Part shown: positions 1-57,326 of the stretch, one piece after another
Layout of the letters: each line of letters opens with the position of its first letter
Position numbering within the stretch: the first letter of the stretch is position 1
Source: a virus
Virus record (IMG/VR): IMGVR_UViG_3300045146_000200
Coordinates: 1 to 57,326 of that record
Direction: 5' to 3' (one strand)
Length of the DNA stretch: 57,326 nt
The notes under the pieces: model-generated
What the model was told of the DNA's origin: nothing
What the model saw: the letters and a program-made list of their open reading frames with translations, nothing else
The model's database searches: none
Program-made: the position numbers and the translations under genes

Positions 1-166
1 CGTTGCCCTTCGCATCGAAGTTCTTCTTGTCGGCCTTCCAGGTGGTGAATGAGTTGATTCTGTCCTGCCACTCCTTGGCGAGTTGATCCTCCACGGGAGC
101 GGTAGTCGGCGCTTCGGACTTCCCTACGTCAACAGGAATCGCTGCGGAGTTAGCTCTTTTACCCAT
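1..166 (-). CDS. Probable portal protein, N-terminal fragment (cut by window edge)
   Basis: The gene reads leftward out of the window, so only about 55 N-terminal residues are visible. It starts MGKRANSAAIPVDV after a Shine-Dalgarno GGAGACACCCAG-ATG. The visible part has a disordered Ala/Pro/Thr stretch followed by a polar segment with WQDRINSF. The portal assignment is an inference from position downstream of the large terminase in the same operon, plus the W-x-x-RI type start often seen in portal proteins; no portal fold can be confirmed from this fragment. It overlaps the end of the upstream 260-codon gene by 43 bases. A head-morphogenesis protein is the main alternative. Confidence 0.5.
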   Translation of the reverse strand, partial: MGKRANSAAIPVDVGKSEAPTTAPVEDQLAKEWQDRINSFTTWKADKKNFDAKGN

Positions 167-906
167 CTGGGTGTCTCCACATGGAGTGATGTGCCATCCG
201 CGGCTCGAAGGGCCTGTTCCAGGCGTTCAAGCCGCGCCGTCTTTATCGCCTGCCGGATTGCGAACCTCACGGCCGCAAACGCATGCAGGGGGCGCACCCA
301 GATATACTCCGCTAACCTGCCATCCTCGGCCAACCGGGTGATCATGATCTGGTGATGACAGGTCTTGCAGGCCAAAATGTCATAGCACGTTACAAGCCTT
401 CCGTCAATCTCGAAGGGGGCGACCTGGCTCAGGATCATCGCTCGCTTCGTCGTCCAAAGGAACTGCGCACGGCGCTTCTTGAACCGTTCCCTCCACCCCC
501 GGAATCGAGTGAAATTCCTCGCGATGGAGAAGGTCGCCCGCATCGTGACGATCTTCTTTCTGCCATCCTTCGCTGGCCACAGAAACGAGTACTCTCGGCA
601 CATTCTGCTTCCGACTCGAAGCCATCGTTCCTTGGCGTGATACCGGATCTCGCGGCCGTATCTGCATACCGCGCAGAAGGACATGCTCCGCTTCGGCATC
701 TTCGGTATGTGGAACATGGAGACCTCGCCAGGAATGATGTGAACGAGCCAGGGTTGCTCCTGGTAGATCCGCTCCATGGCACGGCGATACCCACCGAATC
801 GGAAGCCGGACATGGCGCATTCGGCTTCGTGATCTGCCGATTTCCACGGCTTTGAGTGGCCTCGGGATCTCGTTCGGCTGATGACATTTTTAGTAATCCG
901 TAGCAT
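124..906 (-). CDS. Hypothetical Arg/Trp-rich, Cys-containing protein between terminase and portal
   Basis: A 260-residue protein of unknown function. It is rich in Arg, Trp and Tyr and carries two CxxC pairs, FCAVC near residue 80 and CKTCHH near residue 190, which could bind a metal. The chosen ATG at 906 has GAGG about 10 bases upstream and overlaps the terminase end by 17 bases; a GTG at 921 and an ATG at 813 are alternatives. Its end overlaps the start of the next gene by 43 bases. Other frames are also open here, but this frame has the most protein-like composition. Position in the packaging cluster suggests a late, virion-related or DNA-binding role, which is inference only. Confidence 0.55.
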   Translation of the reverse strand: MLRITKNVISRTRSRGHSKPWKSADHEAECAMSGFRFGGYRRAMERIYQEQPWLVHIIPGEVSMFHIPKMPKRSMSFCAVCRYGREIRYHAKERWLRVGSRMCREYSFLWPAKDGRKKIVTMRATFSIARNFTRFRGWRERFKKRRAQFLWTTKRAMILSQVAPFEIDGRLVTCYDILACKTCHHQIMITRLAEDGRLAEYIWVRPLHAFAAVRFAIRQAIKTARLERLEQALRAADGTSLHVETPRWVKELTPQRFLLT

Positions 907-2611
907 CCACGAGGTCCTCACCGATGAAATCGCCGCGTGCCTGCCCTCGCTCGTACTCGTCCATCATAGCGCCGACGCTCATTGGGTCCCTGTCCGCTTC
1001 CTGGACCTCCGTATAGGTTTCCTTGAGGGCCATCAAATAATGAAATGTGTCCACACTATGCGCGCCCTGAGCCGATCCCTTGTCGAATCCAGGCTTGGCC
1101 AGACCCTTCATGGGGCCACTGCGATACTCGTCTCGCTTGTACAGGGGCAACGTGGCCATGAGTTCCCCACATCCCCTGGAAATGAGGAACGGTTGCAAAA
1201 CCTTCCCTATCTGCGGAAACAGCCTCGGCTCCATCTCCTTTTGCACGATAGGGACGGAGTTCTCTGCACCAGTCACCTTGCGCATTGGAACTTCACCCAT
1301 AGCCATCAGGAGCCGATTCGCCAATCGGTAGGCGTTGAATACCTCGTACTTGGCGTCTAGGACGACCTTGATATCCTCGCTCATGGATCTGTCCACGACG
1401 CGCAGTTTGACCCGGTTGATCCCCCACATGCGCTCGCGTTCGATCATGTTGGCGATAATGCGTTCGACGTGGCCGGTGAATATGGCCTCATCGAAGAAGA
1501 TGCGCTGGTTGAACGGGGTGATCGCCATCCACATGACCCGGGTGGGTTCGTTCGTGTGGAAGTCCATGGCCGAGACCACTTCCCAGGACTTATCGAAGTC
1601 TTCCCGGTTCAGGTCGATGAAGATGTCCTGGCGCTTGGCGATGTCCGGGTATGCCGCGCCGGCAACGAAGACGAAGATGCCCTTCTCTCTGGCTTCGCGC
1701 TCGGCAGGAGGGCATCCATCGAGAAGGCGCTGAATAGCCCCTCGCGTGAGTACTCCATTATTCTCGACGGAGTTAGCCCAGATATCCGCCTCGTGTACGG
1801 CAATATCGGGATGCTGCCCATCCTTTGACTTCAAGTAGATTTCCCGATACATCCAAGGCTCGGACAGGGGTGTCGCCGTGATGAAGAACTGGCCGTTGTT
1901 CTTCATCAGCCCTCGGAGTGTGCCGGTAAAGTGCGGGAGCTTCGGGGGTTCGTCCGCCCACGCCCAGTGAAGCACGACCCCTTCCACCACGTCATCGTCC
2001 TGTTCCTTTGTCACCACGTCAAAGGATGACCCGGTCGGCATGTACCGAGCCGCGGTGATGTATCCCTGCGGTCTTTGGATCTCCCAGTACTCTCCATCCG
2101 ACTTGTCGTCGTAGGGCCAATGCGGAAGCCACTGGCGGAACTTCGGCAAAAGGTCTTCGTGGAACTTGCGCTGTGCCTTGACGAAGATTCGGCCAATGTT
2201 CGGGGTCCTGAACCGGAAATGCGGAGGCCACTTGTCCGGGTAGTCCCCGGTAATGAAGCAAGCCACCTTGATCGTGCCCCCAACCGTCTTACCTGTCTGG
2301 TTCGCATAGAACGCCGCGCTGATATGTGCAGGGCAAAAAAGGAATTCCTCCTGGTACTTGCGGATGTGAGGGTCTTCCCAGAGGAGGAATCGGTTGTGGA
2401 GCATGTCCCCGGTGATCTTCTGCGCTATGCCACGCGGGCGAGTCCGCATGTAGGCGGAGAGGCTGCCCGGCTGGATCATCTCGATCTTGTTCAGGTATCG
2501 GAGAAGGTACCTGTAGTTCCCGCCGCGCATAGTGCCGTAGCACTCGGGGCAGAGTCTATACCCGTTGGCGTCGTCTTCGGCGGCAATGTGACAGAGGAGA
2601 CATGCGGACAT
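890..2611 (-). CDS. terL: Terminase large subunit (DNA-packaging ATPase/nuclease)
   Basis: Motor that pumps phage DNA into the prohead and cuts it. The 573 residues fit the family length. Visible parts: an N-terminal zinc ribbon (C4-x2-C7 and C21-x2-C24), a Walker A-like loop ANQTGKT at 103-109, Walker B ending in DE at 220-221 (HWAWADEP), coupling motif ITATP near 244, then an RNase H-like nuclease half with acidic residues at D350 (SAMDF), D407 (VVDRS) and D521 (DTFHYL). The start sits just behind the stop of the 59-residue gene, with no strong Shine-Dalgarno, so translational coupling is likely. The small N-terminal zinc ribbon is an extra compared with many TerL proteins. Confidence 0.95.
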   Translation of the reverse strand: MSACLLCHIAAEDDANGYRLCPECYGTMRGGNYRYLLRYLNKIEMIQPGSLSAYMRTRPRGIAQKITGDMLHNRFLLWEDPHIRKYQEEFLFCPAHISAAFYANQTGKTVGGTIKVACFITGDYPDKWPPHFRFRTPNIGRIFVKAQRKFHEDLLPKFRQWLPHWPYDDKSDGEYWEIQRPQGYITAARYMPTGSSFDVVTKEQDDDVVEGVVLHWAWADEPPKLPHFTGTLRGLMKNNGQFFITATPLSEPWMYREIYLKSKDGQHPDIAVHEADIWANSVENNGVLTRGAIQRLLDGCPPAEREAREKGIFVFVAGAAYPDIAKRQDIFIDLNREDFDKSWEVVSAMDFHTNEPTRVMWMAITPFNQRIFFDEAIFTGHVERIIANMIERERMWGINRVKLRVVDRSMSEDIKVVLDAKYEVFNAYRLANRLLMAMGEVPMRKVTGAENSVPIVQKEMEPRLFPQIGKVLQPFLISRGCGELMATLPLYKRDEYRSGPMKGLAKPGFDKGSAQGAHSVDTFHYLMALKETYTEVQEADRDPMSVGAMMDEYERGQARGDFIGEDLVDATDY

Positions 2612-2614
2612 AGT

Positions 2615-2794
2615 TCATTTTGCTATAGACAGGTAGTGCGCCCGAAACGTCTTGGCGAACTCCCCTGGTCTTCGCTGAAGCTCGATTGCCAACTTCCGCA
2701 GCCACGCGACGATGGCCTTCCGTTGCTTCGGGGTCATGTCAGCGACTCCACGCACCATCACCGATGCTACAACTTTGTAGTCTGTATTCCTCAT
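2615..2794 (-). CDS. Hypothetical small protein upstream of terL
   Basis: A 59-residue basic protein beginning MRNTDYKVVASVMVRG. The start is set by AGAGG nine bases upstream of the ATG; the longer open frame extending upstream lacks a ribosome site. The middle, MTPKQRKAIVAWLRKL, looks like one or two amphipathic helices. It ends four bases before terL, consistent with translational coupling. No family is recognised. By position it could be a packaging accessory, but nothing in the sequence shows that. Confidence 0.65.
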   Translation of the reverse strand: MRNTDYKVVASVMVRGVADMTPKQRKAIVAWLRKLAIELQRRPGEFAKTFRAHYLSIAK

Positions 2795-2880
2795 GCAAGT
2801 GATCCTCTTACCTAGTTCCAGTATAGGTTCAACAAAGCCATGCAGCGGACTACCGCCGCTGATGCTCACCGTTCGGCTCC

Positions 2881-3372
2881 TTACCTCCCCTGCGCGTATC
2901 GTGCTGCGGCCGAAGGGGACATCTTGACCATGCCCGTGCCAGGAATCTGGACCGAGACCATTTCAGCCGGCCCCCCTTGCACTTCCTGTTGCTGTGCCTG
3001 GACCTGCTTCTTCATGGCCGTCTGACCGGCCTGCACGACCTGCATCTTCGTCGGCGCACCTGGCTTCACAGCAACCATTGCCCGGACCTGGTTCTCCAGG
3101 TTCGTCAGGCGCTGGTTCAACTCTACCACCCACTGCCCCAGTTCGAGTATCCTGGCGTCAGAAAGGTCCTGCCGGTGAAGCCTCTGGATGCAGTCGGAAA
3201 CCTGGATGACCTGCTCGACGGTATGCTCCGTGTTCGTATCGAAAAGGAGATTCATCAGGCGGAGTTGCGCCGCACGAAGGGGCGACATCTCCTGGTCTTG
3301 TGGGGGCGACGCTTCCTGTCCCAACTCTTCGGTAGGCTCCACATCATCACCGACAACCTGTTCGTCACTCAT
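2881..3372 (-). CDS. Hypothetical acidic, helical late protein
   Basis: A 163-residue protein starting MSDEQVVGDDVEPTEE after a strong GAGGAGGGAGCA-ATG. The N-terminus is acidic and disordered. Residues ~35-100 are predicted helical with heptad-like leucines (RLMNLLFD, LELGQWVVELNQRL), followed by a Gln-rich, then basic tail. Its ATG overlaps the end of the preceding gene by 8 bases. It lies in the packaging operon between a possible small terminase gene and terL. The helical, acidic character fits an assembly or scaffold-like accessory, but no family is recognised. Confidence 0.7.
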   Translation of the reverse strand: MSDEQVVGDDVEPTEELGQEASPPQDQEMSPLRAAQLRLMNLLFDTNTEHTVEQVIQVSDCIQRLHRQDLSDARILELGQWVVELNQRLTNLENQVRAMVAVKPGAPTKMQVVQAGQTAMKKQVQAQQQEVQGGPAEMVSVQIPGTGMVKMSPSAAARYAQGR

Positions 3373-3742
3373 TGCTCCCTCCTCTGAGTGCTTGTGGCAG
3401 ATACAACTTGAGATCGTCAACCTGGTTTCGGACCGTCTTGGAGTCCATGATGGCATCAGATTCCACGCCGGTCCAGTCGCTCACCCCCCAACGAAACACC
3501 TTCGATGCTATTTCCATGGCCCGAATCTTGATAGCCGGGTCGGCGCATTGGAGTCCGTCCTTGACGGCTTGGATAAGTTCCGATGACGGTAATTCCTCTT
3601 TCGCCAGTTCGGCCAGTTCCAAAATCCTCTCCCGAGACAGATTGCGCAATGTAATCGACGCGCGCTCCAGAGCGCGTTCGTCGCTGGACAGGGACGCATC
3701 GTCGTCCGGCTTTCCGAGTCCCACCGGGAGATCGTTGCTCAT
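3365..3742 (-). CDS. Hypothetical protein, candidate small terminase subunit
   Basis: A 125-residue, mainly helical protein with a charged, disordered N-terminus and a helical core (RERILELAELAKEEL, KIRAMEIASKVFRW). It starts in an ATGA overlap with the stop of the 50-residue gene, and its own stop overlaps the next start by 8 bases, so it is tightly coupled. Small terminases usually sit one to three genes upstream of terL and are helical DNA-binding oligomers, so this or the 163-residue neighbour is the best candidate. No clear helix-turn-helix can be read, so this is a positional guess. Confidence 0.6.
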   Translation of the reverse strand: MSNDLPVGLGKPDDDASLSSDERALERASITLRNLSRERILELAELAKEELPSSELIQAVKDGLQCADPAIKIRAMEIASKVFRWGVSDWTGVESDAIMDSKTVRNQVDDLKLYLPQALRGGSNE

Positions 3743-3891
3743 TTCCCCTTCTTGGCGAAATCTCTGGCCTGCTTGAGGGTCAAGGATTGCATCGCCCGGC
3801 GAGCTTTGCCGGAGGACAATCGCTTGTGTCCCTTCTTCGCTCCGTAGATCATGCCCATAAACCGGCGTTGCTTCTCGCTTTTTGCTGGCAT
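3739..3891 (-). CDS. Small basic protein, first gene of the leftward late operon
   Basis: Fifty residues, very basic, beginning MPAKSEKQRRFMGMIYGAKK and ending in a lysine-rich tail. The start has an excellent Shine-Dalgarno (GAGGAGGT, 8-9 bases upstream). Short proteins with MPAKS-x-x-QRRF-x-GM are widespread in phages, often near packaging genes, and may bind DNA; their function is unknown to me. It is the first gene after the divergent control region at 3.9-4.1 kb. Confidence 0.75.
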   Translation of the reverse strand: MPAKSEKQRRFMGMIYGAKKGHKRLSSGKARRAMQSLTLKQARDFAKKGK

Positions 3892-3913
3892 GTGGTGTAC
3901 CTCCTCGCGCAAA

Positions 3914-3942
3914 ACATTAGCATTGCCAGGAACTTTCCGCAA
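3914..3942 (-). promoter_or_regulatory. Weak candidate promoter for the leftward packaging operon
   Basis: On the minus strand TTGCGG (3937-3942) is followed by 17 bases and TAATGT (3914-3919), with TGC directly before the -10 as in extended -10 promoters. It would start RNA about 15 bases before the late operon's first gene. Both hexamers are poor, so this is tentative; late transcription may instead need a phage activator. Confidence 0.3.
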
Positions 3943-3947
3943 CCTTG

Positions 3948-3976
3948 TTGAAAAAAATAACCGGCTATCCTATCCT
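3948..3976 (+). promoter_or_regulatory. Sigma70-type promoter driving the structured leader and the gmhA-cysC operon
   Basis: TTGAAA (3948-3953), 17 bp spacer, TATCCT (3971-3976). The predicted start at about 3983-3984 coincides with the first base of the long stem of the structured RNA that follows. The -35 is identical to those of both divergent promoters at 8.3-8.4 kb. Confidence 0.7.
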
Positions 3977-3983
3977 TTTGCGC

Positions 3984-4094
3984 GTGGCGAGGGTCCCGCA
4001 ACGAGAGGGGTCCGTCACTAAGACGTATCATCTGAGGGTGTCCCGGGACTAGACCATCAGAAGACCCGGCGATCTGGTCGGGAACCCTCGCCAC
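3984..4094 (+). ncRNA. Structured RNA or 5' leader with 15-bp closing stem
   Basis: GTGGCGAGGGT (3984-3994) pairs perfectly with ACCCTCGCCAC (4084-4094). The helix continues with CCCG (3995-3998) against CGGG (4079-4082), leaving one bulged A. Inside are a 10-base palindrome GTCCCGGGAC (4040-4049) and a hairpin formed by GAC/GTC and CAGA/TCTG between 4052 and 4079. Transcription from the promoter at 3948-3976 should begin exactly at the stem's 5' base. There is no U-run after the stem, and the next gene's ribosome site (GGGAG) lies 12 bases downstream, so a regulatory leader is more likely than a terminated small RNA. No known RNA family is recognised. Confidence 0.6.
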
Positions 4095-4116
4095 CCGTTA
4101 TTCATGGGAGCAGCAC

Positions 4117-4710
4117 ATGGAGTTGAGGACTGCACTCTGCCTGAGATACCTGGACAAGATGTTGGAGTTCCCCGTAGCGAAGAATGGCGGGGACTTGATT
4201 GAATGCGGGGTAGGATGCGGCGTTACATCCTTCGCCATGGCTCAATGGATTCTGAAGCGCCAGCAGAATCGCCGCCTCTATTCCTGCGACACCTTCGCAG
4301 GTCTCCCCTATACCGACGAGGCATCTACAGCCGGAGTGACGAAAAGCGATCTCGCCGTAGGGGAATGCGGCGGGATGACTCTCGGTGACTTTGATAAGCA
4401 ACTCATCACGCGTGGCATCCGATCCGTTGTCGTGCCAGTCCCCGGGCTATTCGAGGATACGCTGGAGCCCATATTGTGTGACAAGAAGTTCGCATTCGCG
4501 TGGGTAGATGCGGACTTGCAATTTTCCACCGAGGTCGCTTTCCGGTTTCTCCATCCCCGGTTGGTGCCGAACGCCATCATCGGTTTTCACGACTATGGGT
4601 TCGTCCGGTGTCCGGGCATTAAGATTGTCGTCGATGGGGAAGTGCGCCCCTTGGGGTACAAGGAACTTCACTGCGAAGGCGACTGCATTTTTTTCCTGAG
4701 GGTATCCTGA
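4117..4710 (+). CDS. TylF/MycF-type SAM-dependent methyltransferase
   Basis: 197 residues. A class I methyltransferase fold is indicated by the glycine loop LIECGVGCGVTSF (~27-39), an acidic strand-2 position in YSCDTFAGLP (~55-64), the metal/substrate segment FAWVDADLQ (~127-135) and FHDYG (~157-161). These match the TylF (macrocin O-methyltransferase) family, which methylates sugar hydroxyls. It is the first gene behind the structured leader and ends in an ATGA overlap with gmhA. A sugar O-methyltransferase acting on the heptose or glycan made by its neighbours is an inference. Family call fairly sure, substrate unknown. Confidence 0.8.
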   Translation: MELRTALCLRYLDKMLEFPVAKNGGDLIECGVGCGVTSFAMAQWILKRQQNRRLYSCDTFAGLPYTDEASTAGVTKSDLAVGECGGMTLGDFDKQLITRGIRSVVVPVPGLFEDTLEPILCDKKFAFAWVDADLQFSTEVAFRFLHPRLVPNAIIGFHDYGFVRCPGIKIVVDGEVRPLGYKELHCEGDCIFFLRVS

Positions 4711-5303
4711 TGCCAGAATCCAAATTCGTCGCGCTGCATGACACGCCAGACATCTACGGATACATCGAGGCGTACAAGGATCGCACTTACGTCGCCTTGA
4801 ATTCCATCCCAAGAGAACCGGTTGCCAATGCAATCCGTGTCATCGAAGACCTCCGGTTGTGCGGGTGGGTTTTCACCTGCGGGAACGGTGGAAGCCACTC
4901 GATAGCGTCCCATCTTGCCGAGGACCTTCTGAAGTGCAGCAAGGCTGATAAGGGGCCGCGAGCCTTTTGTCTTGGCGATGCGGCTCCTACCGTCATGGCC
5001 ATCGCCAACGATATCTCCTACGACGAGATTTTCGCGTACCAGATGGAGCGGATTGACCCTGCCGATGGGTGTCTTGTGGCCTTCAGCGGAAGCGGCAACA
5101 GCAAGAATATCATCCGAGCCGCAGAGAAAGCTAAGGAGCTTGAACTCGTTTCCATTGGCGTCACTACTATCTGCGGCGGGAAGTTGAAAGACCTGGTGGA
5201 CATACCCATTTGCATTGCCAGCGCGAACATGGCGGCACTGGAAGATGCGTTCCAAGTCGTGGCACATATGATCGCCTACTCGTTCATCGAGGACGCCCCG
5301 TGA
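4710..5303 (+). CDS. gmhA: Sedoheptulose-7-phosphate isomerase (GmhA-like, SIS domain)
   Basis: 197 residues, the usual GmhA length. GmhA converts sedoheptulose 7-phosphate to D-glycero-D-manno-heptose 7-phosphate, the first step of ADP-heptose synthesis for LPS. The SIS phosphosugar site is visible as CGNGGSHSIASHLAEDL (57-73) and FSGSGNSKNI (125-134). A conserved C-terminal helix with the E-x3-Q-x3-H type pattern (LEDAFQVVAH) matches the family's catalytic Gln/His region. It overlaps its neighbours on both sides (ATGA, GTGA), so methyltransferase, isomerase and APS kinase form one translational unit. Other SIS isomerases are possible but fit less well. Confidence 0.88.
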   Translation: MPESKFVALHDTPDIYGYIEAYKDRTYVALNSIPREPVANAIRVIEDLRLCGWVFTCGNGGSHSIASHLAEDLLKCSKADKGPRAFCLGDAAPTVMAIANDISYDEIFAYQMERIDPADGCLVAFSGSGNSKNIIRAAEKAKELELVSIGVTTICGGKLKDLVDIPICIASANMAALEDAFQVVAHMIAYSFIEDAP

Positions 5304-5824
5304 CAACCAAGGTCTACTGGATCACCGGCCTGCCAAGCTCTGGCAAGAGCACGATGGCGATGAAGCTCTTCAACGTCATCAGCGATGAACGCACCCCATG
5401 CGTCATTCTCGATGGGGACGACTTCCGGAAGTACGTCTCATCCGATTGCGATTTCAGCGTTCAAGGTAGGCGAGAGAATCTGCGCAGGGCGGCAGGTGTG
5501 GCTAGCATGCTCCGGGGGCAGGGATTCAACGTGATCTGTTGCTTCGTCTCGCCCGAGCGAAAGATGCGTCGATACATCAAGATGATTATCGGGGAGCCCA
5601 ACTTCGTAGAGATTTACCTGCGGGTAGATGCGGAACTGTGCCGAATGACAGACGTGAAGGGGAACTGGATGAAGGCCGACCTCGGCTTCCTGAAGGACTT
5701 CACCGGGAAGGACGCGGAGTATGAACAGCCGTTGCCCGGGGAGGCGAAGTACGTGTTCACGAGGACTGAGGACTTGGACAAGTTCGTGGCGCGTGTGGCG
5801 ACCGAGACCTGTCAGAAAAGCTAG
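5300..5824 (+). CDS. cysC: Adenylylsulfate (APS) kinase, makes PAPS
   Basis: 174 residues from a GTG start in a GTGA overlap with gmhA. APS kinase phosphorylates adenylyl sulfate to PAPS, the sulfate donor. Visible motifs: P-loop GLPSSGKST (10-18), DGDDFRK (38-44), the RRENLRRAAGVASML helix (57-71) and the APS-site segment FTGKDAEYEQP (134-144). This order and length match CysC. The likely user of PAPS in this genome is the sulfotransferase-like protein at 34.5-35.4 kb. Sulfate assimilation is a less likely purpose, since no sulfite reductase is present. Confidence 0.9.
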   Translation: MTTKVYWITGLPSSGKSTMAMKLFNVISDERTPCVILDGDDFRKYVSSDCDFSVQGRRENLRRAAGVASMLRGQGFNVICCFVSPERKMRRYIKMIIGEPNFVEIYLRVDAELCRMTDVKGNWMKADLGFLKDFTGKDAEYEQPLPGEAKYVFTRTEDLDKFVARVATETCQKS

Positions 5825-5829
5825 GACCA

Positions 5830-5867
5830 TAAAGAAACCCGGCTGGTTCGGTTATTCCTGCGCCGGG
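5830..5867 (-). terminator. Possible terminator of the RecT operon
   Basis: Read on the minus strand, CCCGGC and GCCGGG (5838-5867) close an 18-base loop and are followed by a T-rich tail (TTTCTTT). It lies in the 137-base gap between the convergent cysC and minus-strand recombination genes. The stem is only 6 bp, so strength is doubtful. Confidence 0.4.
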
Positions 5868-5961
5868 GACAGGTTGAGGAATGGAATTGTTACGCCCGCG
5901 GATCAACGGCACTCGAACCATTACCTCCCCGCAGTCGCGTCACACTATGGACATTTGTGAG

Positions 5962-6426
5962 TCATACTGGGCAGCCATATTCATGGCACCCGACCAGGTT
6001 GCACAATGCGCCATGGCACAACAACAGGTCGCGGGGTTTCGTCAGGTATATGCGGGCCATCATGCACGCCACCTCAAATGTGTTCTGGCTGTGATCCTGT
6101 GACACCCCAGGAACCAGCCTGTATTGTTCAGTATTTGAAAGCCTACGGAATGTTGATACCGCGGCAGGGTCTTTCAGCGCATCAGCAATCACGACCGCCT
6201 GTTCGCAGACAAACAACTCATACGCCTCATACCTCCATCGCCAACTGCGGGGATTACGATCCCGAAACGCGACCAACCGCGCGCTGAATGGCTCTGGTAA
6301 CGCCTGTATCCGGCGAGTATAGCCTTCCTCCAAGAGATAGTACTCCTTGCGGCGTTCATCATCGAATCTTGCCGCATCTTCTTTCTCGCTGATCTTCTGT
6401 TCGTCCGGTGTCGTGTTAGGGTTCAT
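5962..6426 (-). CDS. Hypothetical protein of the recombination operon
   Basis: 154 residues, no family recognised. The N-terminal third is charged and helical (EKEDAARFDDERRKEYY). The body contains aromatic-rich helices (RNPRSWRWRYEAYELFVCEQ), and the C-terminus is Cys-rich (LLLCHGALCNLVGCHEYGCPV contains five cysteines), suggesting a metal site or disulfides. It starts in a 4-base overlap with the recT-like stop and is the last gene of the three-gene minus-strand operon, so it may assist recombination or host takeover. That role is inference. Confidence 0.7.
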   Translation of the reverse strand: MNPNTTPDEQKISEKEDAARFDDERRKEYYLLEEGYTRRIQALPEPFSARLVAFRDRNPRSWRWRYEAYELFVCEQAVVIADALKDPAAVSTFRRLSNTEQYRLVPGVSQDHSQNTFEVACMMARIYLTKPRDLLLCHGALCNLVGCHEYGCPV

Positions 6427-7475
6427 ATCAGAGACCCCTGCTTTGTAGCCGGTGCCTTCCTGGGGGGCGTGTTCTTCAGGACGAGTCGGCTGATGGACTG
6501 CTTAAGGTAGTCCATCAGCTCCGCGATTTCCGGGGCGGTCAGGTTCGCTGCCCGTCCAGTCTTCTTTTCGAGCATCTCCTTGATCGCCGCGAGGCCAGCG
6601 GCGTCCTTGCCGTCCACGCAGGTCTGAATATCCGCGTCAATCTGCATCATGTCATCGGACGTGAGGGATGACTCGGGCTCAGGCTCTGGCGGCTTTGTCT
6701 CCTGAGTCTCTTGGGCCTCCGGTTTGGGCGGAGAGATTGGTTCTCCGGGTTCGGTGTGGTCCTCGACATTCCCGGGTTCAACGTGAACCTCGGGGATCTC
6801 GGGGGCGTGTGATGCGGGAAGAACCGAGACCGAGACCGCGCCTTGCGCCGGGACCTTGATATCCTGAAGTTCCTCTGCGATGCCGACCCCCTTCAGCACG
6901 TCCGCAAAGCAGTCTCGGATGGCGAAGGATCTGGCCCGCATCTGGAGCATCCTGCCCCAGTACTCGTTCCATGGGCCACTTTTGCTCCAGAGTTGGGCAT
7001 TCTTCGCGGCCTTGACGCTGAATTTTCTAGCCATCCATTCCTGGCCACGCCGCTTCAACCGGCAGACTGCCTTCAGATTGTCAGGAGCGGACGCTTTCTC
7101 TTCCGGCACGTCTTCGATTCTCTTGTCCCCGATCTCGTAGTACTCCTCGATGGCCTCGAAGGAATCCGATGCCCGGACAAGAGCCAGCGCCATATCCCCG
7201 AACACGGCTGGGCGACCGTTCACCACTGCGATATTCTGGACGGCCTGCATGGGCTTTAGGCCAAGTTCCATGCCGCACTGCATGGCCACCATGACCGTCT
7301 CTTGGGTGAACCCCTTGGGACAGATACCGGACTTGACCACCGCGCCAGAAAACCTCCACATCTCGTCCATGGTGGCGAGTTGGAGTCCGTAATTCCCGGT
7401 GGCAATCGCGCGCTTTTGAGTTGGGGCAAGTGCCGTTTCGGGTGTCGTCTTGTACTCACTCTGAGTTTCTGACAT
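6423..7475 (-). CDS. recT: RecT-family single-strand annealing protein
   Basis: 350 residues starting MSETQSEYK after AAGGAG. The N-terminal ~220 residues carry the pattern typical of phage RecT-like annealing proteins: MELGLKPMQAVQNIAVVNGRPAVFGDMAL, with segments such as GLKPMQAVQ and GRPAVFGD near residues 70-90, followed by the basic WMARKFSVKAAK and the region around LQMRARSFAIRD. The C-terminal third is Pro/Glu-rich linker and a small helical tail. It would anneal strands resected by the nuclease encoded directly upstream (1-base overlap), giving a Red/RecET-like pair. Family call is good; biochemical activity is untested. Confidence 0.82.
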   Translation of the reverse strand: MSETQSEYKTTPETALAPTQKRAIATGNYGLQLATMDEMWRFSGAVVKSGICPKGFTQETVMVAMQCGMELGLKPMQAVQNIAVVNGRPAVFGDMALALVRASDSFEAIEEYYEIGDKRIEDVPEEKASAPDNLKAVCRLKRRGQEWMARKFSVKAAKNAQLWSKSGPWNEYWGRMLQMRARSFAIRDCFADVLKGVGIAEELQDIKVPAQGAVSVSVLPASHAPEIPEVHVEPGNVEDHTEPGEPISPPKPEAQETQETKPPEPEPESSLTSDDMMQIDADIQTCVDGKDAAGLAAIKEMLEKKTGRAANLTAPEIAELMDYLKQSISRLVLKNTPPRKAPATKQGSLI

Positions 7476-8332
7476 CAAAAAAGCTCCTTCTGTTGGGGGA
7501 CGGAAACTCTCTTGCGGAAGTACGGGCATGACCCGTCTCTCGCAAATCCGCAATACTTCTCGCAACAAATCCAGTGCTCGTCGTTGGCCGGGAGAAATAC
7601 CTCGGCCTCAATCGCTCTGATTGCCGCACCGATCTTCGCCAGGATAACGTTGATATCCTCCTGGCTCCGGTCCGATACCTGCATGTCATAGACCGGCCCA
7701 GACTTCAGGCCGACAATCGTATCGAGCGCAACAGCGGTCGGCATCTTTCCGCAAATCACATTGTACGCGAGGGTGTACATGCTGAGTTGCTGGTCATTGA
7801 CTACTTTCCCGGCCTGCGGTCTACGTCCTGCCGTCTTGAGGTCTCGGATGACGCCGGATTCCTCGACCACGTCCATGCGTCCAGCGATCTTGTACGGCAG
7901 GTCGTTCATGGTCAATACCCAAGGCCATTCGATGCCCGGGTGGCCGCCAGGAAGTTCCTTGGCCGGATTGATTGCTGGTGCAATCTCCTCGGCATGGCAG
8001 ACGCACATGCCCACGGCCTTGTCCACGACTTCCCCCTGGGCTTTCGCTGGCGTCTTACCTTCTTCGGGATCGATGTAGACCCCGGATTCCATCTCGTTTT
8101 TCTCCCACGTCTCGTTCACGGTCTGGGCGGCGGCATCCTTCACGTCGTCACCTTTTAGGATCGTATCTGCCAACTTCGCTCGAAGCGTGTTGGCGGCGAC
8201 GACATGAACTGACGTGCCGAGGATGAGTGCCGCGCTGGACGGCTCCTTGTCCCCGCAGATGTATCGGCGGCGATATTTCTCGCCGCACATGAACATCAGT
8301 TCCAAGTGTGAGTTGTGTATGGTTTGGTTCAT
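7475..8332 (-). CDS. PD-(D/E)XK (RecB/Cas4-like) exonuclease, predicted leaderless
   Basis: 285 residues from MNQTIHNSHLELMF. The nuclease core is seen as GRMDVVEESGVIRDLKTA (~150-167, G-x2-D...D-x-K-T), followed by the QLSMYTLAY helix characteristic of RecB-type nucleases. Cysteines at the front (MFMCGEKYRRR) and the end (CCEKYCGFARDGSCPYF) suggest a Cas4/AddB-like Fe-S or zinc cap. It pairs with the RecT-like protein downstream. The promoter -10 lies only 7 bases before this ATG, so the mRNA probably begins at or next to the start codon. An ATG nine bases upstream (8341) falls inside the -10 region and is disfavoured. Confidence 0.85.
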   Translation of the reverse strand: MNQTIHNSHLELMFMCGEKYRRRYICGDKEPSSAALILGTSVHVVAANTLRAKLADTILKGDDVKDAAAQTVNETWEKNEMESGVYIDPEEGKTPAKAQGEVVDKAVGMCVCHAEEIAPAINPAKELPGGHPGIEWPWVLTMNDLPYKIAGRMDVVEESGVIRDLKTAGRRPQAGKVVNDQQLSMYTLAYNVICGKMPTAVALDTIVGLKSGPVYDMQVSDRSQEDINVILAKIGAAIRAIEAEVFLPANDEHWICCEKYCGFARDGSCPYFRKRVSVPQQKELF

Positions 8333-8339
8333 GCGTGGC

Positions 8340-8368
8340 ATCCTATCACAGTTGCGATTCGATTTCAA
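8340..8368 (-). promoter_or_regulatory. Leftward sigma70-type promoter for exonuclease-RecT operon
   Basis: On the minus strand TTGAAA (8363-8368), 17 bp spacer, TAGGAT (8340-8345). The expected start (about 8333) falls beside the exonuclease ATG at 8332, giving a leaderless or nearly leaderless message. It faces a second TTGAAA promoter 31 bp away. Confidence 0.7.
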
Positions 8369-8371
8369 CAC

Positions 8372-8389
8372 AAATTGCATGAAATTGCA
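8372..8389. promoter_or_regulatory. Operator-like direct repeat between divergent promoters
   Basis: AAATTGCA occurs at 8372-8379 and again at 8382-8389, a 10-bp period equal to one helical turn. The same bases also give an inverted repeat, TTGCA-N6-TGCAA. The site lies between the -35 boxes of the two divergent promoters, where a regulator could control both the recombination and the rightward operon. Confidence 0.5.
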
Positions 8390-8398
8390 AAAAATCAC

Positions 8399-8427
8399 TT
8401 GAAATCGATTCCGTGGTGTGCTATCAT
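8399..8427 (+). promoter_or_regulatory. Rightward sigma70-type promoter for the 8.5-16 kb operon
   Basis: TTGAAA (8399-8404), 17 bp, TATCAT (8422-8427); expected start about 8434. The first gene (GTG at 8472) follows after a leader of about 38 bases. Confidence 0.7.
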
Positions 8428-8471
8428 CCCGTCCTATTGGCTGTGGCATATCACCCTGGCGGAAGTGAATC

Positions 8472-8789
8472 GTGAGCCCATTCGCACAGCGAGCCTACGA
8501 GAAGATTCGAGCGCAGATCCTGCACGAGCGAGTCAATCCACCTGACCCGCACAAGTTCTCCGTGGCGTATCGCATGAAGGTCGTAGACGTCGCCCCGTTC
8601 GGTATGCCATCCAGCCTGCGGGGGGTGATAGAGGATTGTTATGTCGGGCGATTCGCATACCGACCTTGTATGCGATGCCACAAGTTGATCTGGACTGTCC
8701 CCGAGGTCCGCACCTGTGCGAGATGTCAGAACAGTAATCGGCTCATTCATGGTAAACCGGCGCGGCTGGTCGGGACGGCAGAGGAGTAG
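8472..8789 (+). CDS. Hypothetical protein with C-terminal zinc ribbon
   Basis: 105 residues from a GTG start preceded by GGAAG. The N-terminal half is mixed helix and strand. The second half has CMRCHKLIW and CARCQNSNR (about residues 66-85), a two-CxxC zinc ribbon. It is the first gene of the long rightward operon, where early host-takeover or regulatory proteins are common. No family is recognised. Confidence 0.7.
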   Translation: MSPFAQRAYEKIRAQILHERVNPPDPHKFSVAYRMKVVDVAPFGMPSSLRGVIEDCYVGRFAYRPCMRCHKLIWTVPEVRTCARCQNSNRLIHGKPARLVGTAEE

Positions 8790-8792
8790 CGT

Positions 8793-9005
8793 ATGTTCTG
8801 GGGGGAGATCAAAGACGAGGAGATGGCGATGCTGAAGGCTCTCTTGACGGAGGCCGCGTGCCGCATCTATGAGTCGGCTGGAAGGCCAACAAGAGAGACC
8901 GGCGCTTTCTACCATCACCTCGGCATGGTAACGGCGGCGGAGATTGTTCGGGGCATCGCTCGCAATTCGGATGAGATCCGCAAGATTTTGAGGAGTGCAA
9001 AATGA
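8793..9005 (+). CDS. Hypothetical small helical protein
   Basis: 70 residues, start set by GAGGAG-TAGCGT-ATG. Mostly helical (DEEMAMLKALLTEAACRIYE, TAAEIVRGIARNSDEIRKIL). It ends in an ATGA-type 4-base overlap with the methyltransferase that follows. No function can be assigned. Confidence 0.65.
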   Translation: MFWGEIKDEEMAMLKALLTEAACRIYESAGRPTRETGAFYHHLGMVTAAEIVRGIARNSDEIRKILRSAK

Positions 9006-9733
9006 CTTGGGTTGACGACCTCAAGACCAAGGAGTGGCAGCTTTACTCTCAGCATGGCGAGGATGGGATCTCGCTCACTATCCTGCCGCACCTGTGCAGG
9101 AGAGGCGTCGCCCTGGAAATTGGCGCGGGCAATGGCGACCAGAACAATACCCGCATTCTCAGCGATGTCTGCGGATGGCTGTGCTACTGTTTCGACGGCA
9201 AGTGGGGGAATGAGCGCGTCAACAAAGTACACGTCACCAGAGACAATATGAAGGATGTCGTCAAATGGGCCAAATTCGGTGGCAATGACCCATTCGACGT
9301 GGTTTCCATAGACGTAGACGGCGTTGACTGGTGGCTCTGGAAGGCCTTCCTTGAAACTGGCGCGCGCCCGGGTCTGTGCATTCTGGAGTACAACGGAGCG
9401 GTCAGAGGAGACGTAGCCGTGACCGTTCCCTACTCGGATAACTTCCAGTGGGATGGGACGGACTACCATGGGGCGAGTTTGCTGGCCTTCGAGATGCTTG
9501 GACTACAGTACGCGTATCGGCTCGTCTACTGTGAGTCATCGGGGACTAACGCCTTCTTTGTGCATGAGAAGTGCTTGAAAGGCATCGAAGCGCCTAAACT
9601 CCACGATCTCTATCGCCGTCGTCACGTCGAGTTCGGGTGGCGACCCGATCTGCCGTGGCAATACGTGTTCTCCGAACTCGGCACTTCCGAGCTACGGCCG
9701 TTCACAAGGCAGGAAATAGGAGCGTTCGCATGA
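9002..9733 (+). CDS. FkbM-like class I SAM-dependent methyltransferase
   Basis: 243 residues. The N-terminus has YSQHGEDGISL (~16-26), a hallmark of FkbM-type and related sugar methyltransferases. The SAM loop is VALEIGAGNGDQNNT (~36-50), and the strand-4 acidic segment is FDVVSIDVDGVDWWLW (~98-113). These proteins methylate sugar hydroxyls in capsules, LPS or natural products. Overlaps of four bases with both neighbours indicate an operon. With the TylF-type and other methyltransferases here it could decorate a phage-directed glycan; the substrate is unknown. Confidence 0.75.
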   Translation: MTWVDDLKTKEWQLYSQHGEDGISLTILPHLCRRGVALEIGAGNGDQNNTRILSDVCGWLCYCFDGKWGNERVNKVHVTRDNMKDVVKWAKFGGNDPFDVVSIDVDGVDWWLWKAFLETGARPGLCILEYNGAVRGDVAVTVPYSDNFQWDGTDYHGASLLAFEMLGLQYAYRLVYCESSGTNAFFVHEKCLKGIEAPKLHDLYRRRHVEFGWRPDLPWQYVFSELGTSELRPFTRQEIGAFA

Positions 9734-10134
9734 TCGGCACCAAAGAGCAATGGGAAGCGGTGGTTCGTGGCGTTGGCGAGGTGGTCGCACTGAACTGCGT
9801 CGATGATGGCAAGTACTGGCGATACGACACCCTCTGGCATTCCCCCGATGGCTCGTTCGGGTTCGATACCGTGTTTGTCAAAAAGGACACTCCGTGGTGT
9901 GACGATGCGAAGGATGCCGTAGTCACCAATGCCATCCTCGAAATGACGAAGGCCCCCAATGCCCAGGCGGCCTATCTGTATCTGATTAAGCCGTTCTACG
10001 AGTGCCAGGACCCCGAGAACGAGGACATCAATACGTTCGTCAAGTTGGCCGAGGCTGGATTGCGCAAGTTCGGCCTGACAGAAGATCCGATGCCATGGGA
10101 GGTGGAGAGTGAATCCGACCGCGCCCAAAGTTGA
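9730..10134 (+). CDS. Hypothetical protein
   Basis: 134 residues from an ATG overlapping the methyltransferase stop. Composition suggests a compact alpha/beta protein: VVALNCVDDGKYWRYDTLWH, a strand-rich middle, then helices. The end overlaps the next gene's GTG start by 26 bases. Not recognised; no cysteine motif, membrane segment or repeat is seen. Confidence 0.65.
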   Translation: MIGTKEQWEAVVRGVGEVVALNCVDDGKYWRYDTLWHSPDGSFGFDTVFVKKDTPWCDDAKDAVVTNAILEMTKAPNAQAAYLYLIKPFYECQDPENEDINTFVKLAEAGLRKFGLTEDPMPWEVESESDRAQS

Positions 10135-10345
10135 CGCACAGAAGTTCATCAAGGAATGGCAGCGAGGCGTTCCCGTGAAGGACATTGCCGCGGCGTTCAA
10201 GATTGACCCCGTGCGTGTCCGGGCGATTGCGCACGTCCTGCGAAGCCATGGCGTAAACCTCGAGTTGCGCAAGCCAGGACGGCCTCCAAACGAGTTGGAC
10301 ACCAAGGGACGTTCGTACGAAGACCTGGCCAAGATGACGAGGTGA
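10109..10345 (+). CDS. Small helix-turn-helix protein
   Basis: 78 residues from GTG 10109, which has a good Shine-Dalgarno (GGGAGGTGGAGA). Residues ~14-43 read as a helix-turn-helix: EWQRGVPVKDIAAAFKI then DPVRVRAIAHVLRSHG, as in resolvase or transposase-type recognition domains. The C-terminus is short, basic and Pro-rich. Likely a DNA-binding regulator of the early operon; operator unknown. It overlaps the preceding gene by 26 bases. Confidence 0.7.
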   Translation: MNPTAPKVDAQKFIKEWQRGVPVKDIAAAFKIDPVRVRAIAHVLRSHGVNLELRKPGRPPNELDTKGRSYEDLAKMTR

Positions 10346-10351
10346 TAAATC

Positions 10352-10540
10352 ATGGGGAGGCTTTCATTCCGTGTCAGTTTCAACGACGTGAAGTGGAAAT
10401 GGATGAGGTGCCTTCGGTGTGGTCGGAAGTTCTGGACGCACAAAGGGCGGCGCATCTGCTCGAAGCACAACAAGATTACTCGGTCCGGAGTAATTGCCCC
10501 AAAAGTCTATCGAAATATCCAGGAGGGAAAACATGCGTAA
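10352..10540 (+). CDS. Small zinc-finger protein
   Basis: 62 residues, basic. A treble-clef or ribbon-like motif is visible: CLRCGRKFWTHKGRRICSKH (residues ~20-39), a C-x2-C...C-x2-H arrangement. GAGGTGATAAATC precedes the ATG. The stop overlaps the start of the heptose kinase gene by 8 bases. It may bind nucleic acid; function unknown. Confidence 0.68.
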   Translation: MGRLSFRVSFNDVKWKWMRCLRCGRKFWTHKGRRICSKHNKITRSGVIAPKVYRNIQEGKHA

Positions 10541-11513
10541 GGTGAGCCAAGAGGCTATTGCTCAGGCCGTCGAGGTGATACGAAGTGAAGACGGTATTGC
10601 CCCGCGCGTTGCCATCGCCGGGGATCTCATTCTGGACAGATACGTCATGGGGACTGTCAGCCGTATCAGCCCGGAGGCCCCTGTGCCGGTGTTCGATGTC
10701 GTGGAAGAGTACTACAGGCCGGGTGGGGCAGGGAACGTGGCGATGAACTGCCGAGACCTTGGTGCAAACGAGTGGTTGTATGCGGCTTTCTCCGGCACAT
10801 ATACTTGGCGAGAGATCGCGGCCATTGACAGACGGTACGTGAGTCATTACCTCGCGTCCTCTTCCAAGCCGCCGATCATGAAGACCAGGTACATGGCTGG
10901 GCAGCATCAACTCCTCCGCGTGGACAGGGACTACGGGGTGGAACTCTGCGAGAATTCCAGGAACGCCTTTTTGTGCAACATCAACGGGATCAGCAATCTC
11001 ACGCTCATCATTTCCGATTACAACAAGGGCACGCTGGACGGTATGCGCGAGGATATAGTCCGTATCGCCAAGAAGCAGAACTGCCTCGTCCTTGTGGACA
11101 GCAAGTCGCCCACATGGAGCTTCTACACCCGGTCTGACGTATTCATGCCGAACCGCAAGGAGTTCGAGGCTGTCCGGGGGAAATGCAGGGACTTGCAACA
11201 CATCGCTGACGAGGCCGAGATTACCAAGGACTTCGAGACGATCATTGTCACCCTCGGGTCTGATGGAATGCTCTTGTGCCAGAAGGGGCAAGAGCCGGTT
11301 CACATTGAAGCGACGGCAAGGGCGGTGTTCGATGTTTGCGGCGCGGGGGATACAGCTATCGCCGCTCTTGCCGTCCTTCTTCAACTTGGATGCGGCATGG
11401 AAGCGGCGACGTGGGGGGCGAATCTGGCCGCAGGGATCAAGGTGGAAAAGATTGGGACGGCTACAGTCACTCGGGAAGAATGGAGGAAGGCATGCAATGA
11501 AACTCACACTTGA
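10533..11513 (+). CDS. hldA: Heptose-7-phosphate kinase, HldE kinase-domain type (PfkB family)
   Basis: 326 residues, start fixed by CAGGAGGGAAAAC-ATG. HldE/HldA kinases phosphorylate D-glycero-beta-D-manno-heptose 7-phosphate at C1. Seen here: GDLILDRYVMG (~25-35), RPGGAGNVAMNCRDLGA (~62-78), SDYNKGTL, VDSKSPTWS, TPN-like MPNRKEFE and the PfkB signature FDVCGAGDTA near 270 with its catalytic Asp. The order closely follows the HldE N-terminal domain, and the C-terminal nucleotidyltransferase domain of bifunctional HldE is absent. Together with the GmhA-like protein it gives two early ADP-heptose steps. An ADP-heptose-forming nucleotidyltransferase might be the protein at 31.06 kb, which is uncertain. 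Confidence 0.88.
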   Translation: MRKVSQEAIAQAVEVIRSEDGIAPRVAIAGDLILDRYVMGTVSRISPEAPVPVFDVVEEYYRPGGAGNVAMNCRDLGANEWLYAAFSGTYTWREIAAIDRRYVSHYLASSSKPPIMKTRYMAGQHQLLRVDRDYGVELCENSRNAFLCNINGISNLTLIISDYNKGTLDGMREDIVRIAKKQNCLVLVDSKSPTWSFYTRSDVFMPNRKEFEAVRGKCRDLQHIADEAEITKDFETIIVTLGSDGMLLCQKGQEPVHIEATARAVFDVCGAGDTAIAALAVLLQLGCGMEAATWGANLAAGIKVEKIGTATVTREEWRKACNETHT

Positions 11514-11754
11514 AGGTCAATCCCTTGGCTCATCTCCCGCTCGAAGGGTCTGCGTCGAGGAGTACTGTGATAGTTGGGATGCTGCCGCGCTCGTCGAGAA
11601 CTTCCAGTCACTCATGCTGGCTTGGGGATATCCTCCAGACGTGGTTGACGAGGCATTCCTGAGTGCCCGGCGAGTTGGTATTACCAGCAAAGAGCGGCAC
11701 GATATGACCAACATCGCCCCGAAAATCCTGCACAGAAAGGGAGGTAGAACATGA
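11497..11754 (+). CDS. Hypothetical small protein
   Basis: 85 residues starting MKLTLEGQSLGSS, with GGAGGAAGG upstream inside the end of the kinase gene (17-base overlap). Middle part helical (DAAALVENFQSLMLAWG). Contains two cysteines near residues 19-24, no clear metal site. It ends in an ATGA overlap with the next gene. Not recognised. Confidence 0.6.
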   Translation: MKLTLEGQSLGSSPARRVCVEEYCDSWDAAALVENFQSLMLAWGYPPDVVDEAFLSARRVGITSKERHDMTNIAPKILHRKGGRT

Positions 11755-11975
11755 AGATCAAAATCAATGGGAGGGGGGTGCTGGAGATTGAACGCAAGGG
11801 TACCATGAAAGCGCAGTTGTGCCCGTATGACAGTAACGCAAATAGACTGTGTGGCGACTTGTGCCCGTTGTTCCAGGAGCCGGAGTATGACGAGACCCAT
11901 ACGATAATCACATTCGCCATCTGCAAGACCATTTTTCTCGTTGCTCCCGAGGATTTCACGGACGAAAGGAAGTAG
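11751..11975 (+). CDS. Hypothetical Cys-containing protein
   Basis: 74 residues. Beta-rich N-terminus (MKIKINGRGVLEIERKG), then four cysteines in LCPYDSNANRLCGDLCPLF and AICKT, probably one metal site. Starts in a 4-base overlap with its upstream neighbour. Small phage proteins with a CP-x5-7-C-x2-C-P pattern are common and uncharacterised. Confidence 0.62.
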   Translation: MKIKINGRGVLEIERKGTMKAQLCPYDSNANRLCGDLCPLFQEPEYDETHTIITFAICKTIFLVAPEDFTDERK

Positions 11976-11977
11976 CC

Positions 11978-12748
11978 ATGGAACACGGATGGTGGTTGAT
12001 GGGTGACTACGCCGACAAAAACCGTGATGCCGTTGCCTTTTCATCTATAGCAATTTCTCGCGGTCCGGCACGATCTGGCGGAAATGTTGCTGACGTGCGC
12101 GGCGCAACCAAGTCCTGGCAGGAGGCCCTAGCGTGGGTGCGGGACGGGAAGCTGCCGAAAAATGCCGCCGAGCCGGAGCGCGCCGAACGTAGGCAGTCGC
12201 CCGCAAGTGCCGACGTTGAGTGGCAAAGCCTCGCGTGCGATCTGCTGCGGCTACTGTTACCTAGCCGAGTACACGGCTGCCTGTGCGCGAAATGTTTGCG
12301 CGACGAGATTGCGCTGTATCCCCGGCCAACCACCAAGACATTGAACGATACGGCTCCTGCTCCCGAGCGCGCCACAGAGGTATCCCCCGCGGATACTTCT
12401 GGCGACGCGGAGAGACAGGTTATTCCGCGAGAGCGGGAGCCGTCCTCCGCGTCCGACGCGCACTTTGAGTATTGGTTCTCCCGGAAGTTCGGCATAATTC
12501 CGCCAGAGTCGTCTGGCTCATGGACCGAACGCAAGCTCTGGCTGCATCGCCATGATGCCGCTAATTTGGCCTGGGACGAACAGCAACAACGTTCTGATGA
12601 ACGCGCGGTCAGGGCGTTCGTGCGGGGAGCGAACTTTGAACGCTCACAGTCTAGGTGCACACCAGCCGATCTTGAGGATATGGGCCGCCTGCTTCTGACG
12701 GAGGGCAACCTCGGGGAGGAGCCGAAGCCCGGAAAGGAGCGAGCATGA
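11978..12748 (+). CDS. Hypothetical protein, mosaic and partly disordered
   Basis: 256 residues. An N-terminal piece is followed by an Ala/Arg/Glu-rich linker, a short Cys motif HGCLCAKCLRD near residue 100 and a second disordered linker. The C-terminal helical segment, RKLWLHRHDAANLAWDEQQQ (~185-204), resembles the generic tails of small phage proteins of the 'A..AW..R' type. The ATG has AGGAAGTAGCC upstream, and the stop overlaps the next ATG by 4. No function is assigned. The patchwork look suggests domain fusion. Confidence 0.6.
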   Translation: MEHGWWLMGDYADKNRDAVAFSSIAISRGPARSGGNVADVRGATKSWQEALAWVRDGKLPKNAAEPERAERRQSPASADVEWQSLACDLLRLLLPSRVHGCLCAKCLRDEIALYPRPTTKTLNDTAPAPERATEVSPADTSGDAERQVIPREREPSSASDAHFEYWFSRKFGIIPPESSGSWTERKLWLHRHDAANLAWDEQQQRSDERAVRAFVRGANFERSQSRCTPADLEDMGRLLLTEGNLGEEPKPGKERA

Positions 12749-12987
12749 AGCGGCGCATAGATCCAGTACCGGAATGGGAAGAGGAACCTGTCCGCTGCGA
12801 TGATGGCGCCGGCGGGATCGTGTGGTGCGGAAGGTTCCGGTATCTCGGGCGCATGGCTAATGGGGAAGAATACGAAGACGTTGACGTTGACGAAAAGAAC
12901 CCGCCGCTCGACATACCGAATGCTGTCCCGGTCTGTGTAGACGGAACGTGGTATTGGGATGATGAGCCGGGAAAGGAGCGAACATGA
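12745..12987 (+). CDS. Hypothetical acidic protein
   Basis: 80 residues, acidic (DVDVDEKNPP), with strands around IVWCGRFRYLGRM and a C-terminal WYWDDEP. GGAAAGGAGCG precedes the ATG. Overlaps both neighbours by four bases. Not recognised. Confidence 0.6.
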   Translation: MKRRIDPVPEWEEEPVRCDDGAGGIVWCGRFRYLGRMANGEEYEDVDVDEKNPPLDIPNAVPVCVDGTWYWDDEPGKERT

Positions 12988-13298
12988 GCGTTTACGTTGA
13001 CCCGATGCAACCGTGCATCCCCAACGAGAGGTGGCCTCGACGGCAGGTTGCTCATATGTGGGCTGACACTCAGGGCGAGTTACACGCCATGGCCGCGCGG
13101 CTCAGTTTGCGGTTGAAGTGGCACCAGCCAAGTAAGCCGTGTCCATCGGGACACTACGACTTGACAGACTGTATGCGAATCTGCGCGATCCGCTTGGGTG
13201 CCATCGAGCTTACGCGAGAGCAAGCCGTGGAGTCGTGGGAGGAACTTAGGGAGTTTGGGCCGGAAGCGAAGTTGCGAACGGGGGATAAGCGAGCATGA
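12984..13298 (+). CDS. DUF4031 family protein
   Basis: 104 residues. The sequence MSVYVDPMQPCIPN, AHMWADTQGELHAMAARLSL and HYDL-type PSGHYDLTD matches the DUF4031 pattern (VYVDP...W..S/HL.AD...ELH.FA..LGL...W.Q...HYD). The family is common in phages and bacteria; function unknown, sometimes suspected nuclease-like. The gene overlaps its upstream neighbour by four bases. Confidence 0.8.
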   Translation: MSVYVDPMQPCIPNERWPRRQVAHMWADTQGELHAMAARLSLRLKWHQPSKPCPSGHYDLTDCMRICAIRLGAIELTREQAVESWEELREFGPEAKLRTGDKRA

Positions 13299-13331
13299 GC
13301 GACACACTGTTAAACCCCAAAGGAGGAAGCC

Positions 13332-13511
13332 ATGAATCGACGCAAGATGCTGGCGATCAATAGTTGTTCCGACTGTCCCCATTTGGGGTACGACGGGCGG
13401 CGTACGGTGTGTTGTGAAGCCTCCACAAAGACTGGCAATCGCAAAATTCGTCCAGGCTATCGCATTCCTGTTTGGTGCCCACTGCCTGATGCGCCGGAGG
13501 AGAAAGCATGA
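13332..13511 (+). CDS. Small Cys-rich (zinc-binding type) protein
   Basis: 59 residues, MNRRKMLAINSCSDCPHLGY..., too short for usual cut-offs. It has a strong AGGAGGAAGCC before the ATG. Cysteines at CSDCPHLG, VCCEA and WCPLPD form a recurrent small phage metal-binding pattern. It ends in an ATGA overlap with the next gene. A 22-codon reading frame from 13295 could be a leader peptide. Confidence 0.65.
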   Translation: MNRRKMLAINSCSDCPHLGYDGRRTVCCEASTKTGNRKIRPGYRIPVWCPLPDAPEEKA

Positions 13512-13828
13512 CCAGCGAACATGACATTGAAGTCATCCTTCCGTTGGTGGTGACGGTGAAATATTACCCGGGTAGACCCCCTCCTCATTGCTCGAATCCT
13601 GATTCTCCTGGCTACTCGGACCCGGGAGACTCTGATGAAATCGAGATTGTCAATATTCGTTGGCAGAGCGGCAAAACAGTGACCCCGGAACAGGAACAGC
13701 AGATCGCGCACCTGTGTCGTGAAACGGATATCGGATCTCTGTATTCCTGGATCGAGGAACAGCTTCTGGAATCGGCACGCCAGCATTGCATTGATCGCCA
13801 TGACAATCCCCCGGAAGATGACGACTAG
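13508..13828 (+). CDS. Hypothetical protein
   Basis: 106 residues. The N-terminal strand IEVILPLVVTVKYYPG leads to a Pro/Asp/Ser-rich loop (PDSPGYSDPGDSDE), then DEIEIVNIRW and a helical C-terminus. It resembles small phage proteins of the 'V.V.....P' beta type, but none is named with confidence. Starts in the ATGA overlap with the Cys-rich gene. Confidence 0.6.
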   Translation: MTSEHDIEVILPLVVTVKYYPGRPPPHCSNPDSPGYSDPGDSDEIEIVNIRWQSGKTVTPEQEQQIAHLCRETDIGSLYSWIEEQLLESARQHCIDRHDNPPEDDD

Positions 13829-13881
13829 GACGCATTCCGGGAGATGGCAAGGAAAGCGTTTGCGCCCAAGGATGTTGAGCC

Positions 13882-14130
13882 ATGACCAAGCAAAATTGTA
13901 AATCCAAATCCGCGCAGCCATTCCAAGTAGGCGACAAAGTGCTTTGTACGTTCCACCCGGAATGGGCGCATATCGTTCGAGCGGTTACGTTTATCGCTAA
14001 GGACGCCGATTACGGCAGCGGCTGGAGGGTGTGTGCGGACGATGGCTATTTGCATTACAAGTGGCGGTTCGCGATGCCGATTGTTTGGGTCGATTCCGGG
14101 TGGTTCACGAAAATCGAAGGGGGAAAATGA
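13882..14130 (+). CDS. Hypothetical beta-rich protein
   Basis: 82 residues. QPFQVGDKVLCTFHPEWAHIV and GSGWRVCADDG look like a small SH3-like or KOW-like barrel. No Shine-Dalgarno better than a weak GTTGAG is seen. The last bases overlap the MT-A70 start (ATGATG), so translation is coupled to that gene. Confidence 0.55.
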   Translation: MTKQNCKSKSAQPFQVGDKVLCTFHPEWAHIVRAVTFIAKDADYGSGWRVCADDGYLHYKWRFAMPIVWVDSGWFTKIEGGK

Positions 14131-14792
14131 TGCCTGACCTTGACGCGCGTTTTCCAGACTGGCCAACTGGGCTTTTCCGGTGCATCGTCGCTGACCCACC
14201 GTGGCAGATGAAGTTTGGCGAAGACCGTCACCGCGATAGGCGGCCATCAACCGGGAGCCCGAAGGGGACATGGAGCAACCCGCGAATGGATTACCCGACC
14301 ATGACGCTTCCCGAAATTGAGGCGATGCCGGTCGCAGAAGTGGCCGACAAGGACGCGCACCTGTACCTTTGGACGATCAATCGCTACATCGAGCAGGCAT
14401 ACCGCGTGGCGCGGGCGTGGGGGTTCCGCCCCGTGTGCTTGCTGACGTGGGCCAAGGCGCCGCGAGGTTTGGGGCTGGGTGGAATTTTCGTTCAGACAAC
14501 GGAACATATCCTGTTCGCACGACGAGGAATGCTGAAGGCTTTGCGCCGCGAGCCGTCAACGTGGTGGAACTGGACGAGGCCGGAAGTCGCAACAGGGCCG
14601 AAACACTCGCGTAAGCCGGAGGATTTTCAGGCGCTGGTGGAGACTGTGAGTCCTGGTCCCCGACTTGAACTGTTCGCCCGCCGTCTGCGGCCCGGATGGA
14701 CTTGCTGGGGAAACGAAGTAGACGGGCACACGGCACAGAGTGTATCCGGTCCTGCCAGCCTGAAGTCTATGTCGCAAGGGGAACTGTTCTAA
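14127..14792 (+). CDS. MT-A70 family DNA N6-adenine methyltransferase
   Basis: 221 residues. The catalytic motif DPPW (residues ~23-26 in IVADPPWQM) and downstream HLYLWTINRYIEQAYRV, PVCLLTWAK, GGIFVQTTEHILFAR and ELFARRLRPGWTCWGNE give the MT-A70 order. Phage members methylate adenine in DNA, often to evade host restriction. Two ATGs (14127, 14130) are possible; GGGGGAAA precedes both. A second, unrelated adenine methylase (D12 class) lies at 21.8 kb. Confidence 0.9.
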   Translation: MMPDLDARFPDWPTGLFRCIVADPPWQMKFGEDRHRDRRPSTGSPKGTWSNPRMDYPTMTLPEIEAMPVAEVADKDAHLYLWTINRYIEQAYRVARAWGFRPVCLLTWAKAPRGLGLGGIFVQTTEHILFARRGMLKALRREPSTWWNWTRPEVATGPKHSRKPEDFQALVETVSPGPRLELFARRLRPGWTCWGNEVDGHTAQSVSGPASLKSMSQGELF

Positions 14793-14809
14793 CTTACCGG
14801 AGGTTGATT

Positions 14810-15058
14810 ATGAAGACTGAAGAGGAGTTTTTCGCCGCAGTCGAGACCGTGGAAAGGAATGGTCGCATAATTACCCTCGCAGATCATGTGTGCGGAAACT
14901 GCGATTCGCCAGCTCGCGTCCTGATCGAAAATCGAGATACATTACGGCGCGTTTATCTGTGCGGCCTGTGCCTAGCTCGATTTGAGAAGCGTGACTTCAC
15001 CGGCCTTCCGGCGTGTGCCGGGTGCTTCAAGAGGCCACTACCTGCGTTCATGGAGTGA
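14810..15058 (+). CDS. Small zinc-ribbon protein
   Basis: 82 residues starting MKTEEEFFAAVET after CCGGAGGTTGATT. Three CxxC pairs, CGNC, CGLC and CAGC, indicate one or two zinc sites. Function unknown; it fits the large set of short Cys-rich proteins of this genome. Confidence 0.68.
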   Translation: MKTEEEFFAAVETVERNGRIITLADHVCGNCDSPARVLIENRDTLRRVYLCGLCLARFEKRDFTGLPACAGCFKRPLPAFME

Positions 15059-15061
15059 ACT

Positions 15062-15313
15062 ATGAAACACATTTACCAGTCCTTTTCAGAGATTGCGGAA
15101 ACGTTCACCCGGGGCGAGTCTTGGACACATTGCATGAGCAAGCATTCGAGGAACGAATGCGAACCATGGCAACATGGCGTCCATGAGTTCGCTCATTGGT
15201 TGGACGCTTGCGGAGTCAAAATCGTCGAGAACCCGGAAATTTTCGATGTTCTGTGGGACAAGGCGAGAACGTACAAGCCTGACAGTTATATGGAATGCCC
15301 GAAACGCTCATAG
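15062..15313 (+). CDS. Hypothetical small protein
   Basis: 83 residues, rich in His, Trp and Glu (HGVHEFAHWLDACGVKI), perhaps helical with a metal site. Located three bases after the zinc-ribbon gene. Not recognised. Confidence 0.6.
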   Translation: MKHIYQSFSEIAETFTRGESWTHCMSKHSRNECEPWQHGVHEFAHWLDACGVKIVENPEIFDVLWDKARTYKPDSYMECPKRS

Positions 15314-15385
15314 TAGTGACTTTCCTTTTGTATGATCAAGTGCAACGTCTATGTGGCGGCATTACAACCGCAAAGGATGGGTAAC

Positions 15386-15592
15386 ATGACCGAAGCAGAG
15401 TTGAAGAACTTCGAGCGCCTGTTCCGCCTCTGCGTCGAGCAAGACGAAGAGGAGCATCGGACCAACAAGCAGCACACCCTCACGGTGTCGAAAAAGGGGC
15501 GTGCGGCCATTACCGCAGCCTATCGTGAGATCGAACACCTGCGGTGGAAGCTCGGGCAGAGCCTGAAGGACTCAAGGAGGCTATACGCATGA
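15386..15592 (+). CDS. Hypothetical small helical protein
   Basis: 68 residues from MTEAELKNFERLF, with AGGATGGGTAAC upstream. Helical and charged throughout (EQDEEEHRTN, AAYREIEHLRWKLG). A longer frame from 15332 lacks a ribosome site. Overlaps the next gene by four bases. Confidence 0.6.
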   Translation: MTEAELKNFERLFRLCVEQDEEEHRTNKQHTLTVSKKGRAAITAAYREIEHLRWKLGQSLKDSRRLYA

Positions 15593-15960
15593 AACCGACA
15601 GATAACGACTCTGGCTGGTGGTGGTACAAGAATTCCAATGACGCGTGGGTTTGTCTAGAAGTACATCGCGGTGAGGCCAAAATATCCGGTCGGCGCGCCA
15701 TACCTCTTTTTGTACTACCGGATAAGTGGGGCGACAAGATACCATACCCGCATGAGACCAAGGCTACCCCCGAGCCACCGGCCAAGTTCAAGCCCAGGGA
15801 TATCGTGAAGCTGCACAGCTACCAGGCACCTTGGGATGGCTACGTCTTTCTCGCTGCCATCAATGACGAAGTTGGTGTCGTAGCGCCCTACATCGTTTCG
15901 CCGGAGACAAAGGCGCCTCCGTTCATCTGGTGGATGGCGGACATGGAGAGGGTCTCGTAA
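15589..15960 (+). CDS. Hypothetical protein
   Basis: 123 residues starting MKPTDNDSGWWWYKNSND after AAGGAGGCTATACGC. The N-terminal half is aromatic and beta-rich. The second half, KFKPRDIVKLHSYQAPWDGYV, could be a small barrel. No family recognised. Confidence 0.6.
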   Translation: MKPTDNDSGWWWYKNSNDAWVCLEVHRGEAKISGRRAIPLFVLPDKWGDKIPYPHETKATPEPPAKFKPRDIVKLHSYQAPWDGYVFLAAINDEVGVVAPYIVSPETKAPPFIWWMADMERVS

Positions 15961-15961
15961 C

Positions 15962-16261
15962 TTGCGCCAGCCAAAGTCCAAACCTACTCGAAAAGAAGCC
16001 CGGAAAGCGAAGATGAGGACGATAGCGGACGAGTTAGCCGACCGTGAACTACTCGAACTTGCGCTGGCCAGTTTGCCCGAGAGGGAGCGCCGGATAGTCA
16101 TCGACAGGTTGAACGACGAGACCCTTAGCAGTGTCGGAAAATCGGTTGGGTTAAGTCGGGATCGAGTGAGGGTGATCCAAAAGGACGCCATCCGCAAACT
16201 CGCAAGATGGTTGCGGTGGCATGGAATGGACGTTCGCACCCATCCCGAACTTTGCAGTTGA
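15962..16261 (+). CDS. Sigma-70 region 4-like DNA-binding protein
   Basis: 99 residues. After a basic N-terminus, residues ~40-90 follow the sigma region 4 plan: LALASLPERERRIVIDRL, then SSVGKSVGLSRDRVRVIQKDAIRKLARWL, a helix-turn-helix that would contact a -35 element. Regions 2 and 3 are missing, so it is not a complete sigma factor. It could be a transcription activator or appropriator for middle or late genes. The start is a TTG (GAGAGGG upstream); an ATG at 16013 would keep the whole domain. It ends inside the promoter of the next gene. Confidence 0.75.
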   Translation: MRQPKSKPTRKEARKAKMRTIADELADRELLELALASLPERERRIVIDRLNDETLSSVGKSVGLSRDRVRVIQKDAIRKLARWLRWHGMDVRTHPELCS

Positions 16262-16286
16262 CAAAGAATTTATCACTTGCTAGCAT
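16258..16286 (+). promoter_or_regulatory. Near-consensus sigma70 promoter before the replication operon
   Basis: TTGACA (16258-16263, perfect -35), 17 bp, TAGCAT (16281-16286). The expected start is about 16293, one base before the ATG of the 64-residue gene, so the message is predicted to be leaderless. Confidence 0.8.
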
Positions 16287-16293
16287 GTAGCGC

Positions 16294-16488
16294 ATGACGA
16301 CTCCAATAGAGCCAGTAGAGCCGGTTCGATTCCAGCCCGTCCAGGTCCACAAGGAGACATGGCGAGCCCTTCGCCGCATCGCCGCGGTAACCGACGAACG
16401 CCTCGCCATGCTCGTCACCCGGCTCGTCGAGGCCGAGCACGTCCGGGTCTTCGGCAAGGATTTCAAAGGGAGCAACGACCGGGCGTGA
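16294..16488 (+). CDS. Small ribbon-helix-helix-like protein with leaderless mRNA
   Basis: 64 residues. FQPVQVHKETWRALRRIAAV reads as a strand followed by helix 1, and TDERLAMLVTRLVEAEHVRVFG as helix 2, the ribbon-helix-helix plan of small repressors. There is no Shine-Dalgarno; the -10 box ends 7 bases before the ATG. It is the first gene of the replication operon and a plausible autoregulator or control-circuit protein. Function inferred from fold guess and position only. Confidence 0.65.
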   Translation: MTTPIEPVEPVRFQPVQVHKETWRALRRIAAVTDERLAMLVTRLVEAEHVRVFGKDFKGSNDRA

Positions 16489-16531
16489 CCCCGAAAGGAG
16501 GTCTGGTGGAAGTAGCAATCCACGACAATCC

Positions 16532-16610
16532 AAGCCCCGCCCTCAGACATGGGGGAGCGTCCCATGTCCAGGCCATGCTACGCCTGCACCAGGGGGCGGG
16601 GCTTTTTCTT
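16532..16610 (+). ncRNA. Three-way-junction RNA ending in a U-run, before the replication initiator gene
   Basis: The outer stem pairs AAGCCCCGCCC (16532-16542) with GGGCGGGGCTT (16594-16604), 11 bp plus two more pairs with a wobble. Inside, GACATGGG/CCCATGTC (16546-16553 and 16561-16568, 7-base loop) is followed at once by CAGGC/GCCTG (16569-16573 and 16582-16586). CTTTTTCTT follows the outer stem. This is a three-way junction with an intrinsic-terminator tail, 14 bases before the initiator gene's ATG, so it probably attenuates replication gene expression. No known family recognised. Confidence 0.65.
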
Positions 16611-16623
16611 GAAAGGGGCTCCC

Positions 16624-17673
16624 ATGCCTGAAGACATCAGGATCCACGTCGGGTTCAAAGACCACATCAAGACCAAGAAGCTCCGCAAACGCCTCGGATG
16701 GGAAGGATTGGGGGCACTCATCTACCTGTGGCTGTCCGCAAGAGAATCCAAGCCAAGGGGAGACCTATCCGGGCTATCTGCCGAAGACATCGCCATGATG
16801 GCCGAATGGGAAGGAGATCCTCAACGATTCGTCGATGTACTCGTTGAGATCGGATGGCTAGACAAAGACGAGCAAGGCAACATCAAGCTGCATGACTGGG
16901 AGACATGGAATCGATTCGCTTACTATTCTGAGGAGAGATCAGAGGCCGCGCGCCAAAGTGTTGCCTGTAGGCATGATAGAAAAAATAAGGCTACGAAACG
17001 TAAACGAAACGTATACGAAACGTATACGGATCGTATACAAAACGCTAACGAAACGTCTACGAACCTCTCTACTCCATCTCCTCTTCCTCTTCCTCTTCCA
17101 TCTCCTACTCGTTCAGATCCCCCCGTTGGGGGGCAGGGGGGGAAAGACCAAAAGGCAGAAAGCCAAACAGCCGAAGCCAAACAGCCAAATACCAAGAAGT
17201 TCATACCACCTACAGCAGACGAAGTACGAGCATACGCAGGCTCAATAGGATTCGAGGCACTGAACCCAGAAGGATTCATAGCAAGCTACGAACAGAAAGG
17301 GTGGCGAGTAGGTAGAGCGGCAACTCCCATGAAAGACTGGAAAGCAGCCGTCCGTCTCTGGAAACAGAATGCCTATGACCGAGGTGAATTACCAACTACC
17401 GACCCTGAACCGAAACAGGCCGCCGACTCCAATGGCAGACCTCACACCGCTGCCGAGTTCGCTCAGATCCTCTCCCCCTTCTCTCGCAAGACTCCGAAGG
17501 AACTCAAAGCCTATGCCCCTGACAATATCGTCGCTACCCTGAAGTACCGCCACGCATACCGCCCGGCCTTCGACGATATCCTCGCCTTCTCAACCTTCGC
17601 CTACGACTTCTCGTCCCTCTGTGCCGCCCTGGAGAAAGCCGATGCAGCCCAAGCAGCCGCGGCAAACGCGTAA
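16624..17673 (+). CDS. DnaD-like replication initiation protein with internal iterons
   Basis: 349 residues starting MPEDIRIHVGFKDH, with AAGGGG upstream. Residues ~1-110 resemble a phage replisome-organiser winged helix (GWEGLGALIYLWLSA, DLSGLSAEDIAMMAEW, LVEIGWLD). A low-complexity linker follows (basic, then Pro/Leu, then Gly/Lys/Gln). Residues ~200-265 carry the DnaD/DnaT-like tail (PTADEVRAYAGSIGF, QKGWRVG, PMKDWKAAVRLW). It would load the DnaB helicase encoded next (32-base overlap). The linker-coding DNA holds six 11-bp iterons and a C6/G7 element, so the origin may lie inside this gene as in lambda O. Confidence 0.82.
   Translation: MPEDIRIHVGFKDHIKTKKLRKRLGWEGLGALIYLWLSARESKPRGDLSGLSAEDIAMMAEWEGDPQRFVDVLVEIGWLDKDEQGNIKLHDWETWNRFAYYSEERSEAARQSVACRHDRKNKATKRKRNVYETYTDRIQNANETSTNLSTPSPLPLPLPSPTRSDPPVGGQGGKDQKAESQTAEAKQPNTKKFIPPTADEVRAYAGSIGFEALNPEGFIASYEQKGWRVGRAATPMKDWKAAVRLWKQNAYDRGELPTTDPEPKQAADSNGRPHTAAEFAQILSPFSRKTPKELKAYAPDNIVATLKYRHAYRPAFDDILAFSTFAYDFSSLCAALEKADAAQAAAANA
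16994..17064 (+). repeat. Six tandem 11-bp iterons within the initiator gene (candidate origin)
   Basis: Units begin at 16994, 17005, 17016, 17027, 17038 and 17049, with a partial unit at 17060; consensus CGAAACGTATA. The 11-bp period places every copy on one face of the helix and is out of step with codons. ACGTATACG recurs at 17009 and 17020. A pyrimidine tract (17066-17110) and a C6/G7 hairpin (17119-17142) follow. Confidence 0.75.
17119..17142. repeat. C6...G7 element shared with the intergenic region at 24.25 kb
   Basis: CCCCCC-GTTGGGGGGCA-GGGGGGG inside the initiator gene closely matches the 24-base CCCCCC-GTCGGTGGCA-GGGGGGGG at 24244-24267. Both can form a C6/G6 hairpin or a G-rich structure. 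The two copies link the iteron-bearing gene to the non-coding block. Confidence 0.55.
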
Positions 17674-18952
17674 AGCCCCTATCATGTCGTCCGAGATCGT
17701 CTGCGACGAGGCGCTCGTGTCCTCAATCATCCAGGACGCACCAGCCGCCGCCGCAATCATCCCCACTCTCAACCCTGCCGAGTTCTTCACCCCATCCCTT
17801 CAGGCCATTGTCCGAGCCATGCAGGAAATGCAAGCCCAGTCCACCCCAATCGACTGGGTGTCAGTCTCCCATGCCATAGGCGGCACGGTAGACGTGAAAT
17901 ACCTCCGCGAAATCATCAAAGAAGCGTCCCCATCCCCTGCACACCTCGCTTTATACCTCCGCAAGCACCGAGAACACGTCGCCCGACGTGACCTCATCTC
18001 GAAGATCGACGACTTCCGCACCCTCCTCGACACCCAAAACACAGGCATTGACGGCATGCTGGAGACGTTCAAGACCGTTTTGGGCACACTAGACACCTCC
18101 GGGGCGCTTTCCAGTGGGTCCGTAACTCTATCTGCCGCACTCGACTCCCTCGAAGCGCAGCAAAGTCAGGGAATCGACACGTCCATCCCCTGTCAGTTCC
18201 CAACCTTAGTCAGTAGAATGGAAGGGGGGCTGCATTTTGGCGAGTATGCAATCCTCGCAGGCCCCCCGAGCATGGGGAAGAGCACTTTAGCCCTGCAACT
18301 GGCCAATCGAGCGTCTGAAACCTTCCCAGTCCTCTACTTTTCCTTCGAGTCCCCAGCTACAGAAGTCGCCAAAACCCTTGTTGCGCAACTAGATCGGCCC
18401 TACGACGACGCCGTTGCCTTCCTCCGAGACCGCAACTTCGTCATCGTGTCCGCCCCAAAGGACGGCATGGGGTTCATTGGGGCTACATGCGCCGAATTCG
18501 TCAAGGAACATGGCCAGTCGCTCATCATAATCGACACGATCAACAGGATTTACGAGGCGTCTCGCCCCTTCGAGACACGCCACCGCGAGCTGTCCTACAT
18601 CTCCAATCGCCTGGACGGCATTGCCGAGGCAACCAACTCTGCCGTTCTTGCCATCGCTCAGCTTAACCGTGCGTTCACGAAGAACATGGAGCGGCCTCCA
18701 CGCATCCAGGACCTGCGCGACTGTGGGGAACTCGAAGAACACGCCGACGTCATCCTGCTCCTCTACTCGAAAAACTACGACAACAAGAACATAAGCATCG
18801 ACGACGAAGTCACGCTTACCCTTGGGAAGCAGCGCAACCGTGCAACAGGCGTCGTATTCCTCGCCTTCGATAAGGCCGGGCGACGATTCTACGAAATTGA
18901 ACCCAAAAAAGACGAAAGGAAACACCATGCAACCAGTTACAAAGACGACTAG
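17642..18952 (+). CDS. dnaB: Replicative DNA helicase, DnaB family
   Basis: 436 residues from MQPKQPRQTRK, with CTGGAGAAAGCCG before the ATG inside the initiator gene. The N-terminal DnaB domain (~20-115) is followed by a RecA-type motor: Walker A GPPSMGKST (207-215), Walker B LIIIDT (294-299), the H3-like LAIAQLNR and the RDLRDCGELEEHADV segment ending in the ...R.RATG-type Arg finger region (GKQRNRATG). It unwinds phage DNA ahead of a host polymerase, since no phage DNA polymerase is seen. Codon third positions are strongly C-rich, like its downstream neighbours and unlike genes before 16.5 kb or after 24.8 kb. Confidence 0.93.
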   Translation: MQPKQPRQTRKAPIMSSEIVCDEALVSSIIQDAPAAAAIIPTLNPAEFFTPSLQAIVRAMQEMQAQSTPIDWVSVSHAIGGTVDVKYLREIIKEASPSPAHLALYLRKHREHVARRDLISKIDDFRTLLDTQNTGIDGMLETFKTVLGTLDTSGALSSGSVTLSAALDSLEAQQSQGIDTSIPCQFPTLVSRMEGGLHFGEYAILAGPPSMGKSTLALQLANRASETFPVLYFSFESPATEVAKTLVAQLDRPYDDAVAFLRDRNFVIVSAPKDGMGFIGATCAEFVKEHGQSLIIIDTINRIYEASRPFETRHRELSYISNRLDGIAEATNSAVLAIAQLNRAFTKNMERPPRIQDLRDCGELEEHADVILLLYSKNYDNKNISIDDEVTLTLGKQRNRATGVVFLAFDKAGRRFYEIEPKKDERKHHATSYKDD

Positions 18953-19151
18953 TCGGGCCGAAAAAGCCTACTATTCTGCCGTCGAACTCTACCTGCTACA
19001 CGTCCTCCACTGCCGAACCTGTCTGGTCCAAGGCAAGCAAGTAGACTTCGAGCAACGCTGTGCCACCGGGAAGGAACTTTGGAACGATATCGAACTCCTT
19101 GGGGACATCTACATCCACTCCACACCAGAAAGGGAATCCTCTCATGCCTGA
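18927..19151 (+). CDS. Hypothetical small protein with CxxC
   Basis: 74 residues, MQPVTKTTSRAEKAYY..., after AAAGGAAACACC. Helical with HCRTCL near residue 30 and a further Cys at ~45. Overlaps the helicase end by 26 bases. Not recognised. Confidence 0.62.
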   Translation: MQPVTKTTSRAEKAYYSAVELYLLHVLHCRTCLVQGKQVDFEQRCATGKELWNDIELLGDIYIHSTPERESSHA

Positions 19152-19364
19152 CTACCCCCTTCGCACAGTCCGCGCTGCCCCGTCTGCCATACCAACCACA
19201 ACGGCGAGACTATCCTCGTGGCCATCGACGGTACACAGGAAGGCAAATTATGTCAAGGCATTCCAGTCCACCTCTGGTGCGCCTTCCCTAACCAGTTCAA
19301 CCTAGGGTGCCGTATCCTTTATCGGAAGTGTGTCGAACCTAAACCAGTTTCAGTAAAGGAGTAA
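19144..19364 (+). pseudogene. Small Cys-rich gene split by a -1 frameshift at a C5 run
   Basis: ATG 19144 has AAAGGGAATCC upstream and reads MPDYP. After CCCCC (19155-19159) the protein-like frame is the -1 frame, which runs to TAA 19362-19364 and contains CPVCHTNHNGETILVAIDG and four more cysteines (LCQG, WCAF, GCRI, RKC). The -1 frame opens directly after a stop and has no start codon of its own before CPVC. Either a base is miscounted in the C run, the gene is broken, or ribosomes slip there. The intact product would be about 73 residues, a zinc-binding type protein like its neighbours. Confidence 0.6.
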
Positions 19365-19368
19365 GACC

Positions 19369-19707
19369 ATGACCATCCTCCCGTGCCCAATCTGTAAGTC
19401 AACCCGAGACATCCTCATCGCCCAGCCCTACCTCAGCACAACGACATCTTTGCGACTGTCCTGCTCAGACCACTGGCGCACATTCTTCCATCCAGACCTC
19501 AACGACGCCGTAACCGAGTGGAACGAAGAAGTCAGGCGCAAGCAAGCCGCCGCGCCCAGCGAGCATGACTCAGACCAGGCCGCCTCGCCCGACCGAATCG
19601 ATAAGCTCGAAGACCTCATGGCGAAGCTGCCAGACGCCCTACGCTCTGCCATCGACGAGCAGACGATTCCCCCCAAACCCAGAAAGGCCAAGCGCTCTCA
19701 TGACTAG
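19369..19707 (+). CDS. Lar-like (restriction alleviation type) zinc protein
   Basis: 112 residues. The N-terminal 55 residues follow the Lar-like ribbon: LPCPICKST, a central Cys (LSCSDH) and a terminal EAVTEWN-type segment (LNDAVTEWNEE). A helical linker with DKLEDLMAKLPDALRSAIDEQ follows. A very similar helix (AALRAAIDEQ) ends the protein at 20073-20450, so the two share a C-terminal module. Lar proteins modulate type I restriction, but most phage homologues are untested. Confidence 0.65.
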   Translation: MTILPCPICKSTRDILIAQPYLSTTTSLRLSCSDHWRTFFHPDLNDAVTEWNEEVRRKQAAAPSEHDSDQAASPDRIDKLEDLMAKLPDALRSAIDEQTIPPKPRKAKRSHD

Positions 19708-20080
19708 CCCCCTTCCCCCATACGACCCAGACTGGATCTCAGTTGACGCCAGACTTCCTGCCCCAACAACACCAGTCCTCGTCGTCCAAGGCCAGGACTT
19801 GCACGTCATTTATGCCGTCGCCGTTTTCAACCCGGAAACCAAAGTATTCATGCTCGATGACTGGTACACACGTTCCCCAGGCCACTACACGCACATCGGC
19901 AACGTCCGATTCTGGAAGCCTATCGTCCCCCCTCATGCCATAGCCAGACCCAACTACGTCAAGTGCGCCTACTGTACCAACGACCGCCCCCCAGACAACT
20001 CAGAATGCCCCACCTGTGGCTATACCCCCGGAAATGCCACCCTCGTTATCCGCCAAAATTCAGAGAAATCCCATGACTAA
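19700..20080 (+). CDS. DUF551-type domain plus zinc ribbon
   Basis: 126 residues. WISVDARLPAPTTPVLVVQG (~11-30) and the late VRFWKPI match DUF551 ('WISV.dRLP..g..VLv...W.p.P'). A zinc ribbon, CAYCTNDRPPDNSECPTCGY, follows near residue 90. DUF551 is frequent in phages, function unknown. Two other DUF551-like domains occur here (21058-21531 C-terminus and 36072-36281). Confidence 0.7.
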   Translation: MTSPLPPYDPDWISVDARLPAPTTPVLVVQGQDLHVIYAVAVFNPETKVFMLDDWYTRSPGHYTHIGNVRFWKPIVPPHAIARPNYVKCAYCTNDRPPDNSECPTCGYTPGNATLVIRQNSEKSHD

Positions 20081-20450
20081 ACAACCCATCGAGCCCATCC
20101 AACTGCTGCTTGCCGCAATAGACTCCGAGTACGACGCCATCTATAAGCGCATCCAAACACTCAAAGACATCGTGGCAAAGGCGCATGCCCAAGCCACAGA
20201 TCCGAAAGCATCAGCCGTTTTACATGGCCCGCCGTTCACCGACACCCAACGCCTTGACTGGTTCGACAGTTTGATAGCCATGAAGCACGACACCAAACTC
20301 TTAGTTCTCCAGACCCGCATTCGCGACCACGAGGTACTCAACGGTCTCCCACACAACGCCGCCCTGCGCGCGGCCATCGACGAGCAAATGCGACCTATCC
20401 CCCCAAGGACGCCACCGGTTGAACCCGAACCCCAAACCAAGGAAGGCTAA
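20073..20450 (+). CDS. Hypothetical helical protein
   Basis: 125 residues starting MTKQPIEPIQLLLAAI in an overlap with the preceding gene. Two helical segments flank TDTQRLDWFDSLI; the tail NAALRAAIDEQMRPIPPR resembles the end of the Lar-like protein. Not recognised otherwise. Confidence 0.6.
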   Translation: MTKQPIEPIQLLLAAIDSEYDAIYKRIQTLKDIVAKAHAQATDPKASAVLHGPPFTDTQRLDWFDSLIAMKHDTKLLVLQTRIRDHEVLNGLPHNAALRAAIDEQMRPIPPRTPPVEPEPQTKEG

Positions 20451-20455
20451 CCCCC

Positions 20456-20692
20456 ATGACTAAACACATCCCAGCCCCAATCCATACCGTCCGGTGCAAG
20501 AATGGCATGGCCAAACAGTTTCGCCTCACCCGCCAACTTGCCATCTCTCTCATGTGTTCCGAGTGCCTAGGCTTCGAGGGTGACCCACAAGTATGCTGCA
20601 CATCACCCATGTGCCCCCTCTTCCCATACCGCCGCCGAACCATCCGATCCCACAGGGGCAATATCCCCCTCAATTCCACGAAAGGCCATTAA
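20456..20692 (+). CDS. Small Cys-rich protein of a common phage family
   Basis: 78 residues. MCSECLGFEGDPQVCCTSP and MCPLFPYRRR match a widespread phage pattern (C-x2-C-x-G....C.S..CPL..YR), probably one zinc site. Sits five bases after its neighbour. Function unknown. Confidence 0.7.
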   Translation: MTKHIPAPIHTVRCKNGMAKQFRLTRQLAISLMCSECLGFEGDPQVCCTSPMCPLFPYRRRTIRSHRGNIPLNSTKGH

Positions 20693-20855
20693 ACGCATAC
20701 TTACGCCCCTATTTTGAATCCGGACCGAAAAAACGTGAAAAAGTGCCTTCAAGCAAAAACTTTTCAAATTAGACCCGTTTCTGCCCCTTCTGACGTGTCC
20801 TGCAAGGCTCCTAATGCCTCGACCCCATCCCAAAACCCCAATAAGGCACACCCTC

Positions 20856-21074
20856 ATGCCCATCCAACCCATTGACGCCCTCGCTCGCATCATCGTTCAC
20901 TGCTACGCCGCTATCGAACACCAAGGCTATCACCCAGAATACAAAAAAGCCTGCATGGATATCCTCAAAGTCATCGAGTCCACACCTCTCCCAAAGTGGT
21001 CCAACCGCCGCTGCTTCCTCTGTAAGTCACCCCTGCCAATGAGAAAGGAGAAACCCCGTGCCCGCAAAGCCTGA
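20856..21074 (+). CDS. Hypothetical protein, member of a three-gene paralogous set
   Basis: 72 residues from MPIQPIDALARII. It contains CMDILKVIESTPLPK, nearly the same as LELLKVIESTPTPK in the next gene, then a CFLCKSP motif. An in-frame ATG at 20814 lacks a ribosome site. The 160 bases upstream are AT-rich, but no promoter could be set there. Confidence 0.55.
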   Translation: MPIQPIDALARIIVHCYAAIEHQGYHPEYKKACMDILKVIESTPLPKWSNRRCFLCKSPLPMRKEKPRARKA

Positions 21075-21531
21075 CATCCTCCCCCAACTACGTGAACTGG
21101 CCGAAAAGTGGGAGGGAGAAGCCTGTACCGCAGTCACCCACGCCAACGCCTTCCGTATCAGCCACGATACGCCGAACTTCCGTTCATACGCCGCCCTCGC
21201 GAGCGCACTCGTCACCTGCTCCCTGGAACTCCTCAAAGTCATCGAGTCCACCCCCACCCCAAAGCAGGCCACGCCCACAGAGCAATGGCGACCAGTCACC
21301 GAGACTGAACCAAAAGAAGATGACGAGGTGCTCGTGTGCGGCTCAATATCCTTCCCAGGAGCATGCATGCTTGCTTATCGAGCGTCCAACCGCTGGTGGG
21401 CTCAAGGTAATGATGCCGAAGATTATCAAATTGCATGTCCAACCCTCTGGCTGCCCATCCCACCTCCACCGCAAAGTCTGCCCCCCTCTTTCAAACCTAG
21501 CATAGGCATTGGATCCCCAAAGAAGGAGTAA
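21058..21531 (+). CDS. Paralogous helical domain fused to a DUF551-like domain
   Basis: 157 residues from GTG 21058. Residues 1-70 (MPAKPDILPQLRELAEKW..., LELLKVIESTP) are paralogous to the next gene. The C-terminal half, QWRPVTETEPKEDDEVLVCG to LWLPIPPPP, is DUF551-like. So a duplicated helical module has been joined to DUF551. Function unknown. Confidence 0.65.
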   Translation: MPAKPDILPQLRELAEKWEGEACTAVTHANAFRISHDTPNFRSYAALASALVTCSLELLKVIESTPTPKQATPTEQWRPVTETEPKEDDEVLVCGSISFPGACMLAYRASNRWWAQGNDAEDYQIACPTLWLPIPPPPQSLPPSFKPSIGIGSPKKE

Positions 21532-21535
21532 ACCC

Positions 21536-21796
21536 ATGCCCGCAAAACCTGACCTCCTCCGCCAACTGCTTGAACTGGCCGAAAAGTGGAATAACGAAGC
21601 CAGTAGCGAAGCCTCGAACGCCAACATCTTCCGTAACCACCACGATATGCTGAACTTCCGCACATCCGCCGTCCTCGCAGCAGCCTTCGCAACCCACTCC
21701 CAGGAACTCCTCGATGTCATCAAAAAACACCAGCCTCACCAACCAGACATCCCCTCCTGCGACTCCCTGGGCATGGGATTCCCAAAGGACACGTAG
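21536..21796 (+). CDS. Hypothetical protein, paralogue of the preceding N-terminal domain
   Basis: 86 residues, MPAKPDLLRQLLELAEKW, clearly a copy of the upstream N-terminal domain (shared MPAKPD, LAEKW, HD-x-x-NFR, QELL). AAGGAGTAAACCC precedes the ATG. The DUF551 part is absent and replaced by a short Pro/Gly tail. Confidence 0.65.
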   Translation: MPAKPDLLRQLLELAEKWNNEASSEASNANIFRNHHDMLNFRTSAVLAAAFATHSQELLDVIKKHQPHQPDIPSCDSLGMGFPKDT

Positions 21797-21810
21797 CCAA
21801 CCACCACCCC

Positions 21811-22911
21811 ATGACAACTCCCCTCAAAGCCCCCTTCCCCTACTTCGGTGGTAAGTCCTCTATCGCACCTGAGATATGGTCCCGATTCGGATCCGTCCGC
21901 AACTACGTCGAACCCTTCGCAGGCTCCGCAGCCATGCTCCTTGCTCGCCCGAAACCCTGGGACGGCACCGAAACTATCAACGACGCCGACGGCATGGTCT
22001 CCAACTTCTGGCGCGCCCTTCAGCATGACCCCGACGCCGTCGCTCACCACGCCGACTGGCCTGTCAATGAAGCTGACCTCACCGCACGCCATATCTGGCT
22101 CGTCAATCGCAGGGACTCTCTCACCGAACGCCTTATGGCTGACCCAGACTGGTTCGACCCCAAAGCCGCTGGCTGGTGGGTCTGGGGCATGTGCTGCTGG
22201 ATAGGTGGCGGCTTCTGCTCGGGCAAAGGCTCGTGGACCTCGCTCGACGGCAAGATCGTCAAAACAGACAACCTGGGCGTCAAGCGCAAGATGGTCCACC
22301 TGGGCGATGCAGGCAAGGGCGTCAACCGCAAGGTTGTCCACCTGGGCAATCCGGGCCAGGGCGTCAACCGCCAGGTTGTCAACCTGCGCAACGCTGGCAT
22401 GGGCGTCAACCGCTCCAGCCTTCACGCTTCAAACCCAGCCGACGCTATCGGCCAATGCCAACAGTCCACCGAAAATCTCACCGCCTACATGCGCATACTA
22501 GCAGATAGACTCCGGCTCGTTCGCGTCTGCTGTGGCGATTGGTCACGCGTCTGCGGTCCATCCCCAACCGTAGCCCTCGGCACCACAGCCGTTTTCCTCG
22601 ACCCCCCGTACTCCACCGAAGCTGGCCGAGATCCAACCCTCTACGCCTCCGAAGACCTCTCCGTCGCCCACGCCGCCCGCGAATGGGCTCTGCAACAAGG
22701 CCAAGACCCACGCATGCGCATCGCCCTATGTGGCTACGAAGGTGAACACCCAATGCCAGACTCCTGGGACCGCTTCGAGTGGAAAGCGAATGGAGGCTAC
22801 TCCAGCCTGGCCGACGATGATGACTCCCAAGGCAAACTCAACTCCCGCCGCGAACGCGTCTACTTCTCCCCTCACTGCCCCAAACCAGCCGCCCAACTCT
22901 CACTCTTCTGA
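21811..22911 (+). CDS. dam: DNA adenine methylase, D12 class (Dam-like)
   Basis: 366 residues, longer than the usual ~270. Seen: FPYFGGKSS (~9-17), NYVEPFAGSAAM (SAM motif I, ~31-42), and catalytic DPPY in VFLDPPYS (~267-274), with a C-terminal SRRERVYFSP. Between them, residues ~156-201 are 14-residue tandem repeats (GVNRKVVHLGNPGQ type) inserted in the target-recognition region. Methylates adenine, protecting phage DNA or regulating origin or promoter use. No strong Shine-Dalgarno is seen. Confidence 0.88.
   Translation: MTTPLKAPFPYFGGKSSIAPEIWSRFGSVRNYVEPFAGSAAMLLARPKPWDGTETINDADGMVSNFWRALQHDPDAVAHHADWPVNEADLTARHIWLVNRRDSLTERLMADPDWFDPKAAGWWVWGMCCWIGGGFCSGKGSWTSLDGKIVKTDNLGVKRKMVHLGDAGKGVNRKVVHLGNPGQGVNRQVVNLRNAGMGVNRSSLHASNPADAIGQCQQSTENLTAYMRILADRLRLVRVCCGDWSRVCGPSPTVALGTTAVFLDPPYSTEAGRDPTLYASEDLSVAHAAREWALQQGQDPRMRIALCGYEGEHPMPDSWDRFEWKANGGYSSLADDDDSQGKLNSRRERVYFSPHCPKPAAQLSLF
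22276..22413 (+). repeat. 42-bp tandem repeats within the D12 methylase gene
   Basis: Three 42-bp units (22276, 22318, 22360) plus 12 bases encode G-V-N/K-R-x-x-V-x-L-x-x-x-G-x repeats, in frame. They sit in the target-recognition region, so copy-number change could alter specificity. Confidence 0.8.
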
Positions 22912-22916
22912 CCACA

Positions 22917-22945
22917 TTGACCCCCGTCTCACTACATGCTATGCT
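22917..22945 (+). promoter_or_regulatory. Sigma70-type promoter upstream of structured RNA
   Basis: TTGACC (22917-22922), 17 bp, TATGCT (22940-22945), expected start about 22952. It begins six bases after the methylase stop codon. Confidence 0.65.
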
Positions 22946-22990
22946 TCTGGCGACTCGACCTGGTTCATCGCCCTATGACAATTCGATAAA

Positions 22991-23060
22991 ACCCCCAGCC
23001 AAGGGAACCCCACCAAATCGGTGAACTGGGTTCGAGTCACCTTGGCCGGGGGTCGTTTTT
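22991..23060 (+). ncRNA. Structured RNA with 13-bp closing stem and U-run (terminator or attenuator)
   Basis: ACCCCC (22991-22996) pairs with GGGGGT (23048-23053) and GCCAAGG (22998-23004) with CCTTGGC (23040-23046), with one A/C mismatch. Inside, GAACCC/GGGTTC (23005-23010, 23028-23033) encloses a CACC-AAATC-GGTG hairpin (23011-23023). TTTTT (23056-23060) follows. RNA made from the promoter 40 bases upstream would be ~110 nt, or would read into the 23077 gene if termination fails. The inner GGGTTCGAGTC resembles a tRNA T-loop, but no tRNA can be folded. Confidence 0.6.
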
Positions 23061-23076
23061 CCAAAAGTGACCACCC

Positions 23077-23736
23077 ATGTCAGGGAAAGGCAAAGTACTA
23101 TCACAGTGTGCTCAGTGTTTACCGTATTCTCATGTGTCGCAAGTATCCGACGTATGGCAGACCCTGGCCGCCACCCTGCCCAATGGCATAAAGGCCATCA
23201 TCGAACTCTATGACTACACCAACTATTACAAGGCCGGATACCATATACCCAGGTACATCAAAGGCCAACTCCTGGAATTGGGGTGCGACCCGGACACAGC
23301 CAAACCAGATTGGTTTTCCAGTTTTATCGAAAAGGCCGCCGACGAACTCGACCTTGAAGACACCGAAATCGAACTCATTGTTGGCACATACCTAAAGGCG
23401 TTCCCATTGACTACCACACCCGAAGGCTACGACAAACTTTCCGAAGCTATGCGCACGGCAGAGAAAATCCAACTCCCGTCCCTAGCCCCAATCAACCTCA
23501 GACCGACTACCTTGCTCGTGGCTAAACTAGCCTACACTCTTAGCCTAGACAACCCAGACTCATTCGTGCTCCCTCAGCACCGGATAGCCCAGTGGCTCAA
23601 AATCAGCCAGCCTACAGTCTCAGCAATGCTGACAATCTTGGAAACCAGGGGAGTCATCAAGTGCACGGACAACACCTACTCGTTGTCCGCCCATAAAGCC
23701 AAAGAATACCGCTTCATCTACTCCCCTAAGAAGTAA
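23077..23736 (+). CDS. Winged-helix DNA-binding protein, last gene before the origin-like block
   Basis: 219 residues. The C-terminal ~55 residues are a winged helix: LPQHRIAQWLKISQPTVSAMLTILETRGVI, then KCTDNTYSLSAHKAKEYRF. The N-terminal part has two cysteines (SQCAQCLP) and helical segments with no known match. No Shine-Dalgarno is visible before ATG 23077, and expression probably depends on read-through of the structured terminator just upstream. It may be an origin-binding or regulatory protein for the palindromes that follow; that is inference from location. Confidence 0.68.
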   Translation: MSGKGKVLSQCAQCLPYSHVSQVSDVWQTLAATLPNGIKAIIELYDYTNYYKAGYHIPRYIKGQLLELGCDPDTAKPDWFSSFIEKAADELDLEDTEIELIVGTYLKAFPLTTTPEGYDKLSEAMRTAEKIQLPSLAPINLRPTTLLVAKLAYTLSLDNPDSFVLPQHRIAQWLKISQPTVSAMLTILETRGVIKCTDNTYSLSAHKAKEYRFIYSPKK

Positions 23737-23800
23737 GACCAGGACAGGCGCCCCTAGGCGGCAACATGACCGCCTCAACCCTCGACCTCTCCTTCGGTTC

Positions 23801-23838
23801 AAATAGCTTGGAGGCGACATCCTCCTCCAAGCTATTTT
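23801..23838 (+). terminator. Strong hairpin ending the replication operon
   Basis: AAATAGCTTGGAGG (23801-23814) pairs perfectly with CCTCCAAGCTATTT (23824-23837) over a 9-base loop, with one more T after the stem. With A-rich and U-rich ends it can act in both directions. Confidence 0.7.
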
Positions 23839-23992
23839 CCCTCGGACGACCAACTCCCCCCTGCCTCCCCACCAACCCTCGCCCTATCCCTCTTGGCCAC
23901 CTGACTCAGAAGTTCCTCCAACTCCATCGAATCCAGACAAGCATTCTTTCCAGCCTCGCCAAAAGGGACCCTCGCGGCCCCTCCCCCACCCT

Positions 23993-24004
23993 CACGTATA
24001 CGTG
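23993..24004. repeat. 12-bp palindrome sharing ACGTATACG with the initiator-gene iterons
   Basis: CACGTATACGTG is a perfect palindrome. Its ACGTATACG core also occurs at 17009-17017 and 17020-17028 in the iteron array, suggesting one protein may bind both places. A near-palindrome, GGAGTTAGTACTGACTCC, follows at 24020-24037. Confidence 0.55.
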
Positions 24005-24059
24005 CCCGCACGCGATAGAGGAGTTAGTACTGACTCCAAGGAAGGGGTCTTAATCGGAA

Positions 24060-24081
24060 AGTCTGAAGTCTGAAAGTCTGA
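24060..24081 (+). repeat. Three AGTCTGA direct repeats
   Basis: AGTCTGA at 24060-24066, 24067-24073 and 24075-24081, nearly back to back; a looser TCTG-rich tract continues to about 24128. Confidence 0.6.
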
Positions 24082-24348
24082 GTGCCTGCCCTCTGCATTC
24101 TGCCCTCCGCCTCTGATTCTGCCTCTGACCGCGCTCCCCAGAGCGATTCCTCTGAAAACGCGCCCATAAGGGCGATTGGCATGGGGCGAGAGGCCATGCC
24201 GGTATTGTGTATAAGAAAGGGGGCGGGGTGTCCGCGGGGGTCTCCCCCCGTCGGTGGCAGGGGGGGGCTCTCCCTTGGCTAGTGAAGCCTAGGCATGCGG
24301 CGCATGAGGGCCGGGAAGGGGCGAGGGGAACTGTCCAGATAATTGATC

Positions 24349-24429
24349 TTATCACGTGAGTTTGTCCCGATAGCCAGGAGTTCGCCCCAGGATTGCACCC
24401 ACATTGCCAGGTCGGAACTCACGTGATAA
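24349..24429. repeat. 14-bp inverted repeat with internal TCACGTGA palindromes
   Basis: TTATCACGTGAGTT (24349-24362) and AACTCACGTGATAA (24416-24429) are exact inverted copies 53 bases apart; each arm holds the 8-base palindrome TCACGTGA. This fits a pair of protein sites or a large cruciform. Confidence 0.7.
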
Positions 24430-24549
24430 TCAGCATGGCCCGGCCGGGATTGCGGCGGGACGGTCCGCCTGAAGCCCGGCCCTCGCGTCCACCTGGGACG
24501 CACCCTATCGGGACACGGGAAGCGAACCGGACTGGCTATTCGGGTCAGC

Positions 24550-24688
24550 GCGTCATTTTGGCGCGCCAATTTGGCGTAGTGGTGGGGTTTGTGGCGGGAA
24601 AGTGTGGGCATAGTTCCCCCGACCCCATCTTTGCTCGGCGCGTCAAATTGGCGTGCCAGGATAGCGCGATGCGTCATAATGGCGCGTT
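24550..24688 (+). repeat. Three 18-bp iterons, GCGTCAnnnTGGCG type
   Basis: GCGTCATTTTGGCGCGCC (24550-24567), GCGTCAAATTGGCGTGCC (24640-24657) and GCGTCATAATGGCGCGTT (24671-24688). A, T and G/C positions agree across copies. Extra half copies (TTTGGCG) flank them. Confidence 0.65.
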
Positions 24689-24825
24689 TTTGGCGCAGCC
24701 TGAAATCCTATTAGCTTGTGCCGCAATAAGTTACGATTGCCTACGATATGGTACTAGGCTTGCATGTATGTTGTGTGCGTTTGGGAAGGGCTGAAACCTA
24801 ACACCTTGTAGACGGAGGATACGCT

Positions 24826-25041
24826 ATGCGTCGCCATCGGCGGAAGTGTATGCGCTGTGGGGACAGAGGAGACGTGGTGGATTGTGGGCTGGAATGCCGG
24901 ACGTGGGGGCGGAGAGTCTGGTTGTGTCGGGAATGCTTGGAGGCGTCAGACTACCGTAACCTGTATGGGGAAACGAGGCGGGACGAGGCGAACGCGAACG
25001 ACATTCTTTTCCGCATCATTTTTCCGGGCCGGATTCTGTAA
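24826..25041 (+). CDS. Small zinc-ribbon protein
   Basis: 71 residues, basic. CMRCGDRGDVVDCG, ECRTWG and LCRECL give four to six zinc-ligand cysteines. It has the shared leader of this region (TAACACCTTGTAG, ACGGAGG, CGCTATG). First gene right of the origin-like block. Function unknown. Confidence 0.68.
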   Translation: MRRHRRKCMRCGDRGDVVDCGLECRTWGRRVWLCRECLEASDYRNLYGETRRDEANANDILFRIIFPGRIL

Positions 25042-25065
25042 CACCTTGTAGGGGAGAGAGACGCT

Positions 25066-25533
25066 ATGGCTACTGTGCCTTGCTTGGCTTGCAATGCTGA
25101 TATGCCCGGGTACGTCAAGATGGGATGGTATACGGTTTACTTCTCCGGTCCGACTGAGAATGCTTGTGTGGACTTGGTTGCGCTGGTCAACGCGTTGCCG
25201 CATGGTTCGGGCATCGATTCGGATTGGCACGTGGAAGTTGCCCAGAATGGGAACGTCCGGTGCTGCAATTCCTATCATGCCATGGACGACAATGGCATGT
25301 ATTGTGGCTACCGGGACTTCTCCTTCCGCTTGTTCCGGTACACTCGGGACGAGAAGCATCCGCTTCGTGGCCCTTGCGCTGGGCAGGTTCAAGTGACATA
25401 CCGGAAGGGAGATATCGGGATGAGCATGAGGGGAAGCTCGGACCTGCACGAGTATCTGTATGAGACATGCGAAGCTGCTCTGTCGGAGGCTGGGATTGTT
25501 TCGCCGATGCGGCAAGAAATCGAAGCCGCTTAA
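25066..25533 (+). CDS. Hypothetical Cys-rich protein
   Basis: 155 residues. CLAC at the start, then CVDL, RCCNSYH, YCGY and PCAG; beta-rich with YTVYFSG and FSFRLFRY. Preceded by an exact repeat of TAACACCTTGTAG and GGGGAGAGAGACGCT. Not recognised; it does not look like a simple ribbon and may be a larger metal-binding fold. Confidence 0.65.
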   Translation: MATVPCLACNADMPGYVKMGWYTVYFSGPTENACVDLVALVNALPHGSGIDSDWHVEVAQNGNVRCCNSYHAMDDNGMYCGYRDFSFRLFRYTRDEKHPLRGPCAGQVQVTYRKGDIGMSMRGSSDLHEYLYETCEAALSEAGIVSPMRQEIEAA

Positions 25534-25560
25534 CCCCTAACCCCTTTGGAGACTCACACT

Positions 25561-25938
25561 ATGGCAACGACTATGGAGTACCTTCGGCGCGTTCGGTTTG
25601 CGGATCACGTGTTGGAAACGTGGGAAACTGGCAAGGCGTCCTCTTCTCACCAGTATCTCGGCTATCGGTTGACCGGCCCGGATGGCATGGTGATTTTCGA
25701 GGGCGAGGACTTCGGTTGTCCTGGCTCGATGTCGATTGACTCCGATGCTACCTTGCGCAATCTTCTGGGCTTCCTGACTCTTCGTCCGGGCGATACCGAC
25801 GAAGAGTACTTCGCGAACTACACTCCGGCCCAATTGGCTTGGGCACAGGCTAACGGCGAAGAGCTTAGTCTGTGGTCGTTTGAGCGTGGGGACTTCGGCG
25901 ACGACTTCGAGGAAGCCGCCTTCGAGGACCTCAAATAG
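25561..25938 (+). CDS. Hypothetical acidic protein
   Basis: 125 residues starting MATTMEYLRRVRFADH with leader TTTGGAGACTCACACT. An N-terminal alpha/beta part (YLGYRLTGPDGMVIFEGEDFG), a central helical LLGFLTLRPGDTDEEYF and an acidic tail (FGDDFEEAAFED). Not recognised. Confidence 0.62.
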   Translation: MATTMEYLRRVRFADHVLETWETGKASSSHQYLGYRLTGPDGMVIFEGEDFGCPGSMSIDSDATLRNLLGFLTLRPGDTDEEYFANYTPAQLAWAQANGEELSLWSFERGDFGDDFEEAAFEDLK

Positions 25939-25954
25939 CCCCTAACTCCGGGCA

Positions 25955-25998
25955 TCGGCCCGGGCCACGGTTCCGCTTGGAGCTGTAACCCGGGCCGA
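25955..25998. repeat. Intergenic hairpin, 10-bp GC stem
   Basis: TCGGCCCGGG (25955-25964) pairs with CCCGGGCCGA (25989-25998) across 24 bases. No U-run follows, so it is more likely an mRNA stabilising or processing hairpin than a terminator. Confidence 0.5.
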
Positions 25999-26025
25999 AG
26001 TTCCTACTTTGAGGAGGGCGTCACT

Positions 26026-26235
26026 ATGACACTAGAGCGAGCGCGCGCTAAGGCGGCGGTTTTGTCGGCGCAATCTGGCGGCCGCCCCACCTACGTTGTT
26101 TTAATTCAACACGACGGCGACAAAATGACGTTCCAAGCGTGCCAGCTTGGCTACATTGGCGACGATGATTTTACGGCACGCGGGGGGCTCGTAGTAGAAG
26201 AGGTCACTATTCGGGCTGAAGTTCTTATACTTTAA
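26026..26235 (+). CDS. Hypothetical small protein
   Basis: 69 residues. An N-terminal helix (LERARAKAAVLSAQSGG) and strands (TYVVLIQHDG, LVVEEVTIRAEVLIL) suggest a compact alpha/beta fold. Leader GAGGAGGGCGTCACT. Not recognised. Confidence 0.6.
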   Translation: MTLERARAKAAVLSAQSGGRPTYVVLIQHDGDKMTFQACQLGYIGDDDFTARGGLVVEEVTIRAEVLIL

Positions 26236-26247
26236 GGAGTTCACACT

Positions 26248-26676
26248 ATGACGATCTATACTACGGCGGAACTACGGACGCGGGAATGGGAGGCGTTGCT
26301 TGCTAGGATTGCAGCAACAGCGCGGAGCCTTCACGAAGCCGAGAAGGCCATGCGAGCCGATGGCAACACCTACGGTATCGAATACGTTGCCGTCGAAGAT
26401 CGGGAACTGGCATACATCAACGTCGGCGACACCTATGCCCCGACAATCGGGCAGGAGGGCGGCGGTCCGCTCTTCGTCACCTCGTGGGGCGACTGGCTTG
26501 AAGGGGCGGAACAAGACTACTGCGAGGAGAATGATTGCACTCGATGCGGGTATTGTGGGGAATTCACGCCGCTTGGGGACGACTGGCGCAACACTCGTTG
26601 CGAGCATTGCGGACGGAACGTGTCTACGGGCGAACCCATGGACGCGCTCAGGGACGAGGACGGCGAAGAGGAATAG
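26248..26676 (+). CDS. Hypothetical protein with zinc ribbon
   Basis: 142 residues. Helical N-terminus (REWEALLARIAATARSLHEAEK), then a C-terminal ribbon CTRCGYCGEFTPLG and TRCEHCGR (two CxxC sets), and an acidic tail. Leader TTTAAGGAGTTCACACT. The ribbon suggests nucleic-acid or protein contact; function unknown. Confidence 0.65.
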   Translation: MTIYTTAELRTREWEALLARIAATARSLHEAEKAMRADGNTYGIEYVAVEDRELAYINVGDTYAPTIGQEGGGPLFVTSWGDWLEGAEQDYCEENDCTRCGYCGEFTPLGDDWRNTRCEHCGRNVSTGEPMDALRDEDGEEE

Positions 26677-26683
26677 TCTCTCC

Positions 26684-26730
26684 CCCGGCCCGGGGCCGGG
26701 CAAGTGCCTTATAGGCTTTCGCCCGGCTTC
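26684..26730. repeat. Intergenic GC-rich hairpin
   Basis: GCCGGGC (26695-26701) pairs with GCCCGGC (26721-26727) and encloses GCC-TTATA-GGC. The U/C-rich TTCGGTTCCTTTCC after it could make it a weak terminator. Similar elements recur between genes up to 28.8 kb. Confidence 0.45.
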
Positions 26731-26777
26731 GGTTCCTTTCCGCTCTGTTAGATTGTAACCCTTTTGGAGTTCACGCT

Positions 26778-27008
26778 ATGGCACAAACTGACAAGGCAAA
26801 ACTGGCGCAGGTTGTGCGCGATCTCTGCGACGAGATCGCGGGCATTACCGTAGACGGAAATACGGTGACGCCGCAGGACGCGCCGTCTATGCTGGCATAC
26901 GTCCTGTCCAGGTCGTTGACCCGGGCCGACATCGTTGAGGCCGTCATATTTGCGCTGCGGCAGCGTGTCCCGTGGTGGGATCGCCTGGACGAGTACCTTG
27001 AGTCATAA
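26778..27008 (+). CDS. Hypothetical small helical protein
   Basis: 76 residues with leader TAACCCTTTTGGAGTTCACGCT. Helical throughout (KLAQVVRDLCDEIAG, DIVEAVIFALRQRV). Not recognised. Confidence 0.6.
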   Translation: MAQTDKAKLAQVVRDLCDEIAGITVDGNTVTPQDAPSMLAYVLSRSLTRADIVEAVIFALRQRVPWWDRLDEYLES

Positions 27009-27028
27009 CCTTAGCGGAGGGATTCACT

Positions 27029-27454
27029 ATGCTTAACCGCTTGGAATATCAGAGACTTCGACGCCAGGGCATGGCGGCAAAATGGGCTTTTCACAGTGCC
27101 AAGGTACTGGCCCAATGGCAAAACCTCGGGGGGGAAGATGTTCGACTTCGGGTTGAGCCCGACGAGGGTATCAGTTTTGACAACCTCGAAGGGGACTGCT
27201 TTAACCCCGTGGTCAATTCCGACATTCCCGCCAGCAAAGTGGCCCGGGAGCAAAAGGAATTCAGGCAGCGCGTGAATGATGAAGGCGTTTGGTTTGTTGT
27301 CGGGGAGTATCGGGACGCTTTCGGACGCTGGCGGAGCGCGGACAGTTGCGGGGGCTTCGTGGGCGACGACTGGAGGGATTCCGGGTACGATACCGACATC
27401 ATGGAGGCTACGATTCGCGCCTTCCTGGGCGACTATTCAGAATGCTTAGCCTGA
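27029..27454 (+). CDS. Hypothetical protein
   Basis: 141 residues. A basic helical start (LEYQRLRRQGMAAKWAFHSAKV), then VRLRVEPDEGISFDNLEGD, and a strand-rich half with WFVVGEYRDAFGRWRSADS. The ending DYDTDIM-type GYDTDIMEATI and the SADSCGGFVGDDW stretch recur in small phage proteins of unknown role. Leader GCGGAGGGATTCACT. Confidence 0.62.
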   Translation: MLNRLEYQRLRRQGMAAKWAFHSAKVLAQWQNLGGEDVRLRVEPDEGISFDNLEGDCFNPVVNSDIPASKVAREQKEFRQRVNDEGVWFVVGEYRDAFGRWRSADSCGGFVGDDWRDSGYDTDIMEATIRAFLGDYSECLA

Positions 27455-27488
27455 CTCTCTGTCACCTTTACCTTATTGGGGAAACGCC

Positions 27489-27578
27489 ATGACCCTAGAG
27501 ATCACCTATTGCCCGGAACTATCCGCATTCGAGCGGGCCAAAACGGGCGGCCCGCAACGTGTTAGATTAGTCGCCTGA
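27489..27578 (+). CDS. Possible micro-protein, 29 residues
   Basis: MTLEITYCPELSAFERAK... with TTGGGGAAACGCC before the ATG. Very short and with a weak ribosome site, so expression is uncertain. It fills the gap before the hairpin at 27580. Confidence 0.35.
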   Translation: MTLEITYCPELSAFERAKTGGPQRVRLVA

Positions 27579-27579
27579 C

Positions 27580-27627
27580 TCTCTCCCCCACGTCGCCGGG
27601 ACGGGCAACGGCGACTGGGGGGCGAGA
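27580..27627. repeat. Long intergenic hairpin, about 17 bp
   Basis: TCTC, CCCCCA and GTCGCCG (27580-27598) pair with CGGCGAC, TGGGGG and GAGA (27609-27627), with single-base bulges and a loop of GGACGGGCAA. No U-run. It lies 26 bases before the next GTG start. Confidence 0.55.
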
Positions 27628-27653
27628 CTCACCACTTGAGACGAGGAGGCAAC

Positions 27654-27857
27654 GTGGAAGTTTACTACGTTTTTACGCGCACTTGGTGGCGGCTGAATCC
27701 CTCGTGGCCAGAGGGGCGCGAGCCGTGTCCAGGCCGTCGGCGCACCATAGCCCGGAATTGTTCCGAGGACGAGGCGAGAAGGATCTGTGAACGGTACAAC
27801 ATGACTCACGAGGCGGGGCGCTTGTCGCGCAAGGCCGAATTCGACATCCAGCGTTAG
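27654..27857 (+). CDS. Hypothetical small basic protein
   Basis: 67 residues from GTG 27654 with GAGGAGGCAAC upstream. VEVYYVFTRTWWRLNPSWPEG, then an Arg-rich segment and SEDEARRICERYNMTHEAG, a helix typical of small phage nucleic-acid-related proteins. Not recognised. Confidence 0.6.
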   Translation: MEVYYVFTRTWWRLNPSWPEGREPCPGRRRTIARNCSEDEARRICERYNMTHEAGRLSRKAEFDIQR

Positions 27858-27912
27858 ACCCCGGCCCGGCGCTTTCCGGGACTTCAACTTCACTTGCACG
27901 GAGGAATCACGC

Positions 27913-28299
27913 GTGGCAGTTCTACCGGTGGAGGGCACGCGATACTGCCCTTATTGCGGCCTGCGCCTGCGCTGGAAGACACGCGCGGAAAAGCCCCTGG
28001 ACGATCTCTACTGCCCATCCTGCGGGCGGCATGGGGGCGCGTTTACTCCCACCCGCAACGAGCGCATCGGCCGGGGGAGATACTGGGTCCCGGATCGTGG
28101 GCTGGGCTGGTTACAGTGGGAGATCCAGACGCGGCGCACCGACAATGACGCGGACGACGCAGAGCGGCAATGGCATCGGGACATGGATATTATCCCGAGC
28201 CGGTGGCCAGACTATGATCGAAAGCGCGCGCTGGCCGAACTGCAACGCCTGAGACAGCATCCTTTTTGGTCCGAATATCGTCTGGTGCTGGTTCGCTAA
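27913..28299 (+). CDS. Hypothetical protein with N-terminal zinc ribbon
   Basis: 128 residues from GTG 27913 (CGGAGGAATCACGC upstream). RYCPYCGLRLRWK and YCPSCGRHGG form a classic two-CxxC ribbon (~11-40). The rest is helical and charged, ending RALAELQRLRQHPFW. Function unknown. Confidence 0.65.
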   Translation: MAVLPVEGTRYCPYCGLRLRWKTRAEKPLDDLYCPSCGRHGGAFTPTRNERIGRGRYWVPDRGLGWLQWEIQTRRTDNDADDAERQWHRDMDIIPSRWPDYDRKRALAELQRLRQHPFWSEYRLVLVR

Positions 28300-28320
28300 C
28301 TCTTTTAGGAGATAGACACT

Positions 28321-28725
28321 ATGGCAGCCGAACGCTGTTTTGTCTCGAAGGCACGCGGCACGGTAATCGACGTTCTCCGCGATGGACGGACCCAATGCTT
28401 CGGGAAAACGCTGGAGCAGTGCCGCGGTAGATACCCCGACGCCGAGGAGATGACTTTGGATGACTTTTGCGCGTGGAAAGCCTCACGCCAGCGCACGCCG
28501 ATCACTTGGCAGGAAACAACCAAGGGCAAATTCAACCAGATGCTTGAGATACTCCCACCCGCGGCAATGTTCGGTGGCGGGTTCCTGGTGGGCGAACCTA
28601 TGGACCACGACGCGGGCAACGGCCGCCCGCGGTTTGAGGCGTACCGGCAGAGAGGGGCGACCTTCCAAGTTGCCAGCCGGCCCCTCACGCTGGCCGAGTT
28701 TACGCGCGAGATCGCTAACCCGTAA
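28321..28725 (+). CDS. Hypothetical protein of a common phage/plasmid type
   Basis: 134 residues. ITWQETTKGKFNQMLEILPPAAMFGGGFLVGEP (for example FNQMLEILPPAAM, ~68-80) and RPRFEAYRQRGATFQVASRP follow a pattern I recall from many small phage and plasmid proteins of unknown function; I cannot name the family safely. Leader TTTTAGGAGATAGACACT. Confidence 0.65.
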   Translation: MAAERCFVSKARGTVIDVLRDGRTQCFGKTLEQCRGRYPDAEEMTLDDFCAWKASRQRTPITWQETTKGKFNQMLEILPPAAMFGGGFLVGEPMDHDAGNGRPRFEAYRQRGATFQVASRPLTLAEFTREIANP

Positions 28726-28874
28726 CCTGAAAGGAGCCACCATGCCCGAAACCGAGCAGTGAACCCCGCCCTCGATGGTCGGCTTCGGTATCTCCCCCTC
28801 CCCATCATCGGGAATGATTATAGCACGGAGGGGGCTACCTGACAAATTTTCTACACCTACTGGGAGGAATTGCC
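28726..28874. other. Intergenic segment with six-codon frame and hairpin
   Basis: AAAGGAGCCACC-ATG starts a six-codon frame (28742-28762, MPETEQ), possibly a leader peptide. CCCCCTCC (28794-28801) and GGAGGGGG (28827-28834) form a hairpin. No promoter was found. Confidence 0.35.
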
Positions 28875-29531
28875 ATGCTTATCCCGCCCCACGTGGCCGC
28901 ATTTATCGAAACACCGCCAGCCGTCAGGCTAGAACTCGCCAGTAACCTGTCTCTGTGGCATTGGCGAGAATGTCAACTATTCCCGGCCTATGCTGACACC
29001 ATCCGGTACGACCCGGTAATCAGCGATGAGTACATGGCGCACACCCGCGGGCGCTATTGGGACGTATTGAGGGCGGCAAAACGGGTTGCCGCTCCAGGCG
29101 TCGGGGAACGGTATATTTCCGGCCGCTGGACGCAGGCAATGCTGGACCGGCTTCGTGTACTCGTTGCGCAATGGGGGCGGCAATGGCCGCAAGTGCCTAT
29201 GGCCTGGTATGATGAGCACGCAGGAGAGGAAACGAGCAGCGATGAATGGGTAGGGCGTAGTCATGGGCGCGGCGACAACGACATCACCGCAATAACTAGC
29301 GGACCAAGCCGCGGCATAGCGTGCCGCCGATGGCCTGGGCGTCGCGACGAAGTCCAATACGTTGTGTACGACCTGGGCGTGGGGATTGACTCCGGCGATT
29401 ATGCGCTCTGCGCTGCCATCGTCGCCCCGGCGTGTATCTATTCCACGCTGGCTTGGCGTGATTCTATCCCCGGAGCATTGGCCGCCGCTCCAGCGATGGC
29501 GGCAAGGAACCAAGTGAACCGAAACGAGTAG
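28875..29531 (+). CDS. Hypothetical protein
   Basis: 218 residues with GGGAGGAATTGCC before the ATG. Helical and Trp-rich first half (NLSLWHWRECQLFPAYADT, YWDVLRAAKRV), a Gly/Ser/Asp linker, then VQYVVYDLGVGIDSGDYALC and an Ala-rich end. No motif recognised. The stop is followed directly by the 22-bp-period repeats. Confidence 0.6.
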   Translation: MLIPPHVAAFIETPPAVRLELASNLSLWHWRECQLFPAYADTIRYDPVISDEYMAHTRGRYWDVLRAAKRVAAPGVGERYISGRWTQAMLDRLRVLVAQWGRQWPQVPMAWYDEHAGEETSSDEWVGRSHGRGDNDITAITSGPSRGIACRRWPGRRDEVQYVVYDLGVGIDSGDYALCAAIVAPACIYSTLAWRDSIPGALAAAPAMAARNQVNRNE

Positions 29532-29573
29532 CCCTACATTTTTTGTATACCGGCCCTACATTTTTTGTATACC
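29531..29573. repeat. Two 21-bp direct repeats, operator-like
   Basis: GCCCTACATTTTTTGTATACC occurs at 29531-29551 and 29553-29573, a 22-bp period (two helical turns). Each holds a TACA-N5-TGTA dyad. This AT-rich tandem pair, 15 bases before the next gene, looks like a repressor binding region. Confidence 0.65.
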
Positions 29574-29588
29574 TGTTGGAGGAATGCG

Positions 29589-29819
29589 ATGGACTCAAAC
29601 GACTTCGTAGCCCGGGCGGTGAACAGCTTGAAGGCCCGGGCTTTGTGCATGGACGATGAACACGACCGCGCCCGGATGGCGGAGATAATCCGGGCAGAGT
29701 TCCAGGCAACCTACGGCCCACGGCGCGACGTGATCGCCGAGGTCAGAGCCTACGCCGACCAAACCTATGCCCGCGCGGTCGGGGCGGCTTACAGGAATCC
29801 TAACCCGAAAGGAGGCTAG
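29589..29819 (+). CDS. Hypothetical small helical protein
   Basis: 76 residues from MDSNDFVARAVNSL, TTGGAGGAATGCG upstream. Helical and charged (RARMAEIIRAEFQATYG, VIAEVRAYADQTYARAV). Candidate target of the repeat element directly upstream. Not recognised. Confidence 0.62.
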   Translation: MDSNDFVARAVNSLKARALCMDDEHDRARMAEIIRAEFQATYGPRRDVIAEVRAYADQTYARAVGAAYRNPNPKGG

Positions 29820-29820
29820 C

Positions 29821-30048
29821 ATGCCACATACACATTGTCCCATGGAACCAACAGCAACGGTGATGAACCGAAGCGGAGTCATATTCGACATCATGCCAAC
29901 GGTTAAAGGCCAGCACTACATTCACCAGCGTGACTATCATGGCCTTTTTCTTTGGGGTGCTACCTCCAACTACAGCAAGGACACAGCCGAATGGCTCATC
30001 AAGGAGCGCATCTGGCACCTAGTCTCTGGTACCCTACCAGACGATTGA
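29821..30048 (+). CDS. Hypothetical small protein
   Basis: 75 residues, MPHTHCPMEPTATVMNRSGV..., after AAAGGAGGCTAGC, one base after the preceding stop. Compact alpha/beta appearance with conserved-looking GLFLWGATSN. Not recognised. A terminator follows at 30101. Confidence 0.6.
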   Translation: MPHTHCPMEPTATVMNRSGVIFDIMPTVKGQHYIHQRDYHGLFLWGATSNYSKDTAEWLIKERIWHLVSGTLPDD

Positions 30049-30100
30049 TCCTTCCGGGCGGCCGTTCCCACAACGCACAACCTGCCTAATGCCGCCCTAT

Positions 30101-30140
30101 AGACCCCTCGGGAGTTCTAGCCTCCTGGGGGGTCTTCCTT
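30101..30140 (+). terminator. Intrinsic terminator of the 24.8-30.05 kb genes
   Basis: AGACCCC (30101-30107) pairs with GGGGTCT (30129-30135), and GGAG with CTCC inside; TCCTTT follows. It stands directly before the RusA promoter, separating two transcription units. Confidence 0.65.
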
Positions 30141-30151
30141 TGGACCTCGCC

Positions 30152-30180
30152 TTGAACACAACACCCGCCTAGCGTAGACT
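30152..30180 (+). promoter_or_regulatory. Sigma70-type promoter for RusA operon, leaderless
   Basis: TTGAAC (30152-30157), 17 bp, TAGACT (30175-30180); eight bases separate the -10 from the RusA ATG at 30189, so transcription should begin at or next to the start codon. Confidence 0.65.
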
Positions 30181-30188
30181 CTCCGCGC

Positions 30189-30611
30189 ATGGACATCACA
30201 ATCTTCGTTCCAGGCCAGCCCATCCCCCAAGGCAGTATGCGCGGCATCCCCATCCGCAAGCGGCGGAAGGACGGCACGACCTACACTGGAGTGGTCCAGA
30301 TTCACGACAAAGGGGCAACCCTTCGGGCGTGGCGCGACAAGGTGCGACTCTTTGCCTGGCAGGAAATGATCAAGCGGCGCCTTCAAACCTCGGGCAGGCC
30401 AATAGCTATCGCCGTGGACTTCACCGTCGCGCCGTGTAGGAATGGCAGGGTGTGCGACCTGGACAAGCTCACGCGTGCGGTTCTCGACGCCATGACCGGG
30501 ACGGTCTACAAAGACGACTCGCAGGTATCCGCCCTGATGGCAAATAGGTTCATCGCCTCAGTTGGCGATCCCCTCGGGGCCAAAATCACCGTAGAGGAGA
30601 CTGTGCAATGA
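30189..30611 (+). CDS. rusA: RusA-type Holliday junction resolvase
   Basis: 140 residues. Cuts four-way junctions and clears branched DNA before packaging. IFVPGQPIPQGSMRG (~5-19) and VCDLDKLTRAVLDAMTG with YKDDSQV (~86-115) give the family's three essential aspartates (DLD...D...DD). Length fits the family. There is no Shine-Dalgarno; the promoter places the mRNA 5' end at the ATG. First gene of the 30.2-35.4 kb operon, joined by a 4-base overlap to the next. Confidence 0.92.
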   Translation: MDITIFVPGQPIPQGSMRGIPIRKRRKDGTTYTGVVQIHDKGATLRAWRDKVRLFAWQEMIKRRLQTSGRPIAIAVDFTVAPCRNGRVCDLDKLTRAVLDAMTGTVYKDDSQVSALMANRFIASVGDPLGAKITVEETVQ

Positions 30612-30865
30612 CCCAGGCGGACTATATCGTGACCGTGCCAATCAATCCTAGAGTACGGAATGAGGGAGAAACAGCAACGAGCGTCATAGCGGGTTGCGGA
30701 GAGAAGACCATCACCCTTCGGGCAACTCGGGTAGAGGTTGACTGCGGATTCCTGAAGATGGGCGAAGAGCCAGAAGCCGGAGTGAAGGAGACTGTAGCCA
30801 TCTTCGCTCCTGGGGCTTGGAAGCACATCATTCGCGTCGTCCCCACCACGGAGACCAAACCGTGA
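30608..30865 (+). CDS. Hypothetical beta-rich protein
   Basis: 85 residues; IVTVPINPRVRN, TSVIAGCGEKTITLRATRVEVDC and KHIIRVVPT suggest a small beta barrel or sandwich. Overlaps RusA by four bases and the next gene by four. Not recognised. Confidence 0.6.
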   Translation: MTQADYIVTVPINPRVRNEGETATSVIAGCGEKTITLRATRVEVDCGFLKMGEEPEAGVKETVAIFAPGAWKHIIRVVPTTETKP

Positions 30866-31056
30866 GCGACGAGCCTGCCGCGATAACACGAGAGGAAATG
30901 AATGAGTTGTTGCGCAACTGCCGACATGCAGACGATCTCCTTCAAAGATCGCTTCGTGTTCTCAAGGCAATATCGACCCATAGACAGGACGCTTCATGGG
31001 ACTGCGAAATTTCCCAACTGACACAGGCTATCAAGCAGCATCTACAGAGGACCTAA
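30862..31056 (+). CDS. Hypothetical small helical protein
   Basis: 64 residues from GTG in a GTGA overlap. Helical (EEMNELLRNCRHADDLLQRSLRVL), possible coiled coil. Not recognised. Confidence 0.58.
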   Translation: MSDEPAAITREEMNELLRNCRHADDLLQRSLRVLKAISTHRQDASWDCEISQLTQAIKQHLQRT

Positions 31057-31059
31057 CCC

Positions 31060-31479
31060 ATGCGCGAAAAATATCACTGTTTCATCGGCCGGTGGAGTCC
31101 TCCACACCTCGGGCATGCGTACCTGTGGAAGACAGCGCACGAGGAAGATGGCCTTCCAATCCTCGTGCTCGTGCGAGACTCGGAAGACCTGTGGCCACCA
31201 TTAGTAAGGCGCGACATGGTCGAGGCTACCCTGGATGATCTAGGTATCCCTGGATATGCCGAGGTCATCCCGGACATTGAGTCTGTGGACTACGGCAGAG
31301 ACGTGGGGTATCGCGTGCGGCAGCTTGCCCCGGACGGATGCCCTCAAATCTCGGGCACGGCAATCCGAGCGGCCATCTGCAATGGCGATGAAGCTGGGTG
31401 GATCTCTGTTGTTACGCATACAGTCGCACAGATCATCAAAAGGGGGCGGAATGATCCGAAGTATCCTCTTTTGGCTTGA
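31060..31479 (+). CDS. HIGH-motif nucleotidyltransferase
   Basis: 139 residues. CFIGRWSPPHLGH (~7-19) is the GRx...HxGH nucleotide-binding motif and QISGTAIRAAI (~111-121) the second (ISxTxIR) motif. This places it in the class of NadM, ATP sulfurylase, CTP:glycerol and ADP-heptose transferases. IPDIESVDYGRDVGY is a feature I recall from nucleotidyltransferases found with or fused to APS kinases, so an adenylyltransferase partner for CysC is one option. HldE-type heptose adenylylation is another, but the motif GRWSPPH fits NadM/sulfurylase-like proteins better. Confidence 0.78.
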   Translation: MREKYHCFIGRWSPPHLGHAYLWKTAHEEDGLPILVLVRDSEDLWPPLVRRDMVEATLDDLGIPGYAEVIPDIESVDYGRDVGYRVRQLAPDGCPQISGTAIRAAICNGDEAGWISVVTHTVAQIIKRGRNDPKYPLLA

Positions 31480-31615
31480 TGAGTTTGAAGAGACAATGAA
31501 CTCTGGATTCCCACTGGGTTGCGGAGCAGGGTGCTTAACTATACTCGTAGTTCTCATTCTGGGGTTCGTATTGGGATTGCACCTTCGTAGGGCAATAGAT
31601 TGGATACTCTTATGA
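31451..31615 (+). CDS. Small single-span membrane protein
   Basis: 54 residues, MIRSILFWLDEFEE... The hydrophobic segment CGAGCLTILVVLILGFVLGL (~24-43) is followed by HLRR, so one membrane span with a basic cytoplasmic end. AAAGGGGGCGG precedes the ATG inside the nucleotidyltransferase gene (29-base overlap). Could be a holin or inhibitor-type peptide, not assignable. Confidence 0.6.
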   Translation: MIRSILFWLDEFEETMNSGFPLGCGAGCLTILVVLILGFVLGLHLRRAIDWILL

Positions 31616-31881
31616 AGCTCGAAATCGAATCACGAATCAATCTGCTTGCTCCCGTCTTGCGGGGGCTTACCAGAGACCGATCCACGGCGTTTAAGGCATA
31701 TACCGAGGCGATGGCTGCGCGGGAAGAGGGCCTTGCGCGCAAGGCGGCATGGCCCAGCGAATTCGACGTGGCAGACGGCTACCATCTAAACCTAGCCACG
31801 TCCACCGCGTCACGTTATCTAGCTCTGGTTGCGGAGCTAGACGACCGCATAGAGAACCTCTTGAAGGAATACCGCGCATGA
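31612..31881 (+). CDS. Hypothetical helical protein
   Basis: 89 residues, MKLEIESRINLLAPVLRGL..., in four-base overlaps with both neighbours. Coiled-coil-like helices (STAFKAYTEAMAAREEGLARKA, LALVAELDDRIENLLKEY). Not recognised. Confidence 0.6.
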   Translation: MKLEIESRINLLAPVLRGLTRDRSTAFKAYTEAMAAREEGLARKAAWPSEFDVADGYHLNLATSTASRYLALVAELDDRIENLLKEYRA

Positions 31882-32615
31882 AGCTGGAAATAGGCTCCGG
31901 GTACCATCCGCACCTTGGCTTCGAGCACATGGATATCAACCCGAAGCTCCCCCACGTCGAGCACGCCCAGGACGCAACTAAGCTCTCCAAGTTCGCCGAT
32001 GGTAGCATAGGGGAAGTCCTATCCGTCGATTGTATCGAGCACTTCGGGTGGCCGGTTGTACCTGACGTATTGAAGGAGTGGGTTCGGATCATCGTTCCGG
32101 GTGGGGTCATTCGCATCGAGACCTCGGACTTCGATGCCATCCTGCGGATTTACAAGGAGCCTGGCCATGCCACCCTGAACGCCCTTTGGGACGTGCCGCA
32201 CTTCCGGTTCCCGTTCGGCAGTCATCGGCATGCTTTCCGATGGCTTCAATTCGAGTTGTACTCAGGCATCCAAGGGCCGGGGGCTCATCGAGCCACCTTC
32301 ACATTCGAGTACATGTCTGAGTTGCTGCTTGAGGCTGGGTGCGACATGATTCAGCACCACCCCCACCCGCACAGACTTCGCGTCGTTGCGCGGAAAAAAC
32401 CAACTCGCGACGTGCCGTGTGCCGCATGCGGGACTCGGGACCTCAGCGTGTCCAGGTGGATGTTCCAGGGCATGTGCTCCCGGTGCAGAGACCTCGCCGT
32501 CGTAGGCGAGGTCAACCCTCGGGTGGCCGAAGAGGAAAATGTCAGGCTTGGGGGCTCGATGCTCTTCAAGCCCGGGTTCATGTCGTTCGATGTGAACGGA
32601 GCCAGACTGTCATAA
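31878..32615 (+). CDS. SAM-dependent methyltransferase with C-terminal zinc ribbon
   Basis: 245 residues. The Methyltransf_11-like start KLEIGSGYHPHLGFEHMDIN (~2-21) holds the SAM loop and acidic ribose contact. FADGSIGEVLSVDCIEHFGW and EWVRIIVPGGVIRIETSDF continue the fold, as in small-molecule or sugar methyltransferases common in glycan clusters. Residues ~175-205 are a zinc ribbon (CAACGTRDL, MCSRCRD), an unusual addition. Starts in an ATGA overlap. Substrate unknown; a glycan role is inferred from the nearby GT9 gene. Confidence 0.78.
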   Translation: MKLEIGSGYHPHLGFEHMDINPKLPHVEHAQDATKLSKFADGSIGEVLSVDCIEHFGWPVVPDVLKEWVRIIVPGGVIRIETSDFDAILRIYKEPGHATLNALWDVPHFRFPFGSHRHAFRWLQFELYSGIQGPGAHRATFTFEYMSELLLEAGCDMIQHHPHPHRLRVVARKKPTRDVPCAACGTRDLSVSRWMFQGMCSRCRDLAVVGEVNPRVAEEENVRLGGSMLFKPGFMSFDVNGARLS

Positions 32616-32625
32616 CAGGAGGACA

Positions 32626-32904
32626 ATGACCATGGCAGCGCAAGCGGAACAGAAACAGGGAATGCTCTTCGATGACGAAGCTCGGCAACTCATGGACGAG
32701 ATCGAGAGCATCAAGGCCAAGATTCGGCCACTGAAGGAGCAACAGGCTAACGCAGAAGCCAAGCTGCTGGATGTGATGGAACGGAACAAGAAACAGACGG
32801 CAGTGGTCGTGATCGACGGCGAGAAGAAGTCTCTCCTCGTCGTGAAGAAGGTCCGCGTGTCCAAGGCCAAGGCGGTTCGGGCAGCCAAGGCGTTGTTCAC
32901 ATGA
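32626..32904 (+). CDS. Hypothetical coiled-coil protein
   Basis: 92 residues; heptad-rich QLMDEIESIKAKIRPLKEQQANAEAKL (coiled coil ~22-48) then a basic beta-like tail (VVVIDGEKKSLLVVKKVRVSKAKAVRAAK). CAGGAGGACA precedes ATG 32626; ATG 32632 is possible. The basic end could bind nucleic acid. Confidence 0.62.
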   Translation: MTMAAQAEQKQGMLFDDEARQLMDEIESIKAKIRPLKEQQANAEAKLLDVMERNKKQTAVVVIDGEKKSLLVVKKVRVSKAKAVRAAKALFT

Positions 32905-32987
32905 CCTGGATAGATTTTCTGCCAGCATGTCTGATGGCCTTCCTGATATTGCTGTCATTCTTCTATCTCGGGAGAAAGGGAAAGTAA
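32901..32987 (+). CDS. 28-residue membrane micro-protein
   Basis: MTWIDFLPACLMAFLILLSF then FYLGRKGK. Starts in an ATGA overlap with the coiled-coil gene. A single hydrophobic helix with a positively charged end predicts a one-span inner-membrane peptide. Too short for standard gene finders. Confidence 0.5.
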   Translation: MTWIDFLPACLMAFLILLSFFYLGRKGK

Positions 32988-32989
32988 TC

Positions 32990-33079
32990 ATGTCCTGGCC
33001 TGAAGCCATAGCGTTCAGTTTCCTCTGCCTTTCCCTTGCCATCGTCGGTGCCGTGTTTTTCTGGAGACTGCTGAAGTGA
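32990..33079 (+). CDS. 29-residue membrane micro-protein
   Basis: MSWPEAIAFSFLCLSLAIVG then AVFFWRLLK. Two bases after the previous micro-gene, with GGAGAAAGGGAAAG upstream, and its stop overlaps the next GTG start (GTGA). One membrane span. The pair of adjacent one-span peptides may act together, like small holin, antiholin or exclusion peptides. Confidence 0.5.
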   Translation: MSWPEAIAFSFLCLSLAIVGAVFFWRLLK

Positions 33080-33984
33080 GCCAGCCCAAGATTTTGTACA
33101 CCGTCGCAGGTGGGGGCATGGGCGATATCGTTATGACCTACTATCGCCGTGCGGACTGGCGACGTATCACCGACGCCAAACGCATCTATCCCGAGCACCT
33201 CGTCATGGGAATCGTGATCTCGCCTACCTTCCCAATGGGCGAACTGGTGTCAACCTGCCCCCATCTGGACATTCTCTACATGCCGGACTACCCGGGCGTT
33301 GAGAAGGTCGCGGACAGGTACTGGCTCAGGACATTGCCTGAAGGAGCGCGCAACCTCGATGGGGCATACGACATCCCGGAACGGGACAATCGGATGTGGC
33401 TCGACCCCCTTGAGCGACGCATCTTTGACAAGCTCATCGGCATGGGACGATACGTCGTCCTCGCCCCATACGCTCGGCAGGGAGAACGCAACTGCCGCCC
33501 CTTCTGTGGCAAGACCGGATGCTTCGCAGAAGAGAAGTACGTCCCCCTGGCCGAGTGCCTGTGCAAGCTCGGCTGGCACGTCATTATCATTGGGGCACAG
33601 GAAAACGGGTTTCCACTGCCGGAGGTGGCATCCTGTGCTGGGCGGTGCATCTTGAACTGGGTGAACAACACGAGCATTCGACTGGCCGTAGAGGTCATAC
33701 GCAATGCGGACGGGTTCATAGGACCTCAGTCAGGCCCCCTCGCTGCGGCGTGGAGCAACAAGGTCCCGAGCGTCTTCTTCTTCCCCGAGGGCGTGCATGA
33801 TCGGAATTGGGAGATCCTGACTGGAAGGTTCAACGGGGACTGGTCATGGTATACCGGCGTGTACTGCAAGGACGAGCCGTGGGTGGCGTGGTTCATGGAG
33901 ACCCCAGAAGGGTTCGCTGGCCTCGCACCTGAAACTGTGGCGATGAAACTCGAAGAGGTGATGAAGCGGAGAGTCCCGTTATAA
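33076..33984 (+). CDS. Glycosyltransferase family 9 (heptosyltransferase-like)
   Basis: 302 residues from GTG 33076. The N-terminus ILYTVAGGGMGDIVMTYYR (G-x-G-D-x-x-M/L-T) and the C-terminal donor site IRNADGFIGPQSGPLAAAWSNKVPSVFFFPEG match GT9 proteins such as LPS heptosyltransferases, including the position of the donor-binding Asp/Ser-Gly-Pro. WHVIIIGAQENG adds the Rossmann link. Family members move heptose from ADP-heptose. With GmhA and the HldE-type kinase in this genome, heptose transfer is plausible; other nucleotide sugars are possible. Some phage GT9 proteins lack activity data. Confidence 0.75.
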   Translation: MSQPKILYTVAGGGMGDIVMTYYRRADWRRITDAKRIYPEHLVMGIVISPTFPMGELVSTCPHLDILYMPDYPGVEKVADRYWLRTLPEGARNLDGAYDIPERDNRMWLDPLERRIFDKLIGMGRYVVLAPYARQGERNCRPFCGKTGCFAEEKYVPLAECLCKLGWHVIIIGAQENGFPLPEVASCAGRCILNWVNNTSIRLAVEVIRNADGFIGPQSGPLAAAWSNKVPSVFFFPEGVHDRNWEILTGRFNGDWSWYTGVYCKDEPWVAWFMETPEGFAGLAPETVAMKLEEVMKRRVPL

Positions 33985-33996
33985 GGAGGGAATAAC

Positions 33997-34470
33997 ATGA
34001 TTGTCCCGGCTGTATTGGTGATCTCGTGTGGAGTTCTGGCTGCGGCCACGATCTTGCTTGGACTTTACTGCTGGAGCCTGAGGACGGAACTGCAAGACGC
34101 GCGGGCACTGCTTTATAAACTGCGGACGGCATGCGCATTGTCCTCCGCTAAACCAGTTGATCAACAGGAAGCGCCCAGCGCGCCTCCGGCCATACCCGGT
34201 CGTTTCCCATTCCAACACCGAATCAGGTCGCTCTGCAACCTCAAGTGGGTATTCGAGGTGTATCACGGGGAGGAATGGAAGGCCGCGCGGTTATGGTGTG
34301 GAGGACCTAAGTTCATTCGACAAGGAGACTCAGACTACCATGAGTGCTTCTGCGATAGAGAGACCGCCGCTGATGCCCTTCGGGCGCAAATTATGGCCCG
34401 ATATGGCGTTGGCATCGATGAATATCAAGCCGAAGTGGAACGCACGAGAGAAAAGAAGCAAGATGCCTGA
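33997..34470 (+). CDS. Membrane-anchored hypothetical protein
   Basis: 157 residues with AAGGAGGGAATAAC upstream. An N-terminal transmembrane segment (VPAVLVISCGVLAAATILLG, ~3-22) is followed by a helix, a Pro-rich linker and a cytoplasmic or periplasmic domain (NLKWVFEVYHGEEWKAARLW). The C-terminus overlaps the next gene by 8 bases. Not recognised. Confidence 0.6.
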   Translation: MIVPAVLVISCGVLAAATILLGLYCWSLRTELQDARALLYKLRTACALSSAKPVDQQEAPSAPPAIPGRFPFQHRIRSLCNLKWVFEVYHGEEWKAARLWCGGPKFIRQGDSDYHECFCDRETAADALRAQIMARYGVGIDEYQAEVERTREKKQDA

Positions 34471-35377
34471 CCAGAATCAGTACGTAGTCACCTACTCGAT
34501 CATGCACACGGGCACGTGGTTCGTCCTGAAGCTGATCGATACCTGCTGGTGGAGGTATCGTCGAGCCGTCTTCGGGGATATCGACGTGATACCGGCCATA
34601 CACGGGGAGTCATTGGAAGCCTGCCTTGAAACTCATGGCCCACTCGATGCCGCATGGTTCGACCGCTTCGTCGTCCAGTTCACCCCCTTCGCATATCGGG
34701 CGGACAACACCCGATTCCACGTCAATATCCACCACCAGTACCCGAACGCCAAGGGCTTCACCATTCGGCACCGCTCCATGATCCCAATTGTGATCCCAGT
34801 GAGAGATCCACTCTTGGCCTGGGTGTCCAGGGTTCAACGGCAGACGAATTGGGTAGAGTTCCAAGCCATGCCGCCTGACCAGAGGGAAGAGGAGTTCAAG
34901 GTGTTCCTTTGCCTCTGGGACGACCTGTTCGCCATTGACCCCAAGTTCGTCTGTTTCTTCCGAGTTGACTGGCCTGCGACCCCGGACACGCTCGATATCC
35001 GCATGGAGCAAGCGTTCAGGTTCTTCGAGTGGTGTCATCTGCCGCCCCCGGTTATGGCCCTAGACTACGTGCGGAAATGGGCGCCGGTTAATACAGCCTT
35101 AGGCCCGAGCGGAGCCATCAAACCGTGGGCTACGCCGAAGGAAGTCCAATGGGTCAAGGACGCGGCGTTCAAACAGGATGTGGCCACGTTAGCTAAGGTG
35201 TTCCACGTCGAGTGGCCTATGCTCGTGGCGAAGCATGAATGGATCGGCCCGCTCAAATGCCTCGGATACTCCAACCTGTGCTGGTGGCCGGAGTTCAAAC
35301 CTGCTTCGGCAACAGCATCAGTATCCCCGTCTGACCCTCCCACCATACCCGCTGATGTGTCTGCCCAAACAAAGTGA
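34463..35377 (+). CDS. Sulfotransferase-like protein (PAPS-dependent)
   Basis: 304 residues. SIMHTGTWFVLKLID (~12-26) resembles the 5'-phosphosulfate loop of sulfotransferases, here HTGTW rather than the usual K-SGTTW. VIPVRDPLLAWVSRVQ (RDP at 114-116, S122) matches the 3'-phosphate-binding RDP...S motif. The ensemble fits a sulfotransferase moving sulfate from PAPS to a sugar or other hydroxyl. The phage's APS kinase would supply PAPS. The gene overlaps the upstream one by 8 bases and runs 83 bases into the convergent methyltransferase gene. The lysine-free loop leaves some doubt on activity. Confidence 0.65.
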   Translation: MPDQNQYVVTYSIMHTGTWFVLKLIDTCWWRYRRAVFGDIDVIPAIHGESLEACLETHGPLDAAWFDRFVVQFTPFAYRADNTRFHVNIHHQYPNAKGFTIRHRSMIPIVIPVRDPLLAWVSRVQRQTNWVEFQAMPPDQREEEFKVFLCLWDDLFAIDPKFVCFFRVDWPATPDTLDIRMEQAFRFFEWCHLPPPVMALDYVRKWAPVNTALGPSGAIKPWATPKEVQWVKDAAFKQDVATLAKVFHVEWPMLVAKHEWIGPLKCLGYSNLCWWPEFKPASATASVSPSDPPTIPADVSAQTK

Positions 35378-35831
35378 TAACCGACAGGTCCACGTCCTGA
35401 GCGTGAGGACTGGCTACAGGCAGGCGTGACAACGGCGACCTGATCTGCGCTAGGTCATCCACGAGGATTATGTCCCTCCGCACGTCCGTCTTCAGGGCCA
35501 CAATCCCAAGTTCCTCGGCAATCGGTATCCTGACCGTCGTGTCCTGCATTGGGAAGTGCGCATCTAGCCAGAAGAGGCAGGGGCCGACGAGGTGTGGAAT
35601 GATGCGTTCAAGGAAGGCCGAGCCGTCGAGGTTCATCACGACGGCCTTGGGAAAGGCGCGCTGGCAGGCGTCGGCGCACCCCTTCACAATGTCACAAGAG
35701 AAGATTTTCCCGATCCCTGCGTCCATAGCGGCCTTCATCCCGCCACCGCCTAGACACCCTGTCTCAACGAAGTTCTGGATGCCGTAGTGCTGCACGAAGG
35801 GAGCGAGGGGGAACTGACTGAGGTAGGACAT
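35295..35831 (-). CDS. SAM-dependent methyltransferase-like protein
   Basis: 178 residues with AAAGGAGCCGTC upstream. NFVETGCLGGGGMKAAMDAG (~18-37) is the SAM loop, KIFSCDI the acidic strand-2 position and CLFWLDAHFP the strand-4 region, then DIILVDDLAQI. This arrangement recurs in phage and bacterial proteins related to FkbM/TylF methyltransferases. Its 3' end overlaps the convergent sulfotransferase-like gene by 83 bases. Substrate unknown. Confidence 0.72.
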   Translation of the reverse strand: MSYLSQFPLAPFVQHYGIQNFVETGCLGGGGMKAAMDAGIGKIFSCDIVKGCADACQRAFPKAVVMNLDGSAFLERIIPHLVGPCLFWLDAHFPMQDTTVRIPIAEELGIVALKTDVRRDIILVDDLAQIRSPLSRLPVASPHAQDVDLSVITLFGQTHQRVWWEGQTGILMLLPKQV

Positions 35832-35974
35832 GACGGCTCCTTTGCACGATGTTTCGGGATGAGTCTGCCGCCACATGCGCAAACGTGGCGGAACTTGCTG
35901 TCATCCATGACTTCCATGGTATCACGTCGGCCACAATCCTCACACTCGAAAAGATGCGCGTGCCTGTAGGACAT
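35750..35974 (-). CDS. Small zinc-ribbon protein overlapping the methyltransferase start
   Basis: 74 residues, AAAGGAGAATCT before ATG. FECEDCGRRDTM and CACGGRLIPK form a zinc ribbon in the first 45 residues. The last ~27 residues are encoded in a second frame of the methyltransferase gene (82-base overlap) and look low-complexity, so the functional part is probably the ribbon. A promoter-terminator pair lies just upstream. Confidence 0.55.
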   Translation of the reverse strand: MSYRHAHLFECEDCGRRDTMEVMDDSKFRHVCACGGRLIPKHRAKEPSCPTSVSSPSLPSCSTTASRTSLRQGV

Positions 35975-35992
35975 AGATTCTCCTTTCGGTCC

Positions 35993-36029
35993 AAAAAAAG
36001 CCCCCGCCAGCCACTGCTCTGGCGAGGGC
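35993..36029 (-). terminator. Terminator hairpin before the zinc-ribbon gene (attenuator-like)
   Basis: On the minus strand GCCCTCGCCAG pairs with CTGGCGGGGGC (11 bp with one G-U) across 8 bases, then TTTTTTT. It ends transcripts from the PAPS-reductase side, and also those starting at the promoter only ~30 bases upstream of the stem. Confidence 0.8.
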
Positions 36030-36063
36030 GTGCTCCGCACAGGATTCACACCATGCTACTGGT

Positions 36064-36092
36064 ATTCTAGTCTAGGGGAGTGCCGGAGTCAA
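36064..36092 (-). promoter_or_regulatory. Near-consensus leftward promoter
   Basis: On the minus strand TTGACT (36087-36092), 17 bp, TAGAAT (36064-36069), five of six matches in each box. Expected start about 36057, so the first ~65 bases end in the terminator at 35993-36029. Either a short RNA is made or the terminator is regulated. Confidence 0.75.
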
Positions 36093-36281
36093 GGTCGGCA
36101 TAGGAGGAAGCGGCTGCCACAACGTGGGCGTCCATTCACTGTCTTCTGCCCATGCACCGCACACGCAGAGTGACCAGTAGTTGCCCAACATTCTGTACCG
36201 GACAACAGCGCACTCTCCGCCTGCATATCCGAGAATCGGAGTCCCGTCCATAGGAGCGGAATCAATCGGTTGCCAATCCAT
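36072..36281 (-). CDS. DUF551 family protein
   Basis: 69 residues after GGAGGTGTCTG. MDWQPIDSAPMDGTPILGYA and TPTLWQPLPPMP match DUF551 (W-x-P-x-x-x-A/R-x-x-x-G-x-P-x-L ... W-x-P-x-P). Function unknown. Its last bases contain the promoter at 36064-36092. Confidence 0.8.
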   Translation of the reverse strand: MDWQPIDSAPMDGTPILGYAGGECAVVRYRMLGNYWSLCVCGAWAEDSEWTPTLWQPLPPMPTLTPALP

Positions 36282-36345
36282 CAGACACCTCCAGAGCAAT
36301 AGCCTTCGAGATCCCCCCAAAAGGCCCTCCAACTTTTCCGGAGAC

Positions 36346-37116
36346 TCACGGGAATCGCAACTCACCTTGATTCGGGTCCTCGGCACTGGCCCTCTTATCG
36401 GCCAGCCACCAATCCCAGACATCCTGGGCTGTTGACCAGAAGTCCCAATGATCGCGGGTTTTCAACATATGCTCGAACGCGCGCAGGTAGAGCGCCTTGT
36501 ACCTTGGCCAACGCCGAAAGTCTTGCATGCGCTTTTCACGCGTGGCCATCGGGCATCCGATGCAACCAACTCGCTTCCAGCCTTGATCGTACAGGCAACA
36601 ATAGGGCAGATTGTGCTCGTGAATGTACTCCCACACGTCCTCGTTGGACCAGTCAAGGATGGGATGGACGAAGCGTTGGCTGTTGTCGCGATAGCAGACC
36701 TCCGCGATCTGCCGCTTTTTCCTGCGTGCGCTTTCCGCTGCCCGGATACCGGTTAGCACGGTTTCACCCTTGCCATATCGCTCTTTGAGTTCTTCACAAC
36801 AATACCTGGCGATCCTCGTCGGCGGCATGTGACGCTCTACGATCAATGTCCACATGGTTTTGGGCGGCCTATGGATGGTCACCTCGGGATGATGCTCCTT
36901 CACGAAGTGAACTACTTCGGGCGGGTCGATGCTCGTTAGGTAAAAGTGCGCGGCGAACTTGACGCCTGCGGACTTGGCCAGGTGCAGGAGTACAACCGAA
37001 TCTTTGCCCCCAGAGAACGCCAGGTGGTAACCTTCTGGCGGCTGGAAGGTCTGCATTCGCTCTATCGCCATGGCGACCCGGTCAATGGTGCCGAAGAGGG
37101 TAGGTTCGCGAAGCAT
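36346..37116 (-). CDS. PAPS-reductase-like protein (adenine nucleotide alpha-hydrolase fold)
   Basis: 256 residues with GGAGAAGTTCA before the ATG. The PP-loop SGGKDSVVLLHLAKSAG (~35-51) and VLTGIRAAESARRKKR (~115-130), then FVHPILDWSNEDVWEYI, are the CysH/PAPS-reductase pattern. Cysteines in YCCEELKER, YCCLYDQG and VGCIGCPM could hold an Fe-S cluster, as in APS-type or DndC-like proteins. Phage members are widespread with unclear roles; they may not reduce PAPS. The presence of an APS kinase in the same genome makes nucleotide-sulfate chemistry worth testing. The gene follows a terminator, so it has its own start or read-through. Confidence 0.82.
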   Translation of the reverse strand: MLREPTLFGTIDRVAMAIERMQTFQPPEGYHLAFSGGKDSVVLLHLAKSAGVKFAAHFYLTSIDPPEVVHFVKEHHPEVTIHRPPKTMWTLIVERHMPPTRIARYCCEELKERYGKGETVLTGIRAAESARRKKRQIAEVCYRDNSQRFVHPILDWSNEDVWEYIHEHNLPYCCLYDQGWKRVGCIGCPMATREKRMQDFRRWPRYKALYLRAFEHMLKTRDHWDFWSTAQDVWDWWLADKRASAEDPNQGELRFP

Positions 37117-37148
37117 TGAACTTCTCCGGGCAGTGGTCTTCAAGATCC

Positions 37149-37186
37149 AAAAAAGAGGCCCGCCGGGAGAAGTTGGCGGGCCTCTT
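37149..37186 (-). terminator. Strong intrinsic terminator of the lysis-region operon
   Basis: On the minus strand AAGAGGCCCGCC and GGCGGGCCTCTT (37153-37186) make a perfect 12-bp stem with a 10-base loop, followed by T-run (37149-37152 A's on the plus strand). Confidence 0.85.
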
Positions 37187-37216
37187 GTCCCTCGTCAAGC
37201 CGACCCAGTGTCGTCC

Positions 37217-37450
37217 CTACACGAGTACGAGTTTTCTCCTTCGTATCCTCGTCTCAGACCTGGTAAGTTCCAGGTCAGCCTTGTAGGTGTTCGTCTCAGC
37301 CCTATCCATGCCTGAGAAAAAAGCATTTCCTGCCACCGTATTATCGTCATCGCAGTCTTGGCATAGTACAGCCGGGACACCTCCATCCTGGAAATCGTCA
37401 GCCCGAACATCTTTCCATCGTAGGCCGCATTTAGGACAACGGACTTTCAT
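37217..37450 (-). CDS. Small zinc-ribbon protein
   Basis: 77 residues: VRCPKCGLRWKD and VLCQDCDDD make a two-CxxC ribbon; the C-terminus is basic (RSETRIRRRKL). TAGGGAATACACA precedes the ATG. Last gene before the terminator at 37149. Function unknown. Confidence 0.65.
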   Translation of the reverse strand: MKVRCPKCGLRWKDVRADDFQDGGVPAVLCQDCDDDNTVAGNAFFSGMDRAETNTYKADLELTRSETRIRRRKLVLV

Positions 37451-37460
37451 TGTGTATTCC

Positions 37461-37802
37461 CTACGCGGCCGTTATGACCATGGTAATCGCTACCATGCCG
37501 ATCCTCCGCACAAGCCCTTCCAGGGCAATCTTCTCGGCCTCGGCCAGTTCCCTGCCGATTCCTCGAAGGACGCATACCTCGCCCTTTATCAGAGCCTCAA
37601 ATTCCTCCTGCGTGATATGCCCGGAAGCGAAGTCCTCGATGGCCTCGGCCAGGAATGCCCCCCTCTCCTTCACCGCACGAATCGAGCACACCATGAGTTC
37701 TCGGATGATGGCCTTCGCCTCTTCCTGTGCCTGCACGAAAAGCCCGGCTGGACTGACTGACTCTATGATGCCGCTGATGACCTTCGACGCCTTCGGCTTC
37801 AT
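37461..37802 (-). CDS. Hypothetical helical protein
   Basis: 113 residues, helical (VISGIIESVSPAGLFVQAQEEAKAII, EALIKGEVCVL). GAGGAAGCCAAA precedes the ATG; it overlaps the upstream gene by four bases. C-terminus hydrophobic (GMVAITMVITAA). Possibly a lysis-region accessory; not recognised. Confidence 0.6.
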   Translation of the reverse strand: MKPKASKVISGIIESVSPAGLFVQAQEEAKAIIRELMVCSIRAVKERGAFLAEAIEDFASGHITQEEFEALIKGEVCVLRGIGRELAEAEKIALEGLVRRIGMVAITMVITAA

Positions 37803-38209
37803 TTTGGCTTCCTCGCGGACTCGATGCGAATCGCAGACTCAAACGCACGCGTCACCTGATTCGTTGCCTTTTCTACCATACTCGGTGACCATTTTCCAGC
37901 GTCCCTACGCTGTTTCAGGTGAATGTCCAGGATGTTCTGAATCTCGCCAAGCTGCCCGGTCATCATCGTATTCGACGGCCTGGCAGCCTGGGTGGCGGCA
38001 AGACGGTCGATGTCTTGCTTGATGGCCTGGATGTCCTTCTCGGGGATAGCGTCGCTTCCTAGGGCAACGTAGAGCGTTACAGCCCTATCGCGCAGGTCTT
38101 CGAGCGCCTTGACCGTATCAGGCGAGTAGGCGGGGGTGCATCCATGCGGAAGATTGAGCGCCCCAATCACTACGACAAGGCCAGATAGAATCATCAAGTT
38201 CCTGCGCAT
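37799..38209 (-). CDS. Secreted or lipoprotein-like protein (possible spanin component)
   Basis: 136 residues. MRRNLMILSGLVVVIGALNLPHGC reads as a signal peptide; the Cys at ~24 could be a lipobox but LPHGC is a poor match. The rest is helical (TVKALEDLRDRAVTLYVALG, IKQDIDRLAATQ). Its position next to a one-span coiled-coil protein suggests an outer-membrane lysis subunit, which is speculative. Confidence 0.55.
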   Translation of the reverse strand: MRRNLMILSGLVVVIGALNLPHGCTPAYSPDTVKALEDLRDRAVTLYVALGSDAIPEKDIQAIKQDIDRLAATQAARPSNTMMTGQLGEIQNILDIHLKQRRDAGKWSPSMVEKATNQVTRAFESAIRIESARKPK

Positions 38210-38406
38210 GATGGGGGTACTCCCTTGGTCTGGGTAAGAATGCGCCGGGCAGTTTCCTGCGTGAGCCTCTTGGCCTCCAGGACCTGCCGGGACGCCTCAA
38301 TGTCCTGCATCCGCAGTTCGGCAAGGGTCATCCTGCCATTGTGCGGCGTATCATACAGCTTTTCGTGAGAGCGAATCCAGGATCTCACGTATTTCAGGAT
38401 CGTCAT
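38194..38406 (-). CDS. Hypothetical small helical protein
   Basis: 70 residues, AAGGTGCCAC before ATG. Amphipathic and basic helices (ILKYVRSWIRSHEKLYD, IEASRQVLEAKRLTQETARRIL). Overlaps the upstream gene by 56 bases and the downstream one by 16, as lysis genes often do. Not recognised. Confidence 0.55.
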   Translation of the reverse strand: MTILKYVRSWIRSHEKLYDTPHNGRMTLAELRMQDIEASRQVLEAKRLTQETARRILTQTKGVPPSCAGT

Positions 38407-38617
38407 GTGGCACCTTGGTAAGGAGTTTGGCGATGATCGCGTGTTGGTCGTGAACCTCCTGCTTGAGGAGAGTGACCTCGCCTAGGAGCCGTGCAACGTC
38501 CTCTCTGAGCATAGCCACTTCGGTTTCCTTTGTCGAGTAGTAGCATCTCCAAAGGATACCAACGGCTGCGGCGAGAGCACCAACCACGGCAACGACATGC
38601 ACAATCTCGATAGTCAT
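38351..38617 (-). CDS. One-span membrane protein with coiled coil (holin or inner spanin-like)
   Basis: 88 residues after AAAGGGGTGACGC. Transmembrane VHVVAVVGALAAAVGILWRC (~6-25), then a coiled coil (EVAMLREDVARLLGEVTLLKQEV). This plan fits an i-spanin or a class III-like holin. Partner could be the signal-peptide protein two genes downstream. No endolysin is recognisable nearby. Confidence 0.6.
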   Translation of the reverse strand: MTIEIVHVVAVVGALAAAVGILWRCYYSTKETEVAMLREDVARLLGEVTLLKQEVHDQHAIIAKLLTKVPHDDPEIREILDSLSRKAV

Positions 38618-38712
38618 GCGTCACCCCTTTCTGCTAGCGTCCTGCTATGAATCGCGAAGGCAGGTATAAACTGCCAGCATTTATGCGCGCGCTCCCTAGA
38701 TCCGCTGACATT

Positions 38713-39849
38713 TTATACCTTTCCCGCATCTGCTGCAAGGCCAGCAAGCCTTGGCCTGACGCACCTATCGAGAAATTCGTCAAAGTTCTGGTCGAGTACC
38801 TCCGCTTGAATGTCCTTTCGGCAGTTGTGGAGAGCCGCCGATGGGCTGAACTCAGGCCCGTCGTGCGCACAATAGGGGTCTGGAACGGCCTCTCCGTACA
38901 ACCGTTCCAGGCCTAACCGGGGGTCAACGACGCAACGCGGGTGAACCCACCCACCCCAGATGGTAAAGGTCGGCGTCCCGATGGCAAGCGATGCGGGGAG
39001 CATGTAGCATTGACTCGCCAACGTGAACGCCGAGATTCCTACGAGCCCAAGCATGGTGTAGAGTTCGACCTGCCCCGTGTCCCATCGGCAGTCGATGTTC
39101 TGTAGCTCCCCCTCCGGCCATTCCACCTGGGGCCTGTTGTTCCCTACCAGAATCCAGTGGAACTCCTTGTGCCTGTCAATGCACCGCTGAAGATACTCGT
39201 CCTTGCATGACCTGGCCGGGTTCTGCCACTCCGCACGGACTGTACCCTGCTTGATCAAGGCGATAGGCTTCCTGACTGTGCTCGTCACTTTCCGAGCCGC
39301 ATCCACCCACTCTGGCTTCAAGGGGAAGTGAAAGTCTACTTCCGCCCCCAGGGGCATCGCTCGTTCCAGCGCAGTCATGATCGTTTGGGACTCGTGCCGA
39401 TATGCCAGTTCGTAGTCTATGCTGACGCTGGCATAGTCCCTCGGGACCTCATTCCAGAGTTTGGTGTCTGCCGCCTCTGCCGCTTCCTTGCATGTCCGTA
39501 GATTCGTGTATGCCCTGACCGGGTGAATCTTCGGGCAGTCCCACCACATCTCCGGGTTACTGGTGTGGACCCAGACATCACCATATCGTTTCGAGATTTT
39601 CCGCACGATAGGCCGAGTCCAGAACTGGTCCCCGAATCCGAGATACCCGGTAATCAGGATCGGGCGCTTCCCGTCGTACATGTCCACCCACGACCCCTTG
39701 TTCCTGGCCTTTGCCACCTTATGAGAGAATTGGAACCCGCAGTCAAGGCAGGTAAAGACCGCGCGTTCCACCTCGAATCGTCGTTTCAAGCGGAGATGCC
39801 CGCATTCCACCGTTCTGGCTACATCAGGCACTTCAATCTTGAGATCCAT
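38713..39849 (-). CDS. GT9-like glycosyltransferase with N-terminal zinc ribbon
   Basis: 378 residues. The first ~45 residues carry C/H ligands (ECGHLRLKRRF, FTCLDCGFQF), an added zinc ribbon. The body has PILITGYLGFGDQFWTRPIVRKISKRYG (GT9-type start) and the late FTLASQCYMLPASLAIGTPTFTIWGGW, as in heptosyltransferase-like proteins. Its location next to virion and lysis genes is unusual for a glycan enzyme. It may modify host LPS or a virion part. Family call moderate; donor unknown. Confidence 0.62.
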   Translation of the reverse strand: MDLKIEVPDVARTVECGHLRLKRRFEVERAVFTCLDCGFQFSHKVAKARNKGSWVDMYDGKRPILITGYLGFGDQFWTRPIVRKISKRYGDVWVHTSNPEMWWDCPKIHPVRAYTNLRTCKEAAEAADTKLWNEVPRDYASVSIDYELAYRHESQTIMTALERAMPLGAEVDFHFPLKPEWVDAARKVTSTVRKPIALIKQGTVRAEWQNPARSCKDEYLQRCIDRHKEFHWILVGNNRPQVEWPEGELQNIDCRWDTGQVELYTMLGLVGISAFTLASQCYMLPASLAIGTPTFTIWGGWVHPRCVVDPRLGLERLYGEAVPDPYCAHDGPEFSPSAALHNCRKDIQAEVLDQNFDEFLDRCVRPRLAGLAADAGKV

Positions 39850-42800
39850 ACGTATGCTCCCCTTGCCCGGCCATCGACTGCGCTAGAGCCTGCCTCTCAC
39901 GCAATTCCGCGAGGCGACTCATCTGCGCTCTAAGTGACGGTATACGCATCCGTCTCCGTGGTTCAGGCACGCCGAGCATGCGCCGGAACATCACAGGGTC
40001 AATCTCCTTGTTCTTCTCCGCTGCGTCGGTAATCATTCGGTTCAGATCGTCCGGCTGGATGGTGTATCGCATGATGAGGGGCAGGATGGCCTCCTGCGCC
40101 TTCTCCGGCCCAAGTTGTGTCGCCAAGGGCTTCAGAATCCCCTTGGCTTGCTCATGCAGCTTCGTAGCCTCGTCCTGCGCTGACCTCGCTATCTCCTCCG
40201 GCGTTACGTCTGGCCATCGCTGCATCTGCTCGATGATGTGCCTGCGAGCACTGTTGTAGTTCTGTTCCAGCATGTCCTGAGCCTCGAATACAACGTCCTT
40301 CGGGTGCAGGTAGGTCTGGCGCATGAATCGTGACTTGGCCGACTTCTCGATTTCCTTCAGGCCATCGACGACAGCCGAGTTCATCTTCGCCTGCTCCTCG
40401 GGGGGCAGCTTAGAGATCATCGTCTTCCACCCGGAGTTCACGAGCGCGGTCCATACGTTTCTTGGAGCGATGGCATTGATCGCGTAGTCCAGCCGGGCGG
40501 GGGACATACTCAACCCCTTCCCCATGTCCACCGCCATCTGTCTCGTGATACCCGGGATTACCTCGTCTTCAGGCCGAACGCTCGCCCCACGCCAGATCGT
40601 ATCGTCCTGCCAGAAGTTGTGATTGAGGGTATACCCAAGGACAGACTCCATCACCGGAGGCATGATGGCGCTCATGTCCGTCATCGGGAGAGAGGTCTTC
40701 AAAGACCTAATGCTCTCCATGAATGGCCTTGGAGGGGCCTGTCCAGTCAGGGACTTCCTTGCAAGGGATTCCCACAGGGATTTCACCGGAGCAATAGTCT
40801 GGTCGAGAGGGATGCGGAAGTAGGTGTAGCGTTTCTCCCCGGTCTTCGGGTCAATCTCGAAGAACGGCGTCGTGATGATCCAGTTGTCCGTCTTCTCATT
40901 CTCCGGGATGGCGTCGTAGCACTCCCGGTTGTAGATCAGGTTGGCGATGGTGAGACCCGCCGCCACCGTCCCCACGTTCGCCAGTTTCCAAGCCAGCATA
41001 CCCGGGCTTTTCTCTGCCGCTGTCACCCAGCCTCTTGCGCCCTGCATAGACGCATTGACGTAGGGTATGCCCACAGCCGAGGCGAACTTCGTCCACGTGC
41101 CGCCCTTCGAGAAGTCGATGTATCCCCGAGCCTGGTCCGCTGCCATGACAGGCCCTAACCCGAGTTTCATGCCCCGATTGAATGCGGCCAACCGAGTCCA
41201 GTTCTCCGACACCTCGCCAAGCCAGCCCATGGCACGAGCAATTCCGTCCAACTCCGGTGTGGCGAAGTGAGGCCGGGATTCCTTGGACAAGTACTCCGAC
41301 GCCGCTCCATGGCGTATGAACTCCTTCGCTCGCGCCGTAGGCTTGCGTCTGGCAATGCTGATGGCATCGCCCAAAGTCTCAGCCATGTCCCTGCCAAGCT
41401 CGGCAAAGCCAGCGATGGGTAGGACCTTCGATACGCTCCCGCTGTTGTACAGGTTCGTCACACCCCAGACGTGGAACACGTCTCGCATCACGTTCGCTAT
41501 AGCGAAGACTGGGTTCACCCCGGTGGCCATGGCTTTCAGGAGCTTGCTGCCAGTCCATATCTGCAACTGGTTAGATAGTTCCGGGGCAATGCTTGGCGGG
41601 ATCTCTCCCCACAGTTTGGCGAACTCCATCGGGACGACGACTCCAACTGTCTGCGGGGCGTCTACCATCGCGCCCTTGACCTTCTTCTGCCCGACGATCC
41701 TCGCCGTGATAATGGCTTCGTCCTTGCGCAGAGCCTGCTTCGGTTCCAGATACGTCAGCCCATCCGCCCGTGCCACCCTTCGGAATCCCCCACGATACTC
41801 GCGCATCCCAGGGATACTTGGGTTCGCTTGAACCAACTTGACCAGTTCCAGATTCGCTTCGTTCCGCGCTATGCGGTGCTCAAGACCCAAGTTCGCCCCG
41901 AGGAGTAACCGTTCCGAGTCCGTCTCTGCCGCTGACAGGCTTCCCTTATCCAGGTACTTGAAGAAGCTCGCCCCGGTGTCCAGCGCCTGCCTGTTCGAGT
42001 CGAGGATACTGTTGTCCCTGAACAGGCCGCCGAGGTCATCCAGGTACTTCTCCGGCTGATAGAACGGGATCTTGAGGAGCTTGTCCCGAAACTCCGTAGT
42101 CTCGATACCTGCCTCAGCCGCACGGTACAAGAGGCGGTCGTACCCAGCCTTCAGTGCACCGACTCGCTGCGGAAAATCACCATACCCAGGAATGGGCGCG
42201 GACATCTCCTCCGCGAGGATCTTCTGTGCCGTCTCCAAGGTCTGTTCCTGAACTTTCTTGCCAGGAGGCCGAAACGCCCCTATTGGCCTTTGGAAGTCCT
42301 CGGCAGCCAGTCGTCGTTCCAGAGCTTGCACTTTCTCCGTGTATGCCCGTTCCAGCCGCTTCACCTGCCTGTTGCGGAAAGCAGCAATCACTTGCTGAGC
42401 CTTGTCCATCCGGTCGAGTTGCATCGCCTTCAGGACGTTCAGGCGTTCAATCACGTCTTCGCCCTTGGCGATAGGCTTGGCGAAGAGGGTGATTGTGGAC
42501 TGGAGGTCACGCTTGAGTTGCTGATGCTGCTTAGGCGTGAGTCCCTGTTCGGCCATCTCCAGGACCATTTTGATTTCCTTCATGGCCTTGGTGGCTTCGG
42601 CCTTGACCGCAGAGTCCAGTGCCATATCCGCACGCAAGCCCACCCCGGCAGCAATGCGATTGATCGCGTCCACGCCACGGCTCGCGATCTGTGCTCGCTG
42701 GTCCATCTCGTGATTGACTCTGTCCTTTGCCGCGGTGAACTTCTTTTCGAGGATGTCGAGTTCCTTCTTCGCGTCGGCTACCTGCCTGCCCATCGCTCGT

Positions 42801-44137
42801 TCCGTCGCGGCCATGTCACTTTGAGCCATGGCGACATTCTCAAGGGCTTCCTTCGCCCTTCCTTCGAGAGGCCGCACATACCCCATCTTCTGAAGGGCCT
42901 CTCCCATGCCCGGTATCTTCCAGAGATGCCTCGTCCACCCATGGCCGAATACCATGTCCTTGAGAGGCTCCACCTCGGAGTATGCCCGGGCGTTGCTTCC
43001 GGCCATGAGGTTGTGCTTAGCCCGTACCGCGGCCATCTTCTCGCGCCCGTAGAGGTCCTCCATACTACGCCACATGCTCGATTCTTCATCGAGCACGCCA
43101 CGTTCAAGCCAGCCCGGTATGATCGGGGAAGGCTCACCAGGAGTTGGCTCAATGAGAGGCTCGCCACGCTCGAATTGCCCCGCTGCCTGCCGATACGTCG
43201 CCCCCACGTCCGGGTCCTGGTAGATCATCTTCATCAGGCGCATGCGGTCCATTGCCGCCGTGGCTTTACCGGATTCCTCTGCCCTACGAACGTGCTGAAT
43301 CAGTTCGTTGTAGAAGCGCCCCTTCTCTGCCCTGCCCATGTGCGCTCGTGGGCTGATTGCCGCAAGGCCAACGTCGAGAGCCGTCCCCATCGGCGAGATC
43401 CATTCATCGGCAGGCGCGCCTTGAACTGCCCCAAGCCCGGCTTGGACGCCCAGAGATACGCCCGCACCACCAAGTGCGGCCGCGCCAGCACGCTTGGCCT
43501 CCTCTCCGAGTGCCGCCTGATAAGCTGCTGGCCCTGCACGTTTCGCCCAGTCCAGATTCGATAGACTTCGGCCAATGCTCCGTGCTGCCATGGGCACGCT
43601 TGGTATCGCCGTCCCGGCCATAGCGGTATATGGATATTGCTGTTCGCTGGCAATGAGATTCTGCACCCATCGGCCAACGACGCCTGTGCTCTTCGCCGCT
43701 TCCCCCTTCAGCTTCTCTGCCGCCCACCCGCCAACCAATGCCCCACCAAGACCTACTGCACCGGAAAGAAGCGCGCCACCTACTCCCCCCCGAGGCTTCT
43801 TGCCCTTCTTCGCTGCGCTCTCTGCAATGCGCTGAAGGATACGAAGGGCGGTGGTAGACCCAAGCAGCGCGCCGGTGCCTGTTGCCGCCCCCCCAATGAG
43901 GGCTTTCGTTCGGCTTGTGTCCGCGATCTGTTCGGGCTCGACTGGCTTGTCGGTGTACCCGTAGAGGTATCTGCGAAGGACATCATGCTCGTCCCGGCGC
44001 TGGTTCTGTGCTGCCGCAAGGCCGTCTTCGAGGAAGGTCGTAGGCTGGTCCATGATCGGCATGAACGTAGTCTGGCCGTAGTCGGGGTTAAACCCGAACA
44101 TCGCTTCATCGAAGAAGGTTGGCTGATTGATAGCCAT
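39833..44137 (-). CDS. Large polyvalent virion protein (LPD38-type), probable ejected internal protein
   Basis: 1434 residues. The N-terminal ~170 residues have Gly/Ala-rich amphipathic stretches (KALIGGAATGTGALLGST, GGALLSGAVGLGGALVGGWAA) that could span or insert in membranes. Coiled coils follow (~430-620, for example EKFTAAKDRVNHEMDQR). Residues ~865-1090 (MATGVNPVFAIANVMRDVFHVW ... FASAVGIPYVNASMQGARGW) match the large polyvalent protein-associated domain seen in phage internal proteins. Such proteins travel in the head and are ejected into the cell. It overlaps the GT9-like gene by 17 bases. Individual enzymatic domains were not identified. Confidence 0.78.
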   Translation of the reverse strand: MAINQPTFFDEAMFGFNPDYGQTTFMPIMDQPTTFLEDGLAAAQNQRRDEHDVLRRYLYGYTDKPVEPEQIADTSRTKALIGGAATGTGALLGSTTALRILQRIAESAAKKGKKPRGGVGGALLSGAVGLGGALVGGWAAEKLKGEAAKSTGVVGRWVQNLIASEQQYPYTAMAGTAIPSVPMAARSIGRSLSNLDWAKRAGPAAYQAALGEEAKRAGAAALGGAGVSLGVQAGLGAVQGAPADEWISPMGTALDVGLAAISPRAHMGRAEKGRFYNELIQHVRRAEESGKATAAMDRMRLMKMIYQDPDVGATYRQAAGQFERGEPLIEPTPGEPSPIIPGWLERGVLDEESSMWRSMEDLYGREKMAAVRAKHNLMAGSNARAYSEVEPLKDMVFGHGWTRHLWKIPGMGEALQKMGYVRPLEGRAKEALENVAMAQSDMAATERAMGRQVADAKKELDILEKKFTAAKDRVNHEMDQRAQIASRGVDAINRIAAGVGLRADMALDSAVKAEATKAMKEIKMVLEMAEQGLTPKQHQQLKRDLQSTITLFAKPIAKGEDVIERLNVLKAMQLDRMDKAQQVIAAFRNRQVKRLERAYTEKVQALERRLAAEDFQRPIGAFRPPGKKVQEQTLETAQKILAEEMSAPIPGYGDFPQRVGALKAGYDRLLYRAAEAGIETTEFRDKLLKIPFYQPEKYLDDLGGLFRDNSILDSNRQALDTGASFFKYLDKGSLSAAETDSERLLLGANLGLEHRIARNEANLELVKLVQANPSIPGMREYRGGFRRVARADGLTYLEPKQALRKDEAIITARIVGQKKVKGAMVDAPQTVGVVVPMEFAKLWGEIPPSIAPELSNQLQIWTGSKLLKAMATGVNPVFAIANVMRDVFHVWGVTNLYNSGSVSKVLPIAGFAELGRDMAETLGDAISIARRKPTARAKEFIRHGAASEYLSKESRPHFATPELDGIARAMGWLGEVSENWTRLAAFNRGMKLGLGPVMAADQARGYIDFSKGGTWTKFASAVGIPYVNASMQGARGWVTAAEKSPGMLAWKLANVGTVAAGLTIANLIYNRECYDAIPENEKTDNWIITTPFFEIDPKTGEKRYTYFRIPLDQTIAPVKSLWESLARKSLTGQAPPRPFMESIRSLKTSLPMTDMSAIMPPVMESVLGYTLNHNFWQDDTIWRGASVRPEDEVIPGITRQMAVDMGKGLSMSPARLDYAINAIAPRNVWTALVNSGWKTMISKLPPEEQAKMNSAVVDGLKEIEKSAKSRFMRQTYLHPKDVVFEAQDMLEQNYNSARRHIIEQMQRWPDVTPEEIARSAQDEATKLHEQAKGILKPLATQLGPEKAQEAILPLIMRYTIQPDDLNRMITDAAEKNKEIDPVMFRRMLGVPEPRRRMRIPSLRAQMSRLAELRERQALAQSMAGQGEHTYGSQD

Positions 44138-44140
44138 GGA

Positions 44141-47100
44141 TTACTTTCCCTTGACTTTCTTCGCCAGATCGGGGTAGTCGGCGAGGACCTCGGCAGGGAC
44201 TGGCTTGCCAGAAGAGATGGCGCGCTCCACGACAACTTTATGCCCTGGATATTTTTCCCACGCACCTATTGGCTTTATCAACGCTTCGTCGTCCCCCCCA
44301 AATCCGATGACTTTGCCTTTTCCAAAGTACCACGGACGAGTAGTGTCCACCATCGAACCTGCGGTTGGAGTAATATAGACACTTACTCCTAATTCATATT
44401 TGCCTTCGCGGGCGTTGTATGATCTGCCCGATTTTGGTAGATCGCCAGTCCTGTAAAATGTCCTCACGTCTCCAATTTTAACAATTCTTTGCTGACCAGA
44501 ATAAGCCACCGCAGCATTAGCTTGATCTTTAGTTAATTCCCACGGCTCCTTAGCTGTGACCAGTGGCGCATAGGCTTGATCTCGCAAACTTCTTAAATTA
44601 TTCACTCTGTCTACGAGAGGTTTCATGCGGCGAATTGCATCTGCTGGTGCCGTCATACCACCCGTTGGGACTCCTTCAATAACCATTCTCGCCACCCCAT
44701 TGTGGTAGCTGATATTTGTGGCATTATCTAAGGCTGCTTCCGCCTCACTTAATAATAGTGACTTCCGATATGTCTGTATCCACGGTTCTTTGGCTTGCCC
44801 TACCGCTTCCTCAAAAGGGGCTTTCGGCGGCACCTCACCCGCCTTCTTCATACTAAACGCATGCCGCTTGGTGCCCTCCATTTGAGCCGCCATACCCTCA
44901 TCCCATGGAATGGTCGTCTTGTCGAACGGTATCTTCTCCGCATCCACTGGTCGTCTGCCGCGGAACCAGTCCGTCATGCTGCCGCTAATTTCAACCGTCC
45001 GTTTCTGATCTCCGGTGATAACCGTGTTAATTCGATTCGCGATGATCGCCTTAGCTTCTTCTGGTGAATGAGCATAGACGGTCATATTAACCTGCATTTT
45101 CTGTGGTGCTAGAGGCTTGCCAGTTGCTTCGCTAGCCCATGTTACGGTTTTTTGACCCACGAATACGTACTTGTGAACGTTGCCACCAAGGTAGTCCGCC
45201 TCTGTCGGTACGACTGGCTGAACCTCCCAAGGGGATACGGATGTTCCGGCAGTCGCCTTCTTCAGCCCTGCCTGGGCCTTCGCTGACGTGAGGAATTTCA
45301 ACTCAAGGTCGTCCAGAGCCTTCCCCTTGTCCAACTTCTGTAGCATGGCATCGAGCTTCTTCGTAGCTCCCTTCGCCTGTTTCGTCGTCTGCGTCCACCA
45401 GAAGTCAAGGGCGTCCACAATGTCCTGGCGAATAGGAGATGTCGGACTCATACCGATCTTCGCGGTTTTAGCCGCACGGTCGTAGATTGAGTACCAGTCT
45501 TCGGCGTCCATTCCTGGATTCAAGTTGGTTTTCTGAATCCACCTACTCCAGCTTTCTTGCCGTCCAATACCAGCCTTAGCCATAGTCTCGGCTTCTGCGA
45601 ACGGGTCAATTCGTGGTCGAACTGGCACAGCAGGTGGCTGGGTAACCGATGCTTGTGCAGATTTAATCCCCGCATCTTTTACCTCAACAACATTGAGATC
45701 ATCAGGTCGGAGCCTGAATATAGTATCCACGCCATCTGGCTGCACCTCGATTGCATCCCCGCCATTGAGTACGCGAGTTACTGTGCCTTTGTACCCCGGC
45801 CTCGCCTTCCCCTTCGGTAGAACTTCCACTTTGGTTCCAAACCAGCGGAACTCGTCGTCCGCAGTTGCTCCCTTCCACGGCTGGGTTGTTCCGATTGTCA
45901 TCGTGCTGGCAGGTTGTCCGGCAGACCCTTCTACAAGCGTTTCAGCGCCTGTCTTAGGGGGGGGTACTCCCTCCCCTGTAGGTTGAGTCGTTTTCGGGGC
46001 CACCTTCGTTCCTGGGCCTGTTTCTGGCGCTTTAGACGTGTTCCTCAGACCTTCTCGCAGCTTCTCGGCCATCTCCGGTCCTGTCACCGGCCTTGGACCG
46101 ACCGGAGCCTGATACTCGAATGGCAGTTCAGGCATCGCCGCACCCGGAGTTGCAGGCATTCCGAACCCCTCCGGCGTAAGTGGCCTGCCAGTAACGGTTT
46201 CGATTGCCGCCTTCGCTACAGAAGCCGCAGCTTCAGGGCCTGCCTTGGCCTCGACGGCAGCGATAACTGCTTCTGCCTGAGCAACTTGGCCGCGAGAGAC
46301 CAAGGTGGCAACGTCATCGGCTACTTTGGCCATCTGAGGGCCAAACGCATTCACGTCTCTGGCCGCCCTGAAAATCTCCTCTGGTGCAGGGGCAGCCTCT
46401 GGGGGAACTACTCCCCTTTCACCACCCATGAATTCAGGTGGGACAGTCGGTCGGGCAATCCTCATAGCCTCAGTCATTACTTTTGTAGCGTAATCAGGAC
46501 CATACCTTCTAGATAAAGACGCATAGATAGTTTCCTGCGCCAACGTGTTTTCTGCCCGGATAGCTCGTACAGCAGGTTCTAACAGATCGGGTGGAATAGC
46601 AATTGATCCACCTCGAAAAAAGCCACTAATTGTGTCGGCGGCACTGGAACCCGCATGCGCGGTCTTCGGCGGTGCTGTCGGCGGGGGCATGGGGCCAGGC
46701 CCTGCCGGAGGTGGACTCGGTGGGACTCCTGGGGGTACAGGCGGGGGCGTTGGCGGGGGCATGGGGCCAGGACCTGCCGGAGGTGGACTCGGCGGTACTC
46801 CTGGGGGTGCGGGCGGGGGCGTTGGGCCTGCCCCTGGCGGCGGTGGATTAGCTCCAGAACTTCCCGTCAAGTCCTCCCAGACGTACACGGGTGGACGCGT
46901 TCCGATTGGCTGTGGAGCGCCAGTCCCACCGCCTGCCATCATCTCCTCGTAGGTGGCAGGACCTACGCCTGGGGGGGCAGTGTATGGCGTGATTCCCCTG
47001 AACCGCCCGATCATCCTGCGGAATGCGTCCCGAACCGGGCTCAAAGCCTTCCCTGCCGCCCAACCAACTGGGGCCAGTGCAATGTTCGCACCAGCATACT

Positions 47101-48991
47101 CCAGCATGGTCCCGGGCATTTCTCGAATCGCAGGAGCTTCCCCCGTAGTCGCCAACTGGCCAAGACCCCTCTTGACTTCCAGCGGCACAGCGAGAGCCGC
47201 GCCTCCTGCGGCAAGCCCCAAGCCCTTGTTCAGCCCCGTCCCTATCAGCCCCTTGCCTGCGATCTTCTCGCCGACGCCGCCTGCACCTGAAATCTTCTCT
47301 GAGATTTCCAAGAATCGTTTGATTCCAGCCGCAACCTTGGGATAAGCCTTCGCGAGTTTGACGCTGTTAGCCAAGCCCTTCAGGATTCCCGCTCCTGTGG
47401 CCACGGCAGCCAGTTCGCCTTCCATGTACCCCATGTAGTACATGGTGCTTTCGATGGCGTCTCTTGGCGACGGCAAGTCCTTCGCAAACTCCGCGCCATC
47501 CAAGCCGTAGGCGGCGAGGACGCCCTTCGCGAAAGCGCCGGTCATCGTGTTAGCGACTACTCCCTTTCCGCGCGCCTTCTCATACCACCGGAACTTGGTC
47601 GTGTCCCACATGCGTTTTCGGACAGCCTCTTGTGCCGCTCCGAGGATGCCGAACGTCGTCATAATCTGTGCCGCGGCGTATCGGTTAGCTACATCCTCTG
47701 CCGTCTCCTCGTCCATCCCGGCAAGCGTATTGGCCTGCTTCGCCACGTTGCGAAGTTTCTCGGCAATGGCAGGACGCTGCTGCGCAAGTTGCGTGATTGT
47801 CGCCCCGAGCTTATCGGCCATGGCGTTGATCGTGCCTTCGTCTGCCTTGTCTATGCCTCGCAGTTGGGATACGGCCGACTCCAAGGTGGCCTTCATGGTC
47901 GGATCCATGGAGATCGGCTTCAGGTCGTCCAAGTTCTGGCCCAAGGCAGAGAAGTAGTTCTCCATGCCCGGGATCGCCTTCAAGGTCTTCGGGTCGAACT
48001 GTTCTCGCTCGGTGATGGCGTCAATGAACGGCTGCATCACCTTGGCCTTGCCTTGGCCGGTAGGAGCCGCGGCAGCCTGTTCCCTCAGCCGATTCACGAA
48101 GGTCATAGGGATTCTCTGCGTCCCACCCCGTGCGCTGGGCAGCGTGATTGCGCCAGACTCCCCTTGGTTTCTTGGTGTGAGAAAGTGGTCAATGAATTGG
48201 TCCAGCGCGGCCATGGCTCGCATCTGTCCCTGCGGAGTAGCAGCAGCCTCCGGGCCCATAGCTCCGAGGAAGCTCGGGTAGAGTTCCTTAGCCAGTTGCG
48301 CTCGCTGGTGCCGTTCTCGCTCCGGTCCACGCATGAGGGCTTCGATAGGAATGGCTTGGCCGAGGTCAATAGCCATCGCCAGGTCGTCTCTTCCAGCCTG
48401 CCGCATAGCGTCGGATGCCTGTCGTCTCAGTCGGCGCAACTCGCTCTTGTAGGCTGCTTCTTCCCTTTCCTCCGCGGTCGGCGGATATTCCGGCTGTGGA
48501 GGCGCACCTCCAGCCCGAATACCAGCCGCCGCCTGAAGGTGGTATCCCCGCTCGGCCTCGGTCTTATCGGGCATGTTCGCCGCGTACTCGTGCCATCTCG
48601 CGGCGGCCTCTCTCTTCGCGGCTTCGCGCTGTTCCTTCTCCTGCCGGTTCTTCGCGGCTTCGGCAGACTGTCTCAACTGCTCCTGCTGGACTCGGATATT
48701 CTCCTGGTGTTGCCGGATTGTCTCTTTGAGTTGCTGCCTGCGCAGTTCCTGCTCCGCCTTATTGACCGCGTCCTGGCGCTTCTGTTCCTCACGTCGGTAC
48801 TTCTCAGCCTCGACGGCCTGTTGACGCTGGAACTTGGTTTGCTGCTCCGCCTGCATGCGGTCGTAGGCTTCCTGTTCCAGTCGCTTCCTGGTCAACTGGT
48901 AGTCCACGTACCGCTGCGCAACGGGCACGCGCGCCCAGTTCCCCACCGGGACATTCATCGCTGAGAAACCGCCTTCAGCACCGTATGCCAT
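44141..48991 (-). CDS. Giant modular virion protein with coiled coil and Pro-rich repeats
   Basis: 1616 residues. Residues ~35-190 are a very long charged coiled coil (EQQTKFQRQQAVEAEKYRRE). The next ~450 residues are helical with hydrophobic Gly-rich patches (KGLIGTGLNKGLGLAAGGAA). Residues ~735-800 are Pro/Gly repeats (GPGPMPPPTPPP) from a 72-bp duplication. The C-terminal ~700 residues are mosaic and end in a more AT-rich part (44.2-45.0 kb) with SYNAREGKYELGVSVYITP. It is probably the partner of the 1434-residue polyvalent protein, packaged and ejected. No enzymatic motif is certain. Confidence 0.75.
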   Translation of the reverse strand: MAYGAEGGFSAMNVPVGNWARVPVAQRYVDYQLTRKRLEQEAYDRMQAEQQTKFQRQQAVEAEKYRREEQKRQDAVNKAEQELRRQQLKETIRQHQENIRVQQEQLRQSAEAAKNRQEKEQREAAKREAAARWHEYAANMPDKTEAERGYHLQAAAGIRAGGAPPQPEYPPTAEEREEAAYKSELRRLRRQASDAMRQAGRDDLAMAIDLGQAIPIEALMRGPERERHQRAQLAKELYPSFLGAMGPEAAATPQGQMRAMAALDQFIDHFLTPRNQGESGAITLPSARGGTQRIPMTFVNRLREQAAAAPTGQGKAKVMQPFIDAITEREQFDPKTLKAIPGMENYFSALGQNLDDLKPISMDPTMKATLESAVSQLRGIDKADEGTINAMADKLGATITQLAQQRPAIAEKLRNVAKQANTLAGMDEETAEDVANRYAAAQIMTTFGILGAAQEAVRKRMWDTTKFRWYEKARGKGVVANTMTGAFAKGVLAAYGLDGAEFAKDLPSPRDAIESTMYYMGYMEGELAAVATGAGILKGLANSVKLAKAYPKVAAGIKRFLEISEKISGAGGVGEKIAGKGLIGTGLNKGLGLAAGGAALAVPLEVKRGLGQLATTGEAPAIREMPGTMLEYAGANIALAPVGWAAGKALSPVRDAFRRMIGRFRGITPYTAPPGVGPATYEEMMAGGGTGAPQPIGTRPPVYVWEDLTGSSGANPPPPGAGPTPPPAPPGVPPSPPPAGPGPMPPPTPPPVPPGVPPSPPPAGPGPMPPPTAPPKTAHAGSSAADTISGFFRGGSIAIPPDLLEPAVRAIRAENTLAQETIYASLSRRYGPDYATKVMTEAMRIARPTVPPEFMGGERGVVPPEAAPAPEEIFRAARDVNAFGPQMAKVADDVATLVSRGQVAQAEAVIAAVEAKAGPEAAASVAKAAIETVTGRPLTPEGFGMPATPGAAMPELPFEYQAPVGPRPVTGPEMAEKLREGLRNTSKAPETGPGTKVAPKTTQPTGEGVPPPKTGAETLVEGSAGQPASTMTIGTTQPWKGATADDEFRWFGTKVEVLPKGKARPGYKGTVTRVLNGGDAIEVQPDGVDTIFRLRPDDLNVVEVKDAGIKSAQASVTQPPAVPVRPRIDPFAEAETMAKAGIGRQESWSRWIQKTNLNPGMDAEDWYSIYDRAAKTAKIGMSPTSPIRQDIVDALDFWWTQTTKQAKGATKKLDAMLQKLDKGKALDDLELKFLTSAKAQAGLKKATAGTSVSPWEVQPVVPTEADYLGGNVHKYVFVGQKTVTWASEATGKPLAPQKMQVNMTVYAHSPEEAKAIIANRINTVITGDQKRTVEISGSMTDWFRGRRPVDAEKIPFDKTTIPWDEGMAAQMEGTKRHAFSMKKAGEVPPKAPFEEAVGQAKEPWIQTYRKSLLLSEAEAALDNATNISYHNGVARMVIEGVPTGGMTAPADAIRRMKPLVDRVNNLRSLRDQAYAPLVTAKEPWELTKDQANAAVAYSGQQRIVKIGDVRTFYRTGDLPKSGRSYNAREGKYELGVSVYITPTAGSMVDTTRPWYFGKGKVIGFGGDDEALIKPIGAWEKYPGHKVVVERAISSGKPVPAEVLADYPDLAKKVKGK
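46681..46824. repeat. Two 72-bp tandem copies coding a Pro-rich linker
   Basis: Copies at 46681-46752 and 46753-46824 differ by a few bases. They encode 24-residue units with GVPPSPPPAGPGPMPPP and sit between modules of the giant protein. Confidence 0.8.
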
Positions 48992-49008
48992 GGCTTCGAT
49001 TCCTTATC

Positions 49009-50262
49009 CTAAATGTTCCACCGTTTTCGCTGCGCAACAAAGTCACCACCCACGCCGTGCCATTCTGGGTTGGCTTGACGGGGTGGTGCCCCACCCTCTG
49101 GCTGTGCCCCGGAGGACATATACGGGGCCGTATACCCTTCGCTTTTACGCCCCCTTCGCCTGCTGTACCACGACATTGCCTGGCGGATCTTCTCCCTGCG
49201 CACTGGTGGCAAGCCTTGCGATTCCAGCCACGAGGACGCGCGAGTGAAGTAGTCCTGGTCCTCACGCTTGCGCCTCTCGGCCGCGGCCCTGTGCCGTCTG
49301 AGGCGAAGGCTGGTGTCGAGTTGCTCCTGTGTCGGAGCAAATGTCTGGCCCCTGCCTGCCTCTATCGGAGTGGGCCGATAAGTGTCAAAGCCAGTAGAGG
49401 GATCGTACTCACGGAACTGGCCGGGCGAGGTCTCGAATCGCCCCCTGCCAATGCTGCGCCAGCCTGGTACCCAACCAGGCATCGCAGATTCCTGCACCGA
49501 TCCGAGTGGCATTCCAGAGTACGCCAATGGCTCGCCCTGTGGGCGCATGCCCATGTATGGCATCGTCCCCATGGATTCCGGGGATGAAGTGAAGGGGAGC
49601 GCCTGGCCTCGTGGAGGTACGTCCCTTGGAAGATCCATCTCCCCGCCAGGCCCAGCGGCCATGTAGGGGACCTGAGGCCGATTGCCGAATTCAATCGTCT
49701 GCATGGGGTTCAGGAAGTCAGCAACGCCAGCTTTCAGCCCCGCCCAGAACGGCGATTCCATCTCCGATTGCGCCCGAGCGATCATCTGCGCACGTTGCCG
49801 AATGCCTCTAGCCAGGTCCGGCCTTCCGATGGAGTCCCAGTACCCAGCCTCGGAAAGCAACCTTTGTAGTTGAAGGCTCTGTTCCGGCTGACGCGCGGGC
49901 TGCGCCTGTTGTCCCCGCCCGTCTGCCATGGGGCCTACTTCGTCTCTCCATGATGGCGAGCCAGGGCTCGTCATTTGCCGTTGAACCGGCGCTACGGGCG
50001 TAGGGGTTACGTTCGGGTTTCCGAAGGCGTCGTACGCTATGTCGGCCCAGGCCTCGGGCCACTGCGATGCTGCCGTCTTGATGCCAGCCCACCATGGCGA
50101 TTCCATCTCGCGTCGTGCACGCTGGATCATCATTTGCCGTTGAACCGAGCCATAGTCCTCTGGATTCCATGCTGGGACACTAGGTACGATTTCTCCACTT
50201 GGCGGGTTCCAGTACGGCAACCCAGGAGGAGGAAGATTGTATCGAGCATATTGGCTCGGCAT
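49009..50262 (-). CDS. Hypothetical structural-type protein with internal duplication
   Basis: 417 residues from MPSQYARYNLPP, set by AAGGAG six bases upstream (an ATG 6 bases earlier would be too close). Pro/Gln/Tyr-rich N-terminal half, including two copies of R-A-x-x-E-M-E-S-P-x-W-A-G-x-K (RARREMESPWWAGIK and RAQSEMESPFWAGLK). The C-terminal part is basic (RRHRAAAERRKRED). Disordered, probably a virion or assembly protein. It lies between the 226-residue gene and the giant protein. Confidence 0.65.
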   Translation of the reverse strand: MPSQYARYNLPPPGLPYWNPPSGEIVPSVPAWNPEDYGSVQRQMMIQRARREMESPWWAGIKTAASQWPEAWADIAYDAFGNPNVTPTPVAPVQRQMTSPGSPSWRDEVGPMADGRGQQAQPARQPEQSLQLQRLLSEAGYWDSIGRPDLARGIRQRAQMIARAQSEMESPFWAGLKAGVADFLNPMQTIEFGNRPQVPYMAAGPGGEMDLPRDVPPRGQALPFTSSPESMGTMPYMGMRPQGEPLAYSGMPLGSVQESAMPGWVPGWRSIGRGRFETSPGQFREYDPSTGFDTYRPTPIEAGRGQTFAPTQEQLDTSLRLRRHRAAAERRKREDQDYFTRASSWLESQGLPPVRREKIRQAMSWYSRRRGRKSEGYTAPYMSSGAQPEGGAPPRQANPEWHGVGGDFVAQRKRWNI

Positions 50263-50272
50263 GGTCATCTCC

Positions 50273-50953
50273 TTAGTATGGGAACATAAGTCGCCGATTG
50301 ACAGCCTGTGCCGTCCCGTAGTTCGGAATGTACGGCATCGGCAGGTACTTCATCTGTCCGAGCACGTCCGCATACTGCTGTCTGTACCCTGCCCCCTGCC
50401 CGTACAATCCAGCCGCGGCCTGAATGTTCGCAAGCCTCTCCTGTTGCTGCCTCCTAGCTTCATCAAGCGAGACGTTCTCGAATGCCTGAGCCATCGGGTC
50501 CATCAGGTGCAACCTGCGATAGTCCATCGCCCCTTGTGCTGCCTGTCCTGAGCCAGCACCCGCGAATCCAAGACTCTGTCCGACAGAAGCCAAGTAGTCG
50601 CTCGGGTCGTACTGCGACGCGATAGCACTTCGAGCCCTGCCCATGAGTTGCGTGCCGTAGTCGCTTGGGGCTTGGTTCAGCAAGGAAAGTCCCTTCTGCA
50701 TGTAGGGCGCGTAGTTTGATATGTTGCCCTGCAACTGGGCGATCATCTTTCGCTGGTTCGACTGCGCTTGTTGCTGTGCCTTCCTGAGCGAGTCTTGGAC
50801 TTCCTGGATGTAGGTCTTCTTTGTGGGCTTATTCACAGTACCGAATGACCCGCCCCGTGAAACCTGGCCACCCCAGCCAGTCTCCAGGCCGCCTTGCCTC
50901 GGCTGCCTCTGAAGCGTCGGTTGTCGCCAGAGATCGTTCGGAAACCATGCCAT
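50273..50953 (-). CDS. Hypothetical virion protein
   Basis: 226 residues. Gln-rich helices (EVQDSLRKAQQQAQSNQRKMI), ASQYDPSDYLASVGQSLGFAGAG and an Ala/Gln-rich tail (QQQERLANIQAAAGLYGQGAGY), reminiscent of small internal virion or tail proteins of podoviruses. Position between tail and polyvalent genes supports a structural or ejected role. Not recognised by family. Confidence 0.68.
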   Translation of the reverse strand: MAWFPNDLWRQPTLQRQPRQGGLETGWGGQVSRGGSFGTVNKPTKKTYIQEVQDSLRKAQQQAQSNQRKMIAQLQGNISNYAPYMQKGLSLLNQAPSDYGTQLMGRARSAIASQYDPSDYLASVGQSLGFAGAGSGQAAQGAMDYRRLHLMDPMAQAFENVSLDEARRQQQERLANIQAAAGLYGQGAGYRQQYADVLGQMKYLPMPYIPNYGTAQAVNRRLMFPY

Positions 50954-50966
50954 AAGTCACCTCATC

Positions 50967-52082
50967 TCAGTATCGGTTGAACCCACCCGCAACATTGAAC
51001 TTGACCACCGCCCGAAAATCACTACTCGCCAGATTCTCGTCCACATACCACCCAGCGAATACCGATGTCCGGTTCACCAGCGGCGTGGACGGCCTAGGTG
51101 GGATGTCGGACACATCTCCGATCCTGCCACTCGTCACAACCTGCGTCGCCAGCCCCGTGTCCTGCGACCACCTAGACCACGTAGACTCTGCAACGGCCAC
51201 AGGCCAGCCGTCCGAGTTCCATTCCTTCGTATGCGGGTCCCCGGCGTAGTTCGTGCCGTAAGGCTGGACGAACCCGTACCAGTCAACGTCCTTCGTCAGA
51301 AGGGACCCTGTATCCGCCTCCGACAACGACCGAAAGCCGTACATGTTAGCCTCATAGGTCCCGGCAAAATTCCTGTAGAGCAGCCCCCACCGGGACGCGC
51401 CCCTGTCCGTCCTCGGATGATTCCATGGTCCTGTCGCCCATAATGTAGCCGCTGCATTCCATGCGTCGTCGGCCACCGGATAAGGCGGCGATGCGTGCTG
51501 GCTACTATGAGTCGCCAAATCGTTGACTTCCCCAGTCGCTACGCTCGGAGCCTGTAGTTTGATCCAGACGCAGAGATTCAACGCCAGATACAACTCGTTA
51601 ATCCACGGCACCAGTTCCAAACTCCCGTTAACGATCAATGCCGCGTAGTCCAACTGCTGCATTCGGCCATAGGCTGTAGTAATCGCTCCTGGCACTCCAG
51701 CCTTCCTTGTCCATGTCGTGCCATCTCCTATACCAGCCGCGGCGCACGCGGCGGCGAATGTCCAGACTGGTGCAAAATTCGCATAACTTGCACCATCCCA
51801 GTTTCCGCCGCTGTCGGTGTGATTGACGAACTTGGGTATCACGGTTTCGACCAGACCCTGAATAGCGTTAATGTGCGCGGCACGAAATAACCTGTCTCCT
51901 GGCACAGACCCTTCTATCGCGGTCGCCCCTCTCGTCACGATGGCTTCACGTTCGTTAAGGGCAGATTGGAGTTCCTTCCAGATCCTGTAGTCCTGCACTC
52001 CCTTTGCCGGAAGGGTGGCCGGTGTCAATGGCCACGAAGTATAAAACGTTCCAGGGGCATCCGGGTCTTCTCCCCAAGCCAT
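50967..52082 (-). CDS. Hypothetical tail-region protein
   Basis: 371 residues. N-terminal helical DYRIWKELQSALNEREAIV and later beta-rich, aromatic segments (WTFAAACAAAGIG, YGFVQPYGTNYAGDPHTKEW). No fibre repeats. It overlaps the preceding gene by one base. Could be a tail fibre, adhesin or its cap by position. Not recognised. Confidence 0.62.
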   Translation of the reverse strand: MAWGEDPDAPGTFYTSWPLTPATLPAKGVQDYRIWKELQSALNEREAIVTRGATAIEGSVPGDRLFRAAHINAIQGLVETVIPKFVNHTDSGGNWDGASYANFAPVWTFAAACAAAGIGDGTTWTRKAGVPGAITTAYGRMQQLDYAALIVNGSLELVPWINELYLALNLCVWIKLQAPSVATGEVNDLATHSSQHASPPYPVADDAWNAAATLWATGPWNHPRTDRGASRWGLLYRNFAGTYEANMYGFRSLSEADTGSLLTKDVDWYGFVQPYGTNYAGDPHTKEWNSDGWPVAVAESTWSRWSQDTGLATQVVTSGRIGDVSDIPPRPSTPLVNRTSVFAGWYVDENLASSDFRAVVKFNVAGGFNRY

Positions 52083-52918
52083 TAGATGCTCCTCACATAA
52101 TCCCAGACGTTCGCCAGCGCAGCGTTTTTTTGAAGGACCTGCGCCTGCGTGCCGCCTTCGGGTAAAGATACGCTCGGCCAGTTATTGATAAGTGCCTTCT
52201 TGTGCGCGGCTCCTGCAACATCATAGATCAGGGCGTAGTCCGCGGTTGACGGCACTTTTGCCGCCAATCCATTCACGTCCGCCCTGAGCCGCAACGTCTC
52301 GTCACCGCCTGGAGCCAACACATCAGCTTGAACCCCTTCGGTAGCTGACATCTTGTTTTCGAGGTAATCAGCCGTGGTGTCATCCGCGCTCACCTTCACC
52401 GTCGTCCCACCACCACTGCCGCCTTCCTTGCCGACGATGTAAGCTATCGCTTTCCTCGTCACTGGGTCTCGATACCCGGCCACAATGACTATGTCTCCAA
52501 CTGCCGGGCTCGTCCCCATGGGGTCCTCTGCCGTTACCGTCTTACTCCCCCTCAAATCCCCGGCCTGATTGCACCTCTGCACGACATAAGGGCCAGCGCC
52601 GGAAAGGACCTTGCACATGTACACCCCAAGCGGGATTTCCTTCGCCTCACGTCCCGGCCTTGGAGCTTGGATGATGTTGATCGTCCATGACCCAGGATCA
52701 ACGACGATCTTGTCCTTGTCATCATTCGGGTATGGACTCGTCGGGCCAAGCTGGATGTAGCTCCCACCTATTGCAGGCCACTGAGGGAAACTGGGAAGGT
52801 CCCCGGTCAGTCCGGTCAACTGGTAGTTCAACAGGTTCTGCTGATTGATTGACCCTGCCCGGTCATTGGGCTTGAAGCAGAGACTCGGTATGGCTTGGGA
52901 TGGCACGCCATTAGGCAT
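52082..52918 (-). CDS. Tail fibre-like structural protein
   Basis: 278 residues, MPNGVPSQAIPS..., GGGAGGATGGACA upstream. The middle has VKVSADDTTADYLENK and GDETLRLRADVNGL, a motif often seen in phage tail and fibre proteins; the N-terminal part is strand-rich. An earlier in-frame ATG (52984) has no ribosome site. Host-contact or tail role inferred; the exact part is unknown. Confidence 0.62.
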   Translation of the reverse strand: MPNGVPSQAIPSLCFKPNDRAGSINQQNLLNYQLTGLTGDLPSFPQWPAIGGSYIQLGPTSPYPNDDKDKIVVDPGSWTINIIQAPRPGREAKEIPLGVYMCKVLSGAGPYVVQRCNQAGDLRGSKTVTAEDPMGTSPAVGDIVIVAGYRDPVTRKAIAYIVGKEGGSGGGTTVKVSADDTTADYLENKMSATEGVQADVLAPGGDETLRLRADVNGLAAKVPSTADYALIYDVAGAAHKKALINNWPSVSLPEGGTQAQVLQKNAALANVWDYVRSI

Positions 52919-55043
52919 TGTCCATCCTCCCTGCCCCGAGCACGTCGAGGCCAAGTTCAAGGCTGATGATCTGTTTCCCGCCATTCACGGATCGGAATGC
53001 CATCTGAAGCGCGAAGTCATATCCCGCTGCGCTAGCATTGTCCAGATTCGCAATCACGTCCTCGCTCGATAGGTCCGCTGTCGTTGTCACCACGGCACTC
53101 CCACTTCCGTCCGCGTACATGTTGATGTCGGCGTTCTTGAGCGTTGCTCCTTCAGCCGCGCTTATGTCCCTCGTGCGGATCCTGAGTTGCCTCGCCTGCT
53201 TCGTTACCTGGTCCGGGTTGGCGATCACCTGACCAAGCACTTGTGGATCGAGCCGCCCCGTCTTGATCTTCGTTTCGATACTGCCAATGGCATAGGTGTC
53301 CCCTGCCGCTGGCGTGAATGTAGGCCAAGCTGCTACGGTAATCTGCGTCCCTGTGTTGGCCGTGATGACGGCCTCCTGAGTCGTCGTGCCGTCTGTAGCG
53401 TCCTTCACCCAGATGGTGCAACCGATCAAGCCTTCCCCGGTCGTGTAGAATGCCGCCGCACCGTCCGTCAGGGTCGTCGCTGCTCCTGCCGTAGCTGTGC
53501 CGGTCATCGTGCCCGAGCCCGTATGCCTGTCTACGTACCCATTGTCTGGCTTGAAGAACCACCCGTTGTAGTCTCGGCTCGTGATGAGGAAGGTCTTCTT
53601 GTTCGAGAAGTTCTGCCGCCAATACCCGGCGCAATCGAACCCGAACGTGTACTTGCTCCACGGCGCTCCTGGCATACCGTAGTTCCACACGAGGGTCTTA
53701 TCGTTCCCCGTGAGGCCAGCCGTACTCATGTAGCTGAACCATATCTGTCGCCTGTCGCGCCAGTGCCATGCCCGGACTTCCTTGCCCCAGTTTCCGGCCA
53801 CCGTGCCATCCGGGTTTCCAATGGCATCCCACGTCCCCTGCGCGGGGAACACGCCATCGTCATCGGCAATGCGCTGAATCTGATTCACGTCGTAGGAGAC
53901 AGGGCCAGCCTGCCCACCCATGACCGCAAACTGTTCCATCTGTGCCAGCGCGTATGCCCACCCGCATCCCTGCTCGCTACTCACGGTCTGGATCTGATAC
54001 GAGATCCCGGCGTCTGTTACCTGAGTCGTCAGGTGAATGATGGTGCTCTGCTTGACGAGAATGATCTGGTTGAAGGCGACGTAGGCTGCGAGGATCGGCT
54101 CGCCATCCCCCGTTTCGAATTCGAGGTAATTGGAGCTTGGGACTTCCTCCGGCTTCAGGGCATTCGAGTAGTAGACGGTCAAGTACCCAGACCCACTCGG
54201 CTGGCAGATGTAGTAGGCCACCCCATCCTTGGCGATGATGAACCTCGCCTTCGGGGGTTGGCCTCCCTCGACGAGTTGATCCCCGAGGGAGTAATCCGCG
54301 ACGTTCGTGGTGTACGTGGTCTCAGTGTTGTTGATCGCCCCGTCGTAGTAGTACGGGGCAGTCCCGCTTCCATCCGTCCTGTAGATGTACCGCTTCGTCA
54401 CGCGCGGGTTGGTACTCACCGTGACGCCGGTAAGTTGAATCTGTTGATCCGTTGCGGTGACGGTATTACTCGCGGCACTCGCAGCGCCAATCACGTTGGC
54501 ATTGCCGTCTACGAAAACGTAGACAAACTTGTATGTGCCATTCAGTAAACCTGCCGCGCCAGTTGCTCCGACGCACGCTGCGGCTGGAGCTTCAACGCCG
54601 ACCCTCTGTGCATTCCCAGTCCCGCCCCAACTCCATGGGTGCATGTCCCCGTTTGTCGCGATGATCCTGTTGCGAATGCGAATGAAACTGTACGGGTATC
54701 CTAGCGTCCCTGCCGTCAGGTTGCTATCCCACGTTACTGGCGTAGCTACTCCGCTAGCCACGTCATACAGGATCTCGCTACCGCCCGATGGCAGGCCGAC
54801 GAAGATGTCTTTGTAGACCCCAACCGCTGTAGCGAAGTGGTCGAATCCGAGGACCCTGAGTGGAGTCCCGGCGCTCTTAAACCTGCTCGTGTTCCACTTC
54901 TGTATCCCACGTCTCGTCGCGCCGCGCCGATACCTGCTGAAGTCGATGTTCTGGCATACCTGCAACTGCGTAGGCTGGATCTCCGTGCCCTCGATGGCAT
55001 CATTCAGCCCACCCACACAGGATATCGGTACCCGAACATACAC
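52911..55043 (-). CDS. Tail nozzle/stabilisation protein (T7 gp12 / P22 gp10-like)
   Basis: 710 residues, typical of podovirus tail tubular B proteins. A repeat-rich beta-propeller pattern is evident: RVPISCVGGLNDAIEGTEI at the start, GLPSGGSEILYDVASGV, YIYRTDGSGTAPYYYDG, EQFAVMGGQAGPVSYDVNQI, with many aromatic-Gly turns. It follows the gp11-like adaptor gene. It would form the nozzle of the short tail, the DNA exit channel. Family assignment from gene order and propeller-like texture, not a specific signature. Confidence 0.75.
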   Translation of the reverse strand: MYVRVPISCVGGLNDAIEGTEIQPTQLQVCQNIDFSRYRRGATRRGIQKWNTSRFKSAGTPLRVLGFDHFATAVGVYKDIFVGLPSGGSEILYDVASGVATPVTWDSNLTAGTLGYPYSFIRIRNRIIATNGDMHPWSWGGTGNAQRVGVEAPAAACVGATGAAGLLNGTYKFVYVFVDGNANVIGAASAASNTVTATDQQIQLTGVTVSTNPRVTKRYIYRTDGSGTAPYYYDGAINNTETTYTTNVADYSLGDQLVEGGQPPKARFIIAKDGVAYYICQPSGSGYLTVYYSNALKPEEVPSSNYLEFETGDGEPILAAYVAFNQIILVKQSTIIHLTTQVTDAGISYQIQTVSSEQGCGWAYALAQMEQFAVMGGQAGPVSYDVNQIQRIADDDGVFPAQGTWDAIGNPDGTVAGNWGKEVRAWHWRDRRQIWFSYMSTAGLTGNDKTLVWNYGMPGAPWSKYTFGFDCAGYWRQNFSNKKTFLITSRDYNGWFFKPDNGYVDRHTGSGTMTGTATAGAATTLTDGAAAFYTTGEGLIGCTIWVKDATDGTTTQEAVITANTGTQITVAAWPTFTPAAGDTYAIGSIETKIKTGRLDPQVLGQVIANPDQVTKQARQLRIRTRDISAAEGATLKNADINMYADGSGSAVVTTTADLSSEDVIANLDNASAAGYDFALQMAFRSVNGGKQIISLELGLDVLGAGRMDNA

Positions 55044-55052
55044 GGCTCATTC

Positions 55053-55772
55053 CTAGTAGTCAGAGTCTCCCAGAATCGTCGAATATCCTTGAATCCCAGG
55101 GGCAATACCCGGGAAGCCAGCCACCGCGCCCTTCGCCCCATACAACACGGTAGTCTCCAAGGGCCATTCGTCGGAGTCCATGGCGTCCTTCAGCCCGGCC
55201 TGATAGATCCCCTGCCACGTGATCCCCAGCGCCTTGTTCTGGTCGCTACCCGAGGCATACATCCAGATTAAGCAGTTCAAGAGTAGCTCGTGCAGGATGT
55301 ACGGCATCTGCGGCGTGTCGGTCAGGGCGAGATCGGAGAGCCCCTTTATGAACTCGAATTCGACTTGATACACGCCATCCGGCACGGGGTAGATTTTCAT
55401 GACAATGGCGTTGTCTTCGTCCTTATCGAATCCGCTCGCGGAGTACATGGCCGGGAAGCCAGTCTTCCCGTCTGGATACCATACCGTAGCCTGTTCCTTT
55501 GACACGGATTCGAGGGTGACTGTATGGGCTTCGATTCTGACGTTGCTTAGGCTGTTCGGCCGCACCCAATACGTGCCATCACCGACGAGCGGGTACTGCC
55601 GCACCTTATTCTGCGTGCTGACTACCCCGGTCATCGCGAGCCAACTCCACGGCCTGATGTGCTCGATGTGGTGATACGCCCGGTTGAGGAAGACAAGGAG
55701 CTTCGTGTCTGTCCCTGTTCCGGGGATCGTCAGGATGGTCTTGGCTGCGGTGATGATCTCTTGTGCGGTCAT
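55053..55772 (-). CDS. Tail adaptor protein (T7 gp11-like)
   Basis: 239 residues. LLVFLNRAYHHIEHIRPWSWL (~24-44) and the strand-rich centre with VRQYPLVGDGTYWVRP resemble the gp11/tail tubular A family that joins portal to nozzle. HELLLNCLIWMYASGSDQNKAL in the last part fits the helical end. It precedes the nozzle gene, the normal podovirus order. Confidence 0.78.
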   Translation of the reverse strand: MTAQEIITAAKTILTIPGTGTDTKLLVFLNRAYHHIEHIRPWSWLAMTGVVSTQNKVRQYPLVGDGTYWVRPNSLSNVRIEAHTVTLESVSKEQATVWYPDGKTGFPAMYSASGFDKDEDNAIVMKIYPVPDGVYQVEFEFIKGLSDLALTDTPQMPYILHELLLNCLIWMYASGSDQNKALGITWQGIYQAGLKDAMDSDEWPLETTVLYGAKGAVAGFPGIAPGIQGYSTILGDSDY

Positions 55773-56263
55773 GCCTTGGCCTCAGTCAGTGCCTTGGTTG
55801 GTGGCCGTCCACGCCTTCTGGCGATCTGTTCCTGCGCATGAACCTGTCCCTTTTCTGACAGGGCCTCCAATGCCTTGGACATCTCCTCCTGCTTCGCCGC
55901 CGCGCCTTCGTCGTCGGGCATAGGTGCGGCGAAGTTTGGGTCTGCGATAGCCGCCTGCTCGATACGCCGTTGCTTCATGTAGTTCTTGGCCAGCGGAGGT
56001 GGCATCGGGGGCGGTCTCGGCTCAACGTGAGACGGGCCACTCTTCACGTGCGTTTCGCTCGGAGTGAAGTTGCGCCTTTGTGGGGGCGGAACGGCGTTGG
56101 CAGGTTTGGACACAGGTTGGTCTCCCTGATCCCTCTGCCGATGCGTTCGGAGAGATGCCCCGGTGACAGGCGCACGTGGCTCCGGCTTACCCAAAGGGGC
56201 TCGCGCATGCTTGGCCGATGGCCAGAAGTTGTTCCAAGATGGGTCGAGGTAGTTGCCTGACAT
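55769..56263 (-). CDS. Hypothetical disordered protein
   Basis: 164 residues; Pro/Arg/His-rich first two thirds (EPRPPPMPPPLAKNYMK), acidic/helical then basic C-terminus (QIARRRGRPPTKALTEAKA with an AT-hook-like RRGRPP). Overlaps the adaptor start by four bases. May be a small head or DNA-binding virion protein. Not recognised. Confidence 0.6.
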   Translation of the reverse strand: MSGNYLDPSWNNFWPSAKHARAPLGKPEPRAPVTGASLRTHRQRDQGDQPVSKPANAVPPPQRRNFTPSETHVKSGPSHVEPRPPPMPPPLAKNYMKQRRIEQAAIADPNFAAPMPDDEGAAAKQEEMSKALEALSEKGQVHAQEQIARRRGRPPTKALTEAKA

Positions 56264-56274
56264 AATTGCTCCCT

Positions 56275-57045
56275 TTAGCCTTCAGCAAAACCCTTGACTC
56301 GAACGATGCCGTCCGCGGTACCAGCCGCACTCTTTGCAATGACGGCCACGTAACTCCCAGGATTGCACTGGATCGGTATGCCGCAGCACGGCGTCGAGTA
56401 CCCAACAATCTCGGCCGTCTTGTTCGTCGTGAATTGATCCCGGATCGCATACCCCTGCGTGATGTCTCGAATCCCCATGATCGTGTTCGAGTTCGGCGCG
56501 CTCTCGGGGTACTCGCGAATCTCCACGGTCACGTCGTCGTCCGTCGTAGACAGTGCCACCTCGAAGAAGGTAATACAGGTCGCCAGTCTGGAACTCTCGG
56601 GGTAGTCCTTCCCGCCGTAGACGTGCAGGATCTGCGTTTCCAGCCGACCCGCAGTGATCGTCAGCGTGCCGACCCCACTCTTCTCACGAACGGTGATGTT
56701 CCCGTTGGATTTCTTGCGCAGGGAGGCGGCGAAGATGTGGCCAATACTGCTGGTGAGTTCCACCGCAGACGCACCATTCAAACCGACTTCCTGTTGCCCG
56801 ATCATGCCCTCGCGGTCAACGTAGTGGACCGTCACGTAATGCCCATTGGCTGCGGTATCGGCTGCATGGGCGGACAGGCATTCCACTGTCCCAACCGCGG
56901 CCATGGCGACGTAGCTGTTTTCCGTGAGAAGGGCATAGGTGTCCGCCAGATTCGTGAACTTGGCGATCATCGAGAAGCCCTTGCCGTGCCTCACTGAACT
57001 GAACGGGCCGTCTGAACCATTCTGATACTTGTTCCAGGTGAACAT
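56275..57045 (-). CDS. Hypothetical head/virion protein
   Basis: 256 residues, beta-rich: YVAMAAVGTVECLSAHA, GNITVREKSGVGTLTITAG, VTVEIREYPESAPN, SYVAVIAKSAAGTADGIVRV. Texture and position upstream of the tail adaptor suggest a capsid decoration or fibre protein. An internal ATG at 56970 with AAGGG upstream is an alternative start. Hairpin 57075-57122 lies just before the gene. Confidence 0.65.
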   Translation of the reverse strand: MFTWNKYQNGSDGPFSSVRHGKGFSMIAKFTNLADTYALLTENSYVAMAAVGTVECLSAHAADTAANGHYVTVHYVDREGMIGQQEVGLNGASAVELTSSIGHIFAASLRKKSNGNITVREKSGVGTLTITAGRLETQILHVYGGKDYPESSRLATCITFFEVALSTTDDDVTVEIREYPESAPNSNTIMGIRDITQGYAIRDQFTTNKTAEIVGYSTPCCGIPIQCNPGSYVAVIAKSAAGTADGIVRVKGFAEG

Positions 57046-57074
57046 GCTCGTCTCGTCTCGTTAGAGTATAAGGC

Positions 57075-57122
57075 GGGGAGGGAGGCGTTGAATCTGATGA
57101 TGATCTGACTGCCTCCCTCCCC
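57075..57122. repeat. 12-bp perfect inverted repeat between virion genes
   Basis: GGGGAGGGAGGC (57075-57086) and GCCTCCCTCCCC (57111-57122) enclose 24 bases. There is no U-run, so it may stabilise or attenuate the mRNA between the head genes. Confidence 0.65.
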
Positions 57123-57158
57123 TAGTTGTAGACCCGGGACCTACCGGGCCGTCCGCAA

Positions 57159-57326
57159 TCACAACGTGAGCATGACCGGGCTGTACGAGCCAATCGCCCC
57201 GGCGTCATCCGCCGTTGCAACCACCTGTTGTGTGTACCCGGCGCGAGGCATGAGGCCTCCCGCCGTGCCCGATCCGATGGTGAGCACCTGCCCGCGACTC
57301 CACGTCTGGTCCACCAGGACGGAGCC
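57159..57326 (-). CDS. Virion protein, C-terminal fragment (cut by window edge)
   Basis: Fifty-five residues of a minus-strand gene entering from beyond the window, ending SPVMLTL. Segments GQVLTIGSGTAGGLMP and TQQVVATADDAGAIG are beta-rich, as in a capsid or decoration protein. By order (head before adaptor) it may be the capsid or a decoration gene, and it implies the late operon extends past the edge. Confidence 0.6.
   Translation of the reverse strand, partial: GSVLVDQTWSRGQVLTIGSGTAGGLMPRAGYTQQVVATADDAGAIGSYSPVMLTL

What the first reader, a model, noticed from the sequence alone, without database searches (positions are those of the whole stretch)
5300..37116. Phage sulfation module: APS kinase, sulfotransferase-like protein, PAPS-reductase-like protein and possible adenylyltransferase
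CysC has all its motifs and would make PAPS; the 34463 protein has a PAPS-type HTGTW loop and RDP...S motif; a PAPS-reductase-like protein lies at 36.3-37.1 kb; the nucleotidyltransferase has a sulfurylase/NadM-like ISGT-x-IR motif. Phage-encoded sulfation of a glycan or nucleotide would be unusual.
Basis: partly seen in the sequence, partly recalled or inferred. Interest (0 to 1): 0.85.

Follow-up and report, generated by a model that had tools for sequence, protein, structure and literature searches.

The report
Phage sulfate-transfer and sugar-decoration gene set
This virus of bacteria appears to carry its own enzymes for activating sulfate and attaching it, probably to an unusual seven-carbon-sugar glycan, and the same combination of genes recurs in many unrelated phages, so phage 'sulfur metabolism' genes may often serve sulfation rather than nutrition.

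Summary
(1) 5300-5824 is a real APS-kinase (CysC) homologue with the whole APS pocket, in a TylF-methyltransferase/GmhA/CysC operon. One ATP-stacking Arg is Thr. (2) 34463-35377 is not an orphan. It belongs to an unnamed phage family (about 15 distinct relatives) with invariant HTGTW, His and RD, and near-invariant P in RDP...(S/T). The AlphaFold model's 23 best PDB matches are all PAPS sulfotransferases, though none is individually significant. (3) The 31060-31479 nucleotidyltransferase is the usual partner of phage CysC, next to or fused with the kinase in 45 loci. It is NadM-like by sequence; ATP sulfurylase activity is an inference. (4) In viral CysC-type loci sulfotransferase genes sit beside the kinase (19 of 35 within 100 bp; odds ratio 14). 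Control contigs have none. (5) The PAPS-reductase-like gene is not part of this. (6) An RfaE-like heptose kinase (10533-11513), GmhA, GT9-like glycosyltransferases and methyltransferases belong instead; HTGTW relatives sit in heptose/transketolase clusters in other phages. Most likely: PAPS-dependent sulfation of a heptose-type glycan on the virion or host surface. No activity has been shown.

The parts
4117..4710 (+). TylF/Methyltransf_24-type sugar O-methyltransferase, first gene of the operon
   Evidence: PF13578 9e-12, PF05711 1.5e-11, both over cut-off
4710..5303 (+). GmhA-like phosphoheptose (sedoheptulose-7-P) isomerase, SIS domain; overlaps its neighbours by 1 and 4 bases
   Evidence: PF13580 2.9e-12; TIGR00441 gmhA 1.8e-28 but below the equivalog cut-off; overlaps read from sequence
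5300..5824 (+). CysC-like APS kinase; APS-pocket residues conserved, ATP-stacking Arg replaced by T117
   Evidence: PF01583 9.4e-37; alignment; residue table; contact residues from PMC4373884
10533..11513 (+). RfaE/HldE domain-I-like D-glycero-D-manno-heptose-7-phosphate kinase (PfkB family)
   Evidence: TIGR02198 5.1e-79, below the equivalog cut-off; PF00294 1.5e-20
31060..31479 (+). NadM-like HxGH nucleotidyltransferase with GRxxPxHxGH, YGRxVGY and ISGTxIR; conserved partner of phage CysC; candidate small sulfate adenylyltransferase
   Evidence: homologues next to or fused with CysC-type kinases in 45 loci; alignment A5; nearest PDB MJ0541 NadM 4.6e-14
31878..32615 (+). class I SAM methyltransferase
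   Evidence: PF08241 1.4e-5
33076..33984 (+). GT9 (heptosyltransferase)-like glycosyltransferase, weak match
   Evidence: PF01075 2.8e-4, just below cut-off
34463..35377 (+). HTGTW-family sulfotransferase-like protein: HTGTW (15-19, 5'-PSB-like), H58, RDP...S (114-122, 3'-PB-like), R126
   Evidence: BLASTP to L235 1e-9 over 272 aa; 16-sequence alignment; AlphaFold2 core and Foldseek
38713..39849 (-). glycosyltransferase-like protein of phrog_6804, next to the large structural genes; relatives lie beside head genes in D3-like Pseudomonas phages
   Evidence: phrog_6804 2.2e-27; tblastn
36346..37116 (-). PAPS-reductase-like PP-loop protein; examined and excluded from the module
   Evidence: PF01507 1.8e-29, phrog_424 1.4e-44; no association with viral CysC or sulfotransferases

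Best explanation
The phage carries a PAPS-dependent sulfation pathway tied to heptose-type sugar synthesis. Proposed steps: (a) adenylyltransferase 31060 makes APS from ATP and sulfate, or the host's ATP sulfurylase does; (b) CysC 5300 phosphorylates APS to PAPS; (c) GmhA 4710 and the RfaE-like kinase 10533 make an activated heptose, the TylF-type methyltransferase and others methylate it, and GT9-like enzymes 33076/38713 transfer it; (d) the HTGTW-family protein 34463 uses PAPS to sulfate that sugar or its acceptor. Because these genes border structural genes, here and in relatives, the likeliest target is a virion (capsid or tail) glycan, next a host surface glycan. Shown: homology of CysC, GmhA and RfaE; the HTGTW family and its sulfotransferase-like predicted fold; coupling of CysC, nucleotidyltransferase and sulfotransferases across viruses; the presence of HTGTW genes in heptose/transketolase/GT9 clusters. 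Inferred: all activities, the order of steps, the acceptor, and APS synthesis by 31060.
For: CysC-type loci carry the nucleotidyltransferase next to or fused with the kinase in 45 cases, including both domain orders. Curated sulfotransferase families (PF03567, PF13469, PF00685, PF17784) lie beside viral CysC, and 19 of 35 such genes are within 100 bp of the kinase against 88 of 933 ORFs (odds ratio 14, p = 6e-12). Sulfotransfer_2/_3 over cut-off: 18 of 50 CysC-type contigs, 0 of 24 controls (Fisher p = 3e-4). HTGTW is a real family; one member touches Sulfotransfer_1 at 0.0021; the window model (pTM 0.66, most of the core at pLDDT 80-93) has 23 PAPS sulfotransferases as its 23 best PDB matches. 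HTGTW genes sit with RfaE-like kinase, split transketolase, methyltransferase-GT9 fusion and CysC-like kinase in L268, and with RfaE-like and CysC-like kinases in L270; L281 has the fused kinase-nucleotidyltransferase. The APS pocket is conserved.
Against: No single fold match is significant (best E 0.35; TM 0.2-0.33) and single-sequence profile scores are at noise. Window CysC has lost an Arg kept by all its full-length relatives examined. The genes are spread over 30 kb here, not one operon. The nucleotidyltransferase is NadM-like by sequence. GmhA, CysC and RfaE all score below equivalog cut-offs. GmhB and an NTP_transferase-type sugar-nucleotide transferase were not found in the window, so the host must complete the heptose pathway. 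The host is unknown.
Confidence: 0.6

Rival explanations
1. Sulfur assimilation: CysC and the PAPS-reductase-like protein raise the flux of sulfate to sulfide and cysteine during infection, the usual reading of phage cysC and cysH.
For: Both genes are in the window. Published viromes read phage cysC/cysH as assimilatory sulfate reduction (PMC10914622).
Against: No viral CysC locus carries a homologue of the reductase-like protein; only bacterial ones do. Viral contigs with its relatives have no Sulfotransfer_2/_3 match. Viral CysC genes abut sulfotransferases.
Confidence: 0.12
2. The CysC-like protein is a nucleotide kinase of another pathway, such as a CDP-phosphoramidate kinase (Cj1415 of Campylobacter, recalled from memory) decorating a heptose, given the GmhA and TylF neighbours and the altered lid.
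For: Operon with GmhA and TylF; ATP-side Arg changed to Thr.
Against: All tested APS-contact residues are kept. No PPDK_N, GATase or NTP_transferase partner domains in the window. No Cj1415 sequence was available for direct comparison.
Confidence: 0.1
3. The 31060 protein is an NMN adenylyltransferase (NAD salvage or counter-defence) unrelated to sulfation.
For: Nearest curated and solved relatives are NadM enzymes; a related fused gene in Stenotrophomonas phage Bhz60 follows a NADAR gene.
Against: Its half that differs from NadM carries a conserved GRxVGY signature; it is coupled to APS-kinase-like proteins in 45 loci, some with adjacent sulfotransferases.
Confidence: 0.3
4. The HTGTW family is a P-loop family without sulfotransferase activity (a kinase, or a degenerate binding protein).
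For: No Pfam sulfotransferase match over cut-off; weak fold E-values.
Against: The two conserved motifs fall where the 5'-PSB and 3'-PB motifs lie in sulfotransferases; all of the 23 best fold matches are sulfotransferases.
Confidence: 0.2

Closest known systems
APS kinase (CysC, PF01583) and bifunctional PAPS synthases
   Same: Same family and APS-binding residues; in some phages the kinase is fused to a nucleotidyltransferase in either order, as in animal PAPSS and Aquifex SAT/APSK
   Different: The phage nucleotidyltransferase is a small (about 140 aa) NadM-like protein, not a canonical ATP sulfurylase; the window kinase lacks the ATP-stacking Arg
PAPS-dependent sulfotransferases (Sulfotransfer_1/_2/_3/_4)
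   Same: N-terminal P-loop-like motif after a strand, RDP...S/T motif, predicted fold
   Different: The window member of the HTGTW family is not detected by Pfam, PHROGs, NCBIfam or PDB sequence searches
Phage heptose/LPS clusters (Caulobacter phage Cr30; Prochlorococcus phage P-SSM2)
   Same: Phosphoheptose isomerase and heptose kinase genes in a phage
   Different: No CysC or sulfotransferase is annotated in the stretches of those two phages that were read
phrog_10255 'kinase' of Stenotrophomonas phages DLP6 and Bhz60
   Same: CysC-like kinase half plus a nucleotidyltransferase half like 31060
   Different: In short kinases of this kind the lid segment with the C556/R559/K562-equivalent residues is missing
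Phage cysC/cysH auxiliary metabolic genes (PMC10914622)
   Same: cysC in phage genomes is already reported
   Different: That work reads it as assimilatory sulfate reduction; 'sulfotransferase' and 'sulfation' do not occur in its main text

Membership tests
APS kinase (CysC) | PF01583 match over gathering score | tested here: met
   126.8 vs 21.1 bits
APS kinase (CysC) | apsK equivalog score (TIGR00455) | tested here: not met
   121.6 vs 138.7 bits
APS kinase (CysC) | APS-contact residues (Mtb K456, D480, R483, F492, R497, S524, K562, F576) | tested here: met
   all present (contacts from PMC4373884)
APS kinase (CysC) | lid Arg stacking on ATP adenine (Mtb R559) | tested here: not met
   T117; Arg in 80 of 80 bacterial and 21 of 21 full-length viral relatives
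APS kinase (CysC) | kinase activity on APS | not testable with these tools
   needs purified protein
PAPS sulfotransferase (for 34463) | Pfam Sulfotransfer family over cut-off | tested here: not met
   no match for the window protein; relative L238 to Sulfotransfer_1 at 0.0021, below cut-off
PAPS sulfotransferase (for 34463) | 5'-PSB-like loop and 3'-PB-like R-x-P...S/T motif conserved across the family | tested here: met
   HTGTW, R and D invariant in 16 sequences; P over 90%
PAPS sulfotransferase (for 34463) | sulfotransferase fold | tested here: inconclusive
   23 best PDB matches all sulfotransferases, but best E 0.35 and low TM
PAPS sulfotransferase (for 34463) | binding of PAPS/PAP | not testable with these tools
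   needs ITC or a structure
ATP sulfurylase (for 31060) | PF01747 match | tested here: not met
   E 0.24 and 11.2 vs 24.3 bits; no match in the record
NadM NMN adenylyltransferase (for 31060) | equivalog score TIGR01527 / subfamily PRK01153 | tested here: not met
   20.1 vs 181.2 and 30 vs 127 bits
GmhA phosphoheptose isomerase | TIGR00441 equivalog cut-off | tested here: not met
   99.6 vs 209 bits, though E 1.8e-28
RfaE domain I heptose kinase | TIGR02198 cut-off | tested here: not met
   265.7 vs 345 bits, E 5.1e-79
Methyl phosphoramidate (MeOPN) pathway | partner domains: PPDK_N-type glutamine kinase, GATase, nucleotidylyltransferase (partners recalled from memory) | tested here: not met
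   PF01326, PF00117 and PF00483 not found in the record

The most novel reading that the evidence does not exclude
Phages carry a self-contained sulfate-to-sulfated-glycan pathway in which a NadM-like protein of about 140 aa with a GRxVGY signature is a new, minimal ATP sulfurylase that works with CysC, and the HTGTW family is a new clade of sulfotransferases that sulfates a phage-made heptose glycan on the virion.
Probability: 0.27. Interest if true: 0.88.

Novelty: new variant of a known kind. Interest (0 to 1): 0.72.

Why it matters
Phage cysC is reported as an auxiliary metabolic gene for sulfate assimilation. The gene neighbourhoods here say it more often feeds sulfotransferases, which would change how a widespread set of viral sulfur genes is interpreted. 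Sulfated virion or host glycans would be an unusual phage trait with possible roles in receptor use, superinfection exclusion or particle stability. If the small nucleotidyltransferase makes APS, it would be a new and unusually small sulfate-activating enzyme. A 2023 paper states that the function of phage sulfotransferases is unclear (PMC10580990); this gives a testable answer.

Tried and rejected
Single-sequence AlphaFold of 34463 failed (pLDDT 33). Close-relative scans with the 34463 protein in viral and genome collections found nothing, as did tblastn to isolated phages; the breakthrough was a degenerate HTGTWF pattern. A first pattern gave two chance hits: an integrase-like protein (L003) and a truncated reading frame (L002). 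Local sulfotransferase profiles did not separate the window protein from shuffles (rank 1 with one profile but only 5.5 vs 4.8 bits, and lower with the others), so that test is not used as support. CysC 'phage' hits MT838634 and MT839805 (unverified faecal records), OQ572406 (unverified) and AGRM01000002 look bacterial and were set aside. The PAPS-reductase-like gene was considered as a module member and rejected. ATP sulfurylase, GmhB, NTP_transferase, PPDK_N and GATase were sought in the record and not found.
Full report
What the window is. It is a 57,326-base IMG/VR virus record without tRNA genes. A second contig (L004) matches both window ends at about 100% and joins them through about 5.5 kb that is not in the window. 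That stretch encodes proteins that look like a portal, a scaffold and a major capsid protein (read from the sequences only). The genome is therefore probably about 63 kb, and the missing piece holds head genes rather than parts of the module.

The CysC gene. ORF 5300-5824 is an APS-kinase homologue (PF01583 9.4e-37; 24 PDB sequences matched, best 6e-26). It overlaps gmhA (4710-5303) by four bases, and gmhA overlaps a TylF-type methyltransferase (4117-4710) by one, so the three look translationally coupled. Mapped through the M. tuberculosis structure paper (PMC4373884), every APS-contact residue tested is present. The Arg that stacks on the ATP adenine is Thr117, while all 80 bacterial and 21 full-length viral relatives have Arg. 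The acceptor site therefore argues for APS, and the donor side is unusual.

Phage CysC lives with sulfotransferases and a nucleotidyltransferase. A profile scan of viral contigs with CysC returned 80 loci. Homologues of the window's 31060 nucleotidyltransferase were found by tblastn in 45 of the loci then held, nearly all of them in this viral set, either next to the kinase or fused to it, in both orders. The neighbours include proteins that Pfam calls sulfotransferases above cut-off: L095, L098, L100, L102, L108, L111. Whole-contig searches found Sulfotransfer_3 or _2 above cut-off in 18 of 50 CysC-type contigs, but in 0 of 13 contigs chosen for a PAPS-reductase-like gene and 0 of 11 contigs chosen by chance pattern hits. 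In the CysC-type loci 19 of 35 sulfotransferase-like genes lie within 100 bp of the kinase, against 88 of 933 ORFs of 120 aa or more (odds ratio 14, p = 6e-12). The local profiles that defined those 35 genes were seeded from neighbours of CysC, so the enrichment is biased towards it to an unknown degree; the Pfam comparison is the independent one. Related contigs are not independent, so all these p-values are indicative only.

The 34463 protein. Alone it matches nothing in Pfam, PHROGs, NCBIfam or the PDB, and single-sequence AlphaFold failed. A degenerate HTGTWF pattern and a profile scan recovered about 15 distinct homologues. BLASTP of the window protein to L235 gives about 1e-9 over 272 residues in a small database. 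Across 16 sequences H15, T16, G17, T18, W19, H58, R114, D115, R126, N210 and L254 are invariant, and P116 is present in 90% or more. The layout, strand then HTGTW, later RDP followed by Ser or Thr, is that of the two PAPS-binding motifs of sulfotransferases (family knowledge). With the alignment, AlphaFold gave mean pLDDT 67, most of the core at 80-93 and pTM 0.66. Foldseek's 23 best PDB matches are all PAPS sulfotransferases (SULT2A1, SOT18, SULT1C2, 3-OST-1, TPST2 and others), but the best E-value is 0.35 and TM-scores are about 0.2-0.33; the best viral match is a sulfotransferase-domain protein at E 0.64. I read this as strong in aggregate and weak singly.

The nucleotidyltransferase. The family keeps GRxxPxHxGH, RD, GRxVGY and SxTxIR. 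Its profile finds archaeal NadM best (MJ0541, 4.6e-14), but only over the shared HxGH half plus the SxTxIR helix; the region between is different. No member reaches the ATP-sulfurylase cut-off, and the window protein fails the NadM cut-offs as well. The case for APS synthesis is its coupling to APS kinase and sulfotransferases, and the PAPS-synthase-like fusions. It is an inference.

The sugar side. The window also has an RfaE-domain-I-like heptose kinase (5e-79), two GT9-like proteins and several methyltransferases. Independently, HTGTW relatives sit in sugar clusters of other phages. L268 runs zinc dehydrogenase, short-chain dehydrogenase, PfkB/RfaE kinase, a further gene, Transketolase_N, the HTGTW gene, a transketolase pyrimidine-binding domain, a methyltransferase-GT9 fusion and an APS-kinase-like gene. 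L264 and L270 also carry the RfaE-like kinase, L270 the APS-kinase-like gene, and L281 the fused kinase-nucleotidyltransferase. Several of these clusters seem to lie among head genes, as does the 38713 relative in D3-like phages. This is why a virion glycan is my first choice of target, by inference.

The PAPS-reductase-like gene is a common phage family (phrog_424). It shows no association with viral CysC or with sulfotransferases here and is left out.

Novelty. cysC in phages is known and is read as assimilatory sulfate reduction (PMC10914622), and phage sulfotransferases are known with unclear function (PMC10580990). The full-text searches made here found no paper that joins them into a sulfation module, within a library that lacks most subscription journals. 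The components are known kinds; the combination, the HTGTW family and the small nucleotidyltransferase partner appear new.

Noticed in passing
window ends; L004 3350-8457: The record lacks about 5.5 kb of portal/scaffold/capsid-like genes that a second contig supplies between the window's two ends.
   Followed up: partly
L140, L143, L150, L153, L159, L171, L172: Short CysC-like kinases without the R559/K562 lid segment overlap, by a few bases, a PRSGST- or HRSGGT-type sulfotransferase gene; a second, apparently widespread phage module whose kinase substrate may differ from APS.
   Followed up: partly
L096, L095, L102, L104, L111: A DUF2061 small membrane protein (PF09834 3e-21 in L096) or a similar-looking sequence next to or fused with viral CysC.
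   Followed up: no
L005 (LR756500 huge phage) and Stenotrophomonas phage Bhz60 (L010): A NADAR-annotated gene (Bhz60), or a NADAR-looking ORF (huge phage), close to the CysC-like kinase in two unrelated phages.
   Followed up: no
window 35295-35831 (-) and 9002-9733 (+): Two further methyltransferase-looking proteins without Pfam matches; the first is similar to a protein in the L113 sugar locus (tblastn 1e-6).
   Followed up: no
L265 5994-6740 and L260 3076-3852: Second, diverged copies of the HTGTW family with TYSTGMWF or TAHYTGMWF in place of HTGTWF beside the canonical copy.
   Followed up: no

What the first reader, a model, noticed from the sequence alone, without database searches (positions are those of the whole stretch)
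39833..48991. Two giant internal proteins with modular, partly foreign-looking ends
The 1434- and 1616-residue proteins dominate the virion region. The larger has a ~155-residue coiled coil, a 72-bp duplicated Pro-rich linker and a C-terminal part of lower GC than its neighbours (44.2-45.0 kb), suggesting module exchange. These are probably ejected into the host and may carry unknown early effector domains.
Basis: partly seen in the sequence, partly recalled or inferred. Interest (0 to 1): 0.6.

Follow-up and report, generated by a model that had tools for sequence, protein, structure and literature searches.

The report
Podovirus ejection proteins with acquired cargo tail
Two very large neighbouring proteins of a short-tailed phage look like parts of the machinery that a virion fires into its host; one is the family's conserved big ejection protein, and the other carries a 900-residue, differently encoded tail ending in a so far uncatalogued module shared with other giant phage and plasmid proteins.

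Summary
Both ORFs exist (1434 and 1616 aa, minus strand) at the end of a podovirus virion operon. The 1434-aa protein carries an extended LPD38 core (about 700 aa) found at the C-terminal end of giant proteins in about 100 viral loci. These sit directly after a small and a mid-sized gene: the T7 gp14-gp15-gp16 ejection order, explicit in Pelagibacter phage HTVC034P. In podovirus JC1 the equivalent three proteins were found in purified virions (PMC9144972). The 1616-aa protein is an orphan and a chimera: residues 1-708 have virion-typical codons, while residues 709-1616, starting at the Pro-rich linker, have far lower GC3 (corrected z -13.5 against -0.7). So the foreign-looking part is about 2.7 kb, not only 44.2-45.0 kb. 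Its last 130 residues form a module, KEPWxMT ... GKPVPxEVLAxYPDL, that brackets unrelated inserts in giant phage and plasmid proteins, some with LPD38, ART-PolyVal or ddrB-ParB domains. I found no Pfam model or paper for it. The coiled-coil claim failed a heptad test; no enzyme domain was found. Best reading: a gp14/15/16-like ejection system whose second giant has gained a polyvalent-type cargo tail. Packaging, ejection and cargo activity are inferred.

The parts
39833..44137 (-). P0002, 1434 aa: LPD38-core giant, gp16-position ejection protein
   Evidence: PF18857 LPD38 24.8 bits whole protein, 27.6 bits for residues 560-1434 against a cut-off of 27; phrog_9854 E 1.8e-8
40238..42460 (-). P0002 residues 560-1300: conserved core shared by LPD38 giants
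   Evidence: alignments A3/A4, invariant ATG-NP, N, RD, PY..A..Q, DF..G; profile hits known podovirus giants at E 1e-33 to 1e-39
40469..40924 (-). P0002 residues 1072-1223: Pfam LPD38 stretch
44141..48991 (-). P0001, 1616 aa: chimeric giant, orphan
   Evidence: no relative
46868..48991 (-). P0001 residues 1-708: virion-typical codon use; candidate gp15-position body with charged helix at ~31-155
   Evidence: z -0.7; EKRQ 55%
46622..46867 (-). P0001 residues 709-790: Pro-rich linker (45% Pro)
46668..46811 (-). 72-bp tandem duplication inside the linker
44144..46867 (-). P0001 residues 709-1616: codon-deviant C-terminal module (foreign-looking)
   Evidence: GC3 changepoint and z -13.5
44510..44551 (-). 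head motif KEPWELTKDQ... of the C-terminal bracket (residues 1481-1494)
44165..44242 (-). tail motif HKVVVERAISSGKPVPAEVLADYPDL of the bracket (residues 1584-1609)
   Evidence: AF2 pLDDT about 96
49009..50268 (-). P0004, 419 aa, Pro/Gln-rich, alternative gp15-position candidate
   Evidence: gene order only
50273..50953 (-). P0005, 226 aa, gp14-position (small ejection protein)
   Evidence: matches u2-family profiles at E 0.0024 and 0.0052, above shuffles
52911..55043 (-). P0008, 710 aa, tail/nozzle-type protein
   Evidence: matches upstream u3/u4 tail families of LPD38 loci (E 3.5e-8 and 3.2e-4) and L045's homologue (2e-24)
55053..55772 (-). P0009, SU10-type adaptor
   Evidence: PF24175 E 4.3e-14

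Best explanation
The two giants are the large components of a podovirus DNA-ejection apparatus. P0005 (226 aa), the N-terminal 708 residues of P0001, and P0002 stand where T7 gp14, gp15 and gp16 stand. P0002's C-terminal two thirds is the conserved core of an LPD38-type large ejection protein. P0001 is a chimera: a virion-typical body joined by a Pro-rich linker to a ~900-residue segment acquired from a different codon background. That segment ends in a two-part module (KEPWxMT / GKPVPxEVLAxYPDL) that polyvalent proteins use to frame variable inserts. Proposed mechanism: both proteins are packaged inside the head, leave through portal and nozzle ahead of or with the DNA, P0002 and the P0001 body build the conduit across the envelope, and the P0001 tail is carried along as cargo that acts in the newly infected cell. 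Shown here: gene order, the LPD38 core, chimeric codon use, the shared module. Inferred: packaging, ejection, conduit role, cargo activity.
For: LPD38 core. About 100 viral contigs with the core. Synteny: in 69 of 71 distinct loci both genes before the giant are on its strand (medians 289 and 385 aa, giant 1570 aa; gene maps). T7-like order by depositors' names in HTVC034P: tail tubular A, tubular B, acetyltransferase, internal virion protein B-like, 580 aa, 1229-aa LPD38 protein, tail fibre. VvAW1: DNA transfer protein, 295 aa, DarB-like giant. JC1 gp67 (196 aa), gp68 (510 aa) and LPD38-bearing gp69 (4515 aa, 51 peptides) are virion-associated by mass spectrometry (PMC9144972). The review PMC8954989 gives the same small, mid, large operon (181-240, 431-982 and 609-1337 aa) and mosaic domain swaps. 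Chimera. Module: 35 of 54 tails, found with a pattern for the tail alone, also have the head motif upstream; inserts mutually unrelated; module or its tail and LPD38 core in one ORF in L178, L170 and L163.
Against: No sequence match of P0001 residues 1-708 to any gp15-position protein, although that family is known to be matched mostly by size and synteny (PMC8954989). P0004 may be the gp15 equivalent instead. gp16 and gp14 homologues normally carry predicted membrane helices; LPD38 giants here do not (18% against 41% of shuffles), and P0002 has only two weak Gly/Ala-rich segments. AF2 of the core is of low confidence (pLDDT 64, pTM 0.43), with no significant fold match. No catalytic domain was found in P0001.
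Confidence: 0.7

Rival explanations
1. P0001 is not an ejection-conduit part but an extra, free-standing polyvalent cargo protein inserted between the gp15 equivalent (P0004) and the gp16 equivalent (P0002); it is packaged and delivered, but forms no conduit.
For: P0004 (419 aa) fits the gp15-position size (median 385 aa); P0001 has no relative; its C-terminal module is polyvalent-like.
Against: P0001 residues 1-708 share the virion genes' codon use. Its N-terminal charged segment resembles u1 proteins more than P0004 does (maximum EKRQ 0.67 against 0.37; 27% of u1 reach 0.45, 0-2% of u3/u4), but this is weak.
Confidence: 0.3
2. The low-GC3 segment is not acquired; it reflects relaxed selection or local mutation bias in a fast-evolving, partly disordered C-terminus.
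For: One other gene of the window (16549-17673) also has low GC3 (z -6.6), and P0001's tail has no homologue from which a donor could be named.
Against: Sharp changepoint at the linker, depression over ~900 codons in every sub-segment, and a module otherwise found in unrelated phages.
Confidence: 0.25
3. P0002 and P0001 are external tail proteins, or tape-measure-like structural proteins, and are not ejected.
For: They lie in the tail end of the operon; the pieces are mostly helical.
Against: SU10-type adaptor and podovirus module; gp16 position before the tail fibre in HTVC034P; [quoted passage not shown]).
Confidence: 0.08

Closest known systems
LPD38 polyvalent giants (JC1 gp69, VvAW1 gp01, HTVC034P gp44)
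   Same: P0002 shares the C-terminal core (HTVC034P gp44 by profile; JC1 gp69 by its published LPD38 annotation) and the place after a small and a mid-sized virion gene.
   Different: JC1 gp69 carries an N-terminal lytic-transglycosylase-like and DarB-like domains; P0002's N-terminus has no recognised domain, and the accessory segment sits in a separate gene.
T7 gp14/gp15/gp16 and P22 gp7/gp20/gp16 ejection proteins
   Same: Operon order small, mid, large; sizes 226, 708 (body) and 1434 aa; mosaic domain fusion (PMC8954989).
   Different: No sequence similarity detected; no clear membrane helices; the mid-sized protein is extended by ~900 aa; one extra gene (P0004) in the operon.
Polyvalent proteins (Iyer, Burroughs, Aravind 2017, PMC5512222)
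   Same: Giant late-operon proteins with LPD38 and mixed modules predicted to be packaged and delivered; the KEPW/DYPDL bracket occurs in giants with ART-PolyVal, ddrB-ParB and LPD38 and, mainly its tail half, in plasmid strawberry-notch and N6-methylase giants.
   Different: P0001 lacks any recognised polyvalent enzyme domain; the bracket module has no Pfam model.

Membership tests
LPD38 (PF18857) large polyvalent proteins | Pfam LPD38 match | tested here: met
   27.6 bits, cut-off 27, for residues 560-1434; 24.8, below the cut-off, with the whole protein; 10 of 13 aligned members match, best 3.2e-14. Borderline for P0002 itself.
LPD38 (PF18857) large polyvalent proteins | extended ~700-aa core near the C-terminus of a giant late protein | tested here: met
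gp16-type large ejection protein | position after small and mid-sized virion genes in the tail-distal part of the operon | tested here: met
   P0005 and P0008 matched to the syntenic families
gp16-type large ejection protein | predicted membrane-spanning segments | tested here: inconclusive
   P0002 has two weak hydrophobic Gly/Ala-rich stretches (KD 1.54, 1.38); the family as a whole is not enriched
gp16-type large ejection protein | T7/N4 ejection-protein fold | tested here: inconclusive
   low-confidence model; T7 core proteins appear among many unrelated helical bundles at tied Z
gp16-type large ejection protein | present in the virion and ejected | not testable with these tools
   only by analogy: JC1 gp69 (PMC9144972)
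Polyvalent protein (for P0001) | at least one recognised polyvalent effector or LPD domain | tested here: not met
   no Pfam, PHROG, NCBIfam or PADLOC domain; only the uncatalogued bracket module is shared, so P0001 is not filed as a member
Polyvalent protein (for P0001) | shares modules with polyvalent giants | tested here: met
   KEPW/DYPDL bracket
gp15-type ejection protein (for P0001 residues 1-708) | sequence similarity to gp15-position proteins | tested here: not met
   the u1 families are themselves mutually diverse; P0001 is not filed as a member

The most novel reading that the evidence does not exclude
KEPWxMT ... GKPVPxEVLAxYPDL is an undescribed plug-in slot: one small helical domain split by a variable insert, used by phages and plasmids to load different cargo domains into proteins that enter a new host with the DNA. 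In this phage it has been grafted, with ~900 residues of foreign codon use, onto an ejection protein. If true, any ejected or conjugated giant could be searched for cargo simply by reading between the two motifs.
Probability: 0.35. Interest if true: 0.7.

Novelty: new variant of a known kind. Interest (0 to 1): 0.5.

Why it matters
It places LPD38, a domain of unknown function known only as 'polyvalent-protein associated', at the gp16 position of the ejection operon across many podoviruses. It also gives a two-motif handle, absent from Pfam, for locating cargo segments inside giant delivered proteins. Both make the question 'what do phages inject besides DNA?' directly searchable and testable.

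Tried and rejected
Canonical coiled coil in P0001 31-155: heptad contrast not above shuffles. Membrane-helix enrichment of LPD38 giants: negative. Known enzyme domain in P0001 pieces: none. P0001 homologues: none in phage records, IMG/VR by peptide patterns, 40 LPD38-bearing records or neighbour ORFs; weak matches are low-complexity or helical. L001 is a spurious short match in an unrelated gene neighbourhood. Genome-contig scan with the core alignment gave two Flavobacteriales loci only. Fold searches for the core and for the bracket: no significant PDB match; T7 gp15 chains appear with Z 5.6-6.9 among unrelated bundles and are not counted as evidence. DUF433 resemblance of the tail motif (best E 0.026, 4 of 35 members) is too weak to claim. 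An ART-like look of the P0001 insert and of some other inserts is by eye only: Pfam's ART-PolyVal did not match any bracket insert, and the ART-PolyVal hit in L141 lies outside its insert. Papers: no text hit for the bracket motifs. Bcep22 records could not be fetched under two accession numbers, so JC1 gp69 was not compared directly.
Full report
What the window is. The window is a 57,326-bp virus record. L069, a contig 99.98% identical to it, joins both ends: terminase (890-2611) is followed on L069 by a 700-aa portal-position protein, a 301-aa protein and a 341-aa MCP-like protein, and then the window's right end (these names rest on gene order, not on family matches). The virion genes run leftwards on the minus strand: P0011, P0010, P0009 (SU10-type adaptor, PF24175 E 4.3e-14), P0008 (710 aa), P0007, P0006, P0005 (226 aa), P0004 (419 aa), P0001 (1616 aa), P0002 (1434 aa), then a glycosyltransferase-like gene P0003.

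Check of the observation. Both giant ORFs and the 72-bp tandem duplication are real. The low-GC region at 44.0-45.1 kb is the lowest of the window. GC3 shows that the shift starts earlier: the best changepoint in P0001 is codon 709, where the Pro-rich linker begins (GC3 0.70 to 0.51; no permutation of 500 reaches it). With the virion genes' codon preferences as reference and amino-acid composition corrected for, residues 1-708 give z -0.7 and residues 709-1616 give z -13.5, and every sub-segment of the second part is depressed. Among 20 other genes tested, only one reaches z below -4 (16549-17673, z -6.6). The 'coiled coil' is a charged helix without heptad signal.

P0002. Pfam LPD38 matches weakly (24.8 bits whole protein, 27.6 for residues 560-1434, cut-off 27). 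tblastn finds Desulfofustis, Cellulophaga and Maribacter phage giants. An alignment of these led to 63 loci in IMG/VR, and a second alignment to 65, partly the same contigs. The conserved part is ~700 residues at the C-terminal end of proteins of mostly 1,200-3,600 aa with variable N-termini. A profile of this core hits giants of cultured phages (Aeromonas phiARM81mr 4e-39, E. coli PTXU04 3e-37, Bacillus Pascal 6e-36, Pelagibacter HTVC034P 3e-33), and a tblastn with one member returns 51 phage records, among them Pelagibacter, Bacillus, Vibrio and Escherichia phages.

Position. In 69 of 71 distinct loci the two genes before the LPD38 giant are on the same strand, with median sizes 289 and 385 aa. 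HTVC034P shows the T7-like order by its depositors' names: MCP, tail tubular A, tail tubular B, acetyltransferase, internal virion protein B-like (158 aa; phrog_418 internal virion protein), 580 aa, 1229-aa LPD38 protein, tail fibre. VvAW1 has a DNA transfer protein, 295 aa, and the 3,640-aa giant. In JC1, gp67 (196 aa), gp68 (510 aa) and gp69 (4,515 aa, LPD38 at 4195-4401) are all reported as virion-associated, gp69 with 51 unique peptides from CsCl-purified virions (PMC9144972). [quoted passage not shown]). In the window P0005 matches the small-gene families of the closest relatives (E 0.0024 and 0.0052, above shuffles) and P0008 the tail families (3.5e-8). P0002 therefore stands in the gp16 position; P0001 or P0004 stands in the gp15 position. 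Upstream neighbours longer than 700 aa are rare (1 of 69), so a 1,616-aa protein there is unusual, and removing the codon-deviant part leaves 708 aa.

P0001's tail. No database match exists for P0001. A degenerate DNA pattern for its last motif (GKPVPAEVLADYP) was run over IMG/VR: 52 contigs, mostly in large ORFs of up to 4,420 aa. A second motif that was not part of the pattern, KEPW[EQ]MT, lies 37-162 residues upstream in most of them (35 of 54 tails), and a His-x3-[VI]-x2-A[LIV] helix precedes the tail. P0001 has both at a distance of 114 residues. Inserts between the motifs are mutually unrelated except for one near-identical pair of contigs and one weak pair, and have lower GC3 than their flanks (mean difference -0.078, Wilcoxon P 0.004, n 22, including that near-identical pair). 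AF2 with short-insert members as alignment gives high confidence to the head (about 85) and tail (about 96) and low confidence to the insert (below 50). Pfam has no model for the bracket. Host proteins carry LPD38, ART-PolyVal, ddrB-ParB, RadC, NUDIX or SLT domains; in L178, L170 and L163 the bracket or its tail and the LPD38 core are in one polypeptide, bracket first, the same order as P0001-P0002. Plasmid giants annotated as strawberry-notch or N6-methylase proteins have partial matches, mainly to the tail.

Mechanism. Shown: gene order, LPD38 core, chimeric codon use, shared bracket. From established knowledge: podovirus ejection proteins are packaged in the head, pass through the portal and form a trans-envelope conduit (PMC8954989); polyvalent proteins are predicted to be delivered with DNA (PMC5512222). 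Inferred: P0002 and the P0001 body are the large conduit components, and the P0001 tail is delivered cargo. The activity of that cargo is not known; the bracket may serve as a landing site for inserts or a processing signal, and neither was tested.

Limits. The core model is of low confidence and no fold match is significant. Membrane segments expected of gp16 and gp14 are not enriched. P0001 residues 1-708 match no gp15-position protein. The tail-motif invariance is partly due to the search pattern; the head motif and the His are independent of it.

Noticed in passing
window ends 1-2901 and 50762-57326; L069: L069 (99.98% identical) shows that the window lacks ~5.5 kb holding portal-, scaffold- and MCP-position genes; the record is incomplete, and terminase and portal are adjacent.
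   Followed up: yes
16549-17673 (+): 374-aa replication-type protein with low GC3 (z -6.6) and an 11-bp tandem repeat array (16992-17063): a second codon-deviant gene.
   Followed up: no
38713-39849 (-): 378-aa heptosyltransferase-like protein (phrog_6804) after the giants; similar genes sit near head-tail adaptor genes in Pseudomonas phages such as phi1 and PP9W2. Several further sugar/methyltransferase-like genes lie at 4117-5824, 9002-9733 and 31749-35882.
   Followed up: partly
49009-50268 (-), P0004: Two internal copies of a motif QRxxMIxRAxxEMESP(W/F)WAG(I/L)KxxxA, about 110 residues apart, in a Pro/Gln-rich protein.
   Followed up: no
L004/L049 (Cellulophaga phi46:3) and L062: The LPD38 giant is split into two ORFs (1439 + 626 aa; 1735 + 445 aa, the second cut by the locus end), so gene fission occurs in this family.
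   Followed up: partly
22275-22413: 42-bp repeat (3.3 copies) inside a DNA adenine methylase-like gene (21811-22911).
   Followed up: no
H49, Methanosarcina virus MetMV 36868-37020: The only phage-collection hit to the bracket module (34.6% over 52 aa, E 2e-3) is in an archaeal virus.
   Followed up: no
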